Source: Planomicrobium okeanokoites (lineage in GTDB: Bacteria > Bacillota > Bacilli > Bacillales_A > Planococcaceae). From it: DNA of 64,000 nucleotides. A program made the position numbers and the translations under genes. The stretch lies in assembly GCF_003428875.1 (NCBI RefSeq), contig NZ_QQRS01000005.1, forward strand, positions 62,001-126,000, in the 5' to 3' direction. Of this stretch, positions 1 to 64,000 are shown piece by piece. Position 1 is the stretch's first letter, and every line of letters starts with the position of its first letter. A model generated the notes under the pieces. That model saw nothing but the letters and a program-made list of their open reading frames with translations. It was not told where the DNA came from and did not search any database.

Positions 1-253
1 AGGTTTTCATTTCCCATTCCCCGAAATTGCATTCACGAAAGTCCGGGTCTGCCCGGTAGGCAGCGTTCGGAAAAAGGATGGAAGCGGTTTGGCGGCAACG
101 CAGCAAATCACTTCCCCATATTTCTCCGCTTTTCAGCTGTGCCTCAGTTTCAAACGGTAAAACAGCTTCGTCTGTCCAGCCGATATACTTTTTTTCCAAA
201 TTTCCAGCCGTCGGCGCATGCCGAATTAAATGAAGAACAAAAGGAGTATCCAT
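1..253 (-). CDS. cobC: histidine phosphatase family protein, probable alpha-ribazole phosphatase (3' end outside window)
   Basis: The frame opens with ATG at 253 and runs off the left edge, giving about 84 residues. The N-terminus LHLIRHAPTAGN carries the RH-x-x-T phosphohistidine motif of the phosphoglycerate-mutase-like histidine phosphatases. The later stretch SDLLRCRQTA matches the second conserved block with its arginine. It overlaps the 3' end of cobS by 28 bp and is the last visible gene of the B12 operon. That context supports CobC, which dephosphorylates alpha-ribazole phosphate or adenosylcobalamin phosphate. The family is broad, so the specific substrate rests on context. Confidence 0.8.
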   Translation of the reverse strand, partial: MDTPFVLHLIRHAPTAGNLEKKYIGWTDEAVLPFETEAQLKSGEIWGSDLLRCRQTASILFPNAAYRADPDFRECNFGEWEMKT

Positions 254-996
254 AGGAGCAGTTCCATCCCTTCGATATAGGTGCCGAACAAATCACCTGT
301 GACGCCTCCAAAATGTTTCATGCACCATTTCCGATAACATAAAGAAGCAACTGTAAATGTCAGTATAATCACAAGTGTCAATTGCCAGCCCACCAGCATT
401 GCTGCGGCTGCCATAATCAGAACGAACCACAAGTAGCCCCAGCGTGCAATCTTCCGGTGATCGGTTTTACTTTGGAAAAAAGCGGCGAGTCCAGAACTTT
501 TGGCCGATTGTGTCGAACTGAAAATCAACAAGAGACCGATCCGGGAAGTTGCGGGGATGAACAAAATCATCCATAGCGAGACTGTCAGTGCAGTTTCTGA
601 AACGATGATCAGTTTCCCGGCAATCATTACGATGAGTGCCATAGCACCGAAAGCGCCAATGCGGGGATCGCCCATGATTTCCAGGCGCTTCTCTTTTTCC
701 TTATAGGAGAAAAAGGCATCTGCCACATCAGCCAGCCCATCCATATGAAGTCCACCACTCAATGCCAGACTTAAAACCACCAGTATTAAAGCCAGCAGCA
801 AAGATCCGCTTGAAGTCGTTTCCCTGATCAAAAGAGCTGTCATCGCCAAAATGCCGCCAAACAAAAGTCCGAGCATCGGCAAAAGGATATACATGGCGTT
901 GAGCTGCGCTTTTTTCATCGGTAAATTCTTTTTCACTGGAAAAGTCGAGAAAAACTGCAAAGTCAGCAATAACCCTATCCCAATATGCTTTGCCAT
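226..996 (-). CDS. cobS: adenosylcobinamide-GDP ribazoletransferase (cobalamin synthase)
   Basis: The product is a 256-residue polytopic membrane protein. CobS joins adenosylcobinamide-GDP to alpha-ribazole in the last joining step of B12 nucleotide-loop assembly. The N-terminus MAKHIGIGLLLTLQFFSTFP and the acidic HMDGLADVADAFFS motif are typical of CobS. The chosen start at 996 has a GGAGGGAG site just upstream; an upstream start in the same frame would run into cobU. It lies 13 bp after cobU and overlaps cobC, consistent with one transcript. Confidence 0.93.
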   Translation of the reverse strand: MAKHIGIGLLLTLQFFSTFPVKKNLPMKKAQLNAMYILLPMLGLLFGGILAMTALLIRETTSSGSLLLALILVVLSLALSGGLHMDGLADVADAFFSYKEKEKRLEIMGDPRIGAFGAMALIVMIAGKLIIVSETALTVSLWMILFIPATSRIGLLLIFSSTQSAKSSGLAAFFQSKTDHRKIARWGYLWFVLIMAAAAMLVGWQLTLVIILTFTVASLCYRKWCMKHFGGVTGDLFGTYIEGMELLLWILLLFFI

Positions 997-1009
997 CGTC
1001 TCTCCCTCC

Positions 1010-1558
1010 TCATTTCCGCTTGAATGCCAGACCATTCTCCATCTCAAAAGCATGATCAGAGTGTTGCACCAGCCATAAGTGAATCGTTCCCAGCCACTTC
1101 ATATAAAGCTCATCCCGGATAAAATCGTCCAATACTTCGTTTGAAACAACAACCAGCAACTCTGCTTTATCATTCAACTCAGTTAAAGTCCGCTGAAGAT
1201 GCGTCCACTTCGCCTCCATGCATCCCGGCTGATCCGCGCACATATCGTTCTGTTCCCAACCATTATACAGCTCATTCGCCAGCCAGGTTGTCACACAGTC
1301 CCATAGGACCGCATCACCTTCGCCTATATTCAAAAGTGCCTCCTCAAAACGAATCGGCTGCTCGATTGTGTGCCAGCCATCCAGCTTCCGGTCTTCACGG
1401 TGGCGTTCTATGCGTTCTGCCATCTCACTGTCATTTGCCCGTCCGCTTGCAAGATATACTTTGCGGCCACAGGCGGAATTTCGGACCAGCATTTCTGCAT
1501 AGGAACTTTTTCCGCTGCGCACGCCGCCGCTGATGAAGATCAGTTTTCCCTTAGCCAT
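1010..1558 (-). CDS. cobU: bifunctional adenosylcobinamide kinase / adenosylcobinamide-phosphate guanylyltransferase
   Basis: The product is 182 residues, the normal CobU length. It phosphorylates adenosylcobinamide and then transfers GMP to it. A P-loop (ISGGVRSGKSSYAE) sits right after the start, and WDCVTTWLANEL is a conserved CobU block. The start at 1558 places the P-loop at residue 10 or so; the longer frame upstream lies inside cobD. It overlaps the end of cobD by 19 bp and is followed by cobS. Confidence 0.92.
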   Translation of the reverse strand: MAKGKLIFISGGVRSGKSSYAEMLVRNSACGRKVYLASGRANDSEMAERIERHREDRKLDGWHTIEQPIRFEEALLNIGEGDAVLWDCVTTWLANELYNGWEQNDMCADQPGCMEAKWTHLQRTLTELNDKAELLVVVSNEVLDDFIRDELYMKWLGTIHLWLVQHSDHAFEMENGLAFKRK

Positions 1559-2619
1559 AAAACCATCTCCCTTCGAAGATTTTCCATAGCTTTTTCTGAT
1601 TTCATGCCAACCCTGAACCATTGCCCATCCATCCCTTTAAACGAATAGGTGTGGCGTAAAACCATGCCTTTTTTCAGCATATCCCGAAAAAAATGATCAG
1701 GATTTTTGCCGCTCGGCAACTTGAATGTGAGAAAATTCACCGCTGCATCCGTAAAATGGCAGCCTTGCTCTTTCAGGAATGACGTCATTTTCTGCCGCTC
1801 TTTGTTTACTGACCGAATTACTTCCTTACGGTACTTCTCTTCCTGCAAACAGGAAGAACCGATTGTGGCAGACAGCGCATTCACGTTCCAATGGGCTGCC
1901 CCCGCGGCAAGCTGTTTGATCAATTCAGGCATTGCTAAAACGTACCCCAGCCTTAAGCCTGCAATGGCATACATCTTAGTCATCGAACGAACAATGATGA
2001 CATGTGGATAGGCGGAAAGATGGTCAACGAAAGATGCCTCTTCCCCGATGAAGTCGATAAAAGCTTCATCCACAACCAATTCGCAGCCGGCTTCGGAACT
2101 AAGCCTGGCTATCTCCTTCATTTTCTCCGCTGACAATAAATTTCCAGTCGGGTTATGCGGATTGCATATGTACAATGCGGCGCAGTCAGTCAATTTGCCA
2201 TTAAGGAATTCGACATCCAGCTGCCAATTATTCGCCTCAGTCAATTGAATCTCTTTTATGCTGGCATTTTCTGCTTCCAGTGTTTGCCGATATTCGGAGA
2301 ACGCCGGTTCCACTAATGCCACCTGCTTTCCTCGATAGCGTCTGGCAAGCCATGTGAAAATTTCCGCTGCACCATTGGCAACAGCGACTTGGCTCTTTTC
2401 CACCTGATGAAATGCTGCAGCTGCTGTCCGGAACGGTTCAGCTTCTGGATCCGGATACTGATCTATCAGCGAAAAATAATTCTGCCAATTATTTTGGATG
2501 AAGGCTGGCGGTCCCAAGGGATGAATATTCTCACTGAAATCGATAAATGCTGCGGGTGGTTCTACACCAGCCTGCTGATAAAGACGGATTGGATTCGCTC
2601 CATGATTAGGTAAGGCCAA
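1540..2619 (-). CDS. cobD: threonine-phosphate decarboxylase (PLP-dependent)
   Basis: This is a fold-type I PLP enzyme of about 359 residues that makes (R)-1-amino-2-propanol O-2-phosphate, the linker CbiB attaches to cobyric acid. Visible family features are MALPNHGANPIRLY at the N-terminus, the CNPHNPTGNL motif, DEAFIDF, and RSMTKMYAIAGLRLGY with the likely PLP lysine. A TTG start at 2619 is chosen because GGAGG lies 8 nt upstream and the protein begins as family members do. This overlaps the cbiB stop by 14 bp. A longer ATG frame reaching 2727 would be buried in cbiB. Confidence 0.9.
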   Translation of the reverse strand: MALPNHGANPIRLYQQAGVEPPAAFIDFSENIHPLGPPAFIQNNWQNYFSLIDQYPDPEAEPFRTAAAAFHQVEKSQVAVANGAAEIFTWLARRYRGKQVALVEPAFSEYRQTLEAENASIKEIQLTEANNWQLDVEFLNGKLTDCAALYICNPHNPTGNLLSAEKMKEIARLSSEAGCELVVDEAFIDFIGEEASFVDHLSAYPHVIIVRSMTKMYAIAGLRLGYVLAMPELIKQLAAGAAHWNVNALSATIGSSCLQEEKYRKEVIRSVNKERQKMTSFLKEQGCHFTDAAVNFLTFKLPSGKNPDHFFRDMLKKGMVLRHTYSFKGMDGQWFRVGMKSEKAMENLRREMVLWLREN

Positions 2620-3559
2620 GCAAGATTCCTCCCAGAGAAAATAATATGAAAAAGGCCCATGTTGCAATTTGCATATGGGTGACCGCTTCTTTGATATGCA
2701 ATGCTTCCAGTTTATGTATCGGTTCACCCATTACTGCCCTATATGATGAAACTCCATTATAGGAATTCACGCCGCCAAGCTGGATACCCATTTGAACGGC
2801 TGTCGCTGCTTCAAGCCACCCGCTGTTCGGACTGGGATGTTTGGGGGCGTCGGTGAACCAGAGCTTCAAACGCTCTCCTAATGTCATAGTTTGCCTGTTC
2901 TTCGTCAACAACAAGATTAACAATCCCGTTATCCTGCTGGGAATAAAGTTCAGCAGATCATCCAGCTTTGCAGAAGCAAAACCGAAGTGCTCAAATTTTT
3001 CATTTTTGTATCCCACCATGGAATCACATGTATTGACTGCTTTATATAGCCACAAGCCGGGCGCCCCGAGCAAAAAAGCCCAGAAAAGAGGAGCAGTAAT
3101 ACCGTCACTGGTATTTTCAGAAACAGTTTCCACCACTCCACGGGTAATTTCGCTTTCCTCGAGATGGTCAGTATCCCGGCCAACAATCCAGGACAATTTC
3201 TCACGTGCTATTTCTAAATCCTTGTTGATCAGCGGTTGATAAACTTCTTCAGCAGCGACTTTCAAGCTTTTTTGCGCCAAACCGGAAGCAATCAGCAACG
3301 CTTCCACCGCTATCCCACTGAATGGGTGGACAGAATACGCACATGCCACAATGCCGAAAACTACCAAAAAAACAAGGGACATCAAAGAACCGGTCAAAAT
3401 GAAGCCATTCCGGAAAGCCTGCCGCCCTTTGTTCAATTTCTTTTCCATCAGCATAATGTATCGGCCGATCCACCGCACAGGATGTGGCCATCCAGGCGGA
3501 TCACCTATCAGCCGATCCAGCAACAAACCGATGCCGATCGCTAAAATATGGAAAGTCAT
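2606..3559 (-). CDS. cbiB: adenosylcobinamide-phosphate synthase
   Basis: The product is a 317-residue integral membrane protein. It condenses adenosylcobyric acid with aminopropanol phosphate. The N-terminal LLLDRLIGDPPGWPHPVRW and the internal ENTSDGITAPLFWAFLLG are hallmark CbiB/CobD-family blocks, followed by a hydrophobic C-terminal helix. The ATG overlaps the stop of the upstream btuD-cbiZ fusion by 4 bp (ATGA), which suggests translational coupling. Downstream is cobD, which makes its second substrate. Confidence 0.94.
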   Translation of the reverse strand: MTFHILAIGIGLLLDRLIGDPPGWPHPVRWIGRYIMLMEKKLNKGRQAFRNGFILTGSLMSLVFLVVFGIVACAYSVHPFSGIAVEALLIASGLAQKSLKVAAEEVYQPLINKDLEIAREKLSWIVGRDTDHLEESEITRGVVETVSENTSDGITAPLFWAFLLGAPGLWLYKAVNTCDSMVGYKNEKFEHFGFASAKLDDLLNFIPSRITGLLILLLTKNRQTMTLGERLKLWFTDAPKHPSPNSGWLEAATAVQMGIQLGGVNSYNGVSSYRAVMGEPIHKLEALHIKEAVTHMQIATWAFFILFSLGGILLGLT

Positions 3560-5016
3560 CTCCTTTTAGCCTCCCGATATAGTTTGATGCCTTCAACAGT
3601 GCATTCGAAAACACCCAGTCCGATCAATTTTCCGACTTCTGTGACAGGACCGGCATAAGGCAGCTGTTCCCCTTGCTGCGTTGCGGCCACTAAGCAGCTG
3701 TCCGTTGAAGTTCCGGTTGCAATCGTGCCTGTCAGCGGATCTAATACTTGTTCATGCTGCAGCGCCTTCGTCTTTGCTTCAGTCGCAGTGATCATAGCCT
3801 GGATAAAGGCTTCTTCGGATAATATGCCATTGACCATGATCCACGTATTGATCGTGCCGACTTGCATTGTCCGCTCCACTGCTTTTGAAACGTCGACACC
3901 ATTGCCGACACCTGCTGTAACCGCAATGATTATGGTCCCGAACGGCCCTTCATATTCTTTTACGATCGCATGCTCGGTCTGCACAGCCGTCATCATCCCG
4001 ATAGTATCCGTCGACTTGATGCCCTTCTGTTCAATATATGATTTCATCTCTTCCACACTGTCATCAACATTATAATTGGCGTCAACATGGCGATTCATGA
4101 AATTCCGATACCAGCCGGAACCTGGATTGACAACCGCAGAAGACACTGTTTTCAATGGAACTCTGCTTCTATATAAGACTCTTTCAGCAGTAATGGAAAA
4201 ATCTTCAGCCTTTATATTATTAATTTCTGTCTTTCTTTTTACATTCGGCAATAAAGTGATTTGCGGTTTCGGCAACTCAGGATGCGGATGATTAATGACC
4301 CTTGTCTGATAAACTGCTTCTATGTCCTGTTCCCGGATCACCTCGTGAGGCTCACCGATCTGGAAAACTTCCCCTTTGTCCAAAAGCAGGAGTTGGTCGC
4401 AATACATAGCCGCTAAATTGATGTCGTGAAAAATCGACACGACGGTCAGATCTTTCTCGATTGCCTGTTTTTTTATTGTATCGAGCAATTCCTTCTGATG
4501 ATTGATATCCAGATGGTTGGTCGGTTCATCCAGCAAGAGGATCGAAGCATTTTGGGCTAATGCCTGCGCAACGAAGACCCGTTGCTGTTCCCCACCTGAT
4601 AATTGATCAATCTGTGTTTTTTCGTAATGCAAGATATCCATCAGGCGCATAGCTTCGACCACTGCATCTTCATCTTCAGTTGACCATGACGAGAACCAGC
4701 CTTGTTGATGTGGATATCTGCCAAGCGATACGGTTTCACGGACTGTATGTGAAAATGCATGCACGTGGAGCTGGGGGAGCACGGCCATCTCCCTTGCCAG
4801 TTCTTTGGCAGGATAATCACCTATTTTTCTGCCGCTTATCTTCACTGATCCAACGTTAGCTGGCAATACTCCGCTGATTAGCTTCATCAACGTCGATTTA
4901 CCGCTTCCATTAGGACCGAGAATTCCGAGCATAGCCCCCTTCTCAACTCTAAAGCTGACATCAGAAATAATATTTTTTTCTCCGTAGCCACCTGACAGGT
5001 TAGTAATTTCAAGCAT
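3556..5016 (-). CDS. fusion of corrinoid ABC transporter ATPase (BtuD-like) and adenosylcobinamide amidohydrolase CbiZ
   Basis: This is a two-domain protein of 486 residues. Residues about 1-255 are an ABC ATPase with Walker A GPNGSGKST, signature LSGGEQQRV and Walker B ILLLDEPTNHLD. Residues about 275-486 match CbiZ, with AVTAGVGNGVDV and TGTIATGTSTDSCLVAA blocks. CbiZ enzymes cleave the lower-ligand loop of adenosylcobinamide or pseudo-B12 to give adenosylcobyric acid. The fusion thus links import energy with the first remodelling step. The start at 5016 has AAAGGAGGA upstream and overlaps btuC by 8 bp. Confidence 0.9.
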   Translation of the reverse strand: MLEITNLSGGYGEKNIISDVSFRVEKGAMLGILGPNGSGKSTLMKLISGVLPANVGSVKISGRKIGDYPAKELAREMAVLPQLHVHAFSHTVRETVSLGRYPHQQGWFSSWSTEDEDAVVEAMRLMDILHYEKTQIDQLSGGEQQRVFVAQALAQNASILLLDEPTNHLDINHQKELLDTIKKQAIEKDLTVVSIFHDINLAAMYCDQLLLLDKGEVFQIGEPHEVIREQDIEAVYQTRVINHPHPELPKPQITLLPNVKRKTEINNIKAEDFSITAERVLYRSRVPLKTVSSAVVNPGSGWYRNFMNRHVDANYNVDDSVEEMKSYIEQKGIKSTDTIGMMTAVQTEHAIVKEYEGPFGTIIIAVTAGVGNGVDVSKAVERTMQVGTINTWIMVNGILSEEAFIQAMITATEAKTKALQHEQVLDPLTGTIATGTSTDSCLVAATQQGEQLPYAGPVTEVGKLIGLGVFECTVEGIKLYREAKRR

Positions 5017-6010
5017 TTGAAGTTCCTCCTTTACGCTGGCGGAAAAAAATGAAAGCAAATACTGGAGCCCCGATAAAAGCTGTTATAACGCCGATCGGCA
5101 ACTCTGTCGGCGAAATGATCGTTCTTGCTGCAAGATCACAAACGATCAATAAAGCTGCACCATTCATGAACGACAATGGCAGAAGATGACGATGGTCCGA
5201 ACCCCATACCAGCCGGGTCATATGCGGAACCACCAGTCCCACGAACCCGATGGTGCCGGACACTGCAACAGCTGCACCCGTTAAGACCGACCCACCAATC
5301 AATATAGCCAGTTTCCTTTTTTTCACATCCACACCCAAGTGTTGGGCTCTTTCTTCACCAAAAAGCATTGCGTTCAATTCCCGCCGGTTCAACCAGAGCA
5401 CAAAAGAACCGATGATAATGAAAGGCAGCGCCATCTGGACATACGGCCAGCCGCGCATCGATACACTGCCGAGAAGCCAACCGATAATTTGCCGAAGTTC
5501 CTCTCCTGTCAAAGCGATCATGAGAGAAATGAGCGATCCAAGAAAAGAACTGAAGATGATGCCTGTTAAGATCACAGTTTCCATTTTCATCGACCGATCG
5601 ACCAATTTTGCAAAACCCATCACCAGAAACATTGTCATTAATGCACCAGCCATGCTCATGACCGGCAAAGTGAACGACCCGAGAAAAGGGAGCGAAATGC
5701 CGAAAAAAAGTGTCATCACGGCGCCAACAGAGGCACCGGAAGACACTCCCAAAGTGTAAGGATCAGCCAACGGATTTTTCAGGAGACCCTGGAATGCCGC
5801 ACCGGCAATGGCAAGTGCTGCTCCTACAAGTCCTGCCAGAACCACACGTGGCATACGGATATTCCAAAGGATATTGGCTGCCGCCGCATCCGATGCCGGA
5901 TTCCATAATACGACAGGTGAAATCGTCACAGTGCCGATCGTTACACCCAGCACGATCGCTCCGCCCAACAGCAGCAGGGAAACGATATATGCCAGTAAAT
6001 TTTTACTCAC
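5009..6010 (-). CDS. btuC: corrinoid ABC transporter permease (FecCD/BtuC family)
   Basis: The 333-residue hydrophobic protein has about ten membrane segments. It forms the membrane channel of a vitamin B12 or corrinoid importer. The blocks RMPRVVLAGLVGAALAIAGA, NPLADPYTLGVSSGA and GTIGFVGLVVPHMTR are diagnostic of the FecCD/BtuC family. The start is GTG at 6010 with GGAGG 6 nt upstream, overlapping the end of btuF. Iron-siderophore permeases look similar; corrinoid specificity is inferred from the riboswitch and the operon. Confidence 0.88.
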   Translation of the reverse strand: MSKNLLAYIVSLLLLGGAIVLGVTIGTVTISPVVLWNPASDAAAANILWNIRMPRVVLAGLVGAALAIAGAAFQGLLKNPLADPYTLGVSSGASVGAVMTLFFGISLPFLGSFTLPVMSMAGALMTMFLVMGFAKLVDRSMKMETVILTGIIFSSFLGSLISLMIALTGEELRQIIGWLLGSVSMRGWPYVQMALPFIIIGSFVLWLNRRELNAMLFGEERAQHLGVDVKKRKLAILIGGSVLTGAAVAVSGTIGFVGLVVPHMTRLVWGSDHRHLLPLSFMNGAALLIVCDLAARTIISPTELPIGVITAFIGAPVFAFIFFRQRKGGTSNA

Positions 6011-6980
6011 TGAAAACCTCCGGATAAACTGAGCGTGCGAGCTCCAGCAGACCTTCAGTCAAGCGTGGACCTGAACGTGTCACTGCATCTGAATCGATAC
6101 TGTAAACCGCATCTTCCTCAACTGCTGTCACTTCAGCAAAACCGCTCCGCGATTTGATGGCTTCTTCTGCATTTTCAATATAACCGCCTTCTGTCGTCAC
6201 GATGACATCCGGATCGGCTGCTACTATAGCTTCCGGATCCATGCTGACCCAGCCTTCTTGATCGCCGGCTACATTCTCGGCATTGATAAGTTCAAGCATT
6301 TCGTGCATGAATGTACCGGAACCGGTTGTATAGATTTCCGGATCACTGCCCACTTCCACAAACACAGATTTGCTTTCTTCTACATTGCTTGCCTGCTCTG
6401 AAATTTCTTCAACCTGCACTTCCATTTCTTCTACAAGTGCATTGGCTTCTTCTGTAGATCCGGTAGCCTGGCCAATAACTGTGATCGTATCATAAACTTC
6501 TTCAAAGCTTTCAGCGTTATCAACAACAAATACAGTGAGGCCTGCATCAGTCAATTGCTGAAGACCTTCTGTTCCCATACCCAGACCAGACTCGTGAGCC
6601 AGTACAAGATCCGGTTCAAGGCTGATGATTTTTTCAACGTTAAATTCCTGACCGCCTATTTTTTCCACATCCGCCGTTTCTTCCGGGTAGTTATCAAAAT
6701 CGGATACACCCACAATTTTTTCGCCCAATCCCAGTTCATAGGCAATTTCAGTGTTGGAAGGAATCATAGAAACGATTGCCTGCGGCTCTTCTTCAATGAC
6801 GACTTCTTCACCCAAGGCATCCACGAGGGTCACCGGAAATTCCGCTTCCGCAACTTCCTCAGGCGGTTCGGCCGGTGTTTCGATTTCCTGTTCTTCATTC
6901 GCCGCGTCTTCTCCGCCGCAACCTGCGAGCAGCATTGCTGCGAATCCTGCACTCATACCAAATTTCCAAAATTTCTTCAT
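6003..6980 (-). CDS. btuF: corrinoid-binding lipoprotein of ABC transporter (BtuF family)
   Basis: The 325-residue exported protein has a lipoprotein signal: KK, a hydrophobic run, then lipobox LLAGC at residues about 18-22. After an acidic linker comes the periplasmic-binding-protein fold of the BtuF/FhuD type, with IVSMIPSNTEIAYELGLG and later DLVLAHESG. It should capture corrinoids outside the membrane for BtuC. The start at 6980 follows GGAGG by 8 nt. It is the first gene after the riboswitch terminator, so it heads the operon. Confidence 0.88.
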   Translation of the reverse strand: MKKFWKFGMSAGFAAMLLAGCGGEDAANEEQEIETPAEPPEEVAEAEFPVTLVDALGEEVVIEEEPQAIVSMIPSNTEIAYELGLGEKIVGVSDFDNYPEETADVEKIGGQEFNVEKIISLEPDLVLAHESGLGMGTEGLQQLTDAGLTVFVVDNAESFEEVYDTITVIGQATGSTEEANALVEEMEVQVEEISEQASNVEESKSVFVEVGSDPEIYTTGSGTFMHEMLELINAENVAGDQEGWVSMDPEAIVAADPDVIVTTEGGYIENAEEAIKSRSGFAEVTAVEEDAVYSIDSDAVTRSGPRLTEGLLELARSVYPEVFSE

Positions 6981-7008
6981 GTTGTTTTCCTCCAATGTGT
7001 TTGTTTGC

Positions 7009-7058
7009 GGTTCAGCACCGAATCAGCGGAGGGGGTACCGCTGATTCGAAGTTGAACC
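7009..7058 (-). other. long imperfect hairpin between riboswitch terminator and btuF ribosome-binding site
   Basis: The arms CGAATCAGCGG and CCGCTGATTCG pair perfectly, and an outer GGTTCA/TGAACC stem extends the hairpin. On the minus strand the loop edge reads CCCCCTCC, which could pair with the btuF GGAGG site 20-30 nt downstream. There is no T-run after it, so it is not a simple terminator. A second, translational control layer or an RNA-stability element is inferred only. Confidence 0.5.
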
Positions 7059-7061
7059 AAA

Positions 7062-7092
7062 ATAAAATCCCCCGCAGCTATGCGAGGGATTG
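7062..7092 (-). terminator. intrinsic terminator of the cobalamin riboswitch
   Basis: On the minus strand ATCCCTCGCA pairs with TGCGGGGGAT around a TAGC loop, followed by TTTATTTT. The 5' arm is complementary to TGCGAGG at 7130-7136, which gives a simple antiterminator alternative. Confidence 0.85.
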
Positions 7093-7151
7093 AAAGGACG
7101 CCATAAAAAGACATGCGCATCCAGCCTGTCCTCGCAAGCTTATGGGTGTTC

Positions 7152-7315
7152 CATAAAGGCAGGTCTCCTGGCTCATGATCATCGCATTCTGCACCTTCCC
7201 GGAATCATGTTCCAGTGGCATATTACAGATAGCTCACACTTACAGTGGCGGGACCGCGCCGGAATCGAACCGGCTTCCCTTTTAACTCATGTTCTTAGAC
7301 ATAAGCACCTTTATG
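7152..7315 (-). promoter_or_regulatory. cobalamin (adenosylcobalamin) riboswitch aptamer
   Basis: On the minus strand the sequence shows the closing P1 pair CATAAAGG/CCTTTATG, an early GGTGC, then TTAAAAGGGAA, CCGCCACTGTAAG, GGGAAGG, and the B12 box AGCCAGGAGACCTGCC at 7158-7173. Order and spacing match the cobalamin riboswitch class. It is followed by an antiterminator segment and an intrinsic terminator and then by btuF. High B12 should therefore stop transcription of the whole uptake and salvage operon. Confidence 0.95.
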
Positions 7316-7371
7316 ATTGATATGAAATTTACTTTTCCATTTCATTATACAGAAAAATTCAGAAATGTCGC

Positions 7372-9033
7372 TTACATTTTTTCCGGTGCAGATACACCGA
7401 CTGTTTTCAATGCGTTTGCAATCGTCGTTTTAACGGCTGTGATCAACGCAAGACGCGCACGGGTCATGTCTTCGTTCGACGTATCCAGAACTTTATTGGC
7501 GTTATAGAAACTGTGGAATTGTGAAGCCAATTCCTGGATGTAAGTCGTTACACGGTGTGGCGCGCGCTGTTTTGCAGCATCCGCGATGACTTGCGGGAAA
7601 TCACCGATTTTCTTCAGAACATCAATTTCCTTTTCATCTGCCAATAAATCCAGGTTGTCAGTTGAAGCCGTATAACCCTGCTCCTCTGCCTGGCGCAAAA
7701 TCGAAGAAATGCGGGCATGGCCATATTGCGCATAGTATACCGGGTTTTCGTTGGACTGTGAAACTGCCAGATCCAAATCGAAATCCATATGTGAATCGCC
7801 TGAACGCATCGCGAAGAAATAACGCACAGCATCCAGTCCGACAAGTTCGACCAATTCGCGCATCGTTACTGCTTTACCGGTACGCTTGCTCATCTTCATC
7901 TTCTCGCCGTCTTTATACAATTGAACCATTTGGATGATGCTTACTTCAAGCGTGTCACGGTCGTAGCCAAGCGCTTCGATTGCTGCTTTCATCCGCGGAA
8001 TATATCCGTGGTGGTCCGCTCCCCAAATGTTGATCAATTTGCCGAAGCCACGGGAAATCTTATCTTCGTGGTAAGCGATATCCGGCATCAGATATGTGTA
8101 TGATCCATCGTTCTTGATGAGCACACGGTCTTTGTCGTCGCCGAAAGTCGTCGAACGGAACCAGGTTGCGCCGCCTTCTTCATAGATATGGCCATTGTCG
8201 CGCAGTTTTTGCAACGCCAAGTCAATCTTGCCATTTTCATATAGTGAAGTTTCCGAGAACCAGACGTCGAACTCGACGCGGAAATCAGCCAAATCTTTCT
8301 GAAGTTTCGCGAGCTCCACTTCAAGTCCGTGCTTGCGGAATTCAGCATAGCGCTCTTCGTGTGTCATGTTCAGGAATTTATCGCCGTGTTCAGCAACGAG
8401 GCCTTTGGCGATGTCGATGATGTCCTGGCCGCGGTAGCCGTCTTCAGGCATACTGTCGCCTTTGCCCAGCTCTTCGAAATAACGTCCTTCAATGGACAGC
8501 GCCAGGTTATTGATTTGATTGCCGGCGTCATTGATATAGTATTCACGGGATACATCATAGCCTGCAAAGTCCAGCACGTTGCACAGTGAATCACCGACAG
8601 ACGAACCACGCGCGTGGCCGAGGTGAAGATCTCCCGTCGGATTCGCTGATACGAATTCGACCTGGATTTTTTCGCCTGCGCCGGAATTGGTACGGCCATA
8701 ATTTCCCTGCTGGTCCAGCACCGTTTTCACAACGTCCAGAAGATAATCTTTTTTGATTGTGATGTTGATGAATCCTGGTCCTGCAATTTCGATTTTCTCG
8801 ATGTTCGCAGAATCTTTGTCGACGTTCGAAACAATCGCTTCCGCAATCACTTTCGGCGCTTTACGTGCGATACGCGTCAATTGCATCGCGATATTCGTCG
8901 CGTAATCGCCGTTAGCTTTATCTTTTGGCGCTTCCAGGTGGACATCCACCGCTTCTGTCGTCAATTCCGCTTTCTCCACTGCTTCCGCTATCGCCTGTTT
9001 AATGGCGTGCTGAACTTTTTCAACTGCATTCAT
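7372..9033 (-). CDS. argS: arginyl-tRNA synthetase
   Basis: The 553-residue class I synthetase charges tRNA-Arg with arginine. Visible parts are the N-terminal additional domain, the HIGH-type motif [14 protein letters not shown] (about residues 130-143), the KMSKR motif [14 protein letters not shown], and the C-terminal anticodon-binding domain ending VSAPEKM. Its length matches the B. subtilis type. The ATG overlaps the stop of the upstream DUF1934 gene (ATGA), as in the ywiB-argS pair of Bacillus. Confidence 0.98.
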
Positions 9034-9440
9034 TCTGTAGCCTCCATAAATTGAATTTCCATCTCATACTCGCCGACATGTTCAGCGCCGAGCGCCAAAT
9101 CATAGCGGACTTTAAAGTGAGTCCCGCTCACCGATAATTCATGCGCGGTCGTCGTCAGCATAAAAGAACCTTGCGCATTCGTCAGGTTCCCCGTCTGCTC
9201 TTTATGCAATAAAAACGGTAGCCTCATCTGAAGGCCGCCGCTTCTCATAATTACCGCTTCTTCTTCATTGAATTTCACAATGGTCCGAATCTCAAGCTCG
9301 TCCTGCTGCTCCCGGTACTGGAGATACTGGCGGTTGTTCTTTACCGTCAATGTCCCGTGGGATTGCAGTTTCATCACTTGTTCTTCCATATCCGGCTGGC
9401 GGATGGTCGTCGTCAGTCTGATATCCACTGATTTTTCCAA
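9030..9440 (-). CDS. DUF1934 family beta-barrel protein (YwiB-like)
   Basis: The product is a 136-residue protein similar to B. subtilis YwiB. It is rich in alternating beta-strand patterns, with internal [15 protein letters not shown] and [13 protein letters not shown] blocks. No catalytic residues are evident and the function is unknown. A TTG start at 9440 is preferred, with GGAGG 8 nt upstream; the further upstream TTG at 9461 lies before that site. It is translationally coupled to argS. Confidence 0.8.
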
Positions 9441-9530
9441 AATTGCCGCCTCCCCGTTCAATAATAACCTTTATATTATAGCCCGAGTCCACTGGATTTT
9501 TCAATTAAGTTTCTATTCCGAAATAAACAG

Positions 9531-9587
9531 AAAAAAAGCCGGACCGCTGACCGCTGCATGAAGCAGGGTTCAGCCAGCAGACCGGCA
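9531..9587 (-). terminator. intrinsic terminator after the antiporter gene
   Basis: On the minus strand a long imperfect stem begins GCCGGTC and closes with TCCGGC followed by TTTTTTT; an inner CTGC/GCAG hairpin is nested in it. Confidence 0.8.
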
Positions 9588-9602
9588 GAAGTGATCAGTA
9601 AG

Positions 9603-10847
9603 TTAATGTACGTCGTTTTCCTGCTCTTTTTGGTTAAGTCCGAGTTTCGCGATCAGAGGTTTTATTGTCAGCCCCTGAACAATCAAGGAAAACAGGACGA
9701 CCGAGAATGTCAGCAGCAAAATCGTCTCCCTGCCTTCGAAACTAAGCGGCAGACTGAGCGCCAGCGCAATTGATAAGCTGCCTTTCAGACCGCCCCAGTT
9801 CAGCAGGATCCGTTCTTTCCGGTTCAGGCTTTTCGCCGGCATCGTCGAGATGAACAGAGCAATGATCCGTGCACCGATGACAATCAGAATGGCGAATACG
9901 ATGATATTCCATTGCCCCATAAAGTCGATATTGCGGATTTCCAGTCCGACAATCAGGAAAATCAGTGAATTGGCAATCAATGTAATGACGTCCCAGAATG
10001 AATTGATATTCCGTTCAGTCGTCGCAGACATCCCGATTTTCCCGCCGTAGTCGCCGAATACGAATCCACCCGCCACAACCGCGATGACACCGGAGACATG
10101 AAGATGCTCTGCAATAAAATAACTGCCGAAGAACAGCAGAGCGGAAACAGCGATTTCAAATGGATAATCGTCGTAGAAGCGGATGACCTGAGAAAAGATG
10201 AAGCCGAGGATGACACCGACCAAAACACCGCCCACAGCAAACCGCAGAAACAGCCACACGCCGCTTCCGACGCCTGCCCAGCCCATTTCAATATAAGTCA
10301 GAAGATAAATGGATGAAATCTGGAACAGGACAATGGCAATCCCATCATTAAAGAGCGACTCGCCTTCCATGATCGTCGAAAGTTTCTGCGAAACACCGGC
10401 AGATTTAAAAATGGAAAGGACACTGATCGGATCCGTCGCGCTCATCAATGCCGCAAACGTGAAAGCTACAGCAATCGGCATGCCAATCAGGTAATGTGCT
10501 GAAAAGCCGATGATGATGAATGACAGGAAAGTTCCGCCGAGCGCCATGCCGATCACTGTGTTTTTCTGCTGGTAGAGGTGATGGAATGGCAGCTTGAGCG
10601 TCGCATCCCCCAACAGAATCGGCAGGAACAAAGAAATGATTATGACCTGAAACACTTCCGATTGTGTGATGAATTCTTCCGCGTGGTCAATGAGCGGGAA
10701 TGGCAGATTGACCACACCCAGCAATAGGCCCACCAGCACCAGCGCAATCGTATCAGGCTGATTGATCTTTTTGGCTATACCGACGACTGCGATGGCAATC
10801 GCCAATAATATGAGGATTTGAATAAAAACTTCGTTGAAATCATGCAT
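9603..10847 (-). CDS. cation:proton antiporter, CPA1 (NhaP) family
   Basis: The 414-residue membrane protein has about 12-13 helices. It exchanges Na+ or K+ for protons and helps with salt and pH homeostasis. The conserved SATDPISVLSIFKSAG and EGESLFNDGIAIVLF contain the ion-site Asp residues of the CPA1 family. The ATG at 10847 follows an AGGGGGGAG site. A longer open frame upstream (to 11012) only reads through the non-coding 21-bp repeat array and is rejected. It is transcribed alone. Confidence 0.9.
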   Translation of the reverse strand: MHDFNEVFIQILILLAIAIAVVGIAKKINQPDTIALVLVGLLLGVVNLPFPLIDHAEEFITQSEVFQVIIISLFLPILLGDATLKLPFHHLYQQKNTVIGMALGGTFLSFIIIGFSAHYLIGMPIAVAFTFAALMSATDPISVLSIFKSAGVSQKLSTIMEGESLFNDGIAIVLFQISSIYLLTYIEMGWAGVGSGVWLFLRFAVGGVLVGVILGFIFSQVIRFYDDYPFEIAVSALLFFGSYFIAEHLHVSGVIAVVAGGFVFGDYGGKIGMSATTERNINSFWDVITLIANSLIFLIVGLEIRNIDFMGQWNIIVFAILIVIGARIIALFISTMPAKSLNRKERILLNWGGLKGSLSIALALSLPLSFEGRETILLLTFSVVLFSLIVQGLTIKPLIAKLGLNQKEQENDVH

Positions 10848-10949
10848 TCGGCTCCCCCCTTTTAACTCGTTAGGTAACCATTTCTCTAAACAGACGGGAG
10901 TAAACATAAATATGTCTTCTTGTACGGATGAATGGGGAGGGTTTTTGGG

Positions 10950-11075
10950 TTTATCCGCGGCTGGAGGCTGTTTATCCGCGGCTAGAATGGTTTTATCCGC
11001 GGCAAATGACATTTTATCCGCGCCTAGACGGGATTTATCCGCGCCTAGCTGGCTTTTATCCGCGGCAGCCTGAAA
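10950..11075. repeat. array A: six 21-bp units with core TTTATCCGCGSC
   Basis: Unit starts are 10950, 10971, 10992, 11013, 11034 and 11055, an exact 21-bp period. The first 12 bases are nearly invariant (TTTATCCGCG then GC or CC), and the last 9 vary. A degenerate TTGCCCGC follows. The array fills most of the gap between the speB terminator and the antiporter start. See the hunt section for the three sister arrays. Confidence 0.95.
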
Positions 11076-11082
11076 TTGCCCG

Positions 11083-11124
11083 CAAAAAAGCCGGTCCGGG
11101 AAAATTTCCCGGACCGACTTTTTA
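11083..11124 (-). terminator. intrinsic terminator after speB
   Basis: GGTCCGGGAAA pairs with TTTCCCGGACC, flanked by A- and T-runs on both sides, so it can work in both directions. Its main client is the speE-speB operon. Confidence 0.9.
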
Positions 11125-11139
11125 TAGTTTCGCTTTTCT

Positions 11140-12012
11140 TTATTTCACCCAACCCAAAATCATTTCACGAATAAGCTTGCTCGCTGTGTTCGCTGTCTGG
11201 TCGGAATGGTCGTAGACGGGTGCCAGCTCGACCAGGTCGAAGCCGACAACATTGACGCCGGATGCAGCGATTGCGTGGATGGATGCCAACAACTCGCGCG
11301 ATGTGATGCCGCCAGCGTCTACAGTTCCTGTGCCTGGCGCGTGCGCCGGATCCAATACGTCCATATCGATCGTCACGTAGACATTGCGTCCTTCAAGCGT
11401 CGGCAATACTTCTTTCAACGGCTCGAGAACTTCGAATTTTGAAATGTGCATGCCCTGCTCTTTCGCCCATTCGAATTCTTCTTTCATACCGGAACGGATG
11501 CCGAATGAATAAACATTCGTCGGTCCGATATGGTCTGCGATTTTGCGGATCGGCGTCGAATGGGAATATTCTTCGCCTTCATAGTTTTCGCGAAGGTCCG
11601 TGTGCGCGTCGAAATGGATGATTGCCAGGTCGTCGTATTTGCTGGCGACAGCTTTCATCACCGGCAATGACACCAAGTGCTCGCCGCCCATGCCAACAGG
11701 AATTTTGTCATCGGCTAAAAGCGTGTGGACATACGTCTCGATTTCGAGCAATGATTTTTCAGGATTGCCGAACGGCAATGGAATATCGCCTGCATCGAAG
11801 AACTTCACTTCGTGCAGTTCGCGGTCAAGATACGGGCTGTATTCTTCCAGACCGATCGACACTTCACGGATTTTATTTGGGCCGAAACGGGATCCCGGAC
11901 GGTAGCTGACGGTCCAGTCCATCGGCATGCCGTACAGCACCGCTTTCGACTCGTCGTAATTCGGATGGCTGCCAATAAATACTTTGCCTGAATAAGTTTC
12001 GTCGAATCTCAT
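11140..12012 (-). CDS. speB: agmatinase (ureohydrolase)
   Basis: The 290-residue enzyme hydrolyses agmatine to putrescine and urea. The Mn2+-binding motifs of the arginase/agmatinase family are present: GMGGEHLVSLP, IHFDAHTDLR, and TIDMDVLDPAHAPGTGT. It lies 3 bp downstream of speE, so one transcript supplies putrescine and spermidine synthesis together. The pairing speE-speB is the same as in B. subtilis. Confidence 0.96.
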   Translation of the reverse strand: MRFDETYSGKVFIGSHPNYDESKAVLYGMPMDWTVSYRPGSRFGPNKIREVSIGLEEYSPYLDRELHEVKFFDAGDIPLPFGNPEKSLLEIETYVHTLLADDKIPVGMGGEHLVSLPVMKAVASKYDDLAIIHFDAHTDLRENYEGEEYSHSTPIRKIADHIGPTNVYSFGIRSGMKEEFEWAKEQGMHISKFEVLEPLKEVLPTLEGRNVYVTIDMDVLDPAHAPGTGTVDAGGITSRELLASIHAIAASGVNVVGFDLVELAPVYDHSDQTANTASKLIREMILGWVK

Positions 12013-12015
12013 ATT

Positions 12016-12849
12016 TTATTCGCCTGCCAAATCTTTCACGAATTTAGGGAGCGCAAATGCTGCGTTGTGCAGCTCTTTCGTGTAGTATTTTGTATCGATT
12101 TCATGGAAACGCTCAGCCGGAACAGCAAGCGGGTCGTATTTTTTCGAACCGATCGTAAATGCCCACAGGCCGCTTGGGTAAGTTGGAATGTTTGCCAAAT
12201 ACAATTTCGTAATCGGGAAAATTTCCCGAACGTCGTTTTGCACCTGCTGGATCAAATCACCTTTGAACCAAGGGTTGTCCGATTGAGCGACAAAAATGCC
12301 GTCTTCTTTCAACGCTTTGGAAATGCCGGCATAAAAGCCTTTGGAGAATAAATTCACCGCTGGTCCGACCGGTTCAGTCGAATCGACCATGATCACGTCG
12401 TATTCGTTTTCCGATTCCGCGATGTGCATAAAGCCGTCTCCGACAATCACTTCTACGCGCGCATCTTCAAGGCCTGACGCAATCGATGGCAGGAATTTCT
12501 TCGAGTACTCGATCACTTTGCCGTCGATATCGACCAGCGTCGCTTTCTTAACAGAAGGGTGCTTCAGGATTTCACGGATGACACCGCCGTCACCGCCGCC
12601 GACAACCAGTACGTTTTCCGGGTTCGGGTGCGTGAACAATGGCACGTGCGCCACCATTTCATGGTAAACGAATTCGTCTTTCTCAGAAGTCATGACCATG
12701 CCGTCAAGGAACAGCATATTGCCCCATTCCTCGGTTTCAGCCATCTCCAAATATTGAAAATCCGTCTGCTCCGTGTGAAGCGTTTTGTTGATCTTCATTG
12801 TAATACCGAAATTCTCAGTCTGCTTTTCTGTATACCAGAATCCTGCCAT
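12016..12849 (-). CDS. speE: spermidine synthase
   Basis: The 277-residue aminopropyltransferase moves the aminopropyl group of decarboxylated SAM to putrescine. The N-terminal [16 protein letters not shown] is typical of Bacillus Spe[19 protein letters not shown] is the nucleotide-binding loop, and [14 protein letters not shown] holds the catalytic Asp region. The ATG at 12849 follows AAAGGAG. It is the first gene of the speE-speB pair, with a promoter at 12893-12920 and a putative small RNA further upstream. Confidence 0.96.
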
Positions 12850-12892
12850 CTATAATCAAACTCCTTTATCTTATATAGTAATCACTTAAAAA

Positions 12893-12920
12893 AGTATAAG
12901 TGTTTTGGTCAAAAGTGCAA
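12893..12920 (-). promoter_or_regulatory. candidate sigma-A promoter of speE-speB
   Basis: On the minus strand TTGCAC and TATACT are separated by 16 bp and lie about 45 bp before the speE start. It sits downstream of the ncRNA terminator, so speE need not depend on read-through. Confidence 0.6.
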
Positions 12921-12970
12921 TACAATTTTTCACACAGTCTCCTTTACCCGACTGTCACAATATTATTCAG

Positions 12971-13134
12971 GAAATTAAAAAGGCTTTCTGCACAGAGAAT
13001 TTTTCCCTGCACAGAAAACCTTTTTAATCCTGATTGGCGAAGAAAGTGACATGAGGCATTGGGCTTGGGTTTGATCCAATCGCTCACGCCACTTGCTTGC
13101 CGACAGGTGTCCTAGCTTTCTATTCAAAAGCTGT
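12971..13134 (-). ncRNA. putative structured small RNA or leader upstream of speE
   Basis: No convincing ORF is present, but the minus strand carries a rod-like fold. The 13083-13094 arm AAGTGGCGTGAG pairs with CTCATGTCACTT at 13044-13055 (12 bp, two G-U pairs). An inner ATTGG/CCAAT stem and outer GGCAAG/CTTcGCC and CCTG/CAGG stems extend it. The 3' end is a strong hairpin at 12977-13025 whose 14-bp outer stem ends in CCTTTTT. A promoter-like TTGAAG-17-TACACT lies just upstream. Expected size is about 165 nt. No match to a known RNA family is recognised. It could also be a transcription-attenuating leader for speE. Confidence 0.6.
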
Positions 13135-13140
13135 ATTCCT

Positions 13141-13169
13141 AGTGTACTTCCTTTTTCCCGCAACTTCAA
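13141..13169 (-). promoter_or_regulatory. candidate sigma-A promoter of the putative small RNA
   Basis: On the minus strand TTGAAG and TACACT are separated by 17 bp. The predicted start is near 13134, immediately before the structured segment. The stretch 13170-13350 beyond it shows no gene. Confidence 0.55.
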
Positions 13170-13350
13170 CTGCCTGTTATACCCATTTTGAAAAGTCATA
13201 TTTTGTTCAAAAATAATAAAAAAATACGGTCGACAGCAGATAAATGACTTTTCATTTCAGTGAATCTGTGACTTGGATAAGTGACAGGATATTATATCAG
13301 TCAAATGATATGTTGCATTTGTCCATGCGGATTCTTTAAAGAGCTTTATG

Positions 13351-13388
13351 AAAAAAGAGCTTCAGCCCGAAACGGCCAAAGCTCTTTC
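13351..13388 (-). terminator. intrinsic terminator after ywhD
   Basis: On the minus strand AAAGAGCTT...GGCC pairs with GGGCTGAAGCTCTTT, followed by a short T-run. Confidence 0.75.
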
Positions 13389-13397
13389 CCACTCTAT

Positions 13398-13913
13398 TTA
13401 TACATCCAGCTCGGTGTGCAGCTGTTCAGAACTCCGCTGCCACATTTCAGCGTTGTGGCTGCGCAAGTATTCCGCAAGCACGCGTTTAGACGGTGCATCC
13501 ATGTTATCGACTAAAATTCTGCGTTTCATCGATTTGTCCATGCGGTTGACATGGTCGGCCAGGATTTTATAGCCGCGGCGTTTTTCCCGGTTCACTACCA
13601 TTTCACAAGCAGTGACACCTGCATAATAAGGGCCTTCCGGATTGAAATCGATGGTGATCCAGATCAGCCAGTAATCCTTGCCGCCTGCTGAATCTTCACG
13701 GTTAGTGGTGAATTTTATCCCGCGTTCCACTTCACTGCGCGCATGCATCGCACCGATATCGATGAACGCTTCCTGCTCGGCAACATCGATAAACAGCGGC
13801 GAGACGTTTTCCAGCGACAGTGATCCGATACCGTAGCCTTTATGGCCGTCGGTTGGATCATCTTTTATAATGGTGAATCCGACTTTTTGTTTTGGTTTTT
13901 CATTGTTCGACAT
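13398..13913 (-). CDS. ywhD: YwhD family protein
   Basis: The 171-residue soluble protein corresponds to B. subtilis YwhD in length and sequence pattern, including KVGFTIIKDDPTDGHKGYG and the WLIWITIDFNPEGPYYAG block. No enzyme motif is visible and its function is unknown. GGAGGG precedes the ATG by 9 nt. It is divergent from the tautomerase gene and close to speE-speB, as in the Bacillus ywh cluster. Confidence 0.9.
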   Translation of the reverse strand: MSNNEKPKQKVGFTIIKDDPTDGHKGYGIGSLSLENVSPLFIDVAEQEAFIDIGAMHARSEVERGIKFTTNREDSAGGKDYWLIWITIDFNPEGPYYAGVTACEMVVNREKRRGYKILADHVNRMDKSMKRRILVDNMDAPSKRVLAEYLRSHNAEMWQRSSEQLHTELDV

Positions 13914-13975
13914 GTGTACATTCCCTCCATTCTGCTATGATAAGGCTAACCCAAAGAAAAGGAGCTGTGTCCATT

Positions 13976-14161
13976 ATGCCATACGTAACTGTTAAAATGC
14001 TCGAAGGAAGAACGGAAGACCAGAAACGCGCGCTTGTCGAGAAAGTCACGGAAGCTGTTTCCGAAACAACCGGTGCACCAGTCGAGAACGTTGTCGTTTT
14101 CATCGAAGACATGAAGAAAACCGACTACGGCACAAAAGGCAAACTTTTTTCAGATCAATAA
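13976..14161 (+). CDS. 4-oxalocrotonate tautomerase family enzyme
   Basis: The 61-residue small protein resembles B. subtilis YwhB. After removal of Met the N-terminal proline (MPYVTVKMLEG) is the catalytic base of this family, which tautomerises 2-hydroxymuconate-like substrates as a hexamer. Arg residues near 11 and 39 are expected in the site; here only a general fit can be claimed. AAAGGAG lies upstream of the ATG. The physiological substrate is unknown. Confidence 0.9.
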   Translation: MPYVTVKMLEGRTEDQKRALVEKVTEAVSETTGAPVENVVVFIEDMKKTDYGTKGKLFSDQ

Positions 14162-14204
14162 ACGAAAAGCGGAAACGGCCGCTACGAAAAGCGATTGCAC
14201 TCCC

Positions 14205-14229
14205 AGCTTCCTTCAAGGAAGCTTTTTTA
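14205..14229 (+). terminator. intrinsic terminator after the tautomerase gene
   Basis: AGCTTCCTTCAAGGAAGCT forms an 8-bp stem followed by TTTTTTA. Confidence 0.85.
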
Positions 14230-14239
14230 TTGTCTGGAA

Positions 14240-14734
14240 TTAATTCTTCAATTCTTCTATAAAAGCAAAGGCTTCCGTAATCTCTTCCGCTGTAAAATTG
14301 AGCTTGCCTTTGACGCTGTGGAGTTTGGCAATCTGCTCATCCCGCCCCAAATCATCGAAAAACAGCAATGTCGCCGTCAATTCCAGGAATCTGGCACTTT
14401 TCCCGTTCAGCTGGATAGCGTGTTCACTGTTCTCAAGCACCGGCTTGCCGAGGGCATTGCGGAATTCAAGCCCTTCCGCCGTTACTTCGTAGCGATATTG
14501 GACATATGAACTTTTATCTTCTTTTTGTTCGAGAATAAAACCCATATCACACAATTCTTCGATGCGCGCAGTCAATTCCTCTGAATACGGTCCATAGATA
14601 TGGAATTCGTATTTTTCCTGAAACGGCACGCCAATTTTCTTCAATATGTATATCATCTTCTGCAATTTCTTGCGTCCGGTTACACCTTCCGCCGTGGAGA
14701 TGAAATCCACTATTTTTGCGTGTTCCTGGAGCAA
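14240..14734 (-). CDS. ywgA: YwgA family protein
   Basis: The 164-residue protein matches B. subtilis YwgA (GRKKLQKMIYILKKIGVPF and YEFHIYGPYSEEL). These blocks also occur in the antitoxin/phage-associated Panacea-type fold, but no partner toxin is seen, so the function stays unknown. The start is TTG at 14734 with GGAGG 7 nt upstream, directly abutting the stop of the HD-domain gene. The two genes are probably cotranscribed and coupled. Confidence 0.85.
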   Translation of the reverse strand: MLQEHAKIVDFISTAEGVTGRKKLQKMIYILKKIGVPFQEKYEFHIYGPYSEELTARIEELCDMGFILEQKEDKSSYVQYRYEVTAEGLEFRNALGKPVLENSEHAIQLNGKSARFLELTATLLFFDDLGRDEQIAKLHSVKGKLNFTAEEITEAFAFIEELKN

Positions 14735-16039
14735 TCAAACCCCTCCTTCTCTTAATAACTCAAGTATTTGCTGTTTTATTTCCTTCTTCTTGCCATCAAT
14801 CAATAATTCCGCTGGGAAATATAATTTATAGTCTGTGCGGCGTTTGCCTGAAATGCCGTCAACGATTTGGGACAACCGCGACAATTCCTTGATGTCGCCA
14901 TTCGGCATCAAAAGATGGATCGGCAAGCGCTCCTCTTCCTCGCCCGGCCGGTAGAAATCATAGGGCAGATCCGATGTCGAATCATCTATTAAATAGTATT
15001 CCGGATCGATGCCGGCTTTTTGGAACAATTGCGCCAGTTCGCCCAGTTTCTTATAATCCTTGCCAGGATCAAAATCGACGTATTGGAACAGACGGCGGTT
15101 GACGAAGCGGTCGCAAAGATCTGAAAGAATCGGGTCGCGTTCTGTAATCCACAGCTGGAAATACGTCATCAGCACACCTTCATCAAGTGCCAGATAATCT
15201 TTCAACGTGAAAGATCTATCGAAAAATGCGAGAAAATGCGTCGGCGGCTGCTCGAATTTATAGCCATGGCCGCTCAGATACTTGGCTCGCTGCAGGATTT
15301 TCCGAAGAATCACTTCGGCACTGCGCGCGACCGGATGGAAATAAACCTGCCAGTACATCTGGTAGCGGCTCATGATGTAATCTTCAACCGCATGCATGCC
15401 GCTCGATTTGATGACGACCTGATCTTCGAACGGGCGCATGACGCGGAGAATCCGTTCCATATCAAAATGGCCGTAAGAAACCCCGGTGTAATAGGCGTCG
15501 CGCTGCAAATAATCCATCCGGTCTGCATCGATCTGGCTGGATATCAGGGAAACCACTTGTTTATTGGCATAAGTTTTGCCGATTACTTCCGCCACTTTCT
15601 TCGGAAAGTCCGGTGCGACTTTTTTCAGGATGCTGTTGACTTCCGTATCGCCCTGCAGGATTTCACGGGTGAAGTCCTCATGGTCGACATTGAATACTTT
15701 CTCGAATGAATGCGAAAACGGGCCGTGGCCCAGGTCGTGCAATAAAGCGGCACAAAGGACGACGAGCCGTTCACTTTCATCCCATTCCGGACGGCCGTGG
15801 AAAATGTCGTCGAGGATCCGGCGCACAATTTCATAGACGCCGAGCGAATGGCTGAAACGGCTGTGCTCCGCCCCGTGAAATACGAGGTAGGATGTGCCAA
15901 GCTGTTTGATGCGGCGCATACGCTGGAATTCGCGTGCATTGATCAAATCCCAGATGACTTGGTCGCGTACGTGGATATACCGGTGAACCGGATCTTTAAA
16001 CACTTTCTCTTCCGCTAATTTCTGATTTGCATAATCCAC
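14735..16039 (-). CDS. ywfO: HD domain phosphohydrolase (YwfO-like)
   Basis: The 434-residue protein has an N-terminal HD domain, with GAEHSRFSHSLGVYEI and LLHDLGHGPFSHSFE giving the metal-binding His and HD residues. The family includes dGTPase-like dNTP triphosphohydrolases, and YwfO-type members hydrolyse dNTPs. The internal SSQIDADRMDYLQRDAYYTG block is characteristic. The C-terminal half is less conserved. It is followed without a gap by ywgA. Confidence 0.9.
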   Translation of the reverse strand: MDYANQKLAEEKVFKDPVHRYIHVRDQVIWDLINAREFQRMRRIKQLGTSYLVFHGAEHSRFSHSLGVYEIVRRILDDIFHGRPEWDESERLVVLCAALLHDLGHGPFSHSFEKVFNVDHEDFTREILQGDTEVNSILKKVAPDFPKKVAEVIGKTYANKQVVSLISSQIDADRMDYLQRDAYYTGVSYGHFDMERILRVMRPFEDQVVIKSSGMHAVEDYIMSRYQMYWQVYFHPVARSAEVILRKILQRAKYLSGHGYKFEQPPTHFLAFFDRSFTLKDYLALDEGVLMTYFQLWITERDPILSDLCDRFVNRRLFQYVDFDPGKDYKKLGELAQLFQKAGIDPEYYLIDDSTSDLPYDFYRPGEEEERLPIHLLMPNGDIKELSRLSQIVDGISGKRRTDYKLYFPAELLIDGKKKEIKQQILELLREGGV

Positions 16040-16087
16040 ACACGCACCTCCAGATTTTTCTGTTTAAAATTGTTTATATATAGTAGC

Positions 16088-16332
16088 CGATATTCCGCAA
16101 AACAGCTTCGCTTTCGGGCCCACAGGATGTGGGTCATGCAGTCAGCGCGACAGGAAGTCGCGGTGCCGACTGCCGGGGCATTGAAACCCGTGCTCCTGCA
16201 TCGCTACGCTGCTTCGTCGCAAAGAGTTGACCTCGCAGGCTTCGTTCAACTCTTCGCCGCTTTGCTCCATATCTTCAGTGTCTTCTCTCAGCGCTGACGC
16301 GTCCTAAAACTAAGAGAAGCATTAAGACGAGT
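16088..16332 (+). repeat. dispersed intergenic repeat family 1, copy 1, with a folded insertion
   Basis: This stretch from GATATTCCGCAAAACA to AAGACGAGTG is similar over most of its length to the inverse of 54971-55150. Shared blocks include GCTCCTGCATCGCT, GCTTCGTCGCAAAGAGTTG, TCAACTCTTCGC and TTTGCTCCATATCT. The AAGAGTTGA/TCAACTCTT arms form an internal hairpin. Copy 1 has about 75 extra bases (near 16108-16186) containing nested pairs GCAGTC/GACTGC, GCGAC/GTCGC and CCCAC/GTGGG. It fills the 396-bp gap between ywfO and lipL; no gene is seen there. Confidence 0.85.
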
Positions 16333-16435
16333 GTCATTCTAAGTTTATGGGAGGAACGTTGTCCAAAGCGGCCGAAGCGGCATGCAAAGGCAGCTTCTTT
16401 ATTAAAATCAGTTTACATCAGTCTGCTTCAACCAT

Positions 16436-17251
16436 TCAACTCGTGCTCAGCATTTTCGCATTGCGCTCAACTACACGCTCAAGGTAATAACCGTAGCGCT
16501 CGGTTTCTTCCGGCTGGAGCGGTTTCATCTCCGGTTTTTCTAGCAGGTTATACAGATCGACTACCACTTCTGCTACGGTGATATTGCGGCCGAGCAGCTC
16601 ACTGAGTGAAGCCATGGTTTCAGGCTGGATGGAAGGATAAGCGAATTTCGTTTCTTCTCCTTTTAATCCCTTTTCATAAAAATCACGGATCAGTTCCGCA
16701 CGTTCAGAACCGCTGCCTTCGACACAAAGATAGACTTGAACGGCGATGCCTTTGCGGATGCGGCGCTGGGAGATTCCTGCAAATTTCCGGCCGCCGATGC
16801 TGAGGTCATATGAGCCCGGGCAATAGGAGCCCACGATTTCATAAGCATCGATTTCCGCTTCCGGGAACAGCAGCCGGACAAGATCGAGCATCATTTCATA
16901 GCCTTCCGGAATGTCGATGGCGCTTTCCTTTTCAGACAACACGACAGAAATATTCAATACACCTTCGTCGAGAACCACCGCGAGTCCGCCTGAATTCCGG
17001 ACAATCGGGTTGTAGCCCCGCTCTTTCAGCAATTCGATTCCTTCATTGATATGCGGCAGCCGGTGGTCCTGGATACCGAGTACGACGGTATTGTCATGGA
17101 CCCATGTACGGATCGCCGGGACGCTTGCACCGGAGCCGACCAATTCACATAATAAATCGTCCGCCGCAAATGATTCGAGCGCGGATCTGTTTTTTGCGCT
17201 CAGGGACTGGTCCCAGAAACGCCATTCTTTTTGATCTGTAAATGACGGCAT
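16436..17251 (-). CDS. lipL: octanoyl-[GcvH]:protein N-octanoyltransferase (lipoate relay)
   Basis: The 271-residue protein of the lipoate-protein ligase A/B fold corresponds to B. subtilis LipL (YwfL). It moves octanoyl from GcvH to E2 subunits. RNSGGLAVVLDEGVLNIS is the lipoyl-binding glycine-rich block. The Cys at about residue 144 in GSYCPGSYDLS fits the catalytic cysteine, and GRKFAGISQRR holds the conserved lysine. The start at 17251 has GAGGAG 7 nt upstream. It is transcribed alone. Confidence 0.88.
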   Translation of the reverse strand: MPSFTDQKEWRFWDQSLSAKNRSALESFAADDLLCELVGSGASVPAIRTWVHDNTVVLGIQDHRLPHINEGIELLKERGYNPIVRNSGGLAVVLDEGVLNISVVLSEKESAIDIPEGYEMMLDLVRLLFPEAEIDAYEIVGSYCPGSYDLSIGGRKFAGISQRRIRKGIAVQVYLCVEGSGSERAELIRDFYEKGLKGEETKFAYPSIQPETMASLSELLGRNITVAEVVVDLYNLLEKPEMKPLQPEETERYGYYLERVVERNAKMLSTS

Positions 17252-17354
17252 GATTTTTCTCCTCTTCAAAGCTGTTGCTTGGTTTCATTTTACATTACAG
17301 CCTGTCCTGTGAAAAGGAACGATGGTCATGTCAAATTGGTGACAGCCATTTCTT

Positions 17355-17382
17355 TTGAAGGAACTTGCAGGATGGGTATGAT
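17355..17382 (+). promoter_or_regulatory. candidate sigma-A promoter of hemQ
   Basis: TTGAAG and TATGAT are separated by 16 bp, about 45 bp upstream of the hemQ start, with AGAAGGAG before the ATG. Confidence 0.5.
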
Positions 17383-17425
17383 AAACTGGTTTTGAGAGAT
17401 TTTAGATTAGAAGGAGTGTTTACAG

Positions 17426-18175
17426 ATGAATGAAGCAGCAATCACTTTAGACGGCTGGTACGTCCTCCACGATTTCCGTTCGATGGATTGGGTATCATGG
17501 AAAATGCTTGAGGAAGACGAACGCCAATTCGCGATCGACGAATACCAGGCATTCATGGACAAGGTAAACCAGGCCGATGAAAATAAAACCGGCGCACACG
17601 CATTGTATTCAATTGTTGGCCAAAAAGCTGACTTGATGCTGATGCTTCTGCGCGAAACGATGGACGAATTGCGTGAGCTTGAAACGGAATACAACAAGCT
17701 GACATTGGTAGCTTACACGGTCCCGACATACTCTTACGTATCTGTTGTGGAACTTTCGAATTACCTTGCAGGTAAATCAGATGAAGATCCATACCAGAAC
17801 CCGCATGTCCGTGCGCGTTTGTATCCGGAGCTTCAGCGTTCGCAGTACATCTGCTTCTACCCGATGGACAAGCGCCGCGACGGCGATGACAACTGGTACA
17901 TGCTGCCGATGGACGAGCGCAAAGATTTGATGCTGTCACACGGCAAAATCGGCCGCAGCTACGCAGGCAAAGTAAAACAGATCATCTCCGGCTCTGTCGG
18001 CTTTGACGATTACGAATGGGGCGTAACTCTGTTCGCAGATGACGTTCTTCAATTCAAGAAACTGATCTACGAAATGCGCTTTGACGAAGTCAGCGCACGT
18101 TACGCTGAATTCGGTTCGTTCTACGTCGGCACGCGCCTTGATAAAGAAAGAATCGTTAAGTTTTTGGAAGTTTAA
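17426..18175 (+). CDS. hemQ: coproheme decarboxylase (HemQ, chlorite-dismutase fold)
   Basis: The 249-residue protein catalyses the last step of Gram-positive haem synthesis, the oxidative decarboxylation of coproheme to haem b. The family pattern is clear: [13 protein letters not shown] at the start, [32 protein letters not shown] with the active-site loop, and [15 protein letters not shown]. No chlorite-dismutase distal Arg assignment is attempted. Length is normal for Bacillales HemQ. A terminator follows 15 bp after the stop. Confidence 0.96.
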
Positions 18176-18190
18176 ATTGTTCGATGAAGC

Positions 18191-18217
18191 AAGCCGCCTT
18201 TTTTGGCGGCTTTTTTC
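18191..18217 (+). terminator. intrinsic terminator after hemQ
   Basis: AAGCCGCC and GGCGGCTT pair around a T-loop, followed by TTTTTT. Confidence 0.92.
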
Positions 18218-18280
18218 GTGGGGGTTTATTTTTGAGGAGGGCGGCGGAGATTTTTTCGTGAAAATTAAACAGAAATTTTC

Positions 18281-18388
18281 TGACCGCACCTCATAATGAG
18301 ATTTCCGCACCTTCTAGCCGATTTTCCGCACCTCAAATGTCTTTTTCCGCACCTCAGAAGCAAATTTCCGCACCTCAATTTGTGCGGC
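18281..18388. repeat. array B: five 21-bp units with core TTTCCGCACCTC, closed by an inverted half-copy
   Basis: CCGCACC cores lie at 18284, 18305, 18326, 18347 and 18368, an exact 21-bp period. The first copy has diverged to CTGACCGCACCTC. The last core pairs with GTGCGG at 18383-18388, giving a CCGCAC/GTGCGG hairpin at the array end. It occupies the gap between hemQ and the next gene. Confidence 0.93.
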
Positions 18389-18497
18389 TAAAAATTATGG
18401 ATTTTATTGGTTAAATTAGCGCTTGAATCTCGGACTTTTCAAGACTGTTTCCACTCAAACACCAAATTTCGCTCTCTCTATTTCCATTTTTCTGGAT

Positions 18498-18575
18498 ACA
18501 CTGTCCGGAAACGACCATATACTGTCCGGAACCATTAATATACTGTCCGCAAATTAAAAATACTGTCCGCAGCGA
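18498..18575. repeat. array C: four 20-21-bp units with core ATACTGTCCGSA
   Basis: ACTGTCCG cores start at 18500, 18521, 18542 and 18562 (steps 21, 21, 20). The first two read TCCGGAA, the last two TCCGCA. The core is the reverse complement of the unit in array D at 47225-47320. The rest of the 563-bp gap from 18176 to 18738 shows no gene. Confidence 0.92.
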
Positions 18576-18738
18576 TTCCAATCCAATCCAAACCCCTGAT
18601 TACCTACAGTTTGCCCCGGCAAACTGCTTAGGTCCGTGAGCGCTGCGCCGCTCACTGCCAACTGTCATTTTTCTGCCATATTCAATTCGTTATTTTCTGA
18701 CATCTTTCGGTATACTAAAAGAAAAACGGGGTGTTTGT

Positions 18739-19770
18739 ATGTTCGTGATGCGTCAGACAAACTATGCAAAATGGGCTCTCTTTTTCCTTGTACTCGTGTT
18801 GGCCAGCAACTTCATCCTTTACCGATCTCCTCTGTCTTCAATGATCATTCCGGAGGAAGCATCTTTGCTGGTCCTTGGCTCACTGCTCGACTTCGCGGTG
18901 GTGGCGCCTTTGCTGCTGCTTGCCACATTCCGCCTGACCGCCAAACAGTTTATCGGCTTCGTCGCCGGCGGTTTCATCCTCGCGCGCCTGCTTGTGCCGT
19001 CACTCTATTTTGAGCCGTTCGCTGTTTTTTTCTATGTCGGCATTGGTTTGGAGGCACTGGTTTTATTCGCGGAAATTGCACTCCTTGGGCTATTGATCAT
19101 ACATATTCCGAAAATACACCGCTCGATGAAGAACCAGACGGGCAGCCCGCTCTTCACCTTATTCCCGGCAGTTTTCGAAAAAATAAAGCCGAATCCGCTC
19201 ATCGCCATCATCCTGTCAGAAGCCCTGGCATTCTATTATGCGCTGTTCAGCTGGAAAAAGAAGGCGCCTGAAGGGCCGGCGACGGTGTCGCTCCATAAAG
19301 ACAGCAGCGTCATCGCGATGAACATCATGCTGATCCATGCAGTGGTGATCGAAACCATCGGCCTCCACTGGTGGTTCCATGAAGAATCCCCGCAGCTGTC
19401 GTTGATTCTTTTGATACTTAACATTTATACCGTGGTTTATTTCCTCGGTGAAATCCAGGCAATCCGCTTGAATCCACTGACAATAAAAGACGGCAACCTG
19501 AACGTTTCGATCGGACTGAGCAAAAGAATCAGCGTGCCGCTGGAAGCTATCGAATCTGTCCGCTGGGGAGGTAAAGTGGATAATGAGGTTCTCGCGTTCA
19601 TGGCGAAGGATTTTGAAGAGCCTGTGCCGCAAGTTATCATTGATTTTAAAGCGCCGCAGCAAGCAACACTTTTCTATGGACGAACCAAATCGATTTCGCA
19701 AATCGCTTTGAAAGTGGATGATCCGGACAAATTAAGAGCATTATTGGAATCGAACATCGAGCAGACTTGA
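18739..19770 (+). CDS. polytopic membrane protein of unknown function with C-terminal soluble (possibly PH-like) domain
   Basis: I do not recognise this 343-residue protein. Residues about 10-130 and 150-240 contain seven or eight hydrophobic helices. From about residue 250 a soluble segment begins (NPLTIKDGNLNVSIGLSKRISVPLEAIESVRWGG) whose pattern of a bend followed by 'I...V' strands resembles bacterial PH domains. It starts at ATG 18739 behind GGGGTG; an in-frame ATG at 18748 is also possible. It is alone between arrays B/C and a terminator. Confidence 0.75.
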   Translation: MFVMRQTNYAKWALFFLVLVLASNFILYRSPLSSMIIPEEASLLVLGSLLDFAVVAPLLLLATFRLTAKQFIGFVAGGFILARLLVPSLYFEPFAVFFYVGIGLEALVLFAEIALLGLLIIHIPKIHRSMKNQTGSPLFTLFPAVFEKIKPNPLIAIILSEALAFYYALFSWKKKAPEGPATVSLHKDSSVIAMNIMLIHAVVIETIGLHWWFHEESPQLSLILLILNIYTVVYFLGEIQAIRLNPLTIKDGNLNVSIGLSKRISVPLEAIESVRWGGKVDNEVLAFMAKDFEEPVPQVIIDFKAPQQATLFYGRTKSISQIALKVDDPDKLRALLESNIEQT

Positions 19771-19800
19771 TTGGTTACACTAAACAAATATTTCCCCATC

Positions 19801-19837
19801 AAAAAAGCTGTCCGCATCTAACCCACGGACAGCTTTT
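19801..19837 (+). terminator. bidirectional intrinsic terminator
   Basis: AAAAGCTGTCCG pairs with CGGACAGCTTTT; it serves both the plus-strand membrane gene and the convergent ywdK operon. Confidence 0.88.
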
Positions 19838-19844
19838 CCAATTC

Positions 19845-20222
19845 TTATAATGCTTTCATCGCAGCGATGATCAGCATGATCCAGCCAGCTATGAATGCTA
19901 CACCGCCGATTGGCGTGATGGCACCGAGGATGCTGATGCCAGTCAAACTTAAAACATACAGGCTCCCTGAAAAAATGACGATGCCAGCAAGCATCAGATA
20001 ACCTGCCCAGCTCAATGATCCCAGTGGACCGAGCAACGCCGAACTCATCAATATGGCAACAGCCACCAGCCCGATTGAATGGAACATCTGGTACTGGACA
20101 GCTGTTTGCCAAGTGTCCAAATATTTATCAGCGACGCGGCCTTCCAGCATATGCGCGCCGAATGCGCCGAACGTTACGCTCAGTAATGCGTTGACAGCTC
20201 CGGCAATCAAGAAAAATTTCAT
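19845..20222 (-). CDS. ywdK: DUF423 family membrane protein (YwdK-like)
   Basis: The 125-residue protein has four hydrophobic helices. The N-terminal block ALLSVTFGAFGAHML and PIGGVAFIAGWIMLI are characteristic of DUF423, to which B. subtilis YwdK belongs. The function is unknown. It is the last gene of a minus-strand run (DUF4230, ung, ywdI, ywdK), as in the ung neighbourhood of Bacillus. Confidence 0.9.
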   Translation of the reverse strand: MKFFLIAGAVNALLSVTFGAFGAHMLEGRVADKYLDTWQTAVQYQMFHSIGLVAVAILMSSALLGPLGSLSWAGYLMLAGIVIFSGSLYVLSLTGISILGAITPIGGVAFIAGWIMLIIAAMKAL

Positions 20223-20241
20223 GCTCTATTCCTCATTCCCA

Positions 20242-20505
20242 TTAAAATTCAAAAAGTGAATCACCGTTCGCTCCGTCTTCTTCCAGTTTCTTTTCAGACA
20301 GTACAGGCTGCGGCGCGGGGGACGCTGACAACGGAATCGCGCGCGGTGCCGGGGCAGCGGACTGCTGGTCATCAGTTTCAAGCAGCAGGTCGCATAGCGC
20401 ACGGATTGCCGCCACAGATTCGCGCATCTTTGCGTAATCGCCTGAACGGGCCTGACGCGCATGCTTTTCAATTTCAGTAATGACACGTTCCTGTCCAATC
20501 GCCAT
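20242..20505 (-). CDS. ywdI: YwdI family (DUF5327) protein
   Basis: The 87-residue protein has an N-terminal helical segment AIGQERVITEIEKHARQA followed by a low-complexity Ala/Pro-rich linker and an acidic C-terminus. It matches the small YwdI-type proteins found next to ung. The start at 20505 has GAAGGGGG upstream, better placed than the upstream ATG at 20529. Function unknown. Confidence 0.8.
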   Translation of the reverse strand: MAIGQERVITEIEKHARQARSGDYAKMRESVAAIRALCDLLLETDDQQSAAPAPRAIPLSASPAPQPVLSEKKLEEDGANGDSLFEF

Positions 20506-20565
20506 TTTAAATCCCCCTTCCTTTTTCATATCGTCCTTTATTTTAACACGCTCGCCTTGAGCACG

Positions 20566-21240
20566 TCAGTCCAAACAGAAATCAATCGGCTCTTCGCCGC
20601 GCTTTTGTAACAGGCTGTTCACTTTTGAGAAAGGCTTGCTGCCGAAAAAGCCGCGGCTTGCACTGAACGGACTCGGATGCGGCGCTTCGATGACATCATG
20701 GCGCTCCAAATCGATCAGCCCTTTTTTCGTCTGTGCCGGCTTGCCCCATAAAACGAAGATTACCGGTTCCTTGCGAGCTGACAATTTGCGGATCACTTCA
20801 TCCGTGAATTCTTCCCAGCCTTTCCCCCGGTGGGAATTGGCGTCCCCTTTCCGAACCGTTAAAACGGTGTTCAGCATCATGACGCCCTGATCGGCCCATT
20901 TGGTCAACGTGCCATCAGAAGGCTGTTCGCAACCGATGTCATCGTTCAGTTCCTTAAATATATTGCGCAGACTCGGCGGAATCCTGACGCCGGGTTTGAC
21001 TGAAAAGCTCAAACCATGCGCCTGCCCCTGACCGTGGTAAGGATCCTGTCCAAGAATGACAACTTTAACGTCTTTGAAAGGCGTATGTTCAAATGCCGAC
21101 CAGATTTCATCTTGCGGTGGATAAACGGTTTCATTGGCATACTGTTCTTTCAGAAACTCACGAAGTTCTTTGTAATAAGGTTTATCAAATTCCTCCCCGA
21201 CTACATCCTGCCAATCGTTGGATAAGATTTTTTTTGCCAT
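20566..21240 (-). CDS. ung: uracil-DNA glycosylase, family 1
   Basis: The 224-residue base-excision-repair enzyme removes uracil from DNA. VVILGQDPYHG (Asp at about residue 66) is the water-activating motif, and PHPSPFSASRGF is the minor-groove His loop. The ATG at 21240 is chosen because GGAG lies 8 nt upstream; two closer upstream starts are poorly spaced. It lies 12 bp after the DUF4230 gene in the same operon. Confidence 0.97.
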   Translation of the reverse strand: MAKKILSNDWQDVVGEEFDKPYYKELREFLKEQYANETVYPPQDEIWSAFEHTPFKDVKVVILGQDPYHGQGQAHGLSFSVKPGVRIPPSLRNIFKELNDDIGCEQPSDGTLTKWADQGVMMLNTVLTVRKGDANSHRGKGWEEFTDEVIRKLSARKEPVIFVLWGKPAQTKKGLIDLERHDVIEAPHPSPFSASRGFFGSKPFSKVNSLLQKRGEEPIDFCLD

Positions 21241-21252
21241 GACCATCACTCC

Positions 21253-21975
21253 TTAGTTTTCAAACTCTACCGTTACATCATAGTCCACCAATTGGAACAT
21301 TTCTTCAACCGACCGCGCTGCATTCGTTTCCGCCAGCTCCAGCACGCCCTGGCCGCGGGTTTCTTCGAGCATCATCTGTTTGGCCTCTTCAGCGAGTTCG
21401 TAGGCTTCGGGGAAATCTCTCCCTCCGCTTAACAGACCTTCATTCGTATAAATCTCCACTTTATCCATGAACAACTCAGGACCGCCCAGGAAATCTGCGT
21501 TCGGCAATGTCAGCGTCGCGGTTTTCGCTTCTTCATCCACTTCGATATCATCTTCCGTAATTTGCGAGAAATCGATTCCCGCGCGGACAGAGCCAGGGAT
21601 TACGACAAGCAGCTCGCGTTTCGTCCCTGGAATATCCAATCCGATATCCTGCCCGAATATCTGGTTGTCTTCCCGTTTGATGATGACTTTTGAGTAGGCT
21701 TCGGCGGTCGATAGTTCGTTGAGATCCTGCATTCTTTCAAGAAAAGCGCTTTTGCTTTCAGTTGCTGTGCTGCCCTGTGAGATCATCCACCAGGTGCCGA
21801 GCGGCAATGCGACCAATAAAAGCAGAGCTATCAGAAGTAATACGAGAAACGAATTACGGAAAACGCCCATCATCACTTTCATTGATTTCCAGAATCCCGA
21901 TTCTTCGGTCCCTTTTTTGCCTTTCATCTCTTCGAGCAAGCGTTCCATTTCCGTGATTTTCGGATCCTTCGCCAA
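21253..21975 (-). CDS. DUF4230 domain-containing membrane-anchored protein
   Basis: The 240-residue protein has a charged N-terminus, one transmembrane helix at about residues 40-65, and an extracytoplasmic domain. The block TKRELLVVIPGSVRAGIDFS followed by DIEVDEEAKTATLTLPNA is the DUF4230 pattern. Function unknown. It is the first gene of the run leading to ung and ywdK. Confidence 0.82.
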   Translation of the reverse strand: MAKDPKITEMERLLEEMKGKKGTEESGFWKSMKVMMGVFRNSFLVLLLIALLLLVALPLGTWWMISQGSTATESKSAFLERMQDLNELSTAEAYSKVIIKREDNQIFGQDIGLDIPGTKRELLVVIPGSVRAGIDFSQITEDDIEVDEEAKTATLTLPNADFLGGPELFMDKVEIYTNEGLLSGGRDFPEAYELAEEAKQMMLEETRGQGVLELAETNAARSVEEMFQLVDYDVTVEFEN

Positions 21976-22047
21976 TTAACATCCCTCTTTCTATTTTTTT
22001 TCAGCTGATTGTCGTGTTACGATATTTCTATAAAAGGAGCGTTGCCC

Positions 22048-22302
22048 ATGGCTGAATGGCTTAATAAAATCAAAACCGTTTCCTCAACCAAAGGCGAATC
22101 TGCGCCTGAAAGCGCAAAAAGCGCAGGTGTTGGCTGTCTTGCTGTCGTAATTGCAATTGCTACCATTTTAACATTCCTGATAGCATTTGGTCTTTTCAGA
22201 AGCGGCCACTGGATCATGGGAAGCTTCGCTTTATTGTTTGCGGCAATCGGCGCTCTCACTTCAGTACTGCTGCTATGGCCTCAAAAGCCCAATAGATTGT
22301 AA
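22048..22302 (+). CDS. small two-helix membrane protein, unknown
   Basis: The 84-residue protein has two hydrophobic segments (about residues 28-48 and 55-75). AAAAGGAG precedes the ATG at 22048 by 9 nt; a longer frame to 22009 lacks a site. It is divergent from the DUF4230 gene and 63 bp before pdxK. I recognise no family. Confidence 0.7.
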   Translation: MAEWLNKIKTVSSTKGESAPESAKSAGVGCLAVVIAIATILTFLIAFGLFRSGHWIMGSFALLFAAIGALTSVLLLWPQKPNRL

Positions 22303-22365
22303 AAGCAGAGCTTTTTGTTAAAATGAAACATAGCAAACATTCTATCTATTAAAGGGGTTATATAC

Positions 22366-23199
22366 ATGTCACTCAAAAAGACTTTAACAATTGCAGGATC
22401 CGATACATCCGGCGGTGCCGGCATCCAGGCTGACCTCAAAACTTTCCAGGAGCATGGAACATACGGTATGAACGCTTTGACGGTCATCGTCACCATGGAC
22501 CCGAATAATAATTGGAGCCACGGTGTCCACCCGATTCCGGTTGATACTTTAAAAACGCAAATGACCACTGCTTTTTCCACAGGCATTGACGCGTTGAAAA
22601 CCGGCATGCTGCCGACTGCTGAAATCATCCAGGCAGCGGGAGAAGCGATTGCCGCTTCCGGCATCAAAGATGTTGTCATCGACCCGGTTATGGCATGCAA
22701 AGGCGAAGCGGAAGTCATGTTCCCAGAAAATGTCGATGCCATGATCAAGTATTTATTGCCATACGCAAAAGTCGTTACACCAAACCTTGTCGAAGCTGGC
22801 GAATTATCACGCCTTGGCCGGATAAGTACGGTCGAAGAAATGCAGGCGGCCGCTGAAAAAATCCATGAAAACGGCGCTAAATTCGTGGTTGTTAAAGGCG
22901 GCAAACAATTGAAGCATGAAAAAGCGGCAGATTTGCTGTACGACGGTGAGAAGCATTATTTGCTGACTGCACCGAAGACAGATACGAACTACAACCACGG
23001 CGCAGGCTGTACATTCGCCGCTGCCATCACAGCCAATATCGCTAACGGGCAATCTGTGAAGGATGCCGTATTGAACGCTAAAATTTTCGTCTCGGCTGCC
23101 ATCGAACATGGCTGGAAGCTGAACGAATACGTTGGCCCCGTCATGCACGGCGCTGCCAATAAATTCCCGAAAACAGAAGTGGAAGTAGTGGAATTGTAA
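22366..23199 (+). CDS. pdxK: pyridoxine/pyridoxal/pyridoxamine kinase (ThiD-like ribokinase fold)
   Basis: The 277-residue ribokinase-family enzyme carries AGSDTSGGAGIQADLKTFQ at the N-terminus and the anion-hole motif NYNHGAGCTFAAAITANIA at the C-terminus, with the catalytic Asp replaced in pattern by GAGC-T as in the Bacillus PdxK/ThiD group. It phosphorylates B6 vitamers; a hydroxymethylpyrimidine kinase role is the alternative. It is followed by a shared terminator. Confidence 0.88.
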   Translation: MSLKKTLTIAGSDTSGGAGIQADLKTFQEHGTYGMNALTVIVTMDPNNNWSHGVHPIPVDTLKTQMTTAFSTGIDALKTGMLPTAEIIQAAGEAIAASGIKDVVIDPVMACKGEAEVMFPENVDAMIKYLLPYAKVVTPNLVEAGELSRLGRISTVEEMQAAAEKIHENGAKFVVVKGGKQLKHEKAADLLYDGEKHYLLTAPKTDTNYNHGAGCTFAAAITANIANGQSVKDAVLNAKIFVSAAIEHGWKLNEYVGPVMHGAANKFPKTEVEVVEL

Positions 23200-23218
23200 T
23201 TTCCTGATTTCACACATG

Positions 23219-23256
23219 AAAAAGGAGGACGCTGAAAAATGCGTCCTCCTTTTTTA
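23219..23256 (+). terminator. bidirectional intrinsic terminator
   Basis: AAAGGAGGACGC pairs with GCGTCCTCCTTT and is followed by T-runs on both strands; it closes pdxK and the convergent GNAT gene. Confidence 0.92.
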
Positions 23257-24144
23257 TTCCTGCAACTCTTTTTTCATAAACACCTGCGAAATATTCTTTT
23301 CAAACCCTCTGTCCCGAAGGACCTTATAAGTTGCAGCATTTGCGGTTACCGGAACATTGACCGCTGTCCGGCTGATTGGATCTGCGAAATTTTCAAAGAC
23401 GCTGTTTAAAAGTGCATTTGTAATTTCTTCCCGCTCCATCTTATCAGGCGCCGTTTCGCATTGATACAGAATTGTTCGGGTATGATTCCCCTGCTCATCG
23501 GTCAGTTTCCTGAAAAACGCATAACCGGCGGCTCTCCCTTCATCATTGAAGGCGATCATCCCTTCACCGTCCCGAACGCTTTGCCACTGGGTCTGCCACG
23601 GAAAATCACCACGGTAAAATGGCAGCCGTCCGATTTCTTCCGGATCCGCTTTTCGGATATTATATTCTCTTGTGTCACTTGGTACTTTCCTTTCAACCGC
23701 GCCGTCCAGCTTCATGAAATGAAGTTCATCCACAATTTCATAACCCAGTTTTTTATATAATTCGATTGCTTTTTCATTGCCTGAGATCGCTTCAAGAGTC
23801 GCCACTTCAACATCCTGTTCGTTCAGGATTTGAAGCGTCTTTTCCATTAACAGCTTGCCGACCCCTTTTTTGCGCCAGGACATTGCGACCCCCGTGCCGC
23901 CGTTCCAGCCAATTTTTCTGCCTGCTGATTCCCGTGTTCCGTTAAGCACAAGGCCCACAGGTTCCTCGCCGTCGAACGCCACGACGGACAAGTCTCCTGA
24001 AAGGCCTTCCTGATCCATTCTCTTTTTAAAAGCTTCGGGTGTTGTCGTCATATCAAAATGATAGCCTTCAAACCCTTTATTCCATGCTTCCACCCCTTGT
24101 TCAATCGTGCATTCTGACAACCTTCTGATTTCTACCACGTTCAT
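23254..24144 (-). CDS. GNAT family N-acetyltransferase, two tandem GNAT-like halves
   Basis: The 296-residue protein has a complete N-terminal GNAT domain (about residues 5-150) with the acetyl-CoA loop RKKGVGKLLMEKTL and the NEKAIELYKKLGYEI block. The second half has the same fold pattern without a clear CoA loop. Such tandem proteins act on unknown small molecules or proteins. The ATG at 24144 lies very close to AAAGGGG; a GTG at 24138 has better spacing. Confidence 0.82.
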   Translation of the reverse strand: MNVVEIRRLSECTIEQGVEAWNKGFEGYHFDMTTTPEAFKKRMDQEGLSGDLSVVAFDGEEPVGLVLNGTRESAGRKIGWNGGTGVAMSWRKKGVGKLLMEKTLQILNEQDVEVATLEAISGNEKAIELYKKLGYEIVDELHFMKLDGAVERKVPSDTREYNIRKADPEEIGRLPFYRGDFPWQTQWQSVRDGEGMIAFNDEGRAAGYAFFRKLTDEQGNHTRTILYQCETAPDKMEREEITNALLNSVFENFADPISRTAVNVPVTANAATYKVLRDRGFEKNISQVFMKKELQE

Positions 24145-24227
24145 ATCCCCTTTGTTTCGATTCTTTTCATTTTAAATAAATTCGCTGCGATCCTTAAAAG
24201 TTCCTTCTTCCAAAACACTATCTTGTT

Positions 24228-24283
24228 TTACAAAGTAGTTGACTCTGGTTTCGGCGTTATGCTATATTGTATTACAAAGTAGT
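24228..24283 (+). promoter_or_regulatory. padR promoter flanked by direct repeats, candidate PadR operator
   Basis: The promoter TTGACT-18-TATATT (24239-24268) is bracketed by two identical 12-mers TTACAAAGTAGT at 24228-24239 and 24272-24283. The first overlaps the -35 box and the second lies just after the -10 box, which is the expected geometry for autorepression. Binding by the PadR protein is inferred. Confidence 0.6.
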
Positions 24284-24334
24284 AACATCACAGCTGAGTA
24301 TCTTGCTAAACAATATAGCGGAAGAGGTGAAGGA

Positions 24335-24658
24335 ATGTCATCCAGTCAGATGCTTAAAGGAATTCTCGATGGCTGCCTGCTGGCCATTATCAGCAAAGGC
24401 GAAACATATGGTTATGAGATGATTGAGAAACTGGAGCTTTACGGCTTCAGGATGGTCAGTGAAGGCAGTATTTATCCCGTACTCCTGAGGCTGCAAAAAG
24501 AAGGGTTCGTGAAATCGGTCATGAAAGAATCCCCCAGCGGGCCAAAGCGGAAATATTACACACTCACTCCAAGCGGTGAAAATGAATTTCATGAATTTAA
24601 AGAGCGCTGGGAAAGTCTATCTGAATCTGTCAACCGACTGGTAAAGGAGGAAATTTAA
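24335..24658 (+). CDS. PadR family transcriptional regulator
   Basis: The 107-residue winged-helix regulator shows the PadR signature LAIISKGETYGYEMIEKLE followed by GSIYPVLLRLQKEGFV and RKYYTLTPSG. Regulators of this type usually repress their own operon and respond to stress or toxic compounds. The start at 24335 is chosen behind AGAGGTGAAGG. It abuts the membrane-protein gene, and such PadR plus HAAS pairs are common in Firmicutes. Confidence 0.93.
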   Translation: MSSSQMLKGILDGCLLAIISKGETYGYEMIEKLELYGFRMVSEGSIYPVLLRLQKEGFVKSVMKESPSGPKRKYYTLTPSGENEFHEFKERWESLSESVNRLVKEEI

Positions 24659-25420
24659 ATGAGGTTATCAAAAGAAAGTGAAGAATTCATCGCCAACTTG
24701 AGGTTGTATTTAATGACTTCAGGAAAAAAAGATTCGGAGATCAAAGACATTGCAGAGGAATTGCGTGCACATCTTGAAGAAGCTGAAAGCCGCGGCAAAA
24801 ATTTGGACAGTGTTACAGGCGGGTCCCCAGAAGCATATATGAAAAATGTCAGCAGCGAGATGATCACAGATTTTTACGGGCTCATCAAATTCATGCCGAT
24901 GTTCATCCTTCTGTTAATCGCCTATTTCATCACCGGTTCAGCCATCAGAGGGGAACTGAGCTTCTCGTTATTGAAACTGGCCGCTTTTCCTCTGATCGGA
25001 GTGGCAAGCATCGCAGCATATATCGTCACTTTCCGAAAGATGGCAGTGAAAAAATGGTCCAAGAAAAAGGAATTTATCATCTTCATCAGCATTCAATTGA
25101 TTACGGTCGGATTGATGTCTGCTGTACTGTTACTTGATATCTTCTATTTCGAGCCGTTCTATATCCCATCCAGAGAAGTGATGTGGATCATTGCCGCCCT
25201 GGGAGTCCTTATTTTCATTATCGGGGCCATCTGGTCCAAAACTTGGATTACAATCATTCTTCCCCTGTTCTTGTTCGGCCCTGATTTTGTCATGAGTTTT
25301 ATGGACATTGATGAAATGACTGCTTTGTATGTAAGTATGGGAACTTTCGTAGGCGGTTTCGTCCTGTTTATGCTGTACTTGCTGATCCAAAATAAAAAAC
25401 AAAACCCTCGCTATTCGTGA
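24659..25420 (+). CDS. HAAS (DUF1700-like) domain membrane protein, PadR partner
   Basis: In this 253-residue protein residues about 1-60 form the helical HAAS-like segment (LRLYLMTSGKKDSEIKDIAEELRAHLEE in pattern), and about six membrane helices follow. Such proteins sit next to PadR regulators and are probably controlled by them; their cellular role is unclear. It starts one base after the padR stop, and its own last codons form the 5' arm of a terminator. Confidence 0.82.
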   Translation: MRLSKESEEFIANLRLYLMTSGKKDSEIKDIAEELRAHLEEAESRGKNLDSVTGGSPEAYMKNVSSEMITDFYGLIKFMPMFILLLIAYFITGSAIRGELSFSLLKLAAFPLIGVASIAAYIVTFRKMAVKKWSKKKEFIIFISIQLITVGLMSAVLLLDIFYFEPFYIPSREVMWIIAALGVLIFIIGAIWSKTWITIILPLFLFGPDFVMSFMDIDEMTALYVSMGTFVGGFVLFMLYLLIQNKKQNPRYS

Positions 25421-25431
25421 GGGTTTTGTTC
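25399..25431 (+). terminator. bidirectional intrinsic terminator
   Basis: CAAAACCCTCGC and GTGAGGGTTTTG pair; the stem overlaps the HAAS gene stop and also lies just beyond the convergent permease gene. Confidence 0.88.
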
Positions 25432-25446
25432 TGCCTAATTTTCATC

Positions 25447-26466
25447 TTACTTTTCAGCTTTTATCATTTCCTGCTCTTTGATCCTCACCATATTATTGCG
25501 TAGCTGCTCCCGGTTCCATTCGACTGCCGGTTCCTCGACTTTCGCTTTGCGCAATTTTTTAACTTTCGGATTTTTGGAACGCAGATAGCCTTCCATCATC
25601 ATCGACACGGCGAAAATCGTCAGGCCGATGAAAAGTACCGGGGCAAGCGGAAGCCAAGGGGCACTCTGAAGATAGCGGAAAGTTGATCCGAACAACCCTG
25701 CCCATTCATAGGAAATTGACATTGGCGGATCGCCGAACATCGGATCATAGCTGACCTTTGTTCCTCCCAGGAATAATTTCAGAAGACCAAGATGGGCAAA
25801 AACGATGAATGTCTCCATGACCTGCTGTCCATATAATACGGCGATTTTTTCCCGCATCTGCGGATACAGATGCTTACGGATGATACGCAACCGTCCGGCT
25901 CCGAGCGTTTTCGCCGCCAGGATGAATTCCTTATCACGCAGCAACGCGGCTTCATTGGCAATCAATATAGCAACGATCGGAACCGTCAACAACGCCATAA
26001 TAACAACTTGAATGCCGATCCGTTCCCAAATGGTATTTGTAAAACCTTCCTGCGGCATCCACAGGACTGGCGTCAAAACAAATGCTGCGAACAGCGTCAG
26101 CGGAATATAGTGCATCGAGTCGGCAAGGCTTGAAATCCATTTACGGTGCTTATCCAGATAGGTGCCCAGTATATAACCAAGCGGAACAGCGATCAGCATA
26201 CGCAATGCTCCTACCGCTAAAGCGGCAAGGATCGTATATTTTGCCCCAAGCATCAGCTTGCCGACAAGGTCATATCCGAATTCATCGGAGCCAAGCGGGA
26301 ATTGCCAATTCGGCGAGATTGGCGCGCCTTCCACCGCACGCCCGCCTTCCATGATGTAATAAATCTGGCGTGGAACATTACCCCAAATCCATTCATAGAC
26401 GAAACTGCCTGCAAGGAAGAAGGCGATAATGCTGAACCCAATAACGAAATAAGGCTGTTTCCACAT
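25447..26466 (-). CDS. ABC transporter permease, oligopeptide/nickel (OppC/DppC) type
   Basis: The 339-residue inner-membrane permease has about six helices. The N-terminal region with PLGSDEFGYDLVGKLMLGAKYT is the OppC/DppC marker. The EAA-type loop is seen as AKTLGAGRLRIIRKHLYPQM. It pairs with the adjacent OppB-type permease, but no binding protein or ATPase gene lies nearby. The substrate cannot be deduced. Confidence 0.85.
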   Translation of the reverse strand: MWKQPYFVIGFSIIAFFLAGSFVYEWIWGNVPRQIYYIMEGGRAVEGAPISPNWQFPLGSDEFGYDLVGKLMLGAKYTILAALAVGALRMLIAVPLGYILGTYLDKHRKWISSLADSMHYIPLTLFAAFVLTPVLWMPQEGFTNTIWERIGIQVVIMALLTVPIVAILIANEAALLRDKEFILAAKTLGAGRLRIIRKHLYPQMREKIAVLYGQQVMETFIVFAHLGLLKLFLGGTKVSYDPMFGDPPMSISYEWAGLFGSTFRYLQSAPWLPLAPVLFIGLTIFAVSMMMEGYLRSKNPKVKKLRKAKVEEPAVEWNREQLRNNMVRIKEQEMIKAEK

Positions 26467-27330
26467 TTATACCTCCCCCTTTCCGCGCATCCGGCGCACA
26501 AAATACCATTCGCCGAAGCTATACAAAAAGAACATCGGCAGGAAAAAACTGAATACAGTAACCAGGAACCCGGCTGGGTACATATTATCGCGAAGAAACA
26601 GCATGATGCCAGGCAAATTGAACATCAGTTCCAGGATGAAGAGATTCGACAGCATGAACCACATCGTTTTCTTGGACTGGAAAAAGACGCTGATGATGGC
26701 ATTGCGGAACATGTGGACCAGGACGATATAGACTTTTGAAAAGCCGAGTGCACGGGCAAGGTCCACATACATCTGGCGTTCTTCTTCCTGAAACGTCAGC
26801 ATCGCCAGACGGTACAATTGGATGGTCGGCAGAATGGCCAGGCACAGCACCGGAAGCCAGTAAATCCGGTCGTCCCCTACTGCGGCTATTTGGGAAATCA
26901 GAATTCCTGTCTGCTTGAAAAACAGGACAACCGCCAGCTGAGCCAGCATGATGATCAAAAGGTCTGGAACCGACTCCAGAAAATAGAGAGCCATCTTCAC
27001 TCTTTCCCGAGCTTTTTCTGAAAGCAGCATCGTAATGATCGTTAACCCTAAAGAAACTATCACTGCCACCAGCAAAGCCAAAAACAGGATCTGCAGTGAG
27101 TAAGTTATGTATTCAAAAACATTCGGAAATAATGGCATCGGCCTTTGTGCACGGTAATTGAAAAAAGCGATTTCATTGATCGGCCACAGTTCCTGCAAAG
27201 TTGTCTGAATGGATTCGAAATATATCTTCCATCTCCATTCCTTTTGTAGCCAGCCGGCTATCAGAACCGGCAAACTGCTGGCAAGGATAATTCCTCCGAC
27301 AGCAATAAAAAACTTCAGCAATAATTTCAT
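26467..27330 (-). CDS. ABC transporter permease, oligopeptide/nickel (OppB/DppB) type
   Basis: The 287-residue permease has five to six helices. The EAA-like loop ARALGFSKVYIVLVHMFRNA and the long first periplasmic loop fit OppB/DppB, though it is somewhat divergent. The start at 27330 is chosen because AGAGG is 9 nt upstream; upstream in-frame starts are badly spaced. Its stop abuts the downstream permease start, so the pair is coupled. Confidence 0.82.
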   Translation of the reverse strand: MKLLLKFFIAVGGIILASSLPVLIAGWLQKEWRWKIYFESIQTTLQELWPINEIAFFNYRAQRPMPLFPNVFEYITYSLQILFLALLVAVIVSLGLTIITMLLSEKARERVKMALYFLESVPDLLIIMLAQLAVVLFFKQTGILISQIAAVGDDRIYWLPVLCLAILPTIQLYRLAMLTFQEEERQMYVDLARALGFSKVYIVLVHMFRNAIISVFFQSKKTMWFMLSNLFILELMFNLPGIMLFLRDNMYPAGFLVTVFSFFLPMFFLYSFGEWYFVRRMRGKGEV

Positions 27331-27470
27331 ATGCCCCATCCTCTTTTGTTGGAAAATTCTCTCTTTCATTATTCTACCATTATTTCGGAATCCGTAGAGC
27401 TAACTAATCGCAATCTCGGTATTTTTTCCATATACTTAAAAGATACGGATTGTTTGAGGAGGATTTTATC

Positions 27471-27821
27471 GTGGAATTAGTCGAAGTGAAGAAATTGCAG
27501 GTCCAATTGGACGCGTTCGCCGGGAAAGATGTATATCTTCACCTGGAGACCACGAACGGATCTTACGCCAGCCATTTTAATGAAGCATTTTTCAATGCCG
27601 GAGCTTTCATCCGCAATGTTGTCATTAATTATGAGTTAGGCAAAGTAGTCGGGGACAGCCCGCACCGTGTCGGCTTGAAACTGCCGCATGGCTGGGTTTA
27701 CGCGCAAGGCATCACCCATTATGAAATGGATGATCAGGGACGGCTGCTGCTTGCAGGGCATGACGGAACAGGGAAATTGGCGGTTGCGCTGCAGATCAGC
27801 GAAACACCGTTCAGTTATTAA
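27471..27821 (+). CDS. yojF: YojF family (DUF1806) protein
   Basis: The 116-residue protein is the same as B. subtilis YojF in size, with the block LHLETTNGSYASHF and DSPHRVGLKLPHGWVYAQG. A GTG start at 27471 follows GAGGAGG by 8 nt. It lies 12 bp upstream of bshB2, the arrangement of Bacillus yojF-yojG. It is not known to be required for bacillithiol synthesis, but the tight coupling suggests a related role. Confidence 0.88.
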   Translation: MELVEVKKLQVQLDAFAGKDVYLHLETTNGSYASHFNEAFFNAGAFIRNVVINYELGKVVGDSPHRVGLKLPHGWVYAQGITHYEMDDQGRLLLAGHDGTGKLAVALQISETPFSY

Positions 27822-27833
27822 GGGGGACTCGAA

Positions 27834-28523
27834 ATGACAATACCAAAAGAGCGACACGTATTGGTGGTGTTCCCTCACCCGGATGATGAAGCGTTCGGTG
27901 TGTCCGGAACAATGACTACACATATCAACCAGGGTACGCCGGTTACATATGCCTGCCTCACACTTGGTGAAATGGGTCGGAACTTAGGAAACCCGCCGTT
28001 TGCGACTCGGGAGTCACTTCCTGAAATACGCAAAAAAGAATTGAAAGCTTCTGCTGAAGCCATCGGTCTGACCGATTTGCGGATGATGGGGCTGCGTGAT
28101 AAAACGATTGAATTCGAAGACGACGAAAAAATGGTTGGCATGATGACGGAGCTGATTGAAGAATTGAATCCTTCCCTGATCATCACCTTCTATCCGAAAT
28201 TCGCAGTCCATCCGGATCATGAAGCGACTGCACGTGCGGTAGTAAGGGCTGTTCGCCGGATGAAAGACCGTCCGAAACTCCATTGCGTGGCATTTGCCAA
28301 TAACACACTTGAAGTTCTGGGCAATCCGGACATCGTTTACGATATTACACCTGTCAGAGACCATAAGATGGCGTCCATGAAAGCGCACATTTCACAAACA
28401 GCCTGGATGCTTGAAGAGATGGAACACAAACTGGCGCAAGGTGATACCGAAACTGAAAATTGGCTCACGAAAGAGCGATTCTATAATTACCGCTGGGAAG
28501 ATGATTTCGAATCGTCTTTCTGA
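27834..28523 (+). CDS. bshB2: bacillithiol biosynthesis deacetylase BshB2 (LmbE-like)
   Basis: The 229-residue Zn-dependent N-deacetylase of the LmbE family removes acetyl from GlcNAc-malate in bacillithiol synthesis. Zn ligands lie in FPHPDDEAFG near the start and in VHPDHEA. The GEMGRNLGNPPFATRESLPE block is BshB2-like. GGGGGA precedes the ATG. It implies a low-GC Gram-positive that uses bacillithiol. Strong terminator downstream. Confidence 0.92.
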   Translation: MTIPKERHVLVVFPHPDDEAFGVSGTMTTHINQGTPVTYACLTLGEMGRNLGNPPFATRESLPEIRKKELKASAEAIGLTDLRMMGLRDKTIEFEDDEKMVGMMTELIEELNPSLIITFYPKFAVHPDHEATARAVVRAVRRMKDRPKLHCVAFANNTLEVLGNPDIVYDITPVRDHKMASMKAHISQTAWMLEEMEHKLAQGDTETENWLTKERFYNYRWEDDFESSF

Positions 28524-28531
28524 GTAATTTG

Positions 28532-28573
28532 CACCCTTATTTTCTTAATTGAAAATAAGGGTGTTTTTTTTTT
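28532..28573 (+). terminator. intrinsic terminator after bshB2
   Basis: A perfect 13-bp stem CACCCTTATTTTC/GAAAATAAGGGTG is followed by ten T residues. Confidence 0.95.
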
Positions 28574-28631
28574 CGCTTCTACAATAGTATGGACTTATGA
28601 GTTTATTAAATCTTTGCAATCAGAATAGCTG

Positions 28632-28750
28632 TGTCCAGACTCCAGCGCCCAGCTCTTCGGGTCATAAGCCAGCCCATCTCTGCGGTCAGGACCGCGCCGC
28701 TGTTCTGTCTTATGCCTTTCAGAGCTAAACGGGCGCTTGCGCTTTTCTAG
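28632..28750 (+). repeat. MITE-like palindromic repeat family 2, copy 1
   Basis: The element starts TGTCCAGACTCCAGCGCCC and ends CTAAACGGGCGCTTGCGC, so the AGCGCCC and GGGCGCT ends are inverted. The middle is variable. A second copy follows directly, and an inverted copy lies at 60774-60892. The gap 28524-28982 holds these repeats and no gene. Confidence 0.85.
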
Positions 28751-28872
28751 TGTCCAGACTCCAGCGCCCAGCTCTTCGAGTCGCTTCAGCCTTGCCGTCA
28801 ATGGCAAAAAACGCCATTACCGGCAAGGCTTCCAGCGCTTGTCAGGGCTAAACGGGCGCTTGCGCTTTTCTA
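28751..28872 (+). repeat. MITE-like palindromic repeat family 2, copy 2 (tandem)
   Basis: It has the same outer ends as copy 1 (TGTCCAGACTCCAGCGCCC and GGGCTAAACGGGCGCTTGCG), but its middle carries GCCTTGCCG and CGGCAAGGC arms forming a separate hairpin with a TGGC-rich loop. Conserved ends with replaced middles suggest mosaic or replacement evolution. Confidence 0.85.
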
Positions 28873-28982
28873 TTGTTATCAGATAAAATAAACAATATTA
28901 CTGAAAGCGTTCTCGCGGGGAAGAATGCTGTATAATCAGTAGTTATAATGTGTTTTTATGCACAAAGAAAAGGGGAAAATCA

Positions 28983-30350
28983 ATGAAGAAGTTTTCAACA
29001 TCAACATGGCTCTTATTTTTACTTCCTTCCTTACTTGGTATCCTGCTGTTCCTGATACCTATACCAACCACAAACGCGGATGGAGATACGGAATGGATGG
29101 TTACCATCGCAGTGCTGGCCAACTGGCTGGCAGATAACATTGCGTCATTGGTCCCATGGATCATGCTGGTCCTATTATCGATTGCAGCTATCGGGTCATT
29201 GGTATACATAACCAAAAAACCGAATACAGATGAAGACGTTCCATTTTTCGACAAGCTGTTCAATGTAAGCCTATTTTGGACCATTACACGTGTTTTGGCC
29301 GCCATCTTCGCTTTCATGGTTTTATTCCAGGTGGGGCCAGAAGCAGTGTGGAACGAGAATACAGGCGGACTTCTCCTATCAGGAGACGGATTGTTGTCAT
29401 TCCTGTTCACAATCTTCCTGTTTGCGGGACTGTTATTGCCGCTATTGATGAATTTTGGACTTCTGGAATTCTTCGGCTCCATGATGGTTAAGATCATGCG
29501 TCCGCTATTCCGCTTGCCAGGCCGTTCTTCTATTGACGCTCTTGCTTCGTGGGTTGGAGACGGAACAATCGGCGTACTTTTAACCAGTAAACAGTATGAA
29601 GACAATCGTTACACTCAGCGCGAAGCCGCTATTATCGGAACAACATTTTCAGTCGTATCGATCACATTCGCAATTGTCGTAATCGGCGAAATCGGTCTGG
29701 CTAGTTATTTCCTTCCGTACTACGGAACTGTAATTCTTGCAGGTATCATCCTTGCATTGATCATGCCGCGCATCTATCCGTTATCCCGCAAACCGACGAC
29801 GTTCATCGACGGTTCTGAGCAGGAATCCCAAACGGAAGATGTTCCTAAAGGATATAATGTCGTTTCACACGGCATGGAAAAAGCGCTTGAAAAAGCAGAT
29901 CGCAACCGTTCAATCAGCAAATTCTTTGAAGACGGCTTTAAGAACGTCCTGGATATGTGGATCGGGGTTGCCCCAGTAGTTATGGCATTCGGTACGATCG
30001 CTTTGATCCTTGCTGAATATACACAGCTGTTCGTCATCCTTGGTGCACCATTCGTCCCTTACCTGAACTTGCTCGGCATCCCTGAAGCAGCAGATGCGGC
30101 ACAATTGATGGTGGTCGGATTTGCGGACATGTTCCTTCCGGCGATTCTTGGTTCAGGCATCGAGTCTGAATTGACGCGCTTCGTCGTAGCAGCGCTGTCC
30201 GTTACTCAGCTGATCTACTTGTCGGAAGTCGGAGGAATCTTGCTTGGTTCGAAAATCCCGGTCAATATCCTTGATTTGATCATCATTTTCCTTCTTCGCA
30301 CAATTATCGCATTGCCGATCATTGCCGGAGTTGCCCATCTTTTATTCTAA
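28983..30350 (+). CDS. YjiH family membrane protein (nucleoside-recognition / Gate domain)
   Basis: The 455-residue protein has about ten to eleven helices. It contains Gate-type segments GRSSIDALASWVGDGTIGVL and VAPVVMAFGTIALILAEY typical of the YjiH family, related to spore maturation and nucleoside-transporter gate domains. Function is unknown. The start at 28983 follows AAGGGG. It is transcribed alone and shares a terminator with the convergent tdh gene. Confidence 0.85.
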   Translation: MKKFSTSTWLLFLLPSLLGILLFLIPIPTTNADGDTEWMVTIAVLANWLADNIASLVPWIMLVLLSIAAIGSLVYITKKPNTDEDVPFFDKLFNVSLFWTITRVLAAIFAFMVLFQVGPEAVWNENTGGLLLSGDGLLSFLFTIFLFAGLLLPLLMNFGLLEFFGSMMVKIMRPLFRLPGRSSIDALASWVGDGTIGVLLTSKQYEDNRYTQREAAIIGTTFSVVSITFAIVVIGEIGLASYFLPYYGTVILAGIILALIMPRIYPLSRKPTTFIDGSEQESQTEDVPKGYNVVSHGMEKALEKADRNRSISKFFEDGFKNVLDMWIGVAPVVMAFGTIALILAEYTQLFVILGAPFVPYLNLLGIPEAADAAQLMVVGFADMFLPAILGSGIESELTRFVVAALSVTQLIYLSEVGGILLGSKIPVNILDLIIIFLLRTIIALPIIAGVAHLLF

Positions 30351-30356
30351 TGAAAT

Positions 30357-30394
30357 CAAAAAATGCCATCCGCGATTGCGGATGGCATTTTTTC
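30357..30394 (+). terminator. bidirectional intrinsic terminator
   Basis: AAAAATGCCATCCGC pairs with GCGGATGGCATTTTT around GATT. Confidence 0.93.
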
Positions 30395-30397
30395 GAT

Positions 30398-31342
30398 TCA
30401 GGCATTTTGTAATTTCGCTTTTAATTTCTCCAACATATCCGCTGTCATTGCATCCAGATCATAGGCTGTCTTGAAGCCCCATTCTTTTTTCGCTGCGGAT
30501 GCATCGATGCTGTCCGGCCAGCTGTCAGCGATGGCCTGACGCGCTGGATCTACATCATAATTCATTTGGAATTCAGGAATGTGCTTGCGGATTGAAGCCG
30601 CAATCCCTTCCGGCTCGAAACTCATAGCCGTCACGTTGAACGCATTGCGATGTTCAAGTTTTGCAGGATCCGCTTCCATCAAGTCAACGATTGCCTGAAG
30701 GGCATCCGGCATATACATCATATCCATGTATGTGCCTTTATCGATATAGGAAGAATAGCTTCCTTGCTCTAGAGCTTTATAGTAGATATCAACCGCGTAA
30801 TCAGTCGTTCCGCCGCCGGGCTGAGCCACGTAAGAGATCAATCCCGGGAAACGCACACCGCGGGTATCGACGCCGAACTTCTGGTAATAATAATCGCACA
30901 GCAATTCGCCCGCAACTTTATTGACGCCGTACATGGTCGTTGGGCGCTGCAATGTGTCCTGCGGTGTATCCATTTTTGGTGTCGAAGGGCCAAATGCACC
31001 GATCGAACTCGGTGTAAAGAATTGCATGCCCAGTTCTCGGGACGCTTCCAAAGCATTGACCAGGCCGCCCATATTCAGATTCCAGGCGAGCAGCGGCTTT
31101 TCTTCTGCCGTAGCCGACAATAACGCCGCCATGTGCATCATCGTATCTGCACCGAAATCCTTGGCAAGGTCGTGCATTTTCTGCGCATCGGTTACATCCA
31201 GGATTTCAAATGGGCCGCTTGTATCAGTAGAAGGACGGATATCCGTAGCCAACACGTTTTCAACTCCGTATATTCCACGCAATTTCCCGGTCAATTCCGA
31301 CCCGATTTGTCCCAAAGCACCCGTAATCATAATTCGTTTCAT
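30398..31342 (-). CDS. L-threonine 3-dehydrogenase, SDR (epimerase-like) type
   Basis: The 314-residue NAD-dependent enzyme has the glycine motif [12 protein letters not shown]. The SDR catalytic pair is seen as YGVNKVAGE with Tyr and Lys three apart. The rest matches the epimerase-type threonine dehydrogenase, which makes 2-amino-3-ketobutyrate. The kbl-type partner lies at 32248-33438 on the same strand. The start at 31342 follows GAGGAG. A general sugar-nucleotide epimerase is unlikely given the partner. Confidence 0.88.
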
Positions 31343-31575
31343 TTTATAAGCTCCTCTCGAATAAAACATATGTCCTCTGCAAAAACACAATAAAACCCTT
31401 AAAAACATTGATTTAACAGTATTCACTATACCGCCATTATAAATTGTTCCCTTAAAAAACACAACGACTTTAGAGATGTCCAGCCGTAAATGTTTTTTGC
31501 TATACTGTTAGAAAGCCTGTATGGAGCGTGTTTCAGTTTAAGTTGGATTATTTTATTTTTCAGTGGAGGTGGATA

Positions 31576-32208
31576 ATGAAGTCATTGCGATTGTTAGTGC
31601 TTTTTCTTCTGGGCATGGGCGTCACCGGTTTTTTATTGTCCATCGATACACCACGCTGGCTCGTATTTGCCGTCGTAATAATTTTCTATCTGATTTTGAT
31701 GGTGCTCCCGGGAATTTACATTACTTATTTCTCCAACTCACTGCGGCAAATTGAACGTTATGTTCACCGTAATCGGCATAAAGCCATCTTCGCTTTCCCT
31801 TATGCGCTTGGACATGGTGATGACCAGGATGTCGAAAGGTCAATCGAACGGATCTTGACGCTGCATAAACAGCAGGTGATGCAGTCAATCTATCGTACTT
31901 TGTTGGCGATTTATCGTGGACAGCCTGCGATTGCGGCACAGCATGCGGCAGCGATTGACCGTGAACCATTGCGAAGTTATTATCTTGCCCACATTGCTGC
32001 ATCTTCCGGAGAATTCCAGCGTGCAGCTGAGCTGAGCAGCCGGATTCAGGAACCTTGGATGAATCATTCGATTGATGCGCTAATTGCTTTTGAAAGCGAT
32101 GACAGCAACTTTCCTGTCTATGTGGAGAAAAGTGTGAAGGCAGCGCGCGGCATTCAAAAATACACCTTGGAAAAAAGCTTTAATCGGATGAAAAAACCTT
32201 TGCCATAG
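31576..32208 (+). CDS. two-helix membrane protein with cytosolic C-terminal domain, unknown
   Basis: I do not recognise this 210-residue protein. Residues about 1-45 form two hydrophobic helices, and the rest is a soluble helical domain with IERYVHRNRHKAIFAFPYA and TPR-like alternation (AAQHAAAIDREPLRSYYLAH). GGAGG precedes the ATG at 31576. It lies opposite to and between tdh and kbl, which are normally adjacent. It shares a terminator with kbl. Confidence 0.78.
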   Translation: MKSLRLLVLFLLGMGVTGFLLSIDTPRWLVFAVVIIFYLILMVLPGIYITYFSNSLRQIERYVHRNRHKAIFAFPYALGHGDDQDVERSIERILTLHKQQVMQSIYRTLLAIYRGQPAIAAQHAAAIDREPLRSYYLAHIAASSGEFQRAAELSSRIQEPWMNHSIDALIAFESDDSNFPVYVEKSVKAARGIQKYTLEKSFNRMKKPLP

Positions 32209-32245
32209 AAAATCGCCCCGCCGGAATTTCCGGCGGGGCGATTTG
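32209..32245 (+). terminator. bidirectional intrinsic terminator
   Basis: AAATCGCCCCGCCGG pairs with CCGGCGGGGCGATTT around AATTT; it serves the plus-strand gene and kbl. Confidence 0.95.
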
Positions 32246-32247
32246 TA

Positions 32248-33438
32248 TTATTTTATGATGTTAAGTTCTTTGCCAACTTTTTCATAGATGGCAATTGCGT
32301 CATCAAGCATTTCTTTTGTATGGGCAGCGGTCGGCATGTTGCGGACGCGGCCTGTGCCTTTTGGAACTGTCGGGAAGACGATGGATTTTGCATAAACGCC
32401 TTCTTCGAACAGGCGTTTTGAGAATTCCTGAGTCGTTTTCTCTTCGCCGATGATGCACGGTGTAATCGGCGTTTCGGATTCCCCGATATCAAAGCCGAGT
32501 TCTTTCAAGCCTTTTTTCAAGTAATCGCCGTTTTCCCACAGCTTATCATGCAATTCAGTCGAATCGATGATCATCTGGATTGCCGCTGTAATTGCCGCAA
32601 CGTCACCAGGTGTCACTGCAGTCGAAAACAGGAACGGACGTGAACGGACTTTCAGCCAGTCGATCAGGTTCTGTTTACCGGCTACATAGCCGCCGACAAC
32701 TCCGACAGCTTTTGATAAAGTACCCATTTGCATGTCGACTTCTTTTTCAAGTCCGAAATGCTTCACAGTTCCTTTACCTTTTCCGGTAACGCCTGAGCCA
32801 TGCGCATCATCCACATACGTGATCAGGTCGAATTCTTTTGCAATTTCCACGATTTCCGGTAATTTCGCAATATCGCCGTCCATCGAGAAGACACCGTCTG
32901 TAATGACCATTACTTTATTGTATTGGCCGGATTCAGTCGCTTCTTTCGCTTTAGCGCGAAGATCTTCCATGTCCGAGTGTTTATAGGCAATGATTTTTGC
33001 TTTAGACAAACGGCAGCCGTCGATGATCGACGCATGGTTCAATTGATCCGACAAAATCGCATCGTTTTTATCCATGACAGCGGAAATGGCAGCCATGTTG
33101 CAGTTAAATCCTGATTGGTAGGAAATCGCCGCTTCTGTCCCTTTGAATTCAGCCAGTTTTTCTTCCAGCTTCACATGAAGGTCCAATGTTCCGTTGATTG
33201 TGCGGACTGCGCCTGCTCCAACACCGTATTTATCAATTGCTTCTTTAGCAATTTTTTTCAAATCTTCGTTTGTTGCCAAACCAAGATAATTATTCGATGA
33301 CAGGTTGATCAGATCTTTTCCACGCACCTGGATTATCGGTCCGTTCGGTCCTTCAACCGGATCGATTTCATTATATAAACCCTGCTCTTTAAGTTCGTTA
33401 AGATTCTCGTTAAGGAAAGCATCCAATTTTTTCGACAA
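32248..33438 (-). CDS. kbl: glycine C-acetyltransferase (2-amino-3-ketobutyrate CoA ligase)
   Basis: The 396-residue PLP enzyme of the alpha-oxoamine synthase family cleaves 2-amino-3-ketobutyrate with CoA to glycine and acetyl-CoA. [29 protein letters not shown] and [16 protein letters not shown] (PLP lysine) are diagnostic. The start is TTG at 33438 with AAAGGAAG upstream. With the SDR-type tdh it forms the threonine degradation route. Confidence 0.94.
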
Positions 33439-33503
33439 GTTAATCTTCCTTTCGTATACCTGAATTCTTCTACCTTCCTATCATAACGCAATTTTACCCA
33501 AAA

Positions 33504-33530
33504 GAAAAAGCGGACCGCAGTCCGCTTTTC
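33504..33530 (-). terminator. intrinsic terminator after the metalloprotease gene
   Basis: AAAAGCGGAC pairs with GTCCGCTTTT around CGCA, directly after the stop. Confidence 0.85.
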
Positions 33531-33532
33531 AA

Positions 33533-35653
33533 TCAGTTTTTGCTTTTTCCGTTATTCTTGCCTTTGCCTTTGTTCGGGTTGTCCACTTTGTATTGCACTT
33601 CATAAGTGAACTCTTTCGCTTCACGCTGACCTTCTGCAGCTGCGTATGAAGTGATCATTTTCACATTGCCTTCGCGCAATACATTTTGCAGATCCAAAGC
33701 TTCTTCTTCCGTTACGTTGAATGGATCAACATGGAATACATGCTGCTGGCCATTTTTCTTCGTTTGGATGAATGTCGTTGTGAAATCGACATACTCACCT
33801 TTTAACTGGCCAAGTGACTGGAATGCTTCTGTTGAAGATCCATCAGCAGAGAAATCGCCAAGCTGAACATTTTTGATGAACCAGCCTGTATCGTTGTAGC
33901 CCCAGTCCGTCAAGTTACGGAATGAAACCAATACATCTTGTCCAGCGTAAGCTGAAAGGTCGAATGTTTCAGTTGACCAGTCTAATTTATGTCCAGTGAA
34001 TCCTGGTACATTTTCTTTGATAGTTGGATAGCCTTCTTCAACTACATCTGTACGTGTATTCTCGTTTTCAAGTGAAGTCCAAGTTTCACCGTTGTCAGTG
34101 GAAACTTGCACCACTGCATAATCCCATTGCTCTTCGATATCATAGTAATGATCGAAAGTAAGAGTTGGATTTTCAGTTGGAACAGTTGCTCCAAAGATTA
34201 GAGCCTGATCAGCCTCGTCACCGTTGTTCGCATGCAAGACTTGCTCAGACGCATCCAGCGGATTTGCTGTTGTGCTCCATTGCAATGGAAGGAAATCTAC
34301 GCCGTCAAATTCAAGGCCGCGCACATCTTTTCCGAAGTCGAATTCTTTAAAGTCGCCGCCCCATGCCGGAACGCCTTCTTTTTCAAATGTTAATGCTTTT
34401 TCGAAATCGACAGTTTTTCCGCGTACGCCATCACCAACTGGAAGTTCGCGCAAGTCGATGCTGTCGAAATTGTAGTCGCTGCTTACGTCAGAGTTGTCCA
34501 AAGCCAGTGCTGCCATGAAGTTTTGGTAAACTTCTGTGAACGTTTTGCCTGTGCCGTAATCCTGAAGAACTTTATCTACACTCGCCATACCCTGGCTCGT
34601 GCCGTCAGTTGCGAGTTCACGGATAAACTCTTTACCGAATTTATCGTACATATAAAGAGTGAACAGGTAAGTCTGGCCGTAATCTGCGATTGTTTCCGGA
34701 CCTGTTGCTGCTGTTCCATGCTCATCCCAGTTTACAAGTGAGTTTTCCGGGTGATCCAAATAGAAGTTGATAGATCCTTCACCGTGTCCGTATCCTCCAA
34801 GATATTCAGAGAACGTTGACATCCCTTCGTTCAACCAGGTTTCTTCAGATCCATCGTTATCGGCTTGGATCAAATGCTGAAGCTCATGGATTGTTGTCCC
34901 GAAGAAAGTATTTTCAAGGCGTGTTTCCCAAGAATTTGTATCGATTGTAATGATGTTGCGGTCTGTATAGTTTTCAAGCGTCTGCCAGAAGAAACCTGCG
35001 ACAAAGAACGGATATGATGGATTGTTCCAGCCTTCATCCTGCACGTTATCAACGAGCATGATCACTTTATCAGAACCTTCGTAATAGCCTTCCGGAAGCC
35101 CAACCATACCAGGCAGCGGTGAGTTCGATCCATCCAAGGAGTCCGGTGTGCCGAAGAATTCCGTTGCTACCGGGTAGATATTGCTGTCAAATTCCGCTTT
35201 TAATTTATCCACTTGCGCTTGTGTTACAACATCAGCCGGTTTCGGGTTATTTGGTCCGTAAGCCAAATCATTAGCTACCCAAATTTCCACATTGTCACCC
35301 ACGCTGCGAAGTGTAAAATCTTTAAATTTCAAATTACGGTTAAGGAATTTCTTTGTTCCACCATCATAAGTAAATGTACTATCTGCTGCTGCCTCTTCGC
35401 CTTCACCAGCAGTTTCGTCATCCAAAGCACCAGCTTGCGCTTTGATCTTAGCTTCTGCTTCTTTCTGGAATTCAGCGTCATTTGAAAGCTCGTTCAAACT
35501 TTGGTCGATATCGATTCTATCGCCGTAGCGCGCTTCATTCCAGTCGGATGTTGACGGTAAAGCTTCTGTTGGTGCCGCCATGGCCGCCGGCGCCATCAGT
35601 GATAGTGTTAAAGCACTTGCTGATAATATTGAAACCCACTTGCTTTTAATCAT
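33533..35653 (-). CDS. secreted zinc metalloprotease (HExxH, choice-of-anchor-type C-terminal domain)
   Basis: The 706-residue exported protein has a signal peptide (about residues 1-26, cut after MAPAAMA) and an acidic propeptide region. A gluzincin-like site has HELQH at residues 256-260 with NEGMS about 18 residues later as third ligand. Beta-rich domains follow; VSFRNLTDWGYNDTGWFIKN matches the choice-of-anchor-J pattern seen with immune-inhibitor-A-like proteins. The C-terminus is basic (NKGKGKNNGKSKN). It probably degrades extracellular protein; the substrate is unknown. The start at 35653 follows GGAAGGGG. Confidence 0.85.
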   Translation of the reverse strand: MIKSKWVSILSASALTLSLMAPAAMAAPTEALPSTSDWNEARYGDRIDIDQSLNELSNDAEFQKEAEAKIKAQAGALDDETAGEGEEAAADSTFTYDGGTKKFLNRNLKFKDFTLRSVGDNVEIWVANDLAYGPNNPKPADVVTQAQVDKLKAEFDSNIYPVATEFFGTPDSLDGSNSPLPGMVGLPEGYYEGSDKVIMLVDNVQDEGWNNPSYPFFVAGFFWQTLENYTDRNIITIDTNSWETRLENTFFGTTIHELQHLIQADNDGSEETWLNEGMSTFSEYLGGYGHGEGSINFYLDHPENSLVNWDEHGTAATGPETIADYGQTYLFTLYMYDKFGKEFIRELATDGTSQGMASVDKVLQDYGTGKTFTEVYQNFMAALALDNSDVSSDYNFDSIDLRELPVGDGVRGKTVDFEKALTFEKEGVPAWGGDFKEFDFGKDVRGLEFDGVDFLPLQWSTTANPLDASEQVLHANNGDEADQALIFGATVPTENPTLTFDHYYDIEEQWDYAVVQVSTDNGETWTSLENENTRTDVVEEGYPTIKENVPGFTGHKLDWSTETFDLSAYAGQDVLVSFRNLTDWGYNDTGWFIKNVQLGDFSADGSSTEAFQSLGQLKGEYVDFTTTFIQTKKNGQQHVFHVDPFNVTEEEALDLQNVLREGNVKMITSYAAAEGQREAKEFTYEVQYKVDNPNKGKGKNNGKSKN

Positions 35654-35745
35654 TCTTTTTTCCCCTTCCAAACTTATCAGAATTTTATTACTTGTGAAAA
35701 TCTTAACACGTCTGATAATTCAGAAGAATAGGGTATATAGATTAT

Positions 35746-35800
35746 TTCGGTACCCGAATCATTAGGTATATAGTATAGGTATTTTTCCCAAAGATACCTA
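35746..35800. promoter_or_regulatory. two dyads in the metalloprotease promoter region
   Basis: A perfect dyad TTCGG-3-CCGAA lies at 35746-35758. A second with TAGGTAT/ATACCTA arms lies at 35776-35800, with extra GGTAT and ATACC half-sites around it. They could bind a regulator of the protease gene, or form hairpins. No known consensus is assigned. The remaining stretch 35801-36020 shows nothing clear. Confidence 0.4.
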
Positions 35801-36020
35801 AATATTACCTACTTACCCATTTATGAATAAATTAAAAAAACCGTCATATAGGTGCAAATCCCACTTTCAGCAATATCCGCTGACAAATATATGCTATCCT
35901 TCTGACCGTGCCTATAACAATGATGATGATGGTCGAAAATCTTTCAGTTATTTCAAGCCGACAGTCAGCATATAAACAGTTTTTGATAAAAGTGCTCAAT
36001 ACTATATTCGAAAGCACAAG

Positions 36021-36048
36021 AAAAAGGACCCCCTCAAGGGCCCTTCTT
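36021..36048 (-). terminator. intrinsic terminator after the glycosidase-like gene
   Basis: On the minus strand AAGGGCCC and GGGGTCCTT pair around TTGAG, followed by TTTTTC. Confidence 0.75.
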
Positions 36049-39000
36049 TCATTCTGCCTCTTCAAATAATTCCTGAAGAATATAATAGGACTGTTTTAAA
36101 CGCTCTTGCGTTTGCGGCAGAGCCCATTCTTCCCACGAATAAATTCTGGTATCATCAAAGCCCATCGTTTCGGACTCGCCGCCTTCCCTTGCGAGAACAG
36201 CAGCCATCTCAATTCCTTCAACCTTCCGGCTCGCTTCGATGCCATCTTTTAAAAGATCTCCTGTAAATTCTTTTTTAGCAGGGTCCTTGGCATTCAGGAG
36301 CATCCATGGAATACGGATTTCCAGGACACCGGTTTCAGCTGAATAATAATAGTCATTCAATGAATCGTAGCCTTCATGATCAGGGCTGGCTATACCAAAA
36401 CGCATTTTGCCTGTTTCGTAATAATCGAACGGCACCACTTCACCTGTATCCGGCCGTGTAAACGCCTTGTTCAAGGCAAGTCGGATGGGATGGAATGTCT
36501 CTTCGATATCCGCCTCTGCCGGAATCATGTCCAAGCGGGTATGATAATCATAATAGAAGGTATCATAGTCGCCAGCCACCTGCATGGCCGCCTCTTCCCC
36601 TTCGATTGCCAATTCGAAATCCGCCAGGAACTCATCTGCAACGGTGATTCCTTCGTCTTCACGGACACTGAAATATAAACGGAATGCATCTTCTTTCCAC
36701 CAGTTTTCATCTGGATCGAATTCAGCTTTCACATATACATAACGTTCATCAGAATCCATCGACAGCGAACGCAATGCACCTTCTTCTTTCTCATAGAGCA
36801 CTGAATCTTCCTGCCAGTCATCTACACCGTCCACCTTCACTTTGTGGCGGTCAAAGCTGAGCAGCCCGAATTGCTGTTCATTTGTCTGTGCGTTCGACCA
36901 AAACGGACGTTCATTCGGATTATCGTAATCCATCGTGTTCCAGGTCCGCTTGAACCACTCATCCTGCCATGTAAATACCAGTCCGCCAAGCAGACCTTCC
37001 TGCAGAATATCCTCATACAAATGACTGACAATCTCTCCCTGTTCCCGCTCGGAAATAAATCCTTGATTCCAGCCGAACGGGTTTTCATGGGTCATGCCGC
37101 GGGATGAAGGAACACCAAACTCAGCGATTAATATCGGCATGTCATGGGATTCGTTCAGATCTCTCAGGTAACCTGCGTAATTATTCCGCTCTCCCCGGTG
37201 GTCGATGAATTCGGTATATTTTTCTTCCAGATTAAGAAATTCAGGATAGTATGGATAAACATGATAAGAAGCGAACATTCCCACTTCTTCCAATCCCCCT
37301 TTTGTTCGGATGTGGTTTGGATCAACCGTCGCCATATCTTCTTCCTCATCCGGTTCAGCAGGCTGCTCGATATTGTCTGTCGTCACCCAGTTTGTAAAAC
37401 TGAGCGGCCGCATACTTGAGTAATTATCGTATTCATACACTGCCAGCGTGTCCAATTGCTGGGCAAGCCAATGTTCCATCGGGTTGGCGCCGGCAGTTTC
37501 GATGTAAGTACCGGAGAATTCACCGAGATCCGGATAGTTCAGTTCCATTTCGTGGACAGTAGCCGGATACCATTCAATGCCGATCATCCAGCCGATGACA
37601 TAATCAGATATATCTGCTGTATATGTGCCATAGGAATGTCCCGGTTGCTGTTCAATTTTCGCATCGCCATGGACGACATCCACCACAGTTTTCATTTCCC
37701 GCTGGAAAGTTTCCGTAATTTCCGGTGTAAAGGCATCCAATGTTTCTGCAAGCGGACCTTCATCAATCCAGACTCCGTGATATAAATACAATGGTGCTTC
37801 CGCTGTTTTATTGTATTCAGCAAATGCTTCATAAAAAGCTGGCGGGTGAATCGTGTATACTCGAATGGCATTGGCGTTCATTTCCCCGATCGCCTCAAAC
37901 CACCTGTCATACTCGTCCCGTGTAATCGCCGCTTCTCCAGGGAACGTACCAGGTTTGGCCATTCCCATATTGACCCCTTTAACGGTGAAATCCTTCCATT
38001 CGCCATCTTCGAACACTTCAAACCTGTCGCCTTCCACTCTTGCCGGATACTGGATGCCTTCTTTCGAAGCGGCAGTCGAAACTTGCTCAGTCTCCTGATT
38101 TTCTTTCCCATAACTTTCGGCAAGTATTGTCTGCATGACAGGTACATAGGTCCGCCAGTAAAAACTGTCGGCTCCGTCAAACGCATCTGAAGATAAAAAG
38201 GCCTTTACCTTTGCAAGACCGCTATATTGATAGAAAGACGGGACATTTTCCACGTCTACGAAGTCGCCTGCAAAATAATACACATCAGAGCGATTGACCG
38301 TGTTTTTCAATATAGCTGGAAAGTTTGCCGGAATCCCTTGCTCCGCGAGAATTCCCTGCCCCTTATCTGATAGCTGCCAATCATATTCCGCAAGAACTTC
38401 AGCTCCTTTGGCTTCGTTGATATCGAACCAATAGCCGAAAGCCGGGCTGTCAGACAGCTCAAAAGCCGCTTTTCCCGCCTTCGTAAAACCGACCTGCAGA
38501 CCTTCTTCCATAATGTCACCCTGTTCTTCGGAAAGAACGACAATTTTGCCGCTTTCATCTTCGACCAGTACAAATCCACCGCCAGTATATTGCCATTCAT
38601 CGTCTTGTTCATAATTATCGACAATCCAAGCCGGCACTTCTTCACCAGCTGTCAAATCAGGAAAATACCTGCCTGTCCAGCCGCTCCATTCAAGTCCCAG
38701 GAATTGTTCCATGTCAGCACTTACAGCCTTTTCTGTAGGTGAAGCCAGTGTGTTGAACTCCACGACCAGGTCACTGCCGGCGTCCATCACACGCTGCTTT
38801 ACAGCCTGCCATTCATCCATCTGCAAGCCACCGTAAATCAGTTCGGACCTTTCAACTTCACCTTCCCCTTCCTGCCAGGGGAGATCTCCTTTATACACTC
38901 CATATGTATCCGCCAGGTAGATCAAGTCGTAATCGGAATCCAAAGTGTTTATTTCATTGATGCGATAATCTGCAGCCTTTTCGTCCGGCATAAAGCCATA

Positions 39001-39219
39001 ATAATCCGAATCAGCCTCGTATACTGTTCCATCTTTTTTCTTATATCCGTCATGGTTCAGCACCCATGACAACCCTTTATGTTCACGATAGTTTTCAACA
39101 GGTACAGTTTTGTCTATGATCGCCACTTTTAATTGTTTCTGTTCTTGAGCTGCCCAGATTATCAGTGGCAAAGCGAAAATGGCAATAATAACGATCGCTC
39201 CTAGAAGCGTTTTTTTCAT
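36049..39219 (-). CDS. membrane-anchored glycoside-hydrolase-like protein (clan GH-A TIM barrel) with C-terminal beta domain
   Basis: This is a large extracytoplasmic protein of 1056 residues. Residues about 1-24 are an uncleaved anchor or signal (LLGAIVIIAIFALPLIIWA). After a mixed domain of about 380 residues comes a TIM-barrel region, with NANAIRVYTIHPPAFYEAF, YVIGWMIGIEWYP (candidate acid/base Glu549) and MPILIAEFGVPSSRG (candidate nucleophile Glu700). This is the GH-A pattern of GH2/GH5-type enzymes. The C-terminal 250 residues are a beta-sandwich (ERYVYVKAEFDPDENWW). No sugar substrate can be inferred. No glycosyltransferase partner is beside it. Confidence 0.75.
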   Translation of the reverse strand: MKKTLLGAIVIIAIFALPLIIWAAQEQKQLKVAIIDKTVPVENYREHKGLSWVLNHDGYKKKDGTVYEADSDYYGFMPDEKAADYRINEINTLDSDYDLIYLADTYGVYKGDLPWQEGEGEVERSELIYGGLQMDEWQAVKQRVMDAGSDLVVEFNTLASPTEKAVSADMEQFLGLEWSGWTGRYFPDLTAGEEVPAWIVDNYEQDDEWQYTGGGFVLVEDESGKIVVLSEEQGDIMEEGLQVGFTKAGKAAFELSDSPAFGYWFDINEAKGAEVLAEYDWQLSDKGQGILAEQGIPANFPAILKNTVNRSDVYYFAGDFVDVENVPSFYQYSGLAKVKAFLSSDAFDGADSFYWRTYVPVMQTILAESYGKENQETEQVSTAASKEGIQYPARVEGDRFEVFEDGEWKDFTVKGVNMGMAKPGTFPGEAAITRDEYDRWFEAIGEMNANAIRVYTIHPPAFYEAFAEYNKTAEAPLYLYHGVWIDEGPLAETLDAFTPEITETFQREMKTVVDVVHGDAKIEQQPGHSYGTYTADISDYVIGWMIGIEWYPATVHEMELNYPDLGEFSGTYIETAGANPMEHWLAQQLDTLAVYEYDNYSSMRPLSFTNWVTTDNIEQPAEPDEEEDMATVDPNHIRTKGGLEEVGMFASYHVYPYYPEFLNLEEKYTEFIDHRGERNNYAGYLRDLNESHDMPILIAEFGVPSSRGMTHENPFGWNQGFISEREQGEIVSHLYEDILQEGLLGGLVFTWQDEWFKRTWNTMDYDNPNERPFWSNAQTNEQQFGLLSFDRHKVKVDGVDDWQEDSVLYEKEEGALRSLSMDSDERYVYVKAEFDPDENWWKEDAFRLYFSVREDEGITVADEFLADFELAIEGEEAAMQVAGDYDTFYYDYHTRLDMIPAEADIEETFHPIRLALNKAFTRPDTGEVVPFDYYETGKMRFGIASPDHEGYDSLNDYYYSAETGVLEIRIPWMLLNAKDPAKKEFTGDLLKDGIEASRKVEGIEMAAVLAREGGESETMGFDDTRIYSWEEWALPQTQERLKQSYYILQELFEEAE

Positions 39220-39337
39220 GATGTCCCTGCTTTCATGCTTATTTAATTTCCTTTGTCATTATATAACAATAAATAAATGATTTGATAGCAATTTATGTTA
39301 GTTTAAATGTTATTTTTTTGAAAAAGCTTTCCATAAG

Positions 39338-39372
39338 AAAAAACAGCATCCGACAATTCGAATGCTGTTTCC
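39338..39372 (-). terminator. intrinsic terminator after mccB
   Basis: On the minus strand AAACAGCATTCG pairs with CGGATGCTGTTT, followed by TTTTC. Confidence 0.9.
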
Positions 39373-39386
39373 TTCATTTAATGATT

Positions 39387-40520
39387 TTAGCTTAAAGCCT
39401 GTCCCAGATCTTCAATCAGATCTTCAACATCTTCAATACCGACGGAGATCCGAACCAGGCCTTCAACGATGCCAAGCTCTCCGCGGCGATCCACCGGAAT
39501 CGAAGCATGCGTCATCTGTGCAGGCACCGAGATCAAGCTTTCGACCGCTCCAAGACTTTCCGCTAACGTGAAGTATTTCAGTTTCGCCAGAAGTTCTCCC
39601 GCTTTTTCCTTGCTGCCTACATCAAAAGAAATCATGCCGCCAAAGCCGGTGGCCTGTTTTTTCATCAAATCGTGGCCCGGATGGTCAGAGAGCCCCGGGT
39701 AAATGACTTTCCCGACAGCGTCATGGCCTTTCAGGAACTCAGCGATTTTCTGCGCGTTGCTGCCCGTTTCTTCCATACGGATGCCGAGTGTTTTCAATCC
39801 GCGCATCAAGAGCCATGAATCCTGCGGCCCTAAAATTGCGCCAACCGAATTTTGGACGAAATGCAGTTCAGAAGCCAGTTCCTCTGAATTCACTACAACA
39901 AGTCCGGCTACCACATCACTGTGTCCGCCGATGTATTTCGTTGCACTGTGCAAGACGATATCAGCGCCGAGTTTAATCGGGCTCTGCAGATAAGGCGTCA
40001 TGAACGTGTTATCAACGATCGTCAAGAGATTCTTCGTTTTAGCGAATTTCGCCACTGCTTCAATATCCGTCACTTTCAACAATGGATTTGTCGGTGTCTC
40101 GATGAAAATCGCTTTTGTATTTTCTTTGACTGCCGCTTCCACTTCTTCCATGTTTCCAGTATCCACAAAAGTGAATTCCAGCCCGAAACGGTTCAGGACT
40201 TTATTCATGACACGGTAGGTTCCGCCATAAACATCATCAGTCAGGATGACGTGGTCTCCAGCTGAGAACAGCATCATGACAGATGAAATAGCCGCCATAC
40301 CTGAGCCGAATGCAAATCCCGCATGGCCGTATTCAACATCAGCGATCAACTCTTCAAGCGCATGGCGCGTCGGGTTGCCTGTACGTGAATATTCATAGCC
40401 TTTGAATTTACCGACTGCTTCCTGTTTATACGTACTTACCTGGTAAATCGGCGTGGAAACGGCGCCTGTGGCTTCGTCCCCAAAAATGCCGCCGTGGATC
40501 AATCTCGTTTTGGCTCTCAT
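39387..40520 (-). CDS. mccB: cystathionine gamma-lyase / homocysteine gamma-lyase
   Basis: The 377-residue PLP enzyme of the Cys/Met metabolism family cleaves cystathionine to cysteine. YEYSRTGNPTRHALE, DVVLHSATKYIGGHSDVVAG with the PLP lysine in this pattern, and TPTNPLLKV are diagnostic. Its ATG at 40520 overlaps the mccA stop (TGATG), and GGAGG lies 7 nt upstream. It is the last gene of the luxS operon. Confidence 0.93.
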   Translation of the reverse strand: MRAKTRLIHGGIFGDEATGAVSTPIYQVSTYKQEAVGKFKGYEYSRTGNPTRHALEELIADVEYGHAGFAFGSGMAAISSVMMLFSAGDHVILTDDVYGGTYRVMNKVLNRFGLEFTFVDTGNMEEVEAAVKENTKAIFIETPTNPLLKVTDIEAVAKFAKTKNLLTIVDNTFMTPYLQSPIKLGADIVLHSATKYIGGHSDVVAGLVVVNSEELASELHFVQNSVGAILGPQDSWLLMRGLKTLGIRMEETGSNAQKIAEFLKGHDAVGKVIYPGLSDHPGHDLMKKQATGFGGMISFDVGSKEKAGELLAKLKYFTLAESLGAVESLISVPAQMTHASIPVDRRGELGIVEGLVRISVGIEDVEDLIEDLGQALS

Positions 40521-41452
40521 CAATTTTCCTCCTCGAAGGTTCTGTTATAAACATCCTGGCTCATATAACGTTCGCTGGAATCAGCGAACACCGTAACAAT
40601 ATGGCTTCCGGGTTCAGCGGTTTCGGCCTCTTTTAGTGCTGCAACAAATGCGGCGCCAGAAGAACCCGCCACCAATAAGCCTTCCCGTTTTGCCAATTCC
40701 TTGAAAGCGGCAAAAGCTTCACGGTCTGTGATCGTATGGATGGCGTCAAAATAGGAGGCATCCATATAATCCGGCAAAAACTCCATGCCGATGCCTTCTG
40801 TCAAATGCGGACCTGATTCACCGCCGTTCAAAATGGAGCCTTCCGGTTCCACGATTACCGTTTTAATAACAGCGTTTTGCGATTTCAAATAGCGGGATGT
40901 CCCCATAAACGTGCCGCCGGAACCTGCTCCTGCGACAAAGATATCGATCTTGCCATCGAGCGCTTCCCATAATTCCGGGCCGAGCGTCCGGACATAAGTT
41001 TCCGGATTGGCCGGATTCGAAAATTGTGACGGTGAAAAAGCCTGCTCGTCTTTTGCAAGCTGCTGCGCTTTTTCAATGGCGCCTTTCATCCCTTTTTCAG
41101 TCGGTGTGTTGATGACTTCCGCGCCAAGTGCGCGCATCAGCCCCTGTTTTTCCTGGCTGAACTTCTCAGGAACGACAAACTTCACTTTATAGCCTTTGCC
41201 GATAGCGGCAATAGCTAAGCCGATGCCAGTGTTTCCGGCAGTCGGCTCGATCATGGTGCCGCCGGGCTTCAATACGCCGCGGCGCTCGGCATCTTCTATT
41301 AATGAAACACCCAGGCGGTCTTTAACGCTTCCGCCCGGATTCAAATATTCAAGTTTTGCGAAAATCCTGCAATTGTTCGGAATGTCCATATTCGTCAATT
41401 CCAACAGAGGCGTATTGCCGATCAATTGCTGGATGCCGGTAGCATACTTCAT
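40520..41452 (-). CDS. mccA: cystathionine beta-synthase / cysteine synthase (reverse transsulfuration)
   Basis: The 310-residue fold-type II PLP enzyme carries the PLP lysine motif NPGGSVKDRLG near residue 45 and the glycine loop AGSGGTFMG. Within this operon it most likely combines O-acetylserine or serine with homocysteine to give cystathionine, as B. subtilis MccA does. The ATG at 41452 has GGGG 7 nt upstream; one at 41458 is also in frame. Coupled to mccB. Confidence 0.92.
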   Translation of the reverse strand: MKYATGIQQLIGNTPLLELTNMDIPNNCRIFAKLEYLNPGGSVKDRLGVSLIEDAERRGVLKPGGTMIEPTAGNTGIGLAIAAIGKGYKVKFVVPEKFSQEKQGLMRALGAEVINTPTEKGMKGAIEKAQQLAKDEQAFSPSQFSNPANPETYVRTLGPELWEALDGKIDIFVAGAGSGGTFMGTSRYLKSQNAVIKTVIVEPEGSILNGGESGPHLTEGIGMEFLPDYMDASYFDAIHTITDREAFAAFKELAKREGLLVAGSSGAAFVAALKEAETAEPGSHIVTVFADSSERYMSQDVYNRTFEEEN

Positions 41453-41463
41453 GTCCATTCCCC

Positions 41464-41937
41464 TTAGACCGTTTCTTCAGCGAACACCTGGTGCCACTCA
41501 TCTTTTTTAGCCAGCATTTCACGCGCCAATTCTTTTGCGCCTTCTAAGCTGTGGCTAGCTGCCCAGCCGCACTGTACTTCATTGCAGGCCGGAACTTCGT
41601 CTGCTTCAATTACATCTTTCAACGTATTTTCGATGATGTTCAATACATCTTCGTAATCGTCATGGTTGATCAACGACAGGTAATAGCCAGTCTGGCAGCC
41701 CATCGGCCCGATGTCGATGATCTGGTCGGAATGGTTGCGGCTGTGTTCCGCCATCATGTGTTCAAGTGAATGAAGGCCGGGCATTTCCATGTGTTCTTTG
41801 TTCGGCTGTTTGAAACGGATATCGTATTTGCGGATCGTGTCCCCGTTCGCCCCTGTTTTTTCTCCTGCAAGACGCACGTAAGGTGCAGCAACTTTTGTAT
41901 GGTCGAGGTTAAAGCTTTCAACGTTCATTTTTTTCAA
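41464..41937 (-). CDS. luxS: S-ribosylhomocysteine lyase (AI-2 synthase)
   Basis: The 157-residue metalloenzyme splits S-ribosylhomocysteine to homocysteine and DPD, the AI-2 precursor. The Fe/Zn site is visible: [14 protein letters not shown] and the Cys of [33 protein letters not shown] holds the catalytic Cys. A TTG start at 41937 gives [16 protein letters not shown], matching the family N-terminus, with GGAG 9 nt upstream. It lies between yrrT and mccA. Confidence 0.95.
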
Positions 41938-41962
41938 TGGAATCGTCTCCTTCTGCTTATAC

Positions 41963-42598
41963 TTATTTTTTAATCGCGTCAATCAGCCAGACATAATTGT
42001 TCAGCTGGGTGAACTCTACTGTGAATCCTGCCTGTTCAATCAGCTCTTTCATCACAGGCAAAGTCGTGTAATATTCACGGTTTAAATCTTCTACAAGGTT
42101 ATCATGACCGCGGGACTTTTCAAAGTCAATCACTTCCTGCTGCGATTCTTTCGACTGGAATAACGTATCAGCGAATACTACACGGCCGCCTGTCGGAAGC
42201 AGTTCGGCATACTTTCTAAACGCCTCGGCTTTTTCAGCATCCGTCAAATGGTGGAACGCATATGAACTAACTAAAGACTTTGGCTGGACCGGCAGATCAA
42301 ATTCCAAAAAGTCTCCATCTATGATGGTTGCATCCGTCAATTTCTCTTTTGTCACGTCGCGCATTGCCGCATTCGGCTCGATGCCGGCAACTTCAAATCC
42401 TTTGGCAAGCAATTTTTCAGTCAGGTTGCCTGTTCCTACACCAAATTCAATTACAGGACTAATTGCCGCGTCGGCAACTGCCTGCAGTATATCTTCATAT
42501 TTAAAGAACACATCTCTGTATTCCGCATCTTTACCACTAACTGATTCATCATAGGTGTGAACCCATTCATCAAATATCGCTACGAACTCGCGTCCCAT
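41963..42598 (-). CDS. yrrT: class I SAM-dependent methyltransferase (YrrT-like)
   Basis: The 211-residue protein has the SAM-binding loop [19 protein letters not shown], the [10 protein letters not shown] acidic loop and [20 protein letters not shown]. It heads the operon yrrT-luxS-mccA-mccB, where S. subtilis-type operons also begin with yrrT. The methyl acceptor is unknown. The start at 42598 follows AAAGGAG. Confidence 0.85.
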
Positions 42599-42680
42599 GT
42601 TTTTGCTCCTTTTCGGTTTCATTGTACATAAAACCAATAGTTTTACTCGGCTTTATTTATAACATAAAGAAGCGCCGGTT

Positions 42681-43319
42681 TCAAACTTTCAAAACCGGCG
42701 GCAGCTCGTCTTTCTTTTCAATGATCCTTTTCAATAAAGCTTCGGCCTGCGGCAAGGTGAATTGAACGATTCTGCCGGTTATAAGAGCGACCGCTATCGT
42801 ACCGATTCCGACCGGCCCGCCAAGTGCCCAGCCGATCAGCGCAGCGGTGATTTCGATTCCGGCACGCACAACAGTGACACTTAGCCCGGTTTTCTGCATC
42901 AGCACGAGCATAAGGCTGTCTCTCGGTCCCGCTCCGATTTTCGGCGCTACGTAGATACCGACACCGAAGCCCGAAACGATGATTCCGCCAATCAGGATCA
43001 TCACTTGACCTGTAATGGATGGGATATCCGGGATCAGGAAATAATAGATGTCGATGAACACACCGATCAAAATCATATTCAGGAATGTTCCGATTTGCGG
43101 AATCCTCCGCTGCGAAACAGTGGAAATGACGATCAATATGAATGAAACGATAATCGACCATGTCCCGATTGTCAGTCCAAAATTCATGAACAATCCGACA
43201 TGCAGCACGTCCCAAGGACCGATGCCCAGCTTATTGGCCTTGATGATCATCGTGAACCCGAGTGCCAATATGATTAATCCGCTGAGAAAAAACAGCCAGC
43301 GGTAAAACAGCGTTCTCAT
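42681..43319 (-). CDS. YczE/YyaS/YitT-type membrane protein
   Basis: The 212-residue protein has five hydrophobic helices. It carries LGIGPWDVLHVGLFMNFGLT and VAPKIGAGPRDSLMLVLMQ, which mark the YczE family. Function is unknown. The start at 43319 (adjacent ATG at 43322) follows GAAGGGG; the longer frame to 43382 would lie inside the ybaK terminator. Confidence 0.85.
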   Translation of the reverse strand: MRTLFYRWLFFLSGLIILALGFTMIIKANKLGIGPWDVLHVGLFMNFGLTIGTWSIIVSFILIVISTVSQRRIPQIGTFLNMILIGVFIDIYYFLIPDIPSITGQVMILIGGIIVSGFGVGIYVAPKIGAGPRDSLMLVLMQKTGLSVTVVRAGIEITAALIGWALGGPVGIGTIAVALITGRIVQFTLPQAEALLKRIIEKKDELPPVLKV

Positions 43320-43366
43320 CATTAAGCCCCTTCTTTCACTGAGTGTTCGTCTCTTTTTTAAGCTTA

Positions 43367-43402
43367 AGAAAAATCCACCCATTTAGCAAAATGGGTGGAA
43401 AA
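43367..43402 (-). terminator. intrinsic terminator after ybaK
   Basis: On the minus strand TTCCACCCATTT pairs with AAATGGGTGGA, followed by TTTTTC. Confidence 0.9.
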
Positions 43403-43407
43403 CCGGA

Positions 43408-43899
43408 TTAATCGTCTTTCACTGTCAGGTTGGCATATTGGCCATCAGTGACTTTCAGCAAATTGACGGGATCCAATTTAATCTGCATGCCGATTTTCCC
43501 CGCGGATACGATGATTTCTTCCTGCATTTCCGCGTGCCTGTCAATAAACGTCGGGAACGGCTTTTTCATGCCGACCGGCGAACAGCCGCCTTTGACATAG
43601 CCGGTAAGAGTCAGGATTTCTTTGACCGGGGCCATCTCGACTTTCTTTTCACCAGCGGCTTTTGCAGCTGCCTTTAAATTCAATTCTTCAGCAACCGGAA
43701 TCACAAACACATAATGCTGTTTGGATGCCCCTGCAGCTACAAGCGTCTTGTAGACCACTTTTTCCGGATGGCCGATTTTGGCAGCGACAGATACTCCATC
43801 TACCAGACCGTCTTCAATGTCATAATGAATGATGTCGTAGGGAACATTTTCTTTATCCAGGATTCTTGCAGCATTGGTTTTTGCAATCTTTTTTCCCAT
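43408..43899 (-). CDS. ybaK: Cys-tRNA(Pro)/Cys-tRNA(Cys) deacylase, YbaK/EbsC family
   Basis: The 163-residue editing enzyme removes cysteine from mischarged tRNA. The conserved KTLVAAG, ELNLKAAAKAAGEKKVEMA, and GGCSPVGMKKPFPTFID block are typical of YbaK. The ATG is at 43899. It is alone between topB and its terminator. Confidence 0.94.
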   Translation of the reverse strand: MGKKIAKTNAARILDKENVPYDIIHYDIEDGLVDGVSVAAKIGHPEKVVYKTLVAAGASKQHYVFVIPVAEELNLKAAAKAAGEKKVEMAPVKEILTLTGYVKGGCSPVGMKKPFPTFIDRHAEMQEEIIVSAGKIGMQIKLDPVNLLKVTDGQYANLTVKDD

Positions 43900-43963
43900 G
43901 GCGGCGCTCCTTATCTGATAACTGTAATCATAAAATCAGCTTACCACCATTTTCAAAATATTT

Positions 43964-46123
43964 CTAATCGTTCTGGTTCATCAATTTTTTCAGCGCTTCG
44001 GCCATTGCCGTGTTTTGCGGCGGCTCGTCCTGCTGTTTCAGGTATTTGTTGACGTCTTTTTTGGTCGCTTTCGACTGGCCGGATTTTTTGCGTTTTTCAA
44101 ATGCCGACAGTTTTTCACGGTGCCCGCATTTGCAGACGAAAATCTTGCCGTCGCCTTCACCCTGCATCTCCAGTTTCTTATGGCAATTCGGGCAGCGCGC
44201 ATTCGTCAGCATCGCCACTTGTTTCTTGTAGCCGCATTCGCGGTCCTGGCAGACGTTCATCTTACCGCGCTTGCCGTTGACTTCAAGAAGCGGCTTTCCG
44301 CAATCCGGGCACATTTTACCCGTGACGTTGTCATGCTTGAATTTCTTGTCGCTTTTTTTAATATCGGAAACCGATTTTTCCGCGAATAAAACCATTTCTT
44401 TCATGAAAGTTTCTTTCTTCATCTGGCCTTTGGCGATTTTCGTCAGCTGCTGTTCCCAGTCAGCTGTCAGTTTCGGTGACTTTAAATCTTCGGGAACGAG
44501 CTCAAGGAGCTGGCGGCCTTTGGACGTGATTGTCAGGTCCTTGCCTTTTTTCTCGATCAGGAAGGTATTGAATAATTTATCGATGACATCTGCGCGGGTC
44601 GCTACTGTACCGAGTCCGCCTGTTTCGCCGAGTGTCCGGATGGCTTCCTTCGATTCACCCGCCATGAACTGCGCCGGATTTTCCATCGCGCCGAGCAGCG
44701 TCCCTTCATTGAAGAAAGCAGGCGGCTTGGTTTTGCCTTCTGTCAGGGAGATGCCTTTGATTTTTAGCGTCTGCCCTTTTTCGAAAGGCGGCAAAGTCGT
44801 GTCCTTGTCTTCATCGTCCTCCAGATAGATGCGTTTCCATCCTTCATTGCGTACCGTATTGCCCTTGGCCTGGAATGTTTCACCGCCGGCAGTCAGTTTG
44901 ACCGTCGTCTGGTCATACTCATATTGCGGATAGAATACCGCCAGGAAACGCTTGACGATCATGTCGTATAATTTATGCTCGTTCGCCGACAATTCGTGCA
45001 GCGGCGGATTTTCTTCTGTCGGGATGATGGCATGGTGGTCGGACACTTTGGCATCATCGATGACACCTTTCTGCGCCGACACCGGTGATTTCAGGATTGT
45101 CGCTGCCAGCGGGCGGTAAGGACCCGTCTGTACGGCTTTGATGCGGTCTTTCAGCGTCTCTTTCATATCGGACGTCAGATGTTTCGAATCCGTCCGCGGG
45201 TACGTCACGATTTTATAGCGCTCATACAGGTTCTGCAGCGTATTCAGCGTCTCTTTCGCCGACCAGCCGTAGCGTTTATAAGCCTCTTTCTGCAGTTCGG
45301 TCAAGTCGAATAAAGGCGGTGCCGGCTGTCGCTTCGGCGTGATTTTGATATCTGTCACGGTGCCTTCGTGTGTGTTGTCGAGCTTCGCGAATAAACGATC
45401 GACTTTCTCCTTATCGAACGACTGCGTTGAATTGCCGTCCGTCCACGTGAATGCAGCTGCGTCCGTTATGGCTTGCATGCCGTAATACGGCTTCGGCTGG
45501 AAGTTGCGGATCTGCTGCTCGCGCTCCGCGATCATCGCAAGCGTCGGCGTCTGCACGCGGCCCGTTGATAATTGCGCGTTGTATTTTACTGTCAACGCAC
45601 GCGTCGCGTTGATGCCGACGACCCAGTCTGCTTCGGCGCGCGCCACTGCCGCCTGGTAAAGGTGTTCGTAGGCTTTGCCGTCTTTAAGGTTATTGAAGCC
45701 GTCTTTGATGGCTTTGTCTGTGACCGACGAAATCCACAGGCGTTTAACCGGCTTTTTGGTGTTTGTCTTTTCCAAAATCCAGCGCGCTACAAGTTCCCCT
45801 TCGCGCCCGGCATCCGTCGCGATGATGACGTCTTTGACGTCGCCGCGGTTTAGCTGCGATTTAACTGCGTTATATTGTTTCATTGATTGTTTGATTGGCA
45901 CGAGCTTGAACGGTTTCGGAATGATCGGCAGATTCTCCATCTTCCATTCCTTGAAGTCGTTGTCATACTGCTCCGGCTGCGCATGCGTCACCAAATGGCC
46001 CAGCGCCCAAGTCACAATATACTGTTTGCCTTCCAGATATCCGTTGCCTTTCTGATTGCATCCCAGCACTCGCGCAATGTCGCGTGCCACCGATGGCTTT
46101 TCCGCTATTACGATTGATTTCAT
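43964..46123 (-). CDS. topB: DNA topoisomerase III
   Basis: The 719-residue type IA topoisomerase relaxes and decatenates DNA. The N-terminal Toprim motif includes IVIAEKPSVARDIARVLG and IIATDAGREGELVARWI. The catalytic tyrosine lies in VTYPRTDSKHL. Cys4 zinc ribbons near the C-terminus (MCPDCGKPLLEV and ARCPNCHKKLEM) are seen, with a basic tail. The start at 46123 follows GAGGATG. Transcribed alone. Confidence 0.96.
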   Translation of the reverse strand: MKSIVIAEKPSVARDIARVLGCNQKGNGYLEGKQYIVTWALGHLVTHAQPEQYDNDFKEWKMENLPIIPKPFKLVPIKQSMKQYNAVKSQLNRGDVKDVIIATDAGREGELVARWILEKTNTKKPVKRLWISSVTDKAIKDGFNNLKDGKAYEHLYQAAVARAEADWVVGINATRALTVKYNAQLSTGRVQTPTLAMIAEREQQIRNFQPKPYYGMQAITDAAAFTWTDGNSTQSFDKEKVDRLFAKLDNTHEGTVTDIKITPKRQPAPPLFDLTELQKEAYKRYGWSAKETLNTLQNLYERYKIVTYPRTDSKHLTSDMKETLKDRIKAVQTGPYRPLAATILKSPVSAQKGVIDDAKVSDHHAIIPTEENPPLHELSANEHKLYDMIVKRFLAVFYPQYEYDQTTVKLTAGGETFQAKGNTVRNEGWKRIYLEDDEDKDTTLPPFEKGQTLKIKGISLTEGKTKPPAFFNEGTLLGAMENPAQFMAGESKEAIRTLGETGGLGTVATRADVIDKLFNTFLIEKKGKDLTITSKGRQLLELVPEDLKSPKLTADWEQQLTKIAKGQMKKETFMKEMVLFAEKSVSDIKKSDKKFKHDNVTGKMCPDCGKPLLEVNGKRGKMNVCQDRECGYKKQVAMLTNARCPNCHKKLEMQGEGDGKIFVCKCGHREKLSAFEKRKKSGQSKATKKDVNKYLKQQDEPPQNTAMAEALKKLMNQND

Positions 46124-46275
46124 ATTATTCATCCTCATTTCTCATTTGGCTATTATAACATTTTCTGTTTTGCGGGTGGTGTGGAGTGATTGATTCACAT
46201 AGTTTTCGAGTAGTCGGAATTTTCTTGCCCCTTCAATTTATATAAGCTATATTTAAATGAAGGAGATGATAATTA

Positions 46276-47241
46276 TTGATACTTAAAGAGCGTCACCAAC
46301 CGCCCGAAATTTTGCAGCTCGAAAGTCTGCTGCAACGTGTACCCATCGTCCATCCCCGATTTCCCCACTGGACGGAACAGCTTCGCCGAATGTCTGCCGG
46401 CTTCCACGGCGAACAGCGCGTCGACTCCCTCTTCTATGAAATTCCCATTGACAGTCCTCATTACTTTATACAAGATCTTTTCATTCAAAAGCCCAAGTCC
46501 TCCCACCAGATTGATAGCGTGCTCATCACCAGCCGCTTCGTGCTGCTGCTTGAAATCAAATCCATTTCAGGCGAGCTGAATTTCGATCCGCAGCTGCGCC
46601 AATTCTCCCGTACCAATAAAGACGGCAGCGTCGACGGTATGACCAATCCCGACGACCAGATCCGCCGCCATGAAAAATGGATGCAGCAATTTTTGGCATC
46701 GCAAAAAATATCGCTGCCTGTCATTGGCGTGATTGTATTCACATATCCGTCCTCTATTGTAAACAGCCGCCCGAAAAACCGCATCATCATCCAGTCGTCT
46801 GGCCTGCCATTTTTAATGGACCAGCTGTTGTTGAAATATCCTGACGAGTTGCTGAATACGCGGAAAACTCGGCAACTTGCTGATCGGCTGCTCAAGTTGC
46901 ACAGCCTCCGGCAATTGCGGCAGATAGAGGTTCCGGCGGGATTGAGGAGGGGTGTGCTTTGCCCGAAATGCCCTGACTCTAAACTGACATATCGCTACAA
47001 AAAATGGACATGCCAAAAATGTTCTTTGATTGATCCACACGCTCACCTGCGAACACTCCAAGAATATCGGGTGCTAATCAATCCGCTCATAAGCAACCGG
47101 GAATTCAGAGACTTCACTGGCATTGAATCGGTTTCTATAGCTTCCAAACTTCTAACAGATTCAAAAATGACTTTCCAGGGTAGTTTCAAGGACCGAGTTT
47201 ATATGATTCCGGAGTCATTTGATGCTCCGGACAGTATTTGA
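46276..47241 (+). CDS. NERD domain protein with zinc-ribbon
   Basis: The 321-residue protein has an N-terminal nuclease-related NERD domain at about residues 40-150 (GEQRVDSLFYE, HQIDSVLITSRFVLLLEIKS with the E-x-K pair). A Cys4 zinc ribbon follows at about 235-262 (LCPKCPDSK, TCQKCSLI). It may act on DNA or RNA; no partner is visible. The start is TTG at 46276 behind GGAG. Its last codons (DAPDSI) are written by the first unit of array D. Confidence 0.85.
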   Translation: MILKERHQPPEILQLESLLQRVPIVHPRFPHWTEQLRRMSAGFHGEQRVDSLFYEIPIDSPHYFIQDLFIQKPKSSHQIDSVLITSRFVLLLEIKSISGELNFDPQLRQFSRTNKDGSVDGMTNPDDQIRRHEKWMQQFLASQKISLPVIGVIVFTYPSSIVNSRPKNRIIIQSSGLPFLMDQLLLKYPDELLNTRKTRQLADRLLKLHSLRQLRQIEVPAGLRRGVLCPKCPDSKLTYRYKKWTCQKCSLIDPHAHLRTLQEYRVLINPLISNREFRDFTGIESVSIASKLLTDSKMTFQGSFKDRVYMIPESFDAPDSI

Positions 47242-47320
47242 TCTGCTCCGGACAGTATTTTTAATCTCCGGACAGTATTTGGTCTGCTCCGGACAGTATT
47301 TTTAATCTCCGGACAGTAAG
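47225..47320. repeat. array D: five 20-21-bp units with core CTCCGGACAGTA
   Basis: Units start at 47225, 47246, 47266, 47287 and 47307 (steps 21, 20, 21, 20). The spacing alternates because tails alternate (TTTGATCTG and TTTTTAAT), a 41-bp higher-order duplication. The first unit overlaps the NERD gene stop. The core is the exact reverse complement of array C, at the other end of the window. Confidence 0.94.
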
Positions 47321-47533
47321 CTCTTTTAATGGAAATCACATTTTTATAACTGTTAATAAAATCCAGCAAAACCCTTTACATTTCCAATTGCATCATAGAT
47401 TCTCCCGGATTTCAGCTCATAATCTCATCCGCCATTCAAATCTCGACTTCCAACCGACTTTTTCACGACCAAATCACACCCAAATCACCCAATTCCCAAC
47501 ACTCACAACCAACCCAACCCCAATAATTGAAAA

Positions 47534-47909
47534 AATCTTCGCCAAGGCGAAGATTCCCTCAAAACCAGGACGTTTTCGCCATGCGAAAACGTCCGCTGGG
47601 GTCTTGATCTTCCGGTTTTTCGCTTTTCGCCTGGGCTAAAGCGAAAAGCATCCATTTTTCTTTTGAACTTAGCATTGCATGACAGTTGCGGCATCAACCG
47701 ATCACAAATTTAGAGAGCAAGACAAAAATTAGCCTCCAAAACTGCAACCCAAACAACCTTTCTCCGCAAGAGCCCCCCACTTTTGCCATTGACCTGAAGG
47801 TTTTCCGCTTTTCACAAGGTGAAAAGCATCCGACTGGGGTCTTGAACTTATGGTTTTCCGCTTTTCGCCCAAATTCGGCGAAAAGCATCCATTTTTCTCT
47901 TGAACTTAG
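47534..47909. repeat. five hairpins including a duplicated two-hairpin module
   Basis: Perfect hairpins lie at 47534-47555, 47568-47594, 47617-47647, 47807-47827 and 47860-47886; most carry TTTTCGC/GCGAAAA arms. Hairpins two and three plus the joining CTGGGGTCTTGA and trailing CATCCATTTTTCT and TTGAACTTAG (47568-47672) recur as 47806-47909 with changed but still paired arms. It fills the 740-bp gap between the NERD and FMN-reductase genes; no gene is seen. Confidence 0.9.
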
Positions 47910-47942
47910 ACCCTGCACACAGTTCCATCCATCTCAGCCTAA

Positions 47943-47973
47943 AACAAAAAGCCTCCCGCAGGAGGCTTTTTAC
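47943..47973 (-). terminator. intrinsic terminator after the FMN-reductase gene
   Basis: AAAAGCCTCC pairs with GGAGGCTTTT around CGCA, with T-runs on both strands. Confidence 0.93.
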
Positions 47974-47981
47974 AGTGAAGC

Positions 47982-48545
47982 TTAGTGTTGATCCAGTGTT
48001 TCTTTTGACAGGTGCTTGCTCATTTCGGCGTACTGGACGAAAACGCGGGCCAATTCGCGAAGGCGGTCGTGGACGTCTTCACTGATGATGGTGTTGTCGG
48101 CATCGAAATGGCTGGTGTGCGTATAGACGTAATTCGGTGTCACCAGGCAACGGAAATAATCGAGAATCGGCTTGAGCTGGTTCTCGATGACCAGATGGTG
48201 CTGGTAAGTTCCGCCGTTTGCCACGATCGATACCGGTTTGTAGCGCATCGTATGCGGATGCAGCAAGTCAAACGCGTTTTTCAATACGCCAGGGATGGAG
48301 CCCTGGAAAATGGGTGAAGCGATGATGTAACCATCCGCTTCGCTAAAGCGGCGTGCAAGTTCCTGCATGCTGCTGTTGTATTCGCCAAGCGGACGCCCGT
48401 CGACGAATTGATGTTCATAATCCGCCAGGCTCAGGATGTCCAACTCCATATCAGGCTGGAATTCCTGGATATACATCTTGACTTGCTCCAATACGGCGCC
48501 TGTCTTTCTTCCCACAATTGTGCCGTCCACTAATAATACCTTCAT
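47982..48545 (-). CDS. NADPH-dependent FMN reductase-like flavodoxin-fold protein
   Basis: The 187-residue protein has a flavodoxin-like start (MKVLLVDGTIVGRKTGAVLEQ), a strand ASPIFQGSIPGVLKNAFDLL that matches the SsuE/azoreductase FMN-binding loop, and SIVANGGTYQHHLVIENQLKP. It probably reduces FMN or quinones with NAD(P)H; the substrate is unknown. The start at 48545 follows GGAGG by 9 nt. Confidence 0.88.
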   Translation of the reverse strand: MKVLLVDGTIVGRKTGAVLEQVKMYIQEFQPDMELDILSLADYEHQFVDGRPLGEYNSSMQELARRFSEADGYIIASPIFQGSIPGVLKNAFDLLHPHTMRYKPVSIVANGGTYQHHLVIENQLKPILDYFRCLVTPNYVYTHTSHFDADNTIISEDVHDRLRELARVFVQYAEMSKHLSKETLDQH

Positions 48546-48577
48546 AAAACTGTTCCTCCTCGAGTCCATATATACTG

Positions 48578-48592
48578 GGCAGCCAGGCTGCC
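48578..48592. other. short perfect dyad upstream of the FMN-reductase gene
   Basis: GGCAGCC and GGCTGCC are separated by one base, about 30 bp upstream of the start, with TATATA next to it. It could be an operator. No T-run follows. Confidence 0.3.
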
Positions 48593-48709
48593 TCTCAATG
48601 ATTTTTTATTCGGATTTAAAAGGTAAGCTGCATATCAAACCCGACTTTATTCCATCATAACAAACAGCGTATGCGGATACGTATCGAAAAACCTTATGAA
48701 GCCGAGATT

Positions 48710-50560
48710 TCATTCTTTAGGCTGAGGTGAGTTGTTTTTGGCGCGTTTGTTTTCCAGACGTTCCTGGATGCGGTCGGATTGACGGGCCGGTGATGTAAAG
48801 CTGACCACAGTATCGCCAAGCTTCGGCTCAGGAAAGTTGTCGCTTGTGAAGAATTCGATTTTCCCCTGCTCACGGTAAATGAAGAGCAGAATCGTATCTG
48901 CACTCCACTTTTTCTTGTAGTCCTCATATGTGTATTGTTCGGTCAATTGTGTTTTGCGGATCGTATAGCCTTCTTCGGCTTTCATGTCGAGTTCATGGAT
49001 GTTCCATTCATGGCCGAAGAGGGTCCTGCCTTTCAGAGAAGAATGGTAGTCGCCGGGATCGCCTTGGTGGATGGCTGTTTTATAGAGATTTTCCCTGCCG
49101 AACTCCGGTACATAATTGTTCATGACCAAAGCGTTATAGGAATCAATTTCCCCTGCCAGGATCATGGTTTCGTAAGGAGTCATGTCCAGTTCGTATTCAG
49201 TATGCTCGGAAAGGATTTCACCTGTGAATGTTTTCATTCCCGCAAGGCGCGCAGGCTGCAGTCTCCCCCACGAAGCGTCCATGATCAAAAGGTTTTTATT
49301 GTATTCAGAAAGGGCTTCTGCCAGTTTCAGCGCAAAGCGGCCGACCCCGACTATGATGATGCCTGGGTCATCTCCGGTTGCCAGACCCAATTTACGGCCA
49401 AGCCATCCGATTGTGAAGCCATGCACGACAACGGTTGAAAATACGAGCGCGAATGTCAGGGCTGTGAGCAATTCAGCATCATCAAACCCTGCTTCCAGAA
49501 GGACACCGGCGAAATAACCCGATACGGTAAGGGCCACAATTCCGCGCGGCGCGATCCAGCCGATGAGTGTCTTTTCCTGATTAGTGAGATCTGTACCGAT
49601 CGTCGACAGCCAGATCGACAAAGGACGTACCACGAATAAAGTTGCCAGTACGAAGGCGACAATACGCCAATTGAAGATTTCAATCAGCACATCCAGGCTT
49701 AGAGATGCTGTCAGCATGACAAAGATACTTGAAATAAGCAGCACTGAAATATTTTCCTTGAAATGCCGCATATCATTGATGGAAGCGATATGCATATTGG
49801 CCATCACCATTCCCATAGCGGTGACCGCCAGCAAGCCCGTTTCGTGCATGACGATATCCGACAGCACGAATGTGAGCAGTACGACACCGAAAACGATCGG
49901 TGCTTTCAGGAATTCCGGCACTTGGCCTTTTTCGAACATCCAGCCTAGCAGCCAGCCGACTCCAGCTCCCAGCGCTACAGCGAACAAGGAAGCCAGGAAG
50001 AATAACCCGAATGCACCGGCTGTTTCATCACCAATCGCAAACAGTACAAACTGGAACGCGAATAAAGCCAGCAATGCGCCGAATGGATCTACGATGATCC
50101 CTTCCCATTTCAGAATTGCCGCTGGACGGGCTTTGAGTTTAGCCTGACGCAATAAAGGCAGGATAACGGTAGGACCTGTGACAATGAACAGCCCTCCGAT
50201 GACAAATGCCACTGCCCAGGAAAGGCCGGCTATGTAATGCGCTGCAAGCGATCCGGAGATCCATGCGATAAAGGCGCCGAATGTTACGATCCGCCACACC
50301 GGTTTATTGAACCCCCGGATTTCCTTGAAGTTCAAGTTCAAACTGCCTTCAAACAGGATGATGGCAACGGCCAATGATATGACGGGCTTGAACAACTCCC
50401 CGAAACTTTCTTCCGGATGGATGATGTTTAAAATAGGTCCGACCAGCAGGCCGGCTATGGACATCAAAACAATTGCGGGCAGGCGAAAGCGCCAGGCAAG
50501 CCATTGCGAGATCACCCCAAGAAAGATGATTAACATGAGATCAAATAATAAAGTATCGAT
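48710..50560 (-). CDS. cation:proton antiporter of the CPA1/CPA2 type with C-terminal TrkA-like and RCK-like domains
   Basis: The protein is about 616 residues long. Residues about 1-410 are a 12-helix exchanger with TGPTVILPLLRQAKLKARP and EGIIVDPFGALLALF. A Rossmann-like region follows (IIIVGVGRFALKLAEALSEYN) and an RCK-type tail near residues 540-610. Nucleotides or ions may gate it. The first conventional ATG is at 50536 but has no site; GGAGG at 50570-50574 fits an AUC start at 50560, giving DTLLFDL before the ATG. See hunt. A 608-residue product from 50536 is the alternative. Confidence 0.88.
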   Translation of the reverse strand: MDTLLFDLMLIIFLGVISQWLAWRFRLPAIVLMSIAGLLVGPILNIIHPEESFGELFKPVISLAVAIILFEGSLNLNFKEIRGFNKPVWRIVTFGAFIAWISGSLAAHYIAGLSWAVAFVIGGLFIVTGPTVILPLLRQAKLKARPAAILKWEGIIVDPFGALLALFAFQFVLFAIGDETAGAFGLFFLASLFAVALGAGVGWLLGWMFEKGQVPEFLKAPIVFGVVLLTFVLSDIVMHETGLLAVTAMGMVMANMHIASINDMRHFKENISVLLISSIFVMLTASLSLDVLIEIFNWRIVAFVLATLFVVRPLSIWLSTIGTDLTNQEKTLIGWIAPRGIVALTVSGYFAGVLLEAGFDDAELLTALTFALVFSTVVVHGFTIGWLGRKLGLATGDDPGIIIVGVGRFALKLAEALSEYNKNLLIMDASWGRLQPARLAGMKTFTGEILSEHTEYELDMTPYETMILAGEIDSYNALVMNNYVPEFGRENLYKTAIHQGDPGDYHSSLKGRTLFGHEWNIHELDMKAEEGYTIRKTQLTEQYTYEDYKKKWSADTILLFIYREQGKIEFFTSDNFPEPKLGDTVVSFTSPARQSDRIQERLENKRAKNNSPQPKE

Positions 50561-50694
50561 CGGCCTTCGCCTCCTTTTAATCTTTTTTCAACATTATACG
50601 TTTTTTATTCCCTCAATTAAAAGCCGTAAGCCAATCGAAATGATTTTAATTCCATCAATTTATGCTATAATGAAGGAAAAATGCAGGTGATTAT

Positions 50695-50877
50695 GTGAAC
50701 AGGCAGGAAATCGAAAACGAAATTGCCGAATTGAAGATGGATTACGTGCGCCATCAAGGCGATATCGAGAAGCTTGAAACGACTGGACACGCCAAAATGG
50801 TGGAGAAAGCGGAACAGCGCCTCGAACGGATGGAACAACAATTAGCGGAATTAAACAAAAAACTCGCGGATTTGTAA
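50695..50877 (+). CDS. SE1832-like small coiled-coil protein
   Basis: The 60-residue protein starts with GTG and is almost entirely helical and charged. IEKLETTGHAKMVEKAEQRL is the recognisable core of the SE1832 type known in staphylococci and bacilli. Function unknown. AGGTG lies before the GTG, and TATAAT lies 24 bp upstream. It is followed by a terminator. Confidence 0.75.
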   Translation: MNRQEIENEIAELKMDYVRHQGDIEKLETTGHAKMVEKAEQRLERMEQQLAELNKKLADL

Positions 50878-50892
50878 CCGCGGTTTTTTTTT
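50865..50892 (+). terminator. intrinsic terminator after the small coiled-coil gene
   Basis: CGCGG and CCGCG pair around ATTTGTAA, followed by about nine T residues; the stem overlaps the stop codon region. Confidence 0.7.
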
Positions 50893-50994
50893 GAGTGTTT
50901 TCCTGATACCGATTCAGGGATACTGATATATCGAACACTGTGGACGGTCGCGTAAAGATCTTGTTCTACAGCTATAAATGGAGGAATTACTTAC

Positions 50995-52560
50995 ATGAGT
51001 TTATTGACAGTAGAAAATTTAAGCCATACATTCGGCGACCGGACATTGTTCAACGATGTGTCTTTCCGGTTGGTTGAAGGTGAACACGTTGGCCTGGTGG
51101 GCGCGAACGGTGTCGGCAAATCGACGATGATGAATATTTTGACAGGCAAATTGATCCACGATAACGGACGTGTCGAGTGGCAGCCGAAAACGCATTACGG
51201 CTACCTCGATCAGCACACCCAATTGGAGCCTGGCCGGACAATCCGCCAGACGATGCAGGATGCTTTTTTGCCATTATATAAAAAAGAAGAAGAACTGAAT
51301 GAAATCGCTATGAAGATGGGCGAGGAAGATGCCGACCTTGAAGCATTGATGGATGAGATGGCCGAAGTGCAGGATGCACTTGATGCCGGGGATTTCTATA
51401 CCCTGGATGTAAAAATAGAAGAGATTGCACGCGGTCTCGGACTTGATGCCATCGGACTCGAACGTCCGGTCGAAGCATTATCCGGCGGACAGCGCACGAA
51501 ATTGCTGCTGGCGAAATTACTGTTGGAGAAACCGAAAGTCCTGCTGCTCGATGAGCCGACCAACTATCTGGACGAAGAACATATCCAGTGGCTCGTCAAT
51601 TATCTGAAGAACTATCCGCATGCATTCCTGTTGATCTCGCATGATACAGAATTCATGAGTTCGGTGACAGATGTCATCTTCCATTTGGAGTTCTCACGCC
51701 TGTCGCGTTACACAGCCACTTATGAGAAATTCATCGAACTTGCAGAACTTGCCAAGAAGCAGCACCTGGATGCATATGAAAAACAGGAAGAAATGATCAA
51801 GAAAACAGAGACATTCATTGCCAAAAACAAAGCTCGCGCTTCGACAACGGGACGCGCGAAGTCACGCCAGAAACAGCTTGACCGCATGGACCGCATCGAC
51901 AAACCCGAAGTTGCGGCAAAACCGCAATTCGCTTTCAAGGAAACACGGAGCCCAAGCCGCTATGTGGTGGAAGCAGAATCGTTATCCATCGGCTATGACA
52001 AGGCCCTATTGCCGCCTCTGTCCTTCATGATTGAACGCGGCGAAAAAATTGCTCTTGTAGGCATGAACGGAGTCGGTAAATCGACGTTGCTGAAAACGAT
52101 GCTTGGAAAAATCAAACCGCTTGACGGTGATGTGATCCGCGGCGAATATTTGACTCCGAGTTATTTCGAACAGGAAGTCAAAGCGCCAGACCATACACCG
52201 CTTGACGAAATCTGGTCAGCTTACCCGAGCATGGACCAGGGCCAGGTGCGCGGAGCATTGGCGCGTACAGGCCTGAAGAACGAGCATATCTCCCGTTCGA
52301 TGAAACAATTGAGCGGTGGCGAACAGGCGAAAGTCCGTTTGTGCAAATTGATGCTCGAAGAAAGCAACTGGCTCTTGTTCGATGAACCGACAAACCACTT
52401 GGACATCGATGCAAAAGCTGAATTGAAGCGCGCTATGCAAGCTTATAAAGGCACGATCGTATTGGTCAGCCATGAACCTGAATTCTATGAAGGACTTGCC
52501 ACAAAAGTCTGGAATGTTGAAGAATGGATTGCAGCTGGCCAGGAACCGCAAATTAAGTAA
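50995..52560 (+). CDS. ABC-F family ATP-binding protein
   Basis: The 521-residue protein has two ABC domains and no membrane segment: GANGVGKST and GMNGVGKST Walker A, LSGGQRTKL and LSGGEQAKV signatures, and LLLDEPTNYLD and LLFDEPTNHLD Walker B motifs. The linker with KQEEMIKKTETFIAKNKARAS is the ABC-F interdomain helix pair. Such proteins act on the ribosome (translation factor or antibiotic protection). The closest Bacillus relative is likely the YkpA type; the exact group is uncertain. Confidence 0.92.
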   Translation: MSLLTVENLSHTFGDRTLFNDVSFRLVEGEHVGLVGANGVGKSTMMNILTGKLIHDNGRVEWQPKTHYGYLDQHTQLEPGRTIRQTMQDAFLPLYKKEEELNEIAMKMGEEDADLEALMDEMAEVQDALDAGDFYTLDVKIEEIARGLGLDAIGLERPVEALSGGQRTKLLLAKLLLEKPKVLLLDEPTNYLDEEHIQWLVNYLKNYPHAFLLISHDTEFMSSVTDVIFHLEFSRLSRYTATYEKFIELAELAKKQHLDAYEKQEEMIKKTETFIAKNKARASTTGRAKSRQKQLDRMDRIDKPEVAAKPQFAFKETRSPSRYVVEAESLSIGYDKALLPPLSFMIERGEKIALVGMNGVGKSTLLKTMLGKIKPLDGDVIRGEYLTPSYFEQEVKAPDHTPLDEIWSAYPSMDQGQVRGALARTGLKNEHISRSMKQLSGGEQAKVRLCKLMLEESNWLLFDEPTNHLDIDAKAELKRAMQAYKGTIVLVSHEPEFYEGLATKVWNVEEWIAAGQEPQIK

Positions 52561-52563
52561 TAT

Positions 52564-52607
52564 CAAAAAAGATCTCTTCCCAGCTTCGGGAAGAGATCTT
52601 TTTTTAG
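52564..52607 (+). terminator. bidirectional intrinsic terminator
   Basis: AAAAAAGATCTCTTCCC pairs with GGGAAGAGATCTTTTTTT around AGCTTC; it separates the ABC-F gene from the convergent phospholipase-D-like gene. Confidence 0.95.
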
Positions 52608-54055
52608 TAGGTGGTCAACTTGAAAATCTTCTGGAATCCGTAGATGCCGCGCTGCCAGAATGTAAAGGTATCCTGGTAAGCGTCAACATGCAATGTGTAG
52701 AGTGCATCTTCGTTGGTCCATAAGCGGTCGAAGTATGTTACCATGTCCCCCACCAGTTCGCTGTCGTTTGGCGCAATGATACGGATGTTGCTTTCCAGAT
52801 TATAATTCTTGAAAGCCCGTTCGGTGTAATTTGTTGAACCGCCAGAAATATAACTTTCTTCAGCTGTTTGGATCATGATTGATTTTGTATGGAATTGCCC
52901 AACCACCGCGTTATACCAGCGGACTTGGATTTTGTCGTTGCTTTCTTCAAGCATTTCGTGCACAGCCGGCCGGTTCGGCAAGCCTGTCTTTTCGGTGCCG
53001 AACGCATTCTCGTTAGGGTCCAGTACCAATTGCACCTCAACTCCGCGGTTTGCAGCATCAGTCAAGGCCTGAACCACGTCCCCTTCAGCAATATAGAACA
53101 TAGCCAGATGGATGCTGTCGCCTTCTTTGGTCTTTTCAATATCATCCAATAGCGAATTCAACACTTTCTTTTCCGTTACGTATTGAACCTGGTAATCGCC
53201 TTGCTGTTCGCGGGCTTCAACCCTCGGAAAGTCAGGACCACCGGAAAATCGTGAAACTGCCTCTTCCGATGCCAGCATATCATTGATCACCGGCCCGCTC
53301 ACTTTAAATGCCATATTGCCATGTAAGCCGCTGGCATTATGGGGATTGGCGGAACTGACGATCGCCGCTTTTTCCGTAATGACCGCTTTACGGTGATTCG
53401 CTTTGATGTTCATCATCTTCAGATAAGACGACACTGACAGATCTGGTGCATCGCTTGCCATGGCATTGGGCACCCAGCCCCGTCCACCGGCATCGAACCA
53501 TTGGAAAATCACCCGGTACAACCCGGAATATAATGGCGTTGAATCACGCAGCTTATCGAGATCCGTCACAATCACTTCCACACCTTCATCCCTCAGCGTA
53601 CCGAGCAGCTGGCTTTCATATGAACCATAACCGAAATTCAGCGGATCGGTAATAAAGTAAATTGGAAAGTCTGGATCTTCCGCTTTTTTTGCCAGCAAGT
53701 GATCAGTAAGTGTTTCCGCCACCGCTGGAAAATCCCGCTGCTCATCGGTGTAATCATCAAACAGAAACAGATCGATGACAATGAACTCTTCCGCCTCATC
53801 AATCATTTCGTAAATTTCATCAAATATGCGTAATTCGTGCTTTAAATTATCCCCTTTTTGATTCTGCGCAAATGACAGGTCGTAAATCATTTCCACATCC
53901 TCCACTTGGTGAAGGTCTCCCGCATAATCCAGCCCTTGAGGCAGAGGTTTTATGGTATGCCAAACAATAACAGCGATATACATGAGCGCCAGTACACCAA
54001 TAATTCCCATAATAATCCTTTTTCGCTTGCTCCAACCGGCCACTCTTCTTCTCAT
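52604..54055 (-). CDS. phospholipase D-like protein with membrane anchor
   Basis: The 483-residue protein has one N-terminal helix (about residues 14-33) and two PLD halves. The first motif reads HRKAVITEKAAIVSSAN (about residue 223) and the second HTKSIMIQTAEESYISGGSTN (about 397). In both the usual Asp of H-x-K-x4-D is replaced (Glu, Gln). Cardiolipin-synthase-like or inactive roles are possible. It is convergent with the ABC-F gene; the ECF sigma gene lies upstream on the same strand. Confidence 0.85.
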   Translation of the reverse strand: MRRRVAGWSKRKRIIMGIIGVLALMYIAVIVWHTIKPLPQGLDYAGDLHQVEDVEMIYDLSFAQNQKGDNLKHELRIFDEIYEMIDEAEEFIVIDLFLFDDYTDEQRDFPAVAETLTDHLLAKKAEDPDFPIYFITDPLNFGYGSYESQLLGTLRDEGVEVIVTDLDKLRDSTPLYSGLYRVIFQWFDAGGRGWVPNAMASDAPDLSVSSYLKMMNIKANHRKAVITEKAAIVSSANPHNASGLHGNMAFKVSGPVINDMLASEEAVSRFSGGPDFPRVEAREQQGDYQVQYVTEKKVLNSLLDDIEKTKEGDSIHLAMFYIAEGDVVQALTDAANRGVEVQLVLDPNENAFGTEKTGLPNRPAVHEMLEESNDKIQVRWYNAVVGQFHTKSIMIQTAEESYISGGSTNYTERAFKNYNLESNIRIIAPNDSELVGDMVTYFDRLWTNEDALYTLHVDAYQDTFTFWQRGIYGFQKIFKLTTY

Positions 54056-54170
54056 TCTAAAATCCCCCTCATCTTTCCTAATCTTACTTTAGATGAAGAA
54101 AAATTTCTTTAAATTTTTTCCATAATAAATAGTTTCTTTTTCATTGCACATTCCATAACCGTTTTCCAAT

Positions 54171-54200
54171 AAAAAAAGATGCGCCGTAAGTCCGGCACAC
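54171..54200 (-). terminator. intrinsic terminator after the ECF sigma gene
   Basis: On the minus strand GTGCCGG...CGGCGC pairs and is followed by TCTTTTTTT. Confidence 0.8.
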
Positions 54201-54244
54201 CTTGATTGTTTTTATTAATATAGAAGATACAAATAGTTCCCGAG

Positions 54245-54781
54245 TTAAGCAGGCAATACATATTCACGGGTCTGGACGTCTTCAAGCAATAGATCTTTAA
54301 GTCTCTGTTTGCCGCGGAAAAGGCGGGATTTGACGGTGCCGATCGACACTTTCATCGCTTCCGCAATTTCGATCAATGATAATTGATGTACGTAGAAGTA
54401 GACAATTGTTGTGCGGTAAATCGAATCCAGCTGTGAGATTTTATGCTGCAGCAATACGGATACATCCTGCTGCTCCAATAACTCAGGGGCGCCCGCATTG
54501 TCTGACGGAATCAAGTCAAGCAATGAAATGTCGAGTCCCTCCGGCTGCTGCTGGACATGTTTGCTGCGACGTACATTCTTACGGTAGCGGTCACGGAAAG
54601 TGTTCATACAGATTGTCGTCAACCAGGCTTTGACATGATCCACTTCCTTGATCGAAGCCTCATACCGAACCACTTTCAGCCAAACTTCCTGCATAAGATC
54701 TTCCGCTTCCACCTTATTGCGCGTCAGTTTTAAGCATAAATGATATATATAACGATTATATTCTGTATACAAACTTTCCAT
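54245..54781 (-). CDS. ECF-type RNA polymerase sigma factor
   Basis: The 178-residue protein has sigma region 2 (residues about 5-75, with DLMQEVWLKVVRYEAS and VKAWLTTICMNTFRDRYRK) and region 4 (about 115-165, IEIAEAMKVSIGTVKSRLFRGKQRL). It would direct transcription of a small stress or envelope regulon. No anti-sigma gene is visible on the same strand downstream; a terminator follows directly. CGGAGG precedes the ATG at 54781. Confidence 0.9.
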   Translation of the reverse strand: MESLYTEYNRYIYHLCLKLTRNKVEAEDLMQEVWLKVVRYEASIKEVDHVKAWLTTICMNTFRDRYRKNVRRSKHVQQQPEGLDISLLDLIPSDNAGAPELLEQQDVSVLLQHKISQLDSIYRTTIVYFYVHQLSLIEIAEAMKVSIGTVKSRLFRGKQRLKDLLLEDVQTREYVLPA

Positions 54782-54970
54782 TTTTGGTTCCTCCGTCCGT
54801 TTTTCTTGTTGATCTTATTGTGCCGGAAAAGAACCTTTCACTCTATCGCTTCCGCTTTCATTTGGCTTACATTTGTGTAATAAAGAGATTAGTTTTATAT
54901 AAGCGGAAAATACTTTTTCACATATCGCTTCGGCGCTTAGGACAAGGCTCTCACAATAAGCCGAGAAATT

Positions 54971-55150
54971 CACTCGTCTTATTGCTTCGCCCAGTCCATG
55001 GACGCGCCGGCGCTGAGAGAATTCTCTAGAGATATGGAGCAAAACAGCGAAGAGTTGACCGAAGCTTGCGGGGGCAACTCTTTGCGACGAAGCAGCGCAG
55101 CGATGCAGGAGCAAGGGTTTTAGAAACCAAGTTGTTTTGCGGAATATCGC
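54971..55150 (-). repeat. dispersed intergenic repeat family 1, copy 2 (inverted)
   Basis: The reverse complement shares GATATTCCGCAAAACA, GCTCCTGCATCGCT, GCTTCGTCGCAAAGAGTTG, TCAACTCTTCGC, TTTGCTCCATATCT and AAGACGAGTG with 16088-16332, in the same order. It lacks the roughly 75-bp folded insertion of the first copy. It lies between the ECF sigma and CorC-type genes. The rest of 54782-55246 shows no gene. Confidence 0.85.
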
Positions 55151-55218
55151 TTATTAAGACTTATTAATACAACTTTTATTGAAACAATTGATGTGATTTA
55201 TATTCTAAAACCAATGAA

Positions 55219-55246
55219 ATAAAAAAAACCCGCCAAAAGGCAGGTT
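55219..55246 (-). terminator. intrinsic terminator after the CorC-type gene
   Basis: On the minus strand AACCTGCC pairs with GGCGGGTT around TTTT, followed by TTTTTT. Confidence 0.92.
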
Positions 55247-56488
55247 CTACGCGAATACTTCTTCATCTTTTTTTGTGATCGTCAAGCGCACAATGCGGTT
55301 GCGGTCCATTTCGTTTACTTCCACATGGAGGTTTTCATAAGTGAACTGCTCGCCTTCATCCGGGACATGGCCAAGCTGCTGCATGACAAATCCGGCAATG
55401 GTATCGTGGTCGTTCGGAACTTCCACTTCGAACATTTCGTTCACGTCTTCTATTTCAAGCCGGCCATGGCATGACAATGTATTTTCAGTCATTTCAAAGA
55501 CCAGTTCATCGTCTTCCACGTCAGTTTCATCCTCGATATCCTGTCCGATCATTTCTTCAATGATGTCTTCATGTGTAACAATCCCAAGAGTACCGCCGTA
55601 TTCATCCAAAATAACAGCCATGTGTTTCTTCTTGGCCATCATCATCTTAAAGACTTTTTCGACGCTTACTGACTGCACAACGAACAATGGATTATCGTCC
55701 ATCAATTCCTGTAAGGTGAGATTCGGGTTCATTGACCATTCGATCAATTTCTTCGAATAAAAGAGGCCAACCACGTTATCCATGCTTTCTTCATAGACTG
55801 GATAGCGGGTGTAAGAAGAATCCAGGATTAAATCACGGACTTCTTCGTAAGTTGAATCTATGGCGATTCCGACGATATCAGTCCTGTGCGTGGACATGAC
55901 GTCAGAAACGTCCTTGTGCGGGAAATCGAGAACTCCCTTGATCCGTTCAGATTCGTCTTCTTCAAAAGTCCCTTCCGTCGACGCAATATCGACCATTGTC
56001 CGCAATTCTTCCTTGGTCATTGTCGCTTCCTTGACGCTGCCTTTGGAGATGATGCGGATGAAGATATTGGTGAACTGCGCAAGCAGCCATGTGAGCGGCT
56101 TCAATAACACAACCAGCACACGGATGACTGGCGCAACGACATAAGCGATTTTATCAGCGAAAGTGGCTGCAATGGTTTTGGGCAGCACTTCACCGAATAT
56201 GATCAATACGATTGTCAGGATTGCTGTAGCAAGTCCGACTTCCCACCCTCTGTCGATTGCAATCATGGTGACGAGGGTCGGCAGCATGATATTGGCAATA
56301 TTATTTCCGATTAATATAGTAGTGATCATCCGGTCCGGCTTCGCGATCAACTTTTGCAGGTGCTGTGACTTTACATCCCCCTGCTCAGCGCGAAGATGGA
56401 CCTTCATCCTATTAACCGCAGTCAATGCCGTTTCGCTTCCCGATAAGAAGAACGACATCATTAAAAATAATACTAACGCTATAAACAA
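55247..56488 (-). CDS. HlyC/CorC family transporter-associated protein (DUF21, CBS pair, CorC_HlyC)
   Basis: The 413-residue protein has a DUF21/CNNM membrane domain (residues about 1-180), two CBS domains (about 205-320; RTDIVGIAIDSTYEEV and HMAVILDEYGGTLGIVTHED) and a C-terminal CorC_HlyC domain (about 335-410). These proteins are linked to Mg2+ homeostasis; a direct transporter role is unproven. The start is TTG at 56488 with GGAGG 8 nt upstream. Confidence 0.92.
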   Translation of the reverse strand: MFIALVLFLMMSFFLSGSETALTAVNRMKVHLRAEQGDVKSQHLQKLIAKPDRMITTILIGNNIANIMLPTLVTMIAIDRGWEVGLATAILTIVLIIFGEVLPKTIAATFADKIAYVVAPVIRVLVVLLKPLTWLLAQFTNIFIRIISKGSVKEATMTKEELRTMVDIASTEGTFEEDESERIKGVLDFPHKDVSDVMSTHRTDIVGIAIDSTYEEVRDLILDSSYTRYPVYEESMDNVVGLFYSKKLIEWSMNPNLTLQELMDDNPLFVVQSVSVEKVFKMMMAKKKHMAVILDEYGGTLGIVTHEDIIEEMIGQDIEDETDVEDDELVFEMTENTLSCHGRLEIEDVNEMFEVEVPNDHDTIAGFVMQQLGHVPDEGEQFTYENLHVEVNEMDRNRIVRLTITKKDEEVFA

Positions 56489-56643
56489 AATTGTTTCCTC
56501 CAGTGTCTAAAACACAAAATTTTACGAGCTATTTCCGTACCAACAATTATATCACAGCGATTTTCCTCCTGTCGAAAAGTTCAACTTTCTTATGGTATAC
56601 TTTTGCCATTGTAAAAAAACTTATTGAAAAGAGGTTTTTAAGA

Positions 56644-58020
56644 ATGGATGCACAGCAAATAGAACGTTATTTCCAGGAACGGCGCGGAGATCATTTGGAA
56701 GAATTGGAATCATTTCTCCGCATTCCGTCCGTCAGTTCGCTATCAGAACATAAGAAGGACATGCTGACTGCGGCCGAATGGCTGGTCAAATCTTTTGAAA
56801 AAGCCGGTCTTGAGAATGTGAAGATCGATGAAACCGGGGGGCACCCACTGGTGTATGCCGACTGGCTTCACGCAGAAGGCAAACCGACAGTACTGGTTTA
56901 TGGCCATTACGATGTCCAGCCTGTGGACCCTCTTCACTTGTGGGAATCCCCGCCTTTCGAGCCGCAAGTGCGCGACAATAAATTATACGCCCGCGGCGCA
57001 AGTGATGATAAAGGCCAGACTTTCATGCACATCAAAGCGGCTGAAGCTTTATTGCAATTGAATGGTGAACTTCCGGTCAACATGAAATTCATCATCGAAG
57101 GCGAAGAGGAAATCGGCAGTCCGAGCCTCCCCGCTTATGTGGAGAAAAATAAAGAAGCGCTTGAAGCTGATTTGATCGTCATTTCCGATACAGGCATGCA
57201 GGGGCCCGGTCGTCCGGCAGTGTGCTACGGCTTGCGAGGTCTTGCAGGCATCCAGATTGATGTAAAAGGACCGAAAGGCGATCTGCATTCCGGACTTTAT
57301 GGCGGCGCAGTGCAAAATCCGCTGCACGCTATCGTCGAAATTCTTGAAAGTTTCCGTGACAAAGAAGGCGTCATACAAGTAGAAGGTTTCTATGACGATG
57401 TCCTGCCGGTTTCAGACGAGGAACGCGCAGAATTCGCATCACTCGAGTTCGATCTGGAAAATGAAAAGAAAGAACTTGGCATTACAGAAGATTTCGGTGA
57501 AAAAGAATATTCATTTGTCGAACGAACATGGATCCGCCCGACACTTGAAATCAACGGCATTACAGGCGGCTTTTCCGGAGAAGGCATCAAAACTGTTCTT
57601 CCAGCGGAAGCGAGCAGCAAAATCACTTGCCGCCTCGTTCCTGACCAGGACCCGGATGATATAGTCGCTAAACTGAAAGCGCACGTCGAGTCGCATAAAC
57701 CGGCTGGAGTGTCTGTCGAAATTTCAGAGTTCGATAAAGGCAAACCGTTCCTCACACCATTTGATCATCCGGCTATACAGGCTGCCGGCCGTTCATATGA
57801 AAAAATCTATGGTGTACCGACTGCGTTCACCCGCATGGGCGGTTCGATTCCGATTGTCGCAGCTTTCGATGAAATACTTGAACGACCTGTTGTCCTGATG
57901 GGATTCGGCCTCGCGTCAGAGAATTTCCATGCACCGAACGAACACTTCCATCTCGAAAATTTCGATAAAGGGCTGCGCGTCATCTGCGATTACCTTTTCG
58001 AAGCTTCTGCATTAAAATAG
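56644..58020 (+). CDS. M20 family metallopeptidase (dipeptidase)
   Basis: The 458-residue enzyme has the M20 metal-site motifs VLVYGHYDVQPVDP and ARGASDDKGQ and EGEEEIGSPSLPAY, followed by the dimerisation (lid) domain from about residue 200. Such enzymes are cytosolic dipeptidases or related amidohydrolases. The ATG at 56644 follows GAAAAGAGG. It is divergent from the CorC-type gene and ends at a terminator. Confidence 0.92.
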   Translation: MDAQQIERYFQERRGDHLEELESFLRIPSVSSLSEHKKDMLTAAEWLVKSFEKAGLENVKIDETGGHPLVYADWLHAEGKPTVLVYGHYDVQPVDPLHLWESPPFEPQVRDNKLYARGASDDKGQTFMHIKAAEALLQLNGELPVNMKFIIEGEEEIGSPSLPAYVEKNKEALEADLIVISDTGMQGPGRPAVCYGLRGLAGIQIDVKGPKGDLHSGLYGGAVQNPLHAIVEILESFRDKEGVIQVEGFYDDVLPVSDEERAEFASLEFDLENEKKELGITEDFGEKEYSFVERTWIRPTLEINGITGGFSGEGIKTVLPAEASSKITCRLVPDQDPDDIVAKLKAHVESHKPAGVSVEISEFDKGKPFLTPFDHPAIQAAGRSYEKIYGVPTAFTRMGGSIPIVAAFDEILERPVVLMGFGLASENFHAPNEHFHLENFDKGLRVICDYLFEASALK

Positions 58021-58030
58021 AAACACTTCC

Positions 58031-58067
58031 AACCTTCCCGCCGGCTGATGGCAGGAAGGTTTTTTCA
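58031..58067 (+). terminator. intrinsic terminator after the M20 gene
   Basis: AACCTTCC pairs with GGAAGGTT and is followed by TTTTTTC. Confidence 0.85.
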
Positions 58068-58139
58068 TCGGGCAGTTTCCTTCCTGTTGAAAAACTGCTT
58101 TACTTATAGACAATAGACCAATTTAACGGAGGCCACTGA

Positions 58140-58706
58140 ATGTTACTTTATTTTTTATTGTCCTATCTGATCGGTACATTGATGACTGCCTGGCTCGTCG
58201 GCAAATGGAAAGGCGTCGACCTCAGAAAAGAACGCAGCGGCAACCTCGGTGCGCGCAATGCCGGTGCTGTCATCGGCAAGAGCGCTTTCCTGCTGACATT
58301 CCTCGGCGATGCAGGCAAAGGGGCACTGGTTGTTTTTGCCGGTTTCCACTTTAACTTTCCGTTATGGGCAGTCGCTGTCGCCGGCTTTTTTACCGTACTC
58401 GGGCACCTGTTCCCTTTTTGGCTGCGCGGAAGCGGCGGAAAAGGAATTGCTGTTTTTATCGGTGTGACGTTCTTTTTGACGCCTGAACTTTTTCTCGCGA
58501 TGTTCGTCATGTTCATCGCCTTTTATCCCTTCTTTAAAAGCGCCACTTTATGCATGCTGAGCGCGTTTACAGCTTTCATCGTACTGGCTGCAGTTCTCCA
58601 GGTCATTCCCATTGTCTGGCCATTGATACTGGCTATAATCATTATTGTCTATAAGCACAGATACGATATAGAAGAGTCCTATGCAAAACGCTTTGTTAAG
58701 TCCTGA
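58140..58706 (+). CDS. plsY: acyl-phosphate:glycerol-3-phosphate acyltransferase
   Basis: The 188-residue membrane protein has five helices. PlsY makes lysophosphatidate from acyl phosphate. ERSGNLGARNAGAVIG, FLGDAGKGALVV and LRGSGGKGIAVF are the three family blocks that form the active site. GGAGG lies upstream of the ATG at 58140. It is a single gene; a PlsY paralogue rather than the main enzyme cannot be excluded. Confidence 0.92.
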   Translation: MLLYFLLSYLIGTLMTAWLVGKWKGVDLRKERSGNLGARNAGAVIGKSAFLLTFLGDAGKGALVVFAGFHFNFPLWAVAVAGFFTVLGHLFPFWLRGSGGKGIAVFIGVTFFLTPELFLAMFVMFIAFYPFFKSATLCMLSAFTAFIVLAAVLQVIPIVWPLILAIIIIVYKHRYDIEESYAKRFVKS

Positions 58707-58815
58707 TGCAGGTTTGATGACCACGAACAATTTCGTACACCCGCGCTCTATCCGCGAAAAACTATTCATGTTATAGTTTTATTATTCAAAAAATTAAAAG
58801 ATGGGATGTTGAATC

Positions 58816-59670
58816 ATGAAAAAACCGATTGCATGGATAATGGATACTACAGGTTACGTAACTGAAGAAATGAAAGCGCATCCAGACGTCTATATTGTGC
58901 CGTTGAATATCCACTTCGGCTCGGAGGAATTTATTGACGGAGAGGACCTTACACAAGCTCAGCTATATGAGCGCATTAAAGCGGCTCCAGAATTCCCGAA
59001 GACTTCACAGCCGTCTGCAGGCAAGTTCGCCGAGCTTTACGACAAATTGAAAGAAGAATATGACTGCGCCATTGCCGTACACGCTTCCGCTAAATTGAGC
59101 GGCACTATCGCTTCTTCGACTGCCGGCGCGGATATGTCTGGTTTCAAGGTCTACGCGGTCGATTCCCTTGCTCTGTCCTATGGCCTCTCAGGTTTGATTG
59201 AACGTGGCTTGGAACTTGAAAAAGAAGGTCTCGACGCTGAACAGATTGCGCAGAAGCTTGAGAAAGAAACGGTGAATTTCCGCAATTATATCCTGATCGG
59301 CAATCTCACCCAATTGTATAAAGGCGGCCGCATGAGCGGAGCCCAGTACTATATCGGAAGCCTTCTGCAAGTGAAGCCAATCGTCCAGATCAGTCCTGAA
59401 GGCGAATTAAAACCGATTGATAAAGTACGTTCCCATAAGAAAGCTGTCAAATACCTGATCGACCATGCGGTTAAAGACAACCAGGAATTTGGCGTCGATA
59501 CCTTCCAGATCATGCACGGCAATACACACGAAGAAGCCGAGAATTTAAAGCGTGAAGTTTTGAAAGTCATACCCGAATCCCAGATCATCATCGGGGATTT
59601 AAGCTCATCACTGGCAGTCCATGCAGGAGAAGGCACTCTCGCGTTAATGTGGAGAAAAAGTCCCCATTAA
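58816..59670 (+). CDS. DegV family fatty-acid-binding protein
   Basis: The 284-residue protein starts PIAWIMDTTGYVTEEM and has PLNIHFGSEEFIDGEDL and KTSQPSAGKFAELY, the standard DegV blocks. DegV/FakB proteins bind fatty acids and present them to the FakA kinase. No FakA is nearby. The ribosome-binding site is weak. The family has several members per genome. Confidence 0.92.
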   Translation: MKKPIAWIMDTTGYVTEEMKAHPDVYIVPLNIHFGSEEFIDGEDLTQAQLYERIKAAPEFPKTSQPSAGKFAELYDKLKEEYDCAIAVHASAKLSGTIASSTAGADMSGFKVYAVDSLALSYGLSGLIERGLELEKEGLDAEQIAQKLEKETVNFRNYILIGNLTQLYKGGRMSGAQYYIGSLLQVKPIVQISPEGELKPIDKVRSHKKAVKYLIDHAVKDNQEFGVDTFQIMHGNTHEEAENLKREVLKVIPESQIIIGDLSSSLAVHAGEGTLALMWRKSPH

Positions 59671-59753
59671 TAGAGCCTCTTCACAGGGTCCAGAGAAGAT
59701 ATACCTTGTTTCTTCTGCTACAATAGAAGCAGAATGACGGCGAGGTGGTATAT

Positions 59754-60773
59754 ATGCAGCATGTTGAACGAGAGATTTTTACAACCGTAGAACTATGTGA
59801 TGCAAAAGGCCAGCTAAATCCCGAAGCGATCGGATTTGCGCGTAAACCCTTGATCATCAGCAACCTTAAAGGCAACTTCATGCGCAAAAAAAAGTGGAAT
59901 TACTGGTGTGTTTTTGGTGAAGAGATTATGTTTTCCGCAACCATCAGCCATTTGGATTACGCGACAGTCTGCTTTGTTTATTTCCTGAATTATGAAACCC
60001 AGCGCTTTTATGAAAAAACAGTCGTCTTGCCATTTTCAAGAAAACGAGTCATTCCGGATCATTCGCTTGATACTTGCAAGTTTCAGCATCCGGATATGTC
60101 GATCGAGTTTCTATACTCCCGGAATTCAACGCGCATCACTGTTCAAATCGATGATTTTGATGGCGAAACGCTGAATGCCGATTTGAACATCAGCTCGCCC
60201 AACAATCACGAGTCTTTGAATGTGGTGATTCCCTGGAACCGGCAGACATTCCAATTCACCGGCAAGCATCTATGCCTGCCGGCAACCGGCACCGTGAAAG
60301 TCGGTGCCCGTCAATATAATTTTGAACCGGTTGAAAGTTTTGCTGTTCTCGATACTGGACGAGGTGTCTGGCCGCGGGAATCTTCATGGAATTGGGCGAT
60401 GGCTTCCCAGCGCTCGCTCGGCAAAACCATCGGATTGAATTTCGGTGGAAAATGGACAGACGGAACCGGCATGACAGAAAATGCTTTTTTCGTAAACGGC
60501 AAAATGAATAAAATCCACGAAGATGTATTATTCCATTATGATGACAAGGATTATAAGGCTCCGTGGAAGATAGCCACAAAGTTTTCCGATGATGTGAAAT
60601 TGGAGTTCACACCATTCTTCGAACGCGTTTCCAAGAGTGATATGAAATTGGTGAAATCCGAAGTGCATCAGCTTTTCGGCTATTATAACGGCTATGTTCG
60701 CTATGAGGACGGCAAAAAATTAAAAATCAGCCAATTGCTCGGCTCCATCGAAGAGCATTATGCAAAATGGTAA
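59754..60773 (+). CDS. DUF2804 domain protein
   Basis: The 339-residue protein matches DUF2804, with blocks MRKKKWNYWCVFGEEIMFS and a C-terminal WNWAMASQRSLGKTIGLNFG typical of the family. It resembles a two-lobed beta sandwich; function unknown. The start at 59754 follows GAGGTGG, better than the upstream in-frame GTG. Repeat family 2 begins at its stop codon. Confidence 0.85.
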   Translation: MQHVEREIFTTVELCDAKGQLNPEAIGFARKPLIISNLKGNFMRKKKWNYWCVFGEEIMFSATISHLDYATVCFVYFLNYETQRFYEKTVVLPFSRKRVIPDHSLDTCKFQHPDMSIEFLYSRNSTRITVQIDDFDGETLNADLNISSPNNHESLNVVIPWNRQTFQFTGKHLCLPATGTVKVGARQYNFEPVESFAVLDTGRGVWPRESSWNWAMASQRSLGKTIGLNFGGKWTDGTGMTENAFFVNGKMNKIHEDVLFHYDDKDYKAPWKIATKFSDDVKLEFTPFFERVSKSDMKLVKSEVHQLFGYYNGYVRYEDGKKLKISQLLGSIEEHYAKW

Positions 60774-60892
60774 TAGAAAAGCGACGGCACCCGTTTAGCT
60801 CTGAAAAGCATAAGACGGATCAGCGTAGCGGCTTTGGCTGCGGAGCTGAGCTGGCTTATGACTCGAAGAGCTGGGTCGCCGGAGTCTGGACA
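60774..60892 (-). repeat. MITE-like palindromic repeat family 2, copy 3 (inverted)
   Basis: The reverse complement shares TGTCCAGACTCC, CAGCTCTTCGAGTCATAAGCC, and CAGAGCTAAACGGG ends with the copies at 28632-28872. It begins one base after the DUF2804 stop codon. Confidence 0.85.
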
Positions 60893-60896
60893 ATAG

Positions 60897-60931
60897 AAAA
60901 GACGCCGGCGGGATGCCGGCGTCTCTTTTTT
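60897..60931 (-). terminator. bidirectional intrinsic terminator
   Basis: GACGCCGGC pairs with GCCGGCGTC around GGGAT, with A-run and T-run flanks; used by the glycerophosphodiesterase-kynA genes and possibly DUF2804. Confidence 0.9.
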
Positions 60932-60936
60932 GAATT

Positions 60937-61665
60937 CTACTGATTTACAGGACTATCCAGTTCCGCCAGCATCTTTTCCGGGAAATCGGTAAAGATGCCG
61001 TGAATGCCGATCTGCTGCAATTGCTGCGCATATTCCAATTTATTGACTGTATAGACGTAGACGATCGCACCTTTTCGCAAGGCATCGGTGGCCATGCGCC
61101 GAAATGCTCCAGGCAGGGACATGTGGATGCGGTCTGTTCCTACTACCCGAGCGTAATCGTAGACATCAACATAGACATCCAAAGTAAGGATAGCGGATTC
61201 AACAGACTTTTTACGGCTGACTGTCTGAATATCTTCATGATTAAACGATGAAATCAGGACCCGGTGCAGGAATCCGCGCTTTTCTGCCGCTTCAAGTACT
61301 TTGTCGACCAGGCCTTCGTAAGGAAAGACATCCGTTTTCAGTTCGATATTCAACCGGTGATTGGTTTTCTCGAATACATCGAATACTTCATCGAGTGTGG
61401 GAATTTTTTCGCCGGCAAATTCTTCTGAAAACCAGGATCCGGCGTCAAGCTTTCTCACTTCACTCAGGGTCATATCCTTTATATACCCTTTCCCGTCTGT
61501 TGTCCGGTTGACTTTTTCATCATGGATCACAACGATTTCTCTGTCTTTTGTGAGGTGAACGTCAATTTCCACCCCGGTAATCGGCAATTCCGCAGCCGCT
61601 TTGAAAGCCGCCAGTGTATTTTCAGGATAAGTTCCTGAACATCCCCTATGTGCGTAGATTCTCAT
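60937..61665 (-). CDS. glycerophosphodiester phosphodiesterase (GlpQ/UgpQ type)
   Basis: The 242-residue TIM-barrel enzyme cleaves glycerophosphodiesters to glycerol 3-phosphate and an alcohol. The active-site blocks are AHRGCSGTYPENTLAAF, GVEIDVHLTKDREIVVIHDE and TTDGKGYIKD. It has no signal peptide, so it should be cytosolic. GGAGGGG precedes the ATG. It follows kynA with a 10-bp gap. Confidence 0.94.
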   Translation of the reverse strand: MRIYAHRGCSGTYPENTLAAFKAAAELPITGVEIDVHLTKDREIVVIHDEKVNRTTDGKGYIKDMTLSEVRKLDAGSWFSEEFAGEKIPTLDEVFDVFEKTNHRLNIELKTDVFPYEGLVDKVLEAAEKRGFLHRVLISSFNHEDIQTVSRKKSVESAILTLDVYVDVYDYARVVGTDRIHMSLPGAFRRMATDALRKGAIVYVYTVNKLEYAQQLQQIGIHGIFTDFPEKMLAELDSPVNQ

Positions 61666-61675
61666 ATGGCCCCTC

Positions 61676-62530
61676 CTAAATTTCGGTTCTGATATCCCAT
61701 AGTTCCGGGAAGAAATATTGGTCCAGCACTTTTTTCAAGTAATGGACACCGGATGAGCCGCCAGTCCCTTGCCTGAAACCGATGATGCGTTCAACCGTCT
61801 TCATGTGACGGAAACGCCATTGCTGCAGCCAGTCCTCTATATCCACCAGTTTTTCCGCCAATTGATACAATTCCCAATGCGTATCCACGTCACGATAAAC
61901 CGTTTTCCAGGCTTCCCGGACACTGTCGTGCGGTTCATAAACCGTCGTCATGTCACGTTCCAGCACTTCTTTATCAATGTGAAAACCGCTCCGTGCCAAT
62001 TTCTGTATGGCGGCATCATAGAGCCCAGGCGCTTCAAAAGCTGCGGTGAGCTCTTTCAGAAGTGCTGGGTCTTTCTCATAGATTTTCAGGACATGCTTTG
62101 TCTTATAGCCCAGTGCAAATTCGATCATCCGATATTGGTAGGATTGGAAACCACTCGCATTCCCAAGATCATCGCGGAATTCCATATACTCAGCCGGTGT
62201 CATTGTCGCCAATACATCCCATCCGTTAATAATTTGCGACTGGATTTTCGAGACACGCGCCATCTGCTTAAACGCAGGCTGCAAATCATCCGCATCAATA
62301 TTGCGGATTGCCGCGCGCAATTCATGCAGTATTAATTTCATCCACAATTCCGATACTTGATGGATGATGATGAACAGAGTTTCATCATGATGACCGCTGA
62401 CTCCGTCCTGCGCGGTCAAAAGTTGATCCAAATGCAAATAGTCCCCATACGTCATACTTTCCTTGAAATCTGTCCGGATATTGTTCTCGGAAGCGGCTGC
62501 AATATTTTGGCCATTATTGTATTTGTCCAT
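61676..62530 (-). CDS. kynA: tryptophan 2,3-dioxygenase
   Basis: The 284-residue haem enzyme opens the indole ring of tryptophan to N-formylkynurenine. [32 protein letters not shown] (haem His) and [16 protein letters not shown] are strong family blocks. Its usual partners kynB and kynU are not in this window. GGGG precedes the ATG. Confidence 0.95.
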
Positions 62531-62678
62531 GAAAATAACCCCTTTATGCTCTGCTTTTCCTCTTCTCGGCTTTTGCGTTAACTCCGCTGCTGTAAAATCA
62601 CCCGTTGTTGAAATGAAAGCTTATGTCCTTGAAAATCGGGAATGCTATAACTAAATGGACAATGAAAGGATGAGCGTA

Positions 62679-63185
62679 ATGATCAATAGAAAATTCACGA
62701 TTGCGGCAGGTATCCTTTTCTCCTCCAGCCTTGTATTGGGCGCTTGCGGCAATGACGAGCAAGTGACAGAACCGGTCACAGATGAAGCTTCCCAAACAAA
62801 TGACGGAGTTGAAGGCGCCAACCCTGAAGGCGGCCTTGCCGAGGAAAATGTCGGCGGCGAAGTGTTCGGTTTCACTGATTTTGAATTGGATGTCGATTAC
62901 CCTGACCAGGATGATGCTCTGACTGTTTCCTATGAAGAAATCAAAGATCTGGTGGAAGCTGAATATGAAGACAAACTCTCCAATGAAGTGCTGGAGGGCA
63001 ATGATGCCTTCGATAAAATCGAACCTATGCTGGCTGAACTTAAACTGACCGAAGACATGCCAGAAGATGAAGTCATCAGCAAAGTCACAGAAGTTTTCAA
63101 TATTGAATCTGATTTTGAATCCATCGAAGTCGAAGTGACTTACCCCGAAGGAACCGAAAAAGAATACCAGGCATCAGGAAATTGA
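62679..63185 (+). CDS. YusW-like lipoprotein
   Basis: The 168-residue lipoprotein has a signal and lipobox (LVLGAC) at residues about 18-23, then an acidic linker. A C-terminal YusW-like domain contains DFELDVDYPDQDD and IESDFESIEVEVTYPEG. Function unknown. The ATG at 62679 follows AAAGGA; an upstream ATG at 62655 lacks a site. Confidence 0.82.
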   Translation: MINRKFTIAAGILFSSSLVLGACGNDEQVTEPVTDEASQTNDGVEGANPEGGLAEENVGGEVFGFTDFELDVDYPDQDDALTVSYEEIKDLVEAEYEDKLSNEVLEGNDAFDKIEPMLAELKLTEDMPEDEVISKVTEVFNIESDFESIEVEVTYPEGTEKEYQASGN

Positions 63186-63194
63186 TGACAGGTG

Positions 63195-63221
63195 GGCCAT
63201 CCAGCATCGGATGGCTTTTTT
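63195..63221 (+). terminator. intrinsic terminator after the YusW-like gene
   Basis: GCCATCC pairs with GGATGGC and is followed by TTTTTT. Confidence 0.8.
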
Positions 63222-64000
63222 AGGGTTTATTCCAATATTCGACTGTATGCACCGCATGAAATCCTGATTTCCGGTAGACAGCCAGCGCATCGTTGTCAGT
63301 TTCAACTTCCAGAACCGTACGATGTTTCCCCTGTAATGATGCATAATGCCGGCACCATAATAAGAATGCCTTGCCATAGCCTTTTCCTTGTTCTGAAGGA
63401 TCAACTGCAAAAGCGGTAATCCACAGCCCGCCTTCTTCTTCAAACAGTGATGCGCTCGCCACCAGCTCTTCTTCACGTTTCATGATGAATACTTCTCTGT
63501 CCGTTCTTTCTATATTATAGTGGACGACAGGAAGAACCTCTTCATCAAATGCAGCGGCCATCAGCTTTTCAAGCTTCTCAATTTCTCCATCATAAGGAAC
63601 GACTGCCAGGTTTTCCGGTAAATCCAACACTTCCAGCGGTTCAGCTTCCAATTCTATCTCCTTGAAGTCAGGCTGATATCCCAGGCTTGCCAAAAACTTC
63701 TTTGCAACCTCATCTTCAATGAAAGCAGCCAGTCCGTCTATGGCCTGGCGCTGTTCCAGCCCGTATGCAATTCCGCCTTCGAGCGCAGAGCCGATGGTCA
63801 TTCTTCTGAATTCGGGATGCACAAATGCGGACCATTCGTATGAATCCAAACCGATCAGATCCACAGCCACTGCAAAACCAAGCAACTCATTTTCTTCTGT
63901 ATAAGCAAGCACCGCAAAACCCGAGATATCGGCCAAATGCCAGCTGGAGTCAAACAATGGCTTGCTGTAATCCACCTCCGTCATTTCCAATAACCCATGC
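63220..64000 (-). CDS. GNAT family N-acetyltransferase, two GNAT-like halves (5' end outside window)
   Basis: The open frame continues without a stop to 64000, so the N-terminus is missing. The C-terminal half has the acetyl-CoA loop VDPSEQGKGYGKAFLLWCR and NDALAVYRKSGFHAV. The visible N-terminal half has a weaker GNAT pattern (WSAFVHPEFRRMTIGSALEG). Substrate unknown. A TTG at 63990 or ATG at 63984 is not likely to be the true start. Confidence 0.85.
   Translation of the reverse strand, partial: HGLLEMTEVDYSKPLFDSSWHLADISGFAVLAYTEENELLGFAVAVDLIGLDSYEWSAFVHPEFRRMTIGSALEGGIAYGLEQRQAIDGLAAFIEDEVAKKFLASLGYQPDFKEIELEAEPLEVLDLPENLAVVPYDGEIEKLEKLMAAAFDEEVLPVVHYNIERTDREVFIMKREEELVASASLFEEEGGLWITAFAVDPSEQGKGYGKAFLLWCRHYASLQGKHRTVLEVETDNDALAVYRKSGFHAVHTVEYWNKP

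What the first reader, a model, noticed from the sequence alone, without database searches (positions are those of the whole stretch)
10950..47320. Four arrays, three core families, one design: a candidate undescribed phased intergenic repeat system
All four arrays are intergenic or at a gene end, have 4-6 units of 20-21 bp, a 10-12-bp core containing CCG, and unrelated spacers. Period near 2 x 10.5 bp would put all cores on one face of the DNA. Possibilities: binding arrays for a multi-subunit or oligomeric protein, nucleoid-associated clamps, transcription insulators between gene units, or RNA-level spacers. I know of no named family with this layout, but cannot search for one here.
Basis: partly seen in the sequence, partly recalled or inferred. 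Interest (0 to 1): 0.85.

Follow-up and report, generated by a model that had tools for sequence, protein, structure and literature searches.

The report
Phased repeat arrays between Planococcus genes
Between its genes this bacterium (genus Planococcus) carries an estimated hundred or so short arrays of a sequence word repeated every 20-21 letters, two turns of the DNA helix; many unrelated words share this one layout, the words are kept while the letters between them drift, and what binds them is unknown.

Summary
The four arrays are real: A1 has 6 units, A2 5, A3 4, A4 5, all spaced 20-21 bp, in three core families (A3 and A4 share one core on opposite strands). They belong to a genome-wide system: a core-blind scan finds 3.3 such arrays per 100 kb in 300 kb of this genome not chosen for arrays (extrapolated: about 110). 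At least ten core families occur, several without CCG; the period, not CCG, is the shared feature. In orthologous arrays cores change less than spacers (15/329 against 72/347 sites), and spacers drift like flanking DNA. The gap downstream of the hemQ-like gene carries an array in 24 of 30 Planococcus loci examined, with several different cores. In P. halotolerans A4 keeps site, unit number and leader, but all five cores differ. Two Planococcus genomes showed no array in 200 kb each. Best reading: phased binding sites for an unidentified sequence-specific DNA-binding protein or family. Random orientation to genes and excess in convergent gaps suggest a boundary or structural role; that is inferred. 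LytTR, Y1-type transposase and Rho do not track the arrays. Eight literature searches aimed at such arrays found no description; two returned more papers than were listed. Factor and function are not shown.

The parts
10950..11066 (+). Array A1: six units TTTATCCGCG[GC]C plus variable spacer, strict 21 bp; between the 3' end of an arginase-family gene (11140-12012, -) and the start of a Na+/H+ exchanger gene (9603 to about 10847, -)
18284..18377 (+). Array A2: five units CCGCACCTCA plus spacer, 21 bp; downstream of a chlorite-dismutase-family (hemQ-like) gene (17426-18175, +)
   Evidence: arrays in this gap in 24 of 30 Planococcus loci
18481..18498 (+). Leader of A3 (TTTCCATTTTTCTGGATA), its TCC 21 bp before the TCC of unit 1; similar TTTCCA-type leaders stand before most other ACTGTCC arrays of this genome shown
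18499..18571 (+). Array A3: four ACTGTCCG units, spacings 21, 21, 20; same gap as A2
47225..47318 (-). Array A4: five ACTGTCCGGAG units on the minus strand, spacings 21, 20, 21, 20; between a NERD-domain ORF (46276-47241, +, last 17 bases overlapped) and an FMN-reductase gene (47982-48569, -)
47319..47336 (-). Leader of A4 (ATTTCCATTAAAAGAGCT on the minus strand), recognisable in the four other Planococcus genomes aligned, including the one whose cores differ

Best explanation
The arrays are clusters of mostly 4-6 binding sites for a sequence-specific DNA-binding protein or for several related proteins. Sites are two helical turns apart, so that bound copies sit on one face of the DNA and can touch, giving a cooperative or filament-like complex between genes. 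Selection keeps core word and phase; the bases between drift. Units come and go one at a time, as expected of recombination between repeats, and the array at one site can come to carry another core. Because arrays are indifferent to gene direction and favour gaps between convergent genes, the likely role is structural or boundary-like (a protein-covered stretch that separates transcription units, as road-block, supercoil boundary or nucleoid anchor) rather than operator of one neighbouring gene. Shown here: period, intergenic placement, core constraint, core change at kept sites, differences between genomes. Inferred: that a protein binds, cooperativity, boundary role.
For: Constant 20-21 bp period across unrelated cores in a core-blind scan. 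Core substitutions 15/329, spacer 72/347, flank 367/1757 over eight ortholog pairs at A1, A3 and A4 (p 1.5e-10 core against spacer); leaving out G007 A4 and G064: 3/203, 25/210, 153/1111, core against spacer p 1.6e-5, spacer against flank p 0.5. TACTGTCC distances continue near 41, 61, 82 and 101, values not selected for. No array lies inside a called gene: 26 of 26 in this genome's sample, 40 of 40 ACTGTCC arrays in Planococcus loci. Convergent gaps 18/40, p 0.002; tandem orientation 9:7. Arrays in 24 of 30 loci downstream of the hemQ-like gene, of several cores, and in 7 of 30 at the A1 site with four cores, shuffles 0/600.
Against: No protein identified; three candidate families do not track. 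Ten of the 15 core substitutions are in G007 A4, where every core differs, so the exact word is not indispensable at that site. At A3 against G145 cores (2/27) are no better kept than spacers (1/27). A2 was not used for rates. The within-array column test is biased by the seed and mixed. A4 and long arrays show recent duplication. Convergent excess is moderate in the G000 sample (6/26, p 0.04; 7/26 if A4, whose NERD neighbour the gene caller missed, is counted).
Confidence: 0.5

Rival explanations
1. Selfish or neutral minisatellites that expand by slippage and spread or change by recombination between arrays, without host function; the period reflects the copying mechanism.
For: Whole-unit gain and loss at A3, one unit left in G007. 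Doublets in A4 and homogeneous arrays of 10-17 copies. All cores of A4 differ in G007 with unrelated spacers. Large differences between genomes.
Against: Copying of units should treat core and spacer alike, but cores are kept while spacers drift at the flank rate. The period is the same for unrelated cores. In 316 kb of other Bacilli only 2 of 12 tandem arrays had period 21-22.
Confidence: 0.25
2. Operator arrays of ordinary transcription factors (for example LytTR-type regulators, whose paired direct repeats are also about 21 bp apart; recalled).
For: Period and direct-repeat layout fit; ACAGT occurs in the A4 core and in LytTR boxes (recalled).
Against: Position and orientation are not promoter-like. 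LytTR genes occur in all 24 of 24 array-rich and array-poor genomes tried, only 2 in this genome, far fewer than the core families.
Confidence: 0.12
3. RNA-level elements (3'UTR structures or protein-binding RNA repeats).
For: Often near gene 3' ends; 8 of 26 arrays lie within 80 bp of a terminator-like hairpin against 58 of 495 background windows, p 0.01.
Against: 22 of 24 arrays folded have z above -2.1 on both strands; two TTTATCGGCGATT arrays fold well, z -5.3 and -4.7. Orientation to genes is random. No Rfam match at the arrays.
Confidence: 0.08
4. Decoys or relics of plasmid iterons or parC centromeres.
For: Layout like iterons (recalled) and like pSK41-type parC with 20-bp repeats (passages of PMC9426499).
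Against: No match of A1 or A4 in 72,556 plasmid records; three core patterns gave 1, 0 and 0 viral contigs, the one hit not examined.
Confidence: 0.05

Closest known systems
Plasmid parC centromeres bound by ParR (pSK41, 20-bp repeats; C. perfringens parC families), PMC9426499, passages only
   Same: A few direct repeats, of 20 bp in pSK41; families with unrelated repeat words, each read by its own ParR
   Different: Plasmid-borne and upstream of parM; here dispersed chromosomal arrays with many cores; presence of ParR in this genome not tested
Plasmid iterons (recalled)
   Same: Several direct repeats of about 17-22 bp on one face of the helix, bound by an initiator
   Different: Beside a rep gene at an origin; none of the window's array neighbours with a Pfam match is a Rep protein
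TAACTGA intergenic direct repeats of Beggiatoaceae (PMC4679880, abstract and passages)
   Same: Many intergenic sets of 2-6 direct repeats, binding protein unknown
   Different: One heptamer word; most lie just upstream of start codons in the Guaymas genome; here many words, fixed two-turn period, no start-codon preference seen
REP/BIME, BOX, STAR dispersed repeats (recalled)
   Same: Intergenic, dispersed, often at gene 3' ends
   Different: As recalled one family each, many palindromic; here direct repeats with many cores and a constant period
LytTR-type direct-repeat boxes (recalled)
   Same: Direct repeats about 21 bp apart
   Different: Pairs at promoters; the genes do not track the arrays

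Membership tests
REP/RAYT system | Palindromic (hairpin) unit | tested here: not met
   Folding of 24 arrays: two TTTATCGGCGATT arrays with z below -4, the other 22 above -2.1
REP/RAYT system | Dedicated Y1-type transposase | tested here: not met
   PF01797 absent from this genome; in 9 of 14 array-rich and 12 of 16 ACTGTCC-free Planococcus genomes
LytTR binding sites | Regulator genes track the sites | tested here: not met
   24 of 24 rich and poor genomes have LytTR
LytTR binding sites | Two direct repeats in a promoter (recalled) | tested here: not met
   Mostly 4-6 units, 3' and convergent bias, no orientation rule
Plasmid iterons / parC | Carried by plasmids with the same core | tested here: not met
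   No match for A1 or A4 in PLSDB; A2 and A3 not tried
Plasmid iterons / parC | Adjacent rep or parM/parR genes | tested here: not met
   Pfam of 9 genes beside the window arrays and of 10 in the array-dense stretches L069/L070: none, though 1 of 9 and 4 of 10 had no Pfam match
CRISPR array | Repeats of 23 bp or more (recalled) | tested here: not met
   Period 20-21 with cores of 9-15 bp
CRISPR array | cas genes nearby | not tested
   No cas search was made
Known RNA family | Rfam match at the arrays | tested here: not met
   Only a cobalamin riboswitch at 7141-7327 in the window
Phased protein-binding arrays (way of working) | Sites on one face, two turns apart | tested here: met
   20-21 bp spacing and multiples of it
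Phased protein-binding arrays (way of working) | Core conserved above spacer | tested here: met
   15/329 against 72/347; 3/203 against 25/210 without G007 A4 and G064
Phased protein-binding arrays (way of working) | Protein occupancy | not testable with these tools
   Needs pull-down, EMSA or ChIP

The most novel reading that the evidence does not exclude
A genome-wide chromosomal system in which one factor, or a fast-evolving family of factors, reads helically phased arrays at gene boundaries; array position and two-turn phase are kept while the recognised word drifts or is swapped between species, a bacterial analogue of centromere satellite turnover.
Probability: 0.3. Interest if true: 0.9.

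Novelty: new variant of a known kind. Interest (0 to 1): 0.7.

Why it matters
If protein-bound, the arrays would be an abundant layer of chromosome organisation, about one per 30 kb in this genome, with fixed geometry and an evolving recognition word, for which I found no name. Genomes of one genus with and without arrays offer a natural contrast for finding the factor, and sites that keep an array while changing its core make protein-DNA co-evolution directly testable.

Tried and rejected
RNA folding of 24 arrays (two longer ones left out), both strands, 60 shuffles each: no systematic signal. Rfam: nothing at the arrays.

A-tract compensation (A-runs in 20-bp spacings): strong in raw counts, gone after clustering related spacers (0.29 against 0.19, p 0.6); taken as shared descent. 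The twist table was recalled.

A shared left half (WWTA) of all cores: 4 of 19 grouped cores against 3.1 in shuffles, p 0.36; a stricter post-hoc pattern 3 of 19, p 0.015. Not claimed; the grouping in that call mixed some cores.

Within-array column test: biased by the seed, mixed.

Gene tracking: LytTR, Y1_Tnp and Rho do not separate rich from poor genomes. Ten genes of the array-dense stretches L069/L070: MFS, dehydrogenase, TPR, M20 peptidase, acetyltransferase, S51 peptidase, four without Pfam match.

DnaA boxes: TTATCCGCG resembles TTATCCACA (recalled); other cores do not; dropped.

A first count at the hemQ-side site looked on the wrong side in minus-strand loci; it was redone (24 of 30).

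Literature: eight searches aimed at such arrays and two at analogues. Searches returned 2,361 and 224 papers, of which 20 each were listed; the others were not seen. The library holds open-licence PubMed Central papers only.
Full report
What is in the window. Tandem Repeats Finder and a direct-repeat search find the four arrays and the sequence confirms them. A1: six TTTATCCGCG units at a strict 21 bp. A2: five CCGCACC units at 21 bp. A3: four ACTGTCCG units at 21, 21, 20. A4: five units of the same core on the other strand at 21, 20, 21, 20. Neighbours are a Na+/H+ exchanger and an arginase-family gene (A1), a chlorite-dismutase-family (hemQ-like) gene and a 343-aa ORF without Pfam match (A2, A3), and a NERD-domain ORF and an FMN reductase (A4).

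Genome-wide design. A detector that knows no core (the same 7-mer at least three times at one period from 8 to 80) found 52 arrays in the window, 20 stretches of this genome and 16 of four relatives; 35 have period 20-21; one set of locally shuffled sequences gave none. Five of the 20 stretches of this genome had been chosen near known arrays. The other 15 (300 kb, placed evenly on three contigs) hold 10 arrays at period 19-22 and 2 at all other periods, which extrapolates to about 110 arrays in 3.3 Mb. At least ten core families appear in this genome, among them TTTATCGGCGATT with variants, TTTATGCCCAACTT, TTTACTCCCAACTT, TTTAATCGCCCGCA, GCCGATCACAAA, AATACTTTCCAATT and GTGATCATAGAATC. Four or more of them have no CCG; the period is what they share.

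Where they sit. With a simple codon-usage gene caller none of the 26 arrays of this genome's sample lies inside a gene, though intergenic DNA is 16% of it; three overlap a gene end by 1 to 17 bases (the caller missed the NERD ORF beside A4). Six are in convergent, 17 in tandem, 3 in divergent gaps. In 53 Planococcus loci returned by a TACTGTCCG pattern scan, 40 distinct ACTGTCC arrays with genes on both sides were all intergenic; some are orthologs of each other. Eighteen of 40 are in convergent gaps (p 0.002 against the share of gaps over 150 bp), and in tandem gaps they run with the genes 7 times and against them 9 times. Terminator-like hairpins lie within 80 bp of 8 of 26 arrays against 58 of 495 background windows. 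This is not the pattern of promoter operators.

Selection on cores. Orthologous loci were found through their flanks and aligned. Over eight pairs (A4 with four genomes, A3 with three, A1 with one) cores differ at 15 of 329 sites, spacers at 72 of 347, flanks at 367 of 1757. Flank figures for G064 are high (67/200 and 104/232), partly because its right flank is not homologous at A3. Without G064 and without A4 of G007 the figures are 3/203, 25/210 and 153/1111; core against spacer p 1.6e-5, spacer against flank p 0.5. One pair goes the other way (A3 with G145: core 2/27, spacer 1/27). Ten of the 15 core differences are in A4 of G007, whose contig length equals that of P. halotolerans SCU63: its five units read GGAAAGTA (four) or GAAAAGTA (one) instead of GGACAGTA, at the same place, with the same number of units and a recognisable leader, while 26 of 49 spacer sites differ.

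Turnover. At A3, G000, G145 and G005 differ by whole units, and G007 keeps one unit. At A2, G005 and G007 carry CCGCAACTAA and CCGCACCTCA units in one phased series. In the gap downstream of the hemQ-like gene, 24 of the 30 loci held (of 45 genomes that matched) have an array by the relaxed 6-mer detector, with CCGCACC, CCGCAAC, ACTGTCC, ACTTTCC and other words (no shuffle was run for this site). At the A1 site 7 of 30 loci (of 46 genomes; one of the 30 was too short to test) have an array: TTTATCCGCG in three, TTTATCGTCGATT in two, TATGATCACTC and TTACGAG in one each, the last about 400 bp away; shuffles 0 of 600. The 30 loci are the best-scoring ones, so near relatives are over-represented.

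Distribution. Three TCCG at 20-21 bp are far over the reversed control in many of 151 Planococcaceae genomes (for example 597 against 0, 356 against 10, 311 against 21) and near zero in others; this sees only TCCG cores. G084, with 216 such triples, gave only 2 detector arrays in 260 kb, which I cannot explain. Two Planococcus genomes, G009 and G011, had no array in 200 kb each, where the density of G000 would give 6.7. TACTGTCC pairs occur in 6 of 8 Planococcus and 1 of 291 other genomes of the class (a single pair; the reversed control has three single pairs).

Do unrelated cores go together? CCGCACC pairs occur in 11 of 14 genomes with five or more ACTGTCC-array matches and in 2 of 16 with none (p 6e-4). 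I gave that of the 21 genomes with none and left out the 11 with one to three matches. Of the five left out, G023, G187 and G012 show a CCGCACC match, which makes 5 of 21 (p 0.002). The genomes are related: in a tree of the arginase-family gene for 29 genomes (no support values read) the rich ones fall in at least two groups. So co-occurrence is suggestive only, and 'ACTGTCC-free' does not mean array-free: G010, G012, G187 and G190 have other arrays at the hemQ-side site.

What binds. LytTR, Y1-type transposases and Rho are present regardless of array status. Plasmids gave no match to A1 or A4; three core patterns gave 1, 0 and 0 viral contigs. The factor is unknown.

Mechanism. A kept core word, a fixed two-turn phase, drifting spacers, whole-unit turnover and indifference to gene direction are most simply explained by cooperative binding of a sequence-specific protein along one face of the DNA, as ParR on parC (passages of PMC9426499) or initiators on iterons (recalled). 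The boundary role is inferred from position alone. The strongest rival is a selfish minisatellite family, which explains turnover and differences between genomes but not the core-spacer contrast.

Novelty. The nearest case in print that I found is the TAACTGA direct repeats of Beggiatoaceae (PMC4679880, abstract and passages): one word, mostly just before start codons. Eight searches aimed at such arrays found no description of phased multi-core arrays in Bacillales, but for two of them only 20 of the returned papers were listed, and subscription papers are not held.

Noticed in passing
window 18588-18672, 47545-47660, 47780-47890: Two-hairpin elements of about 85-115 bp near arrays A3 and A4; the first has dispersed relatives in several Planococcus genomes (query 629-723), some next to ACTGTCC arrays; folds.
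   Followed up: partly
window 7141-7327 (-): Cobalamin riboswitch, 126.5 bits.
   Followed up: no
window 18739-19770 (+): 343-aa ORF without Pfam match; the downstream alignment of this gap holds in G145 and G005 but breaks off in G064 and G007.
   Followed up: no
L069 12358-12714 and L070 12696-12888: Long 20-bp arrays (17 and 10 copies) of one TGATCATAGAATC family on opposite strands, with two unit types alternating in the first.
   Followed up: no
L128, L129, L131 (G170): Long clusters of CGACGGAWAG units at 21 bp in a relative with the highest TCCG count.
   Followed up: no
L208, L210, L248, L276 (Bacillus sp. HF117_J1_D): Many ATACTGTCC and ATACTATCC arrays with mostly 20-bp period in a record named Bacillus.
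   Followed up: partly
G000:C12:554-564 kb and C21:315 kb (one search list): Near-identical spacers (for example CCAAACGGTTCAAC) recur in CCGCACC arrays at distant sites, as if units were copied between arrays.
   Followed up: no
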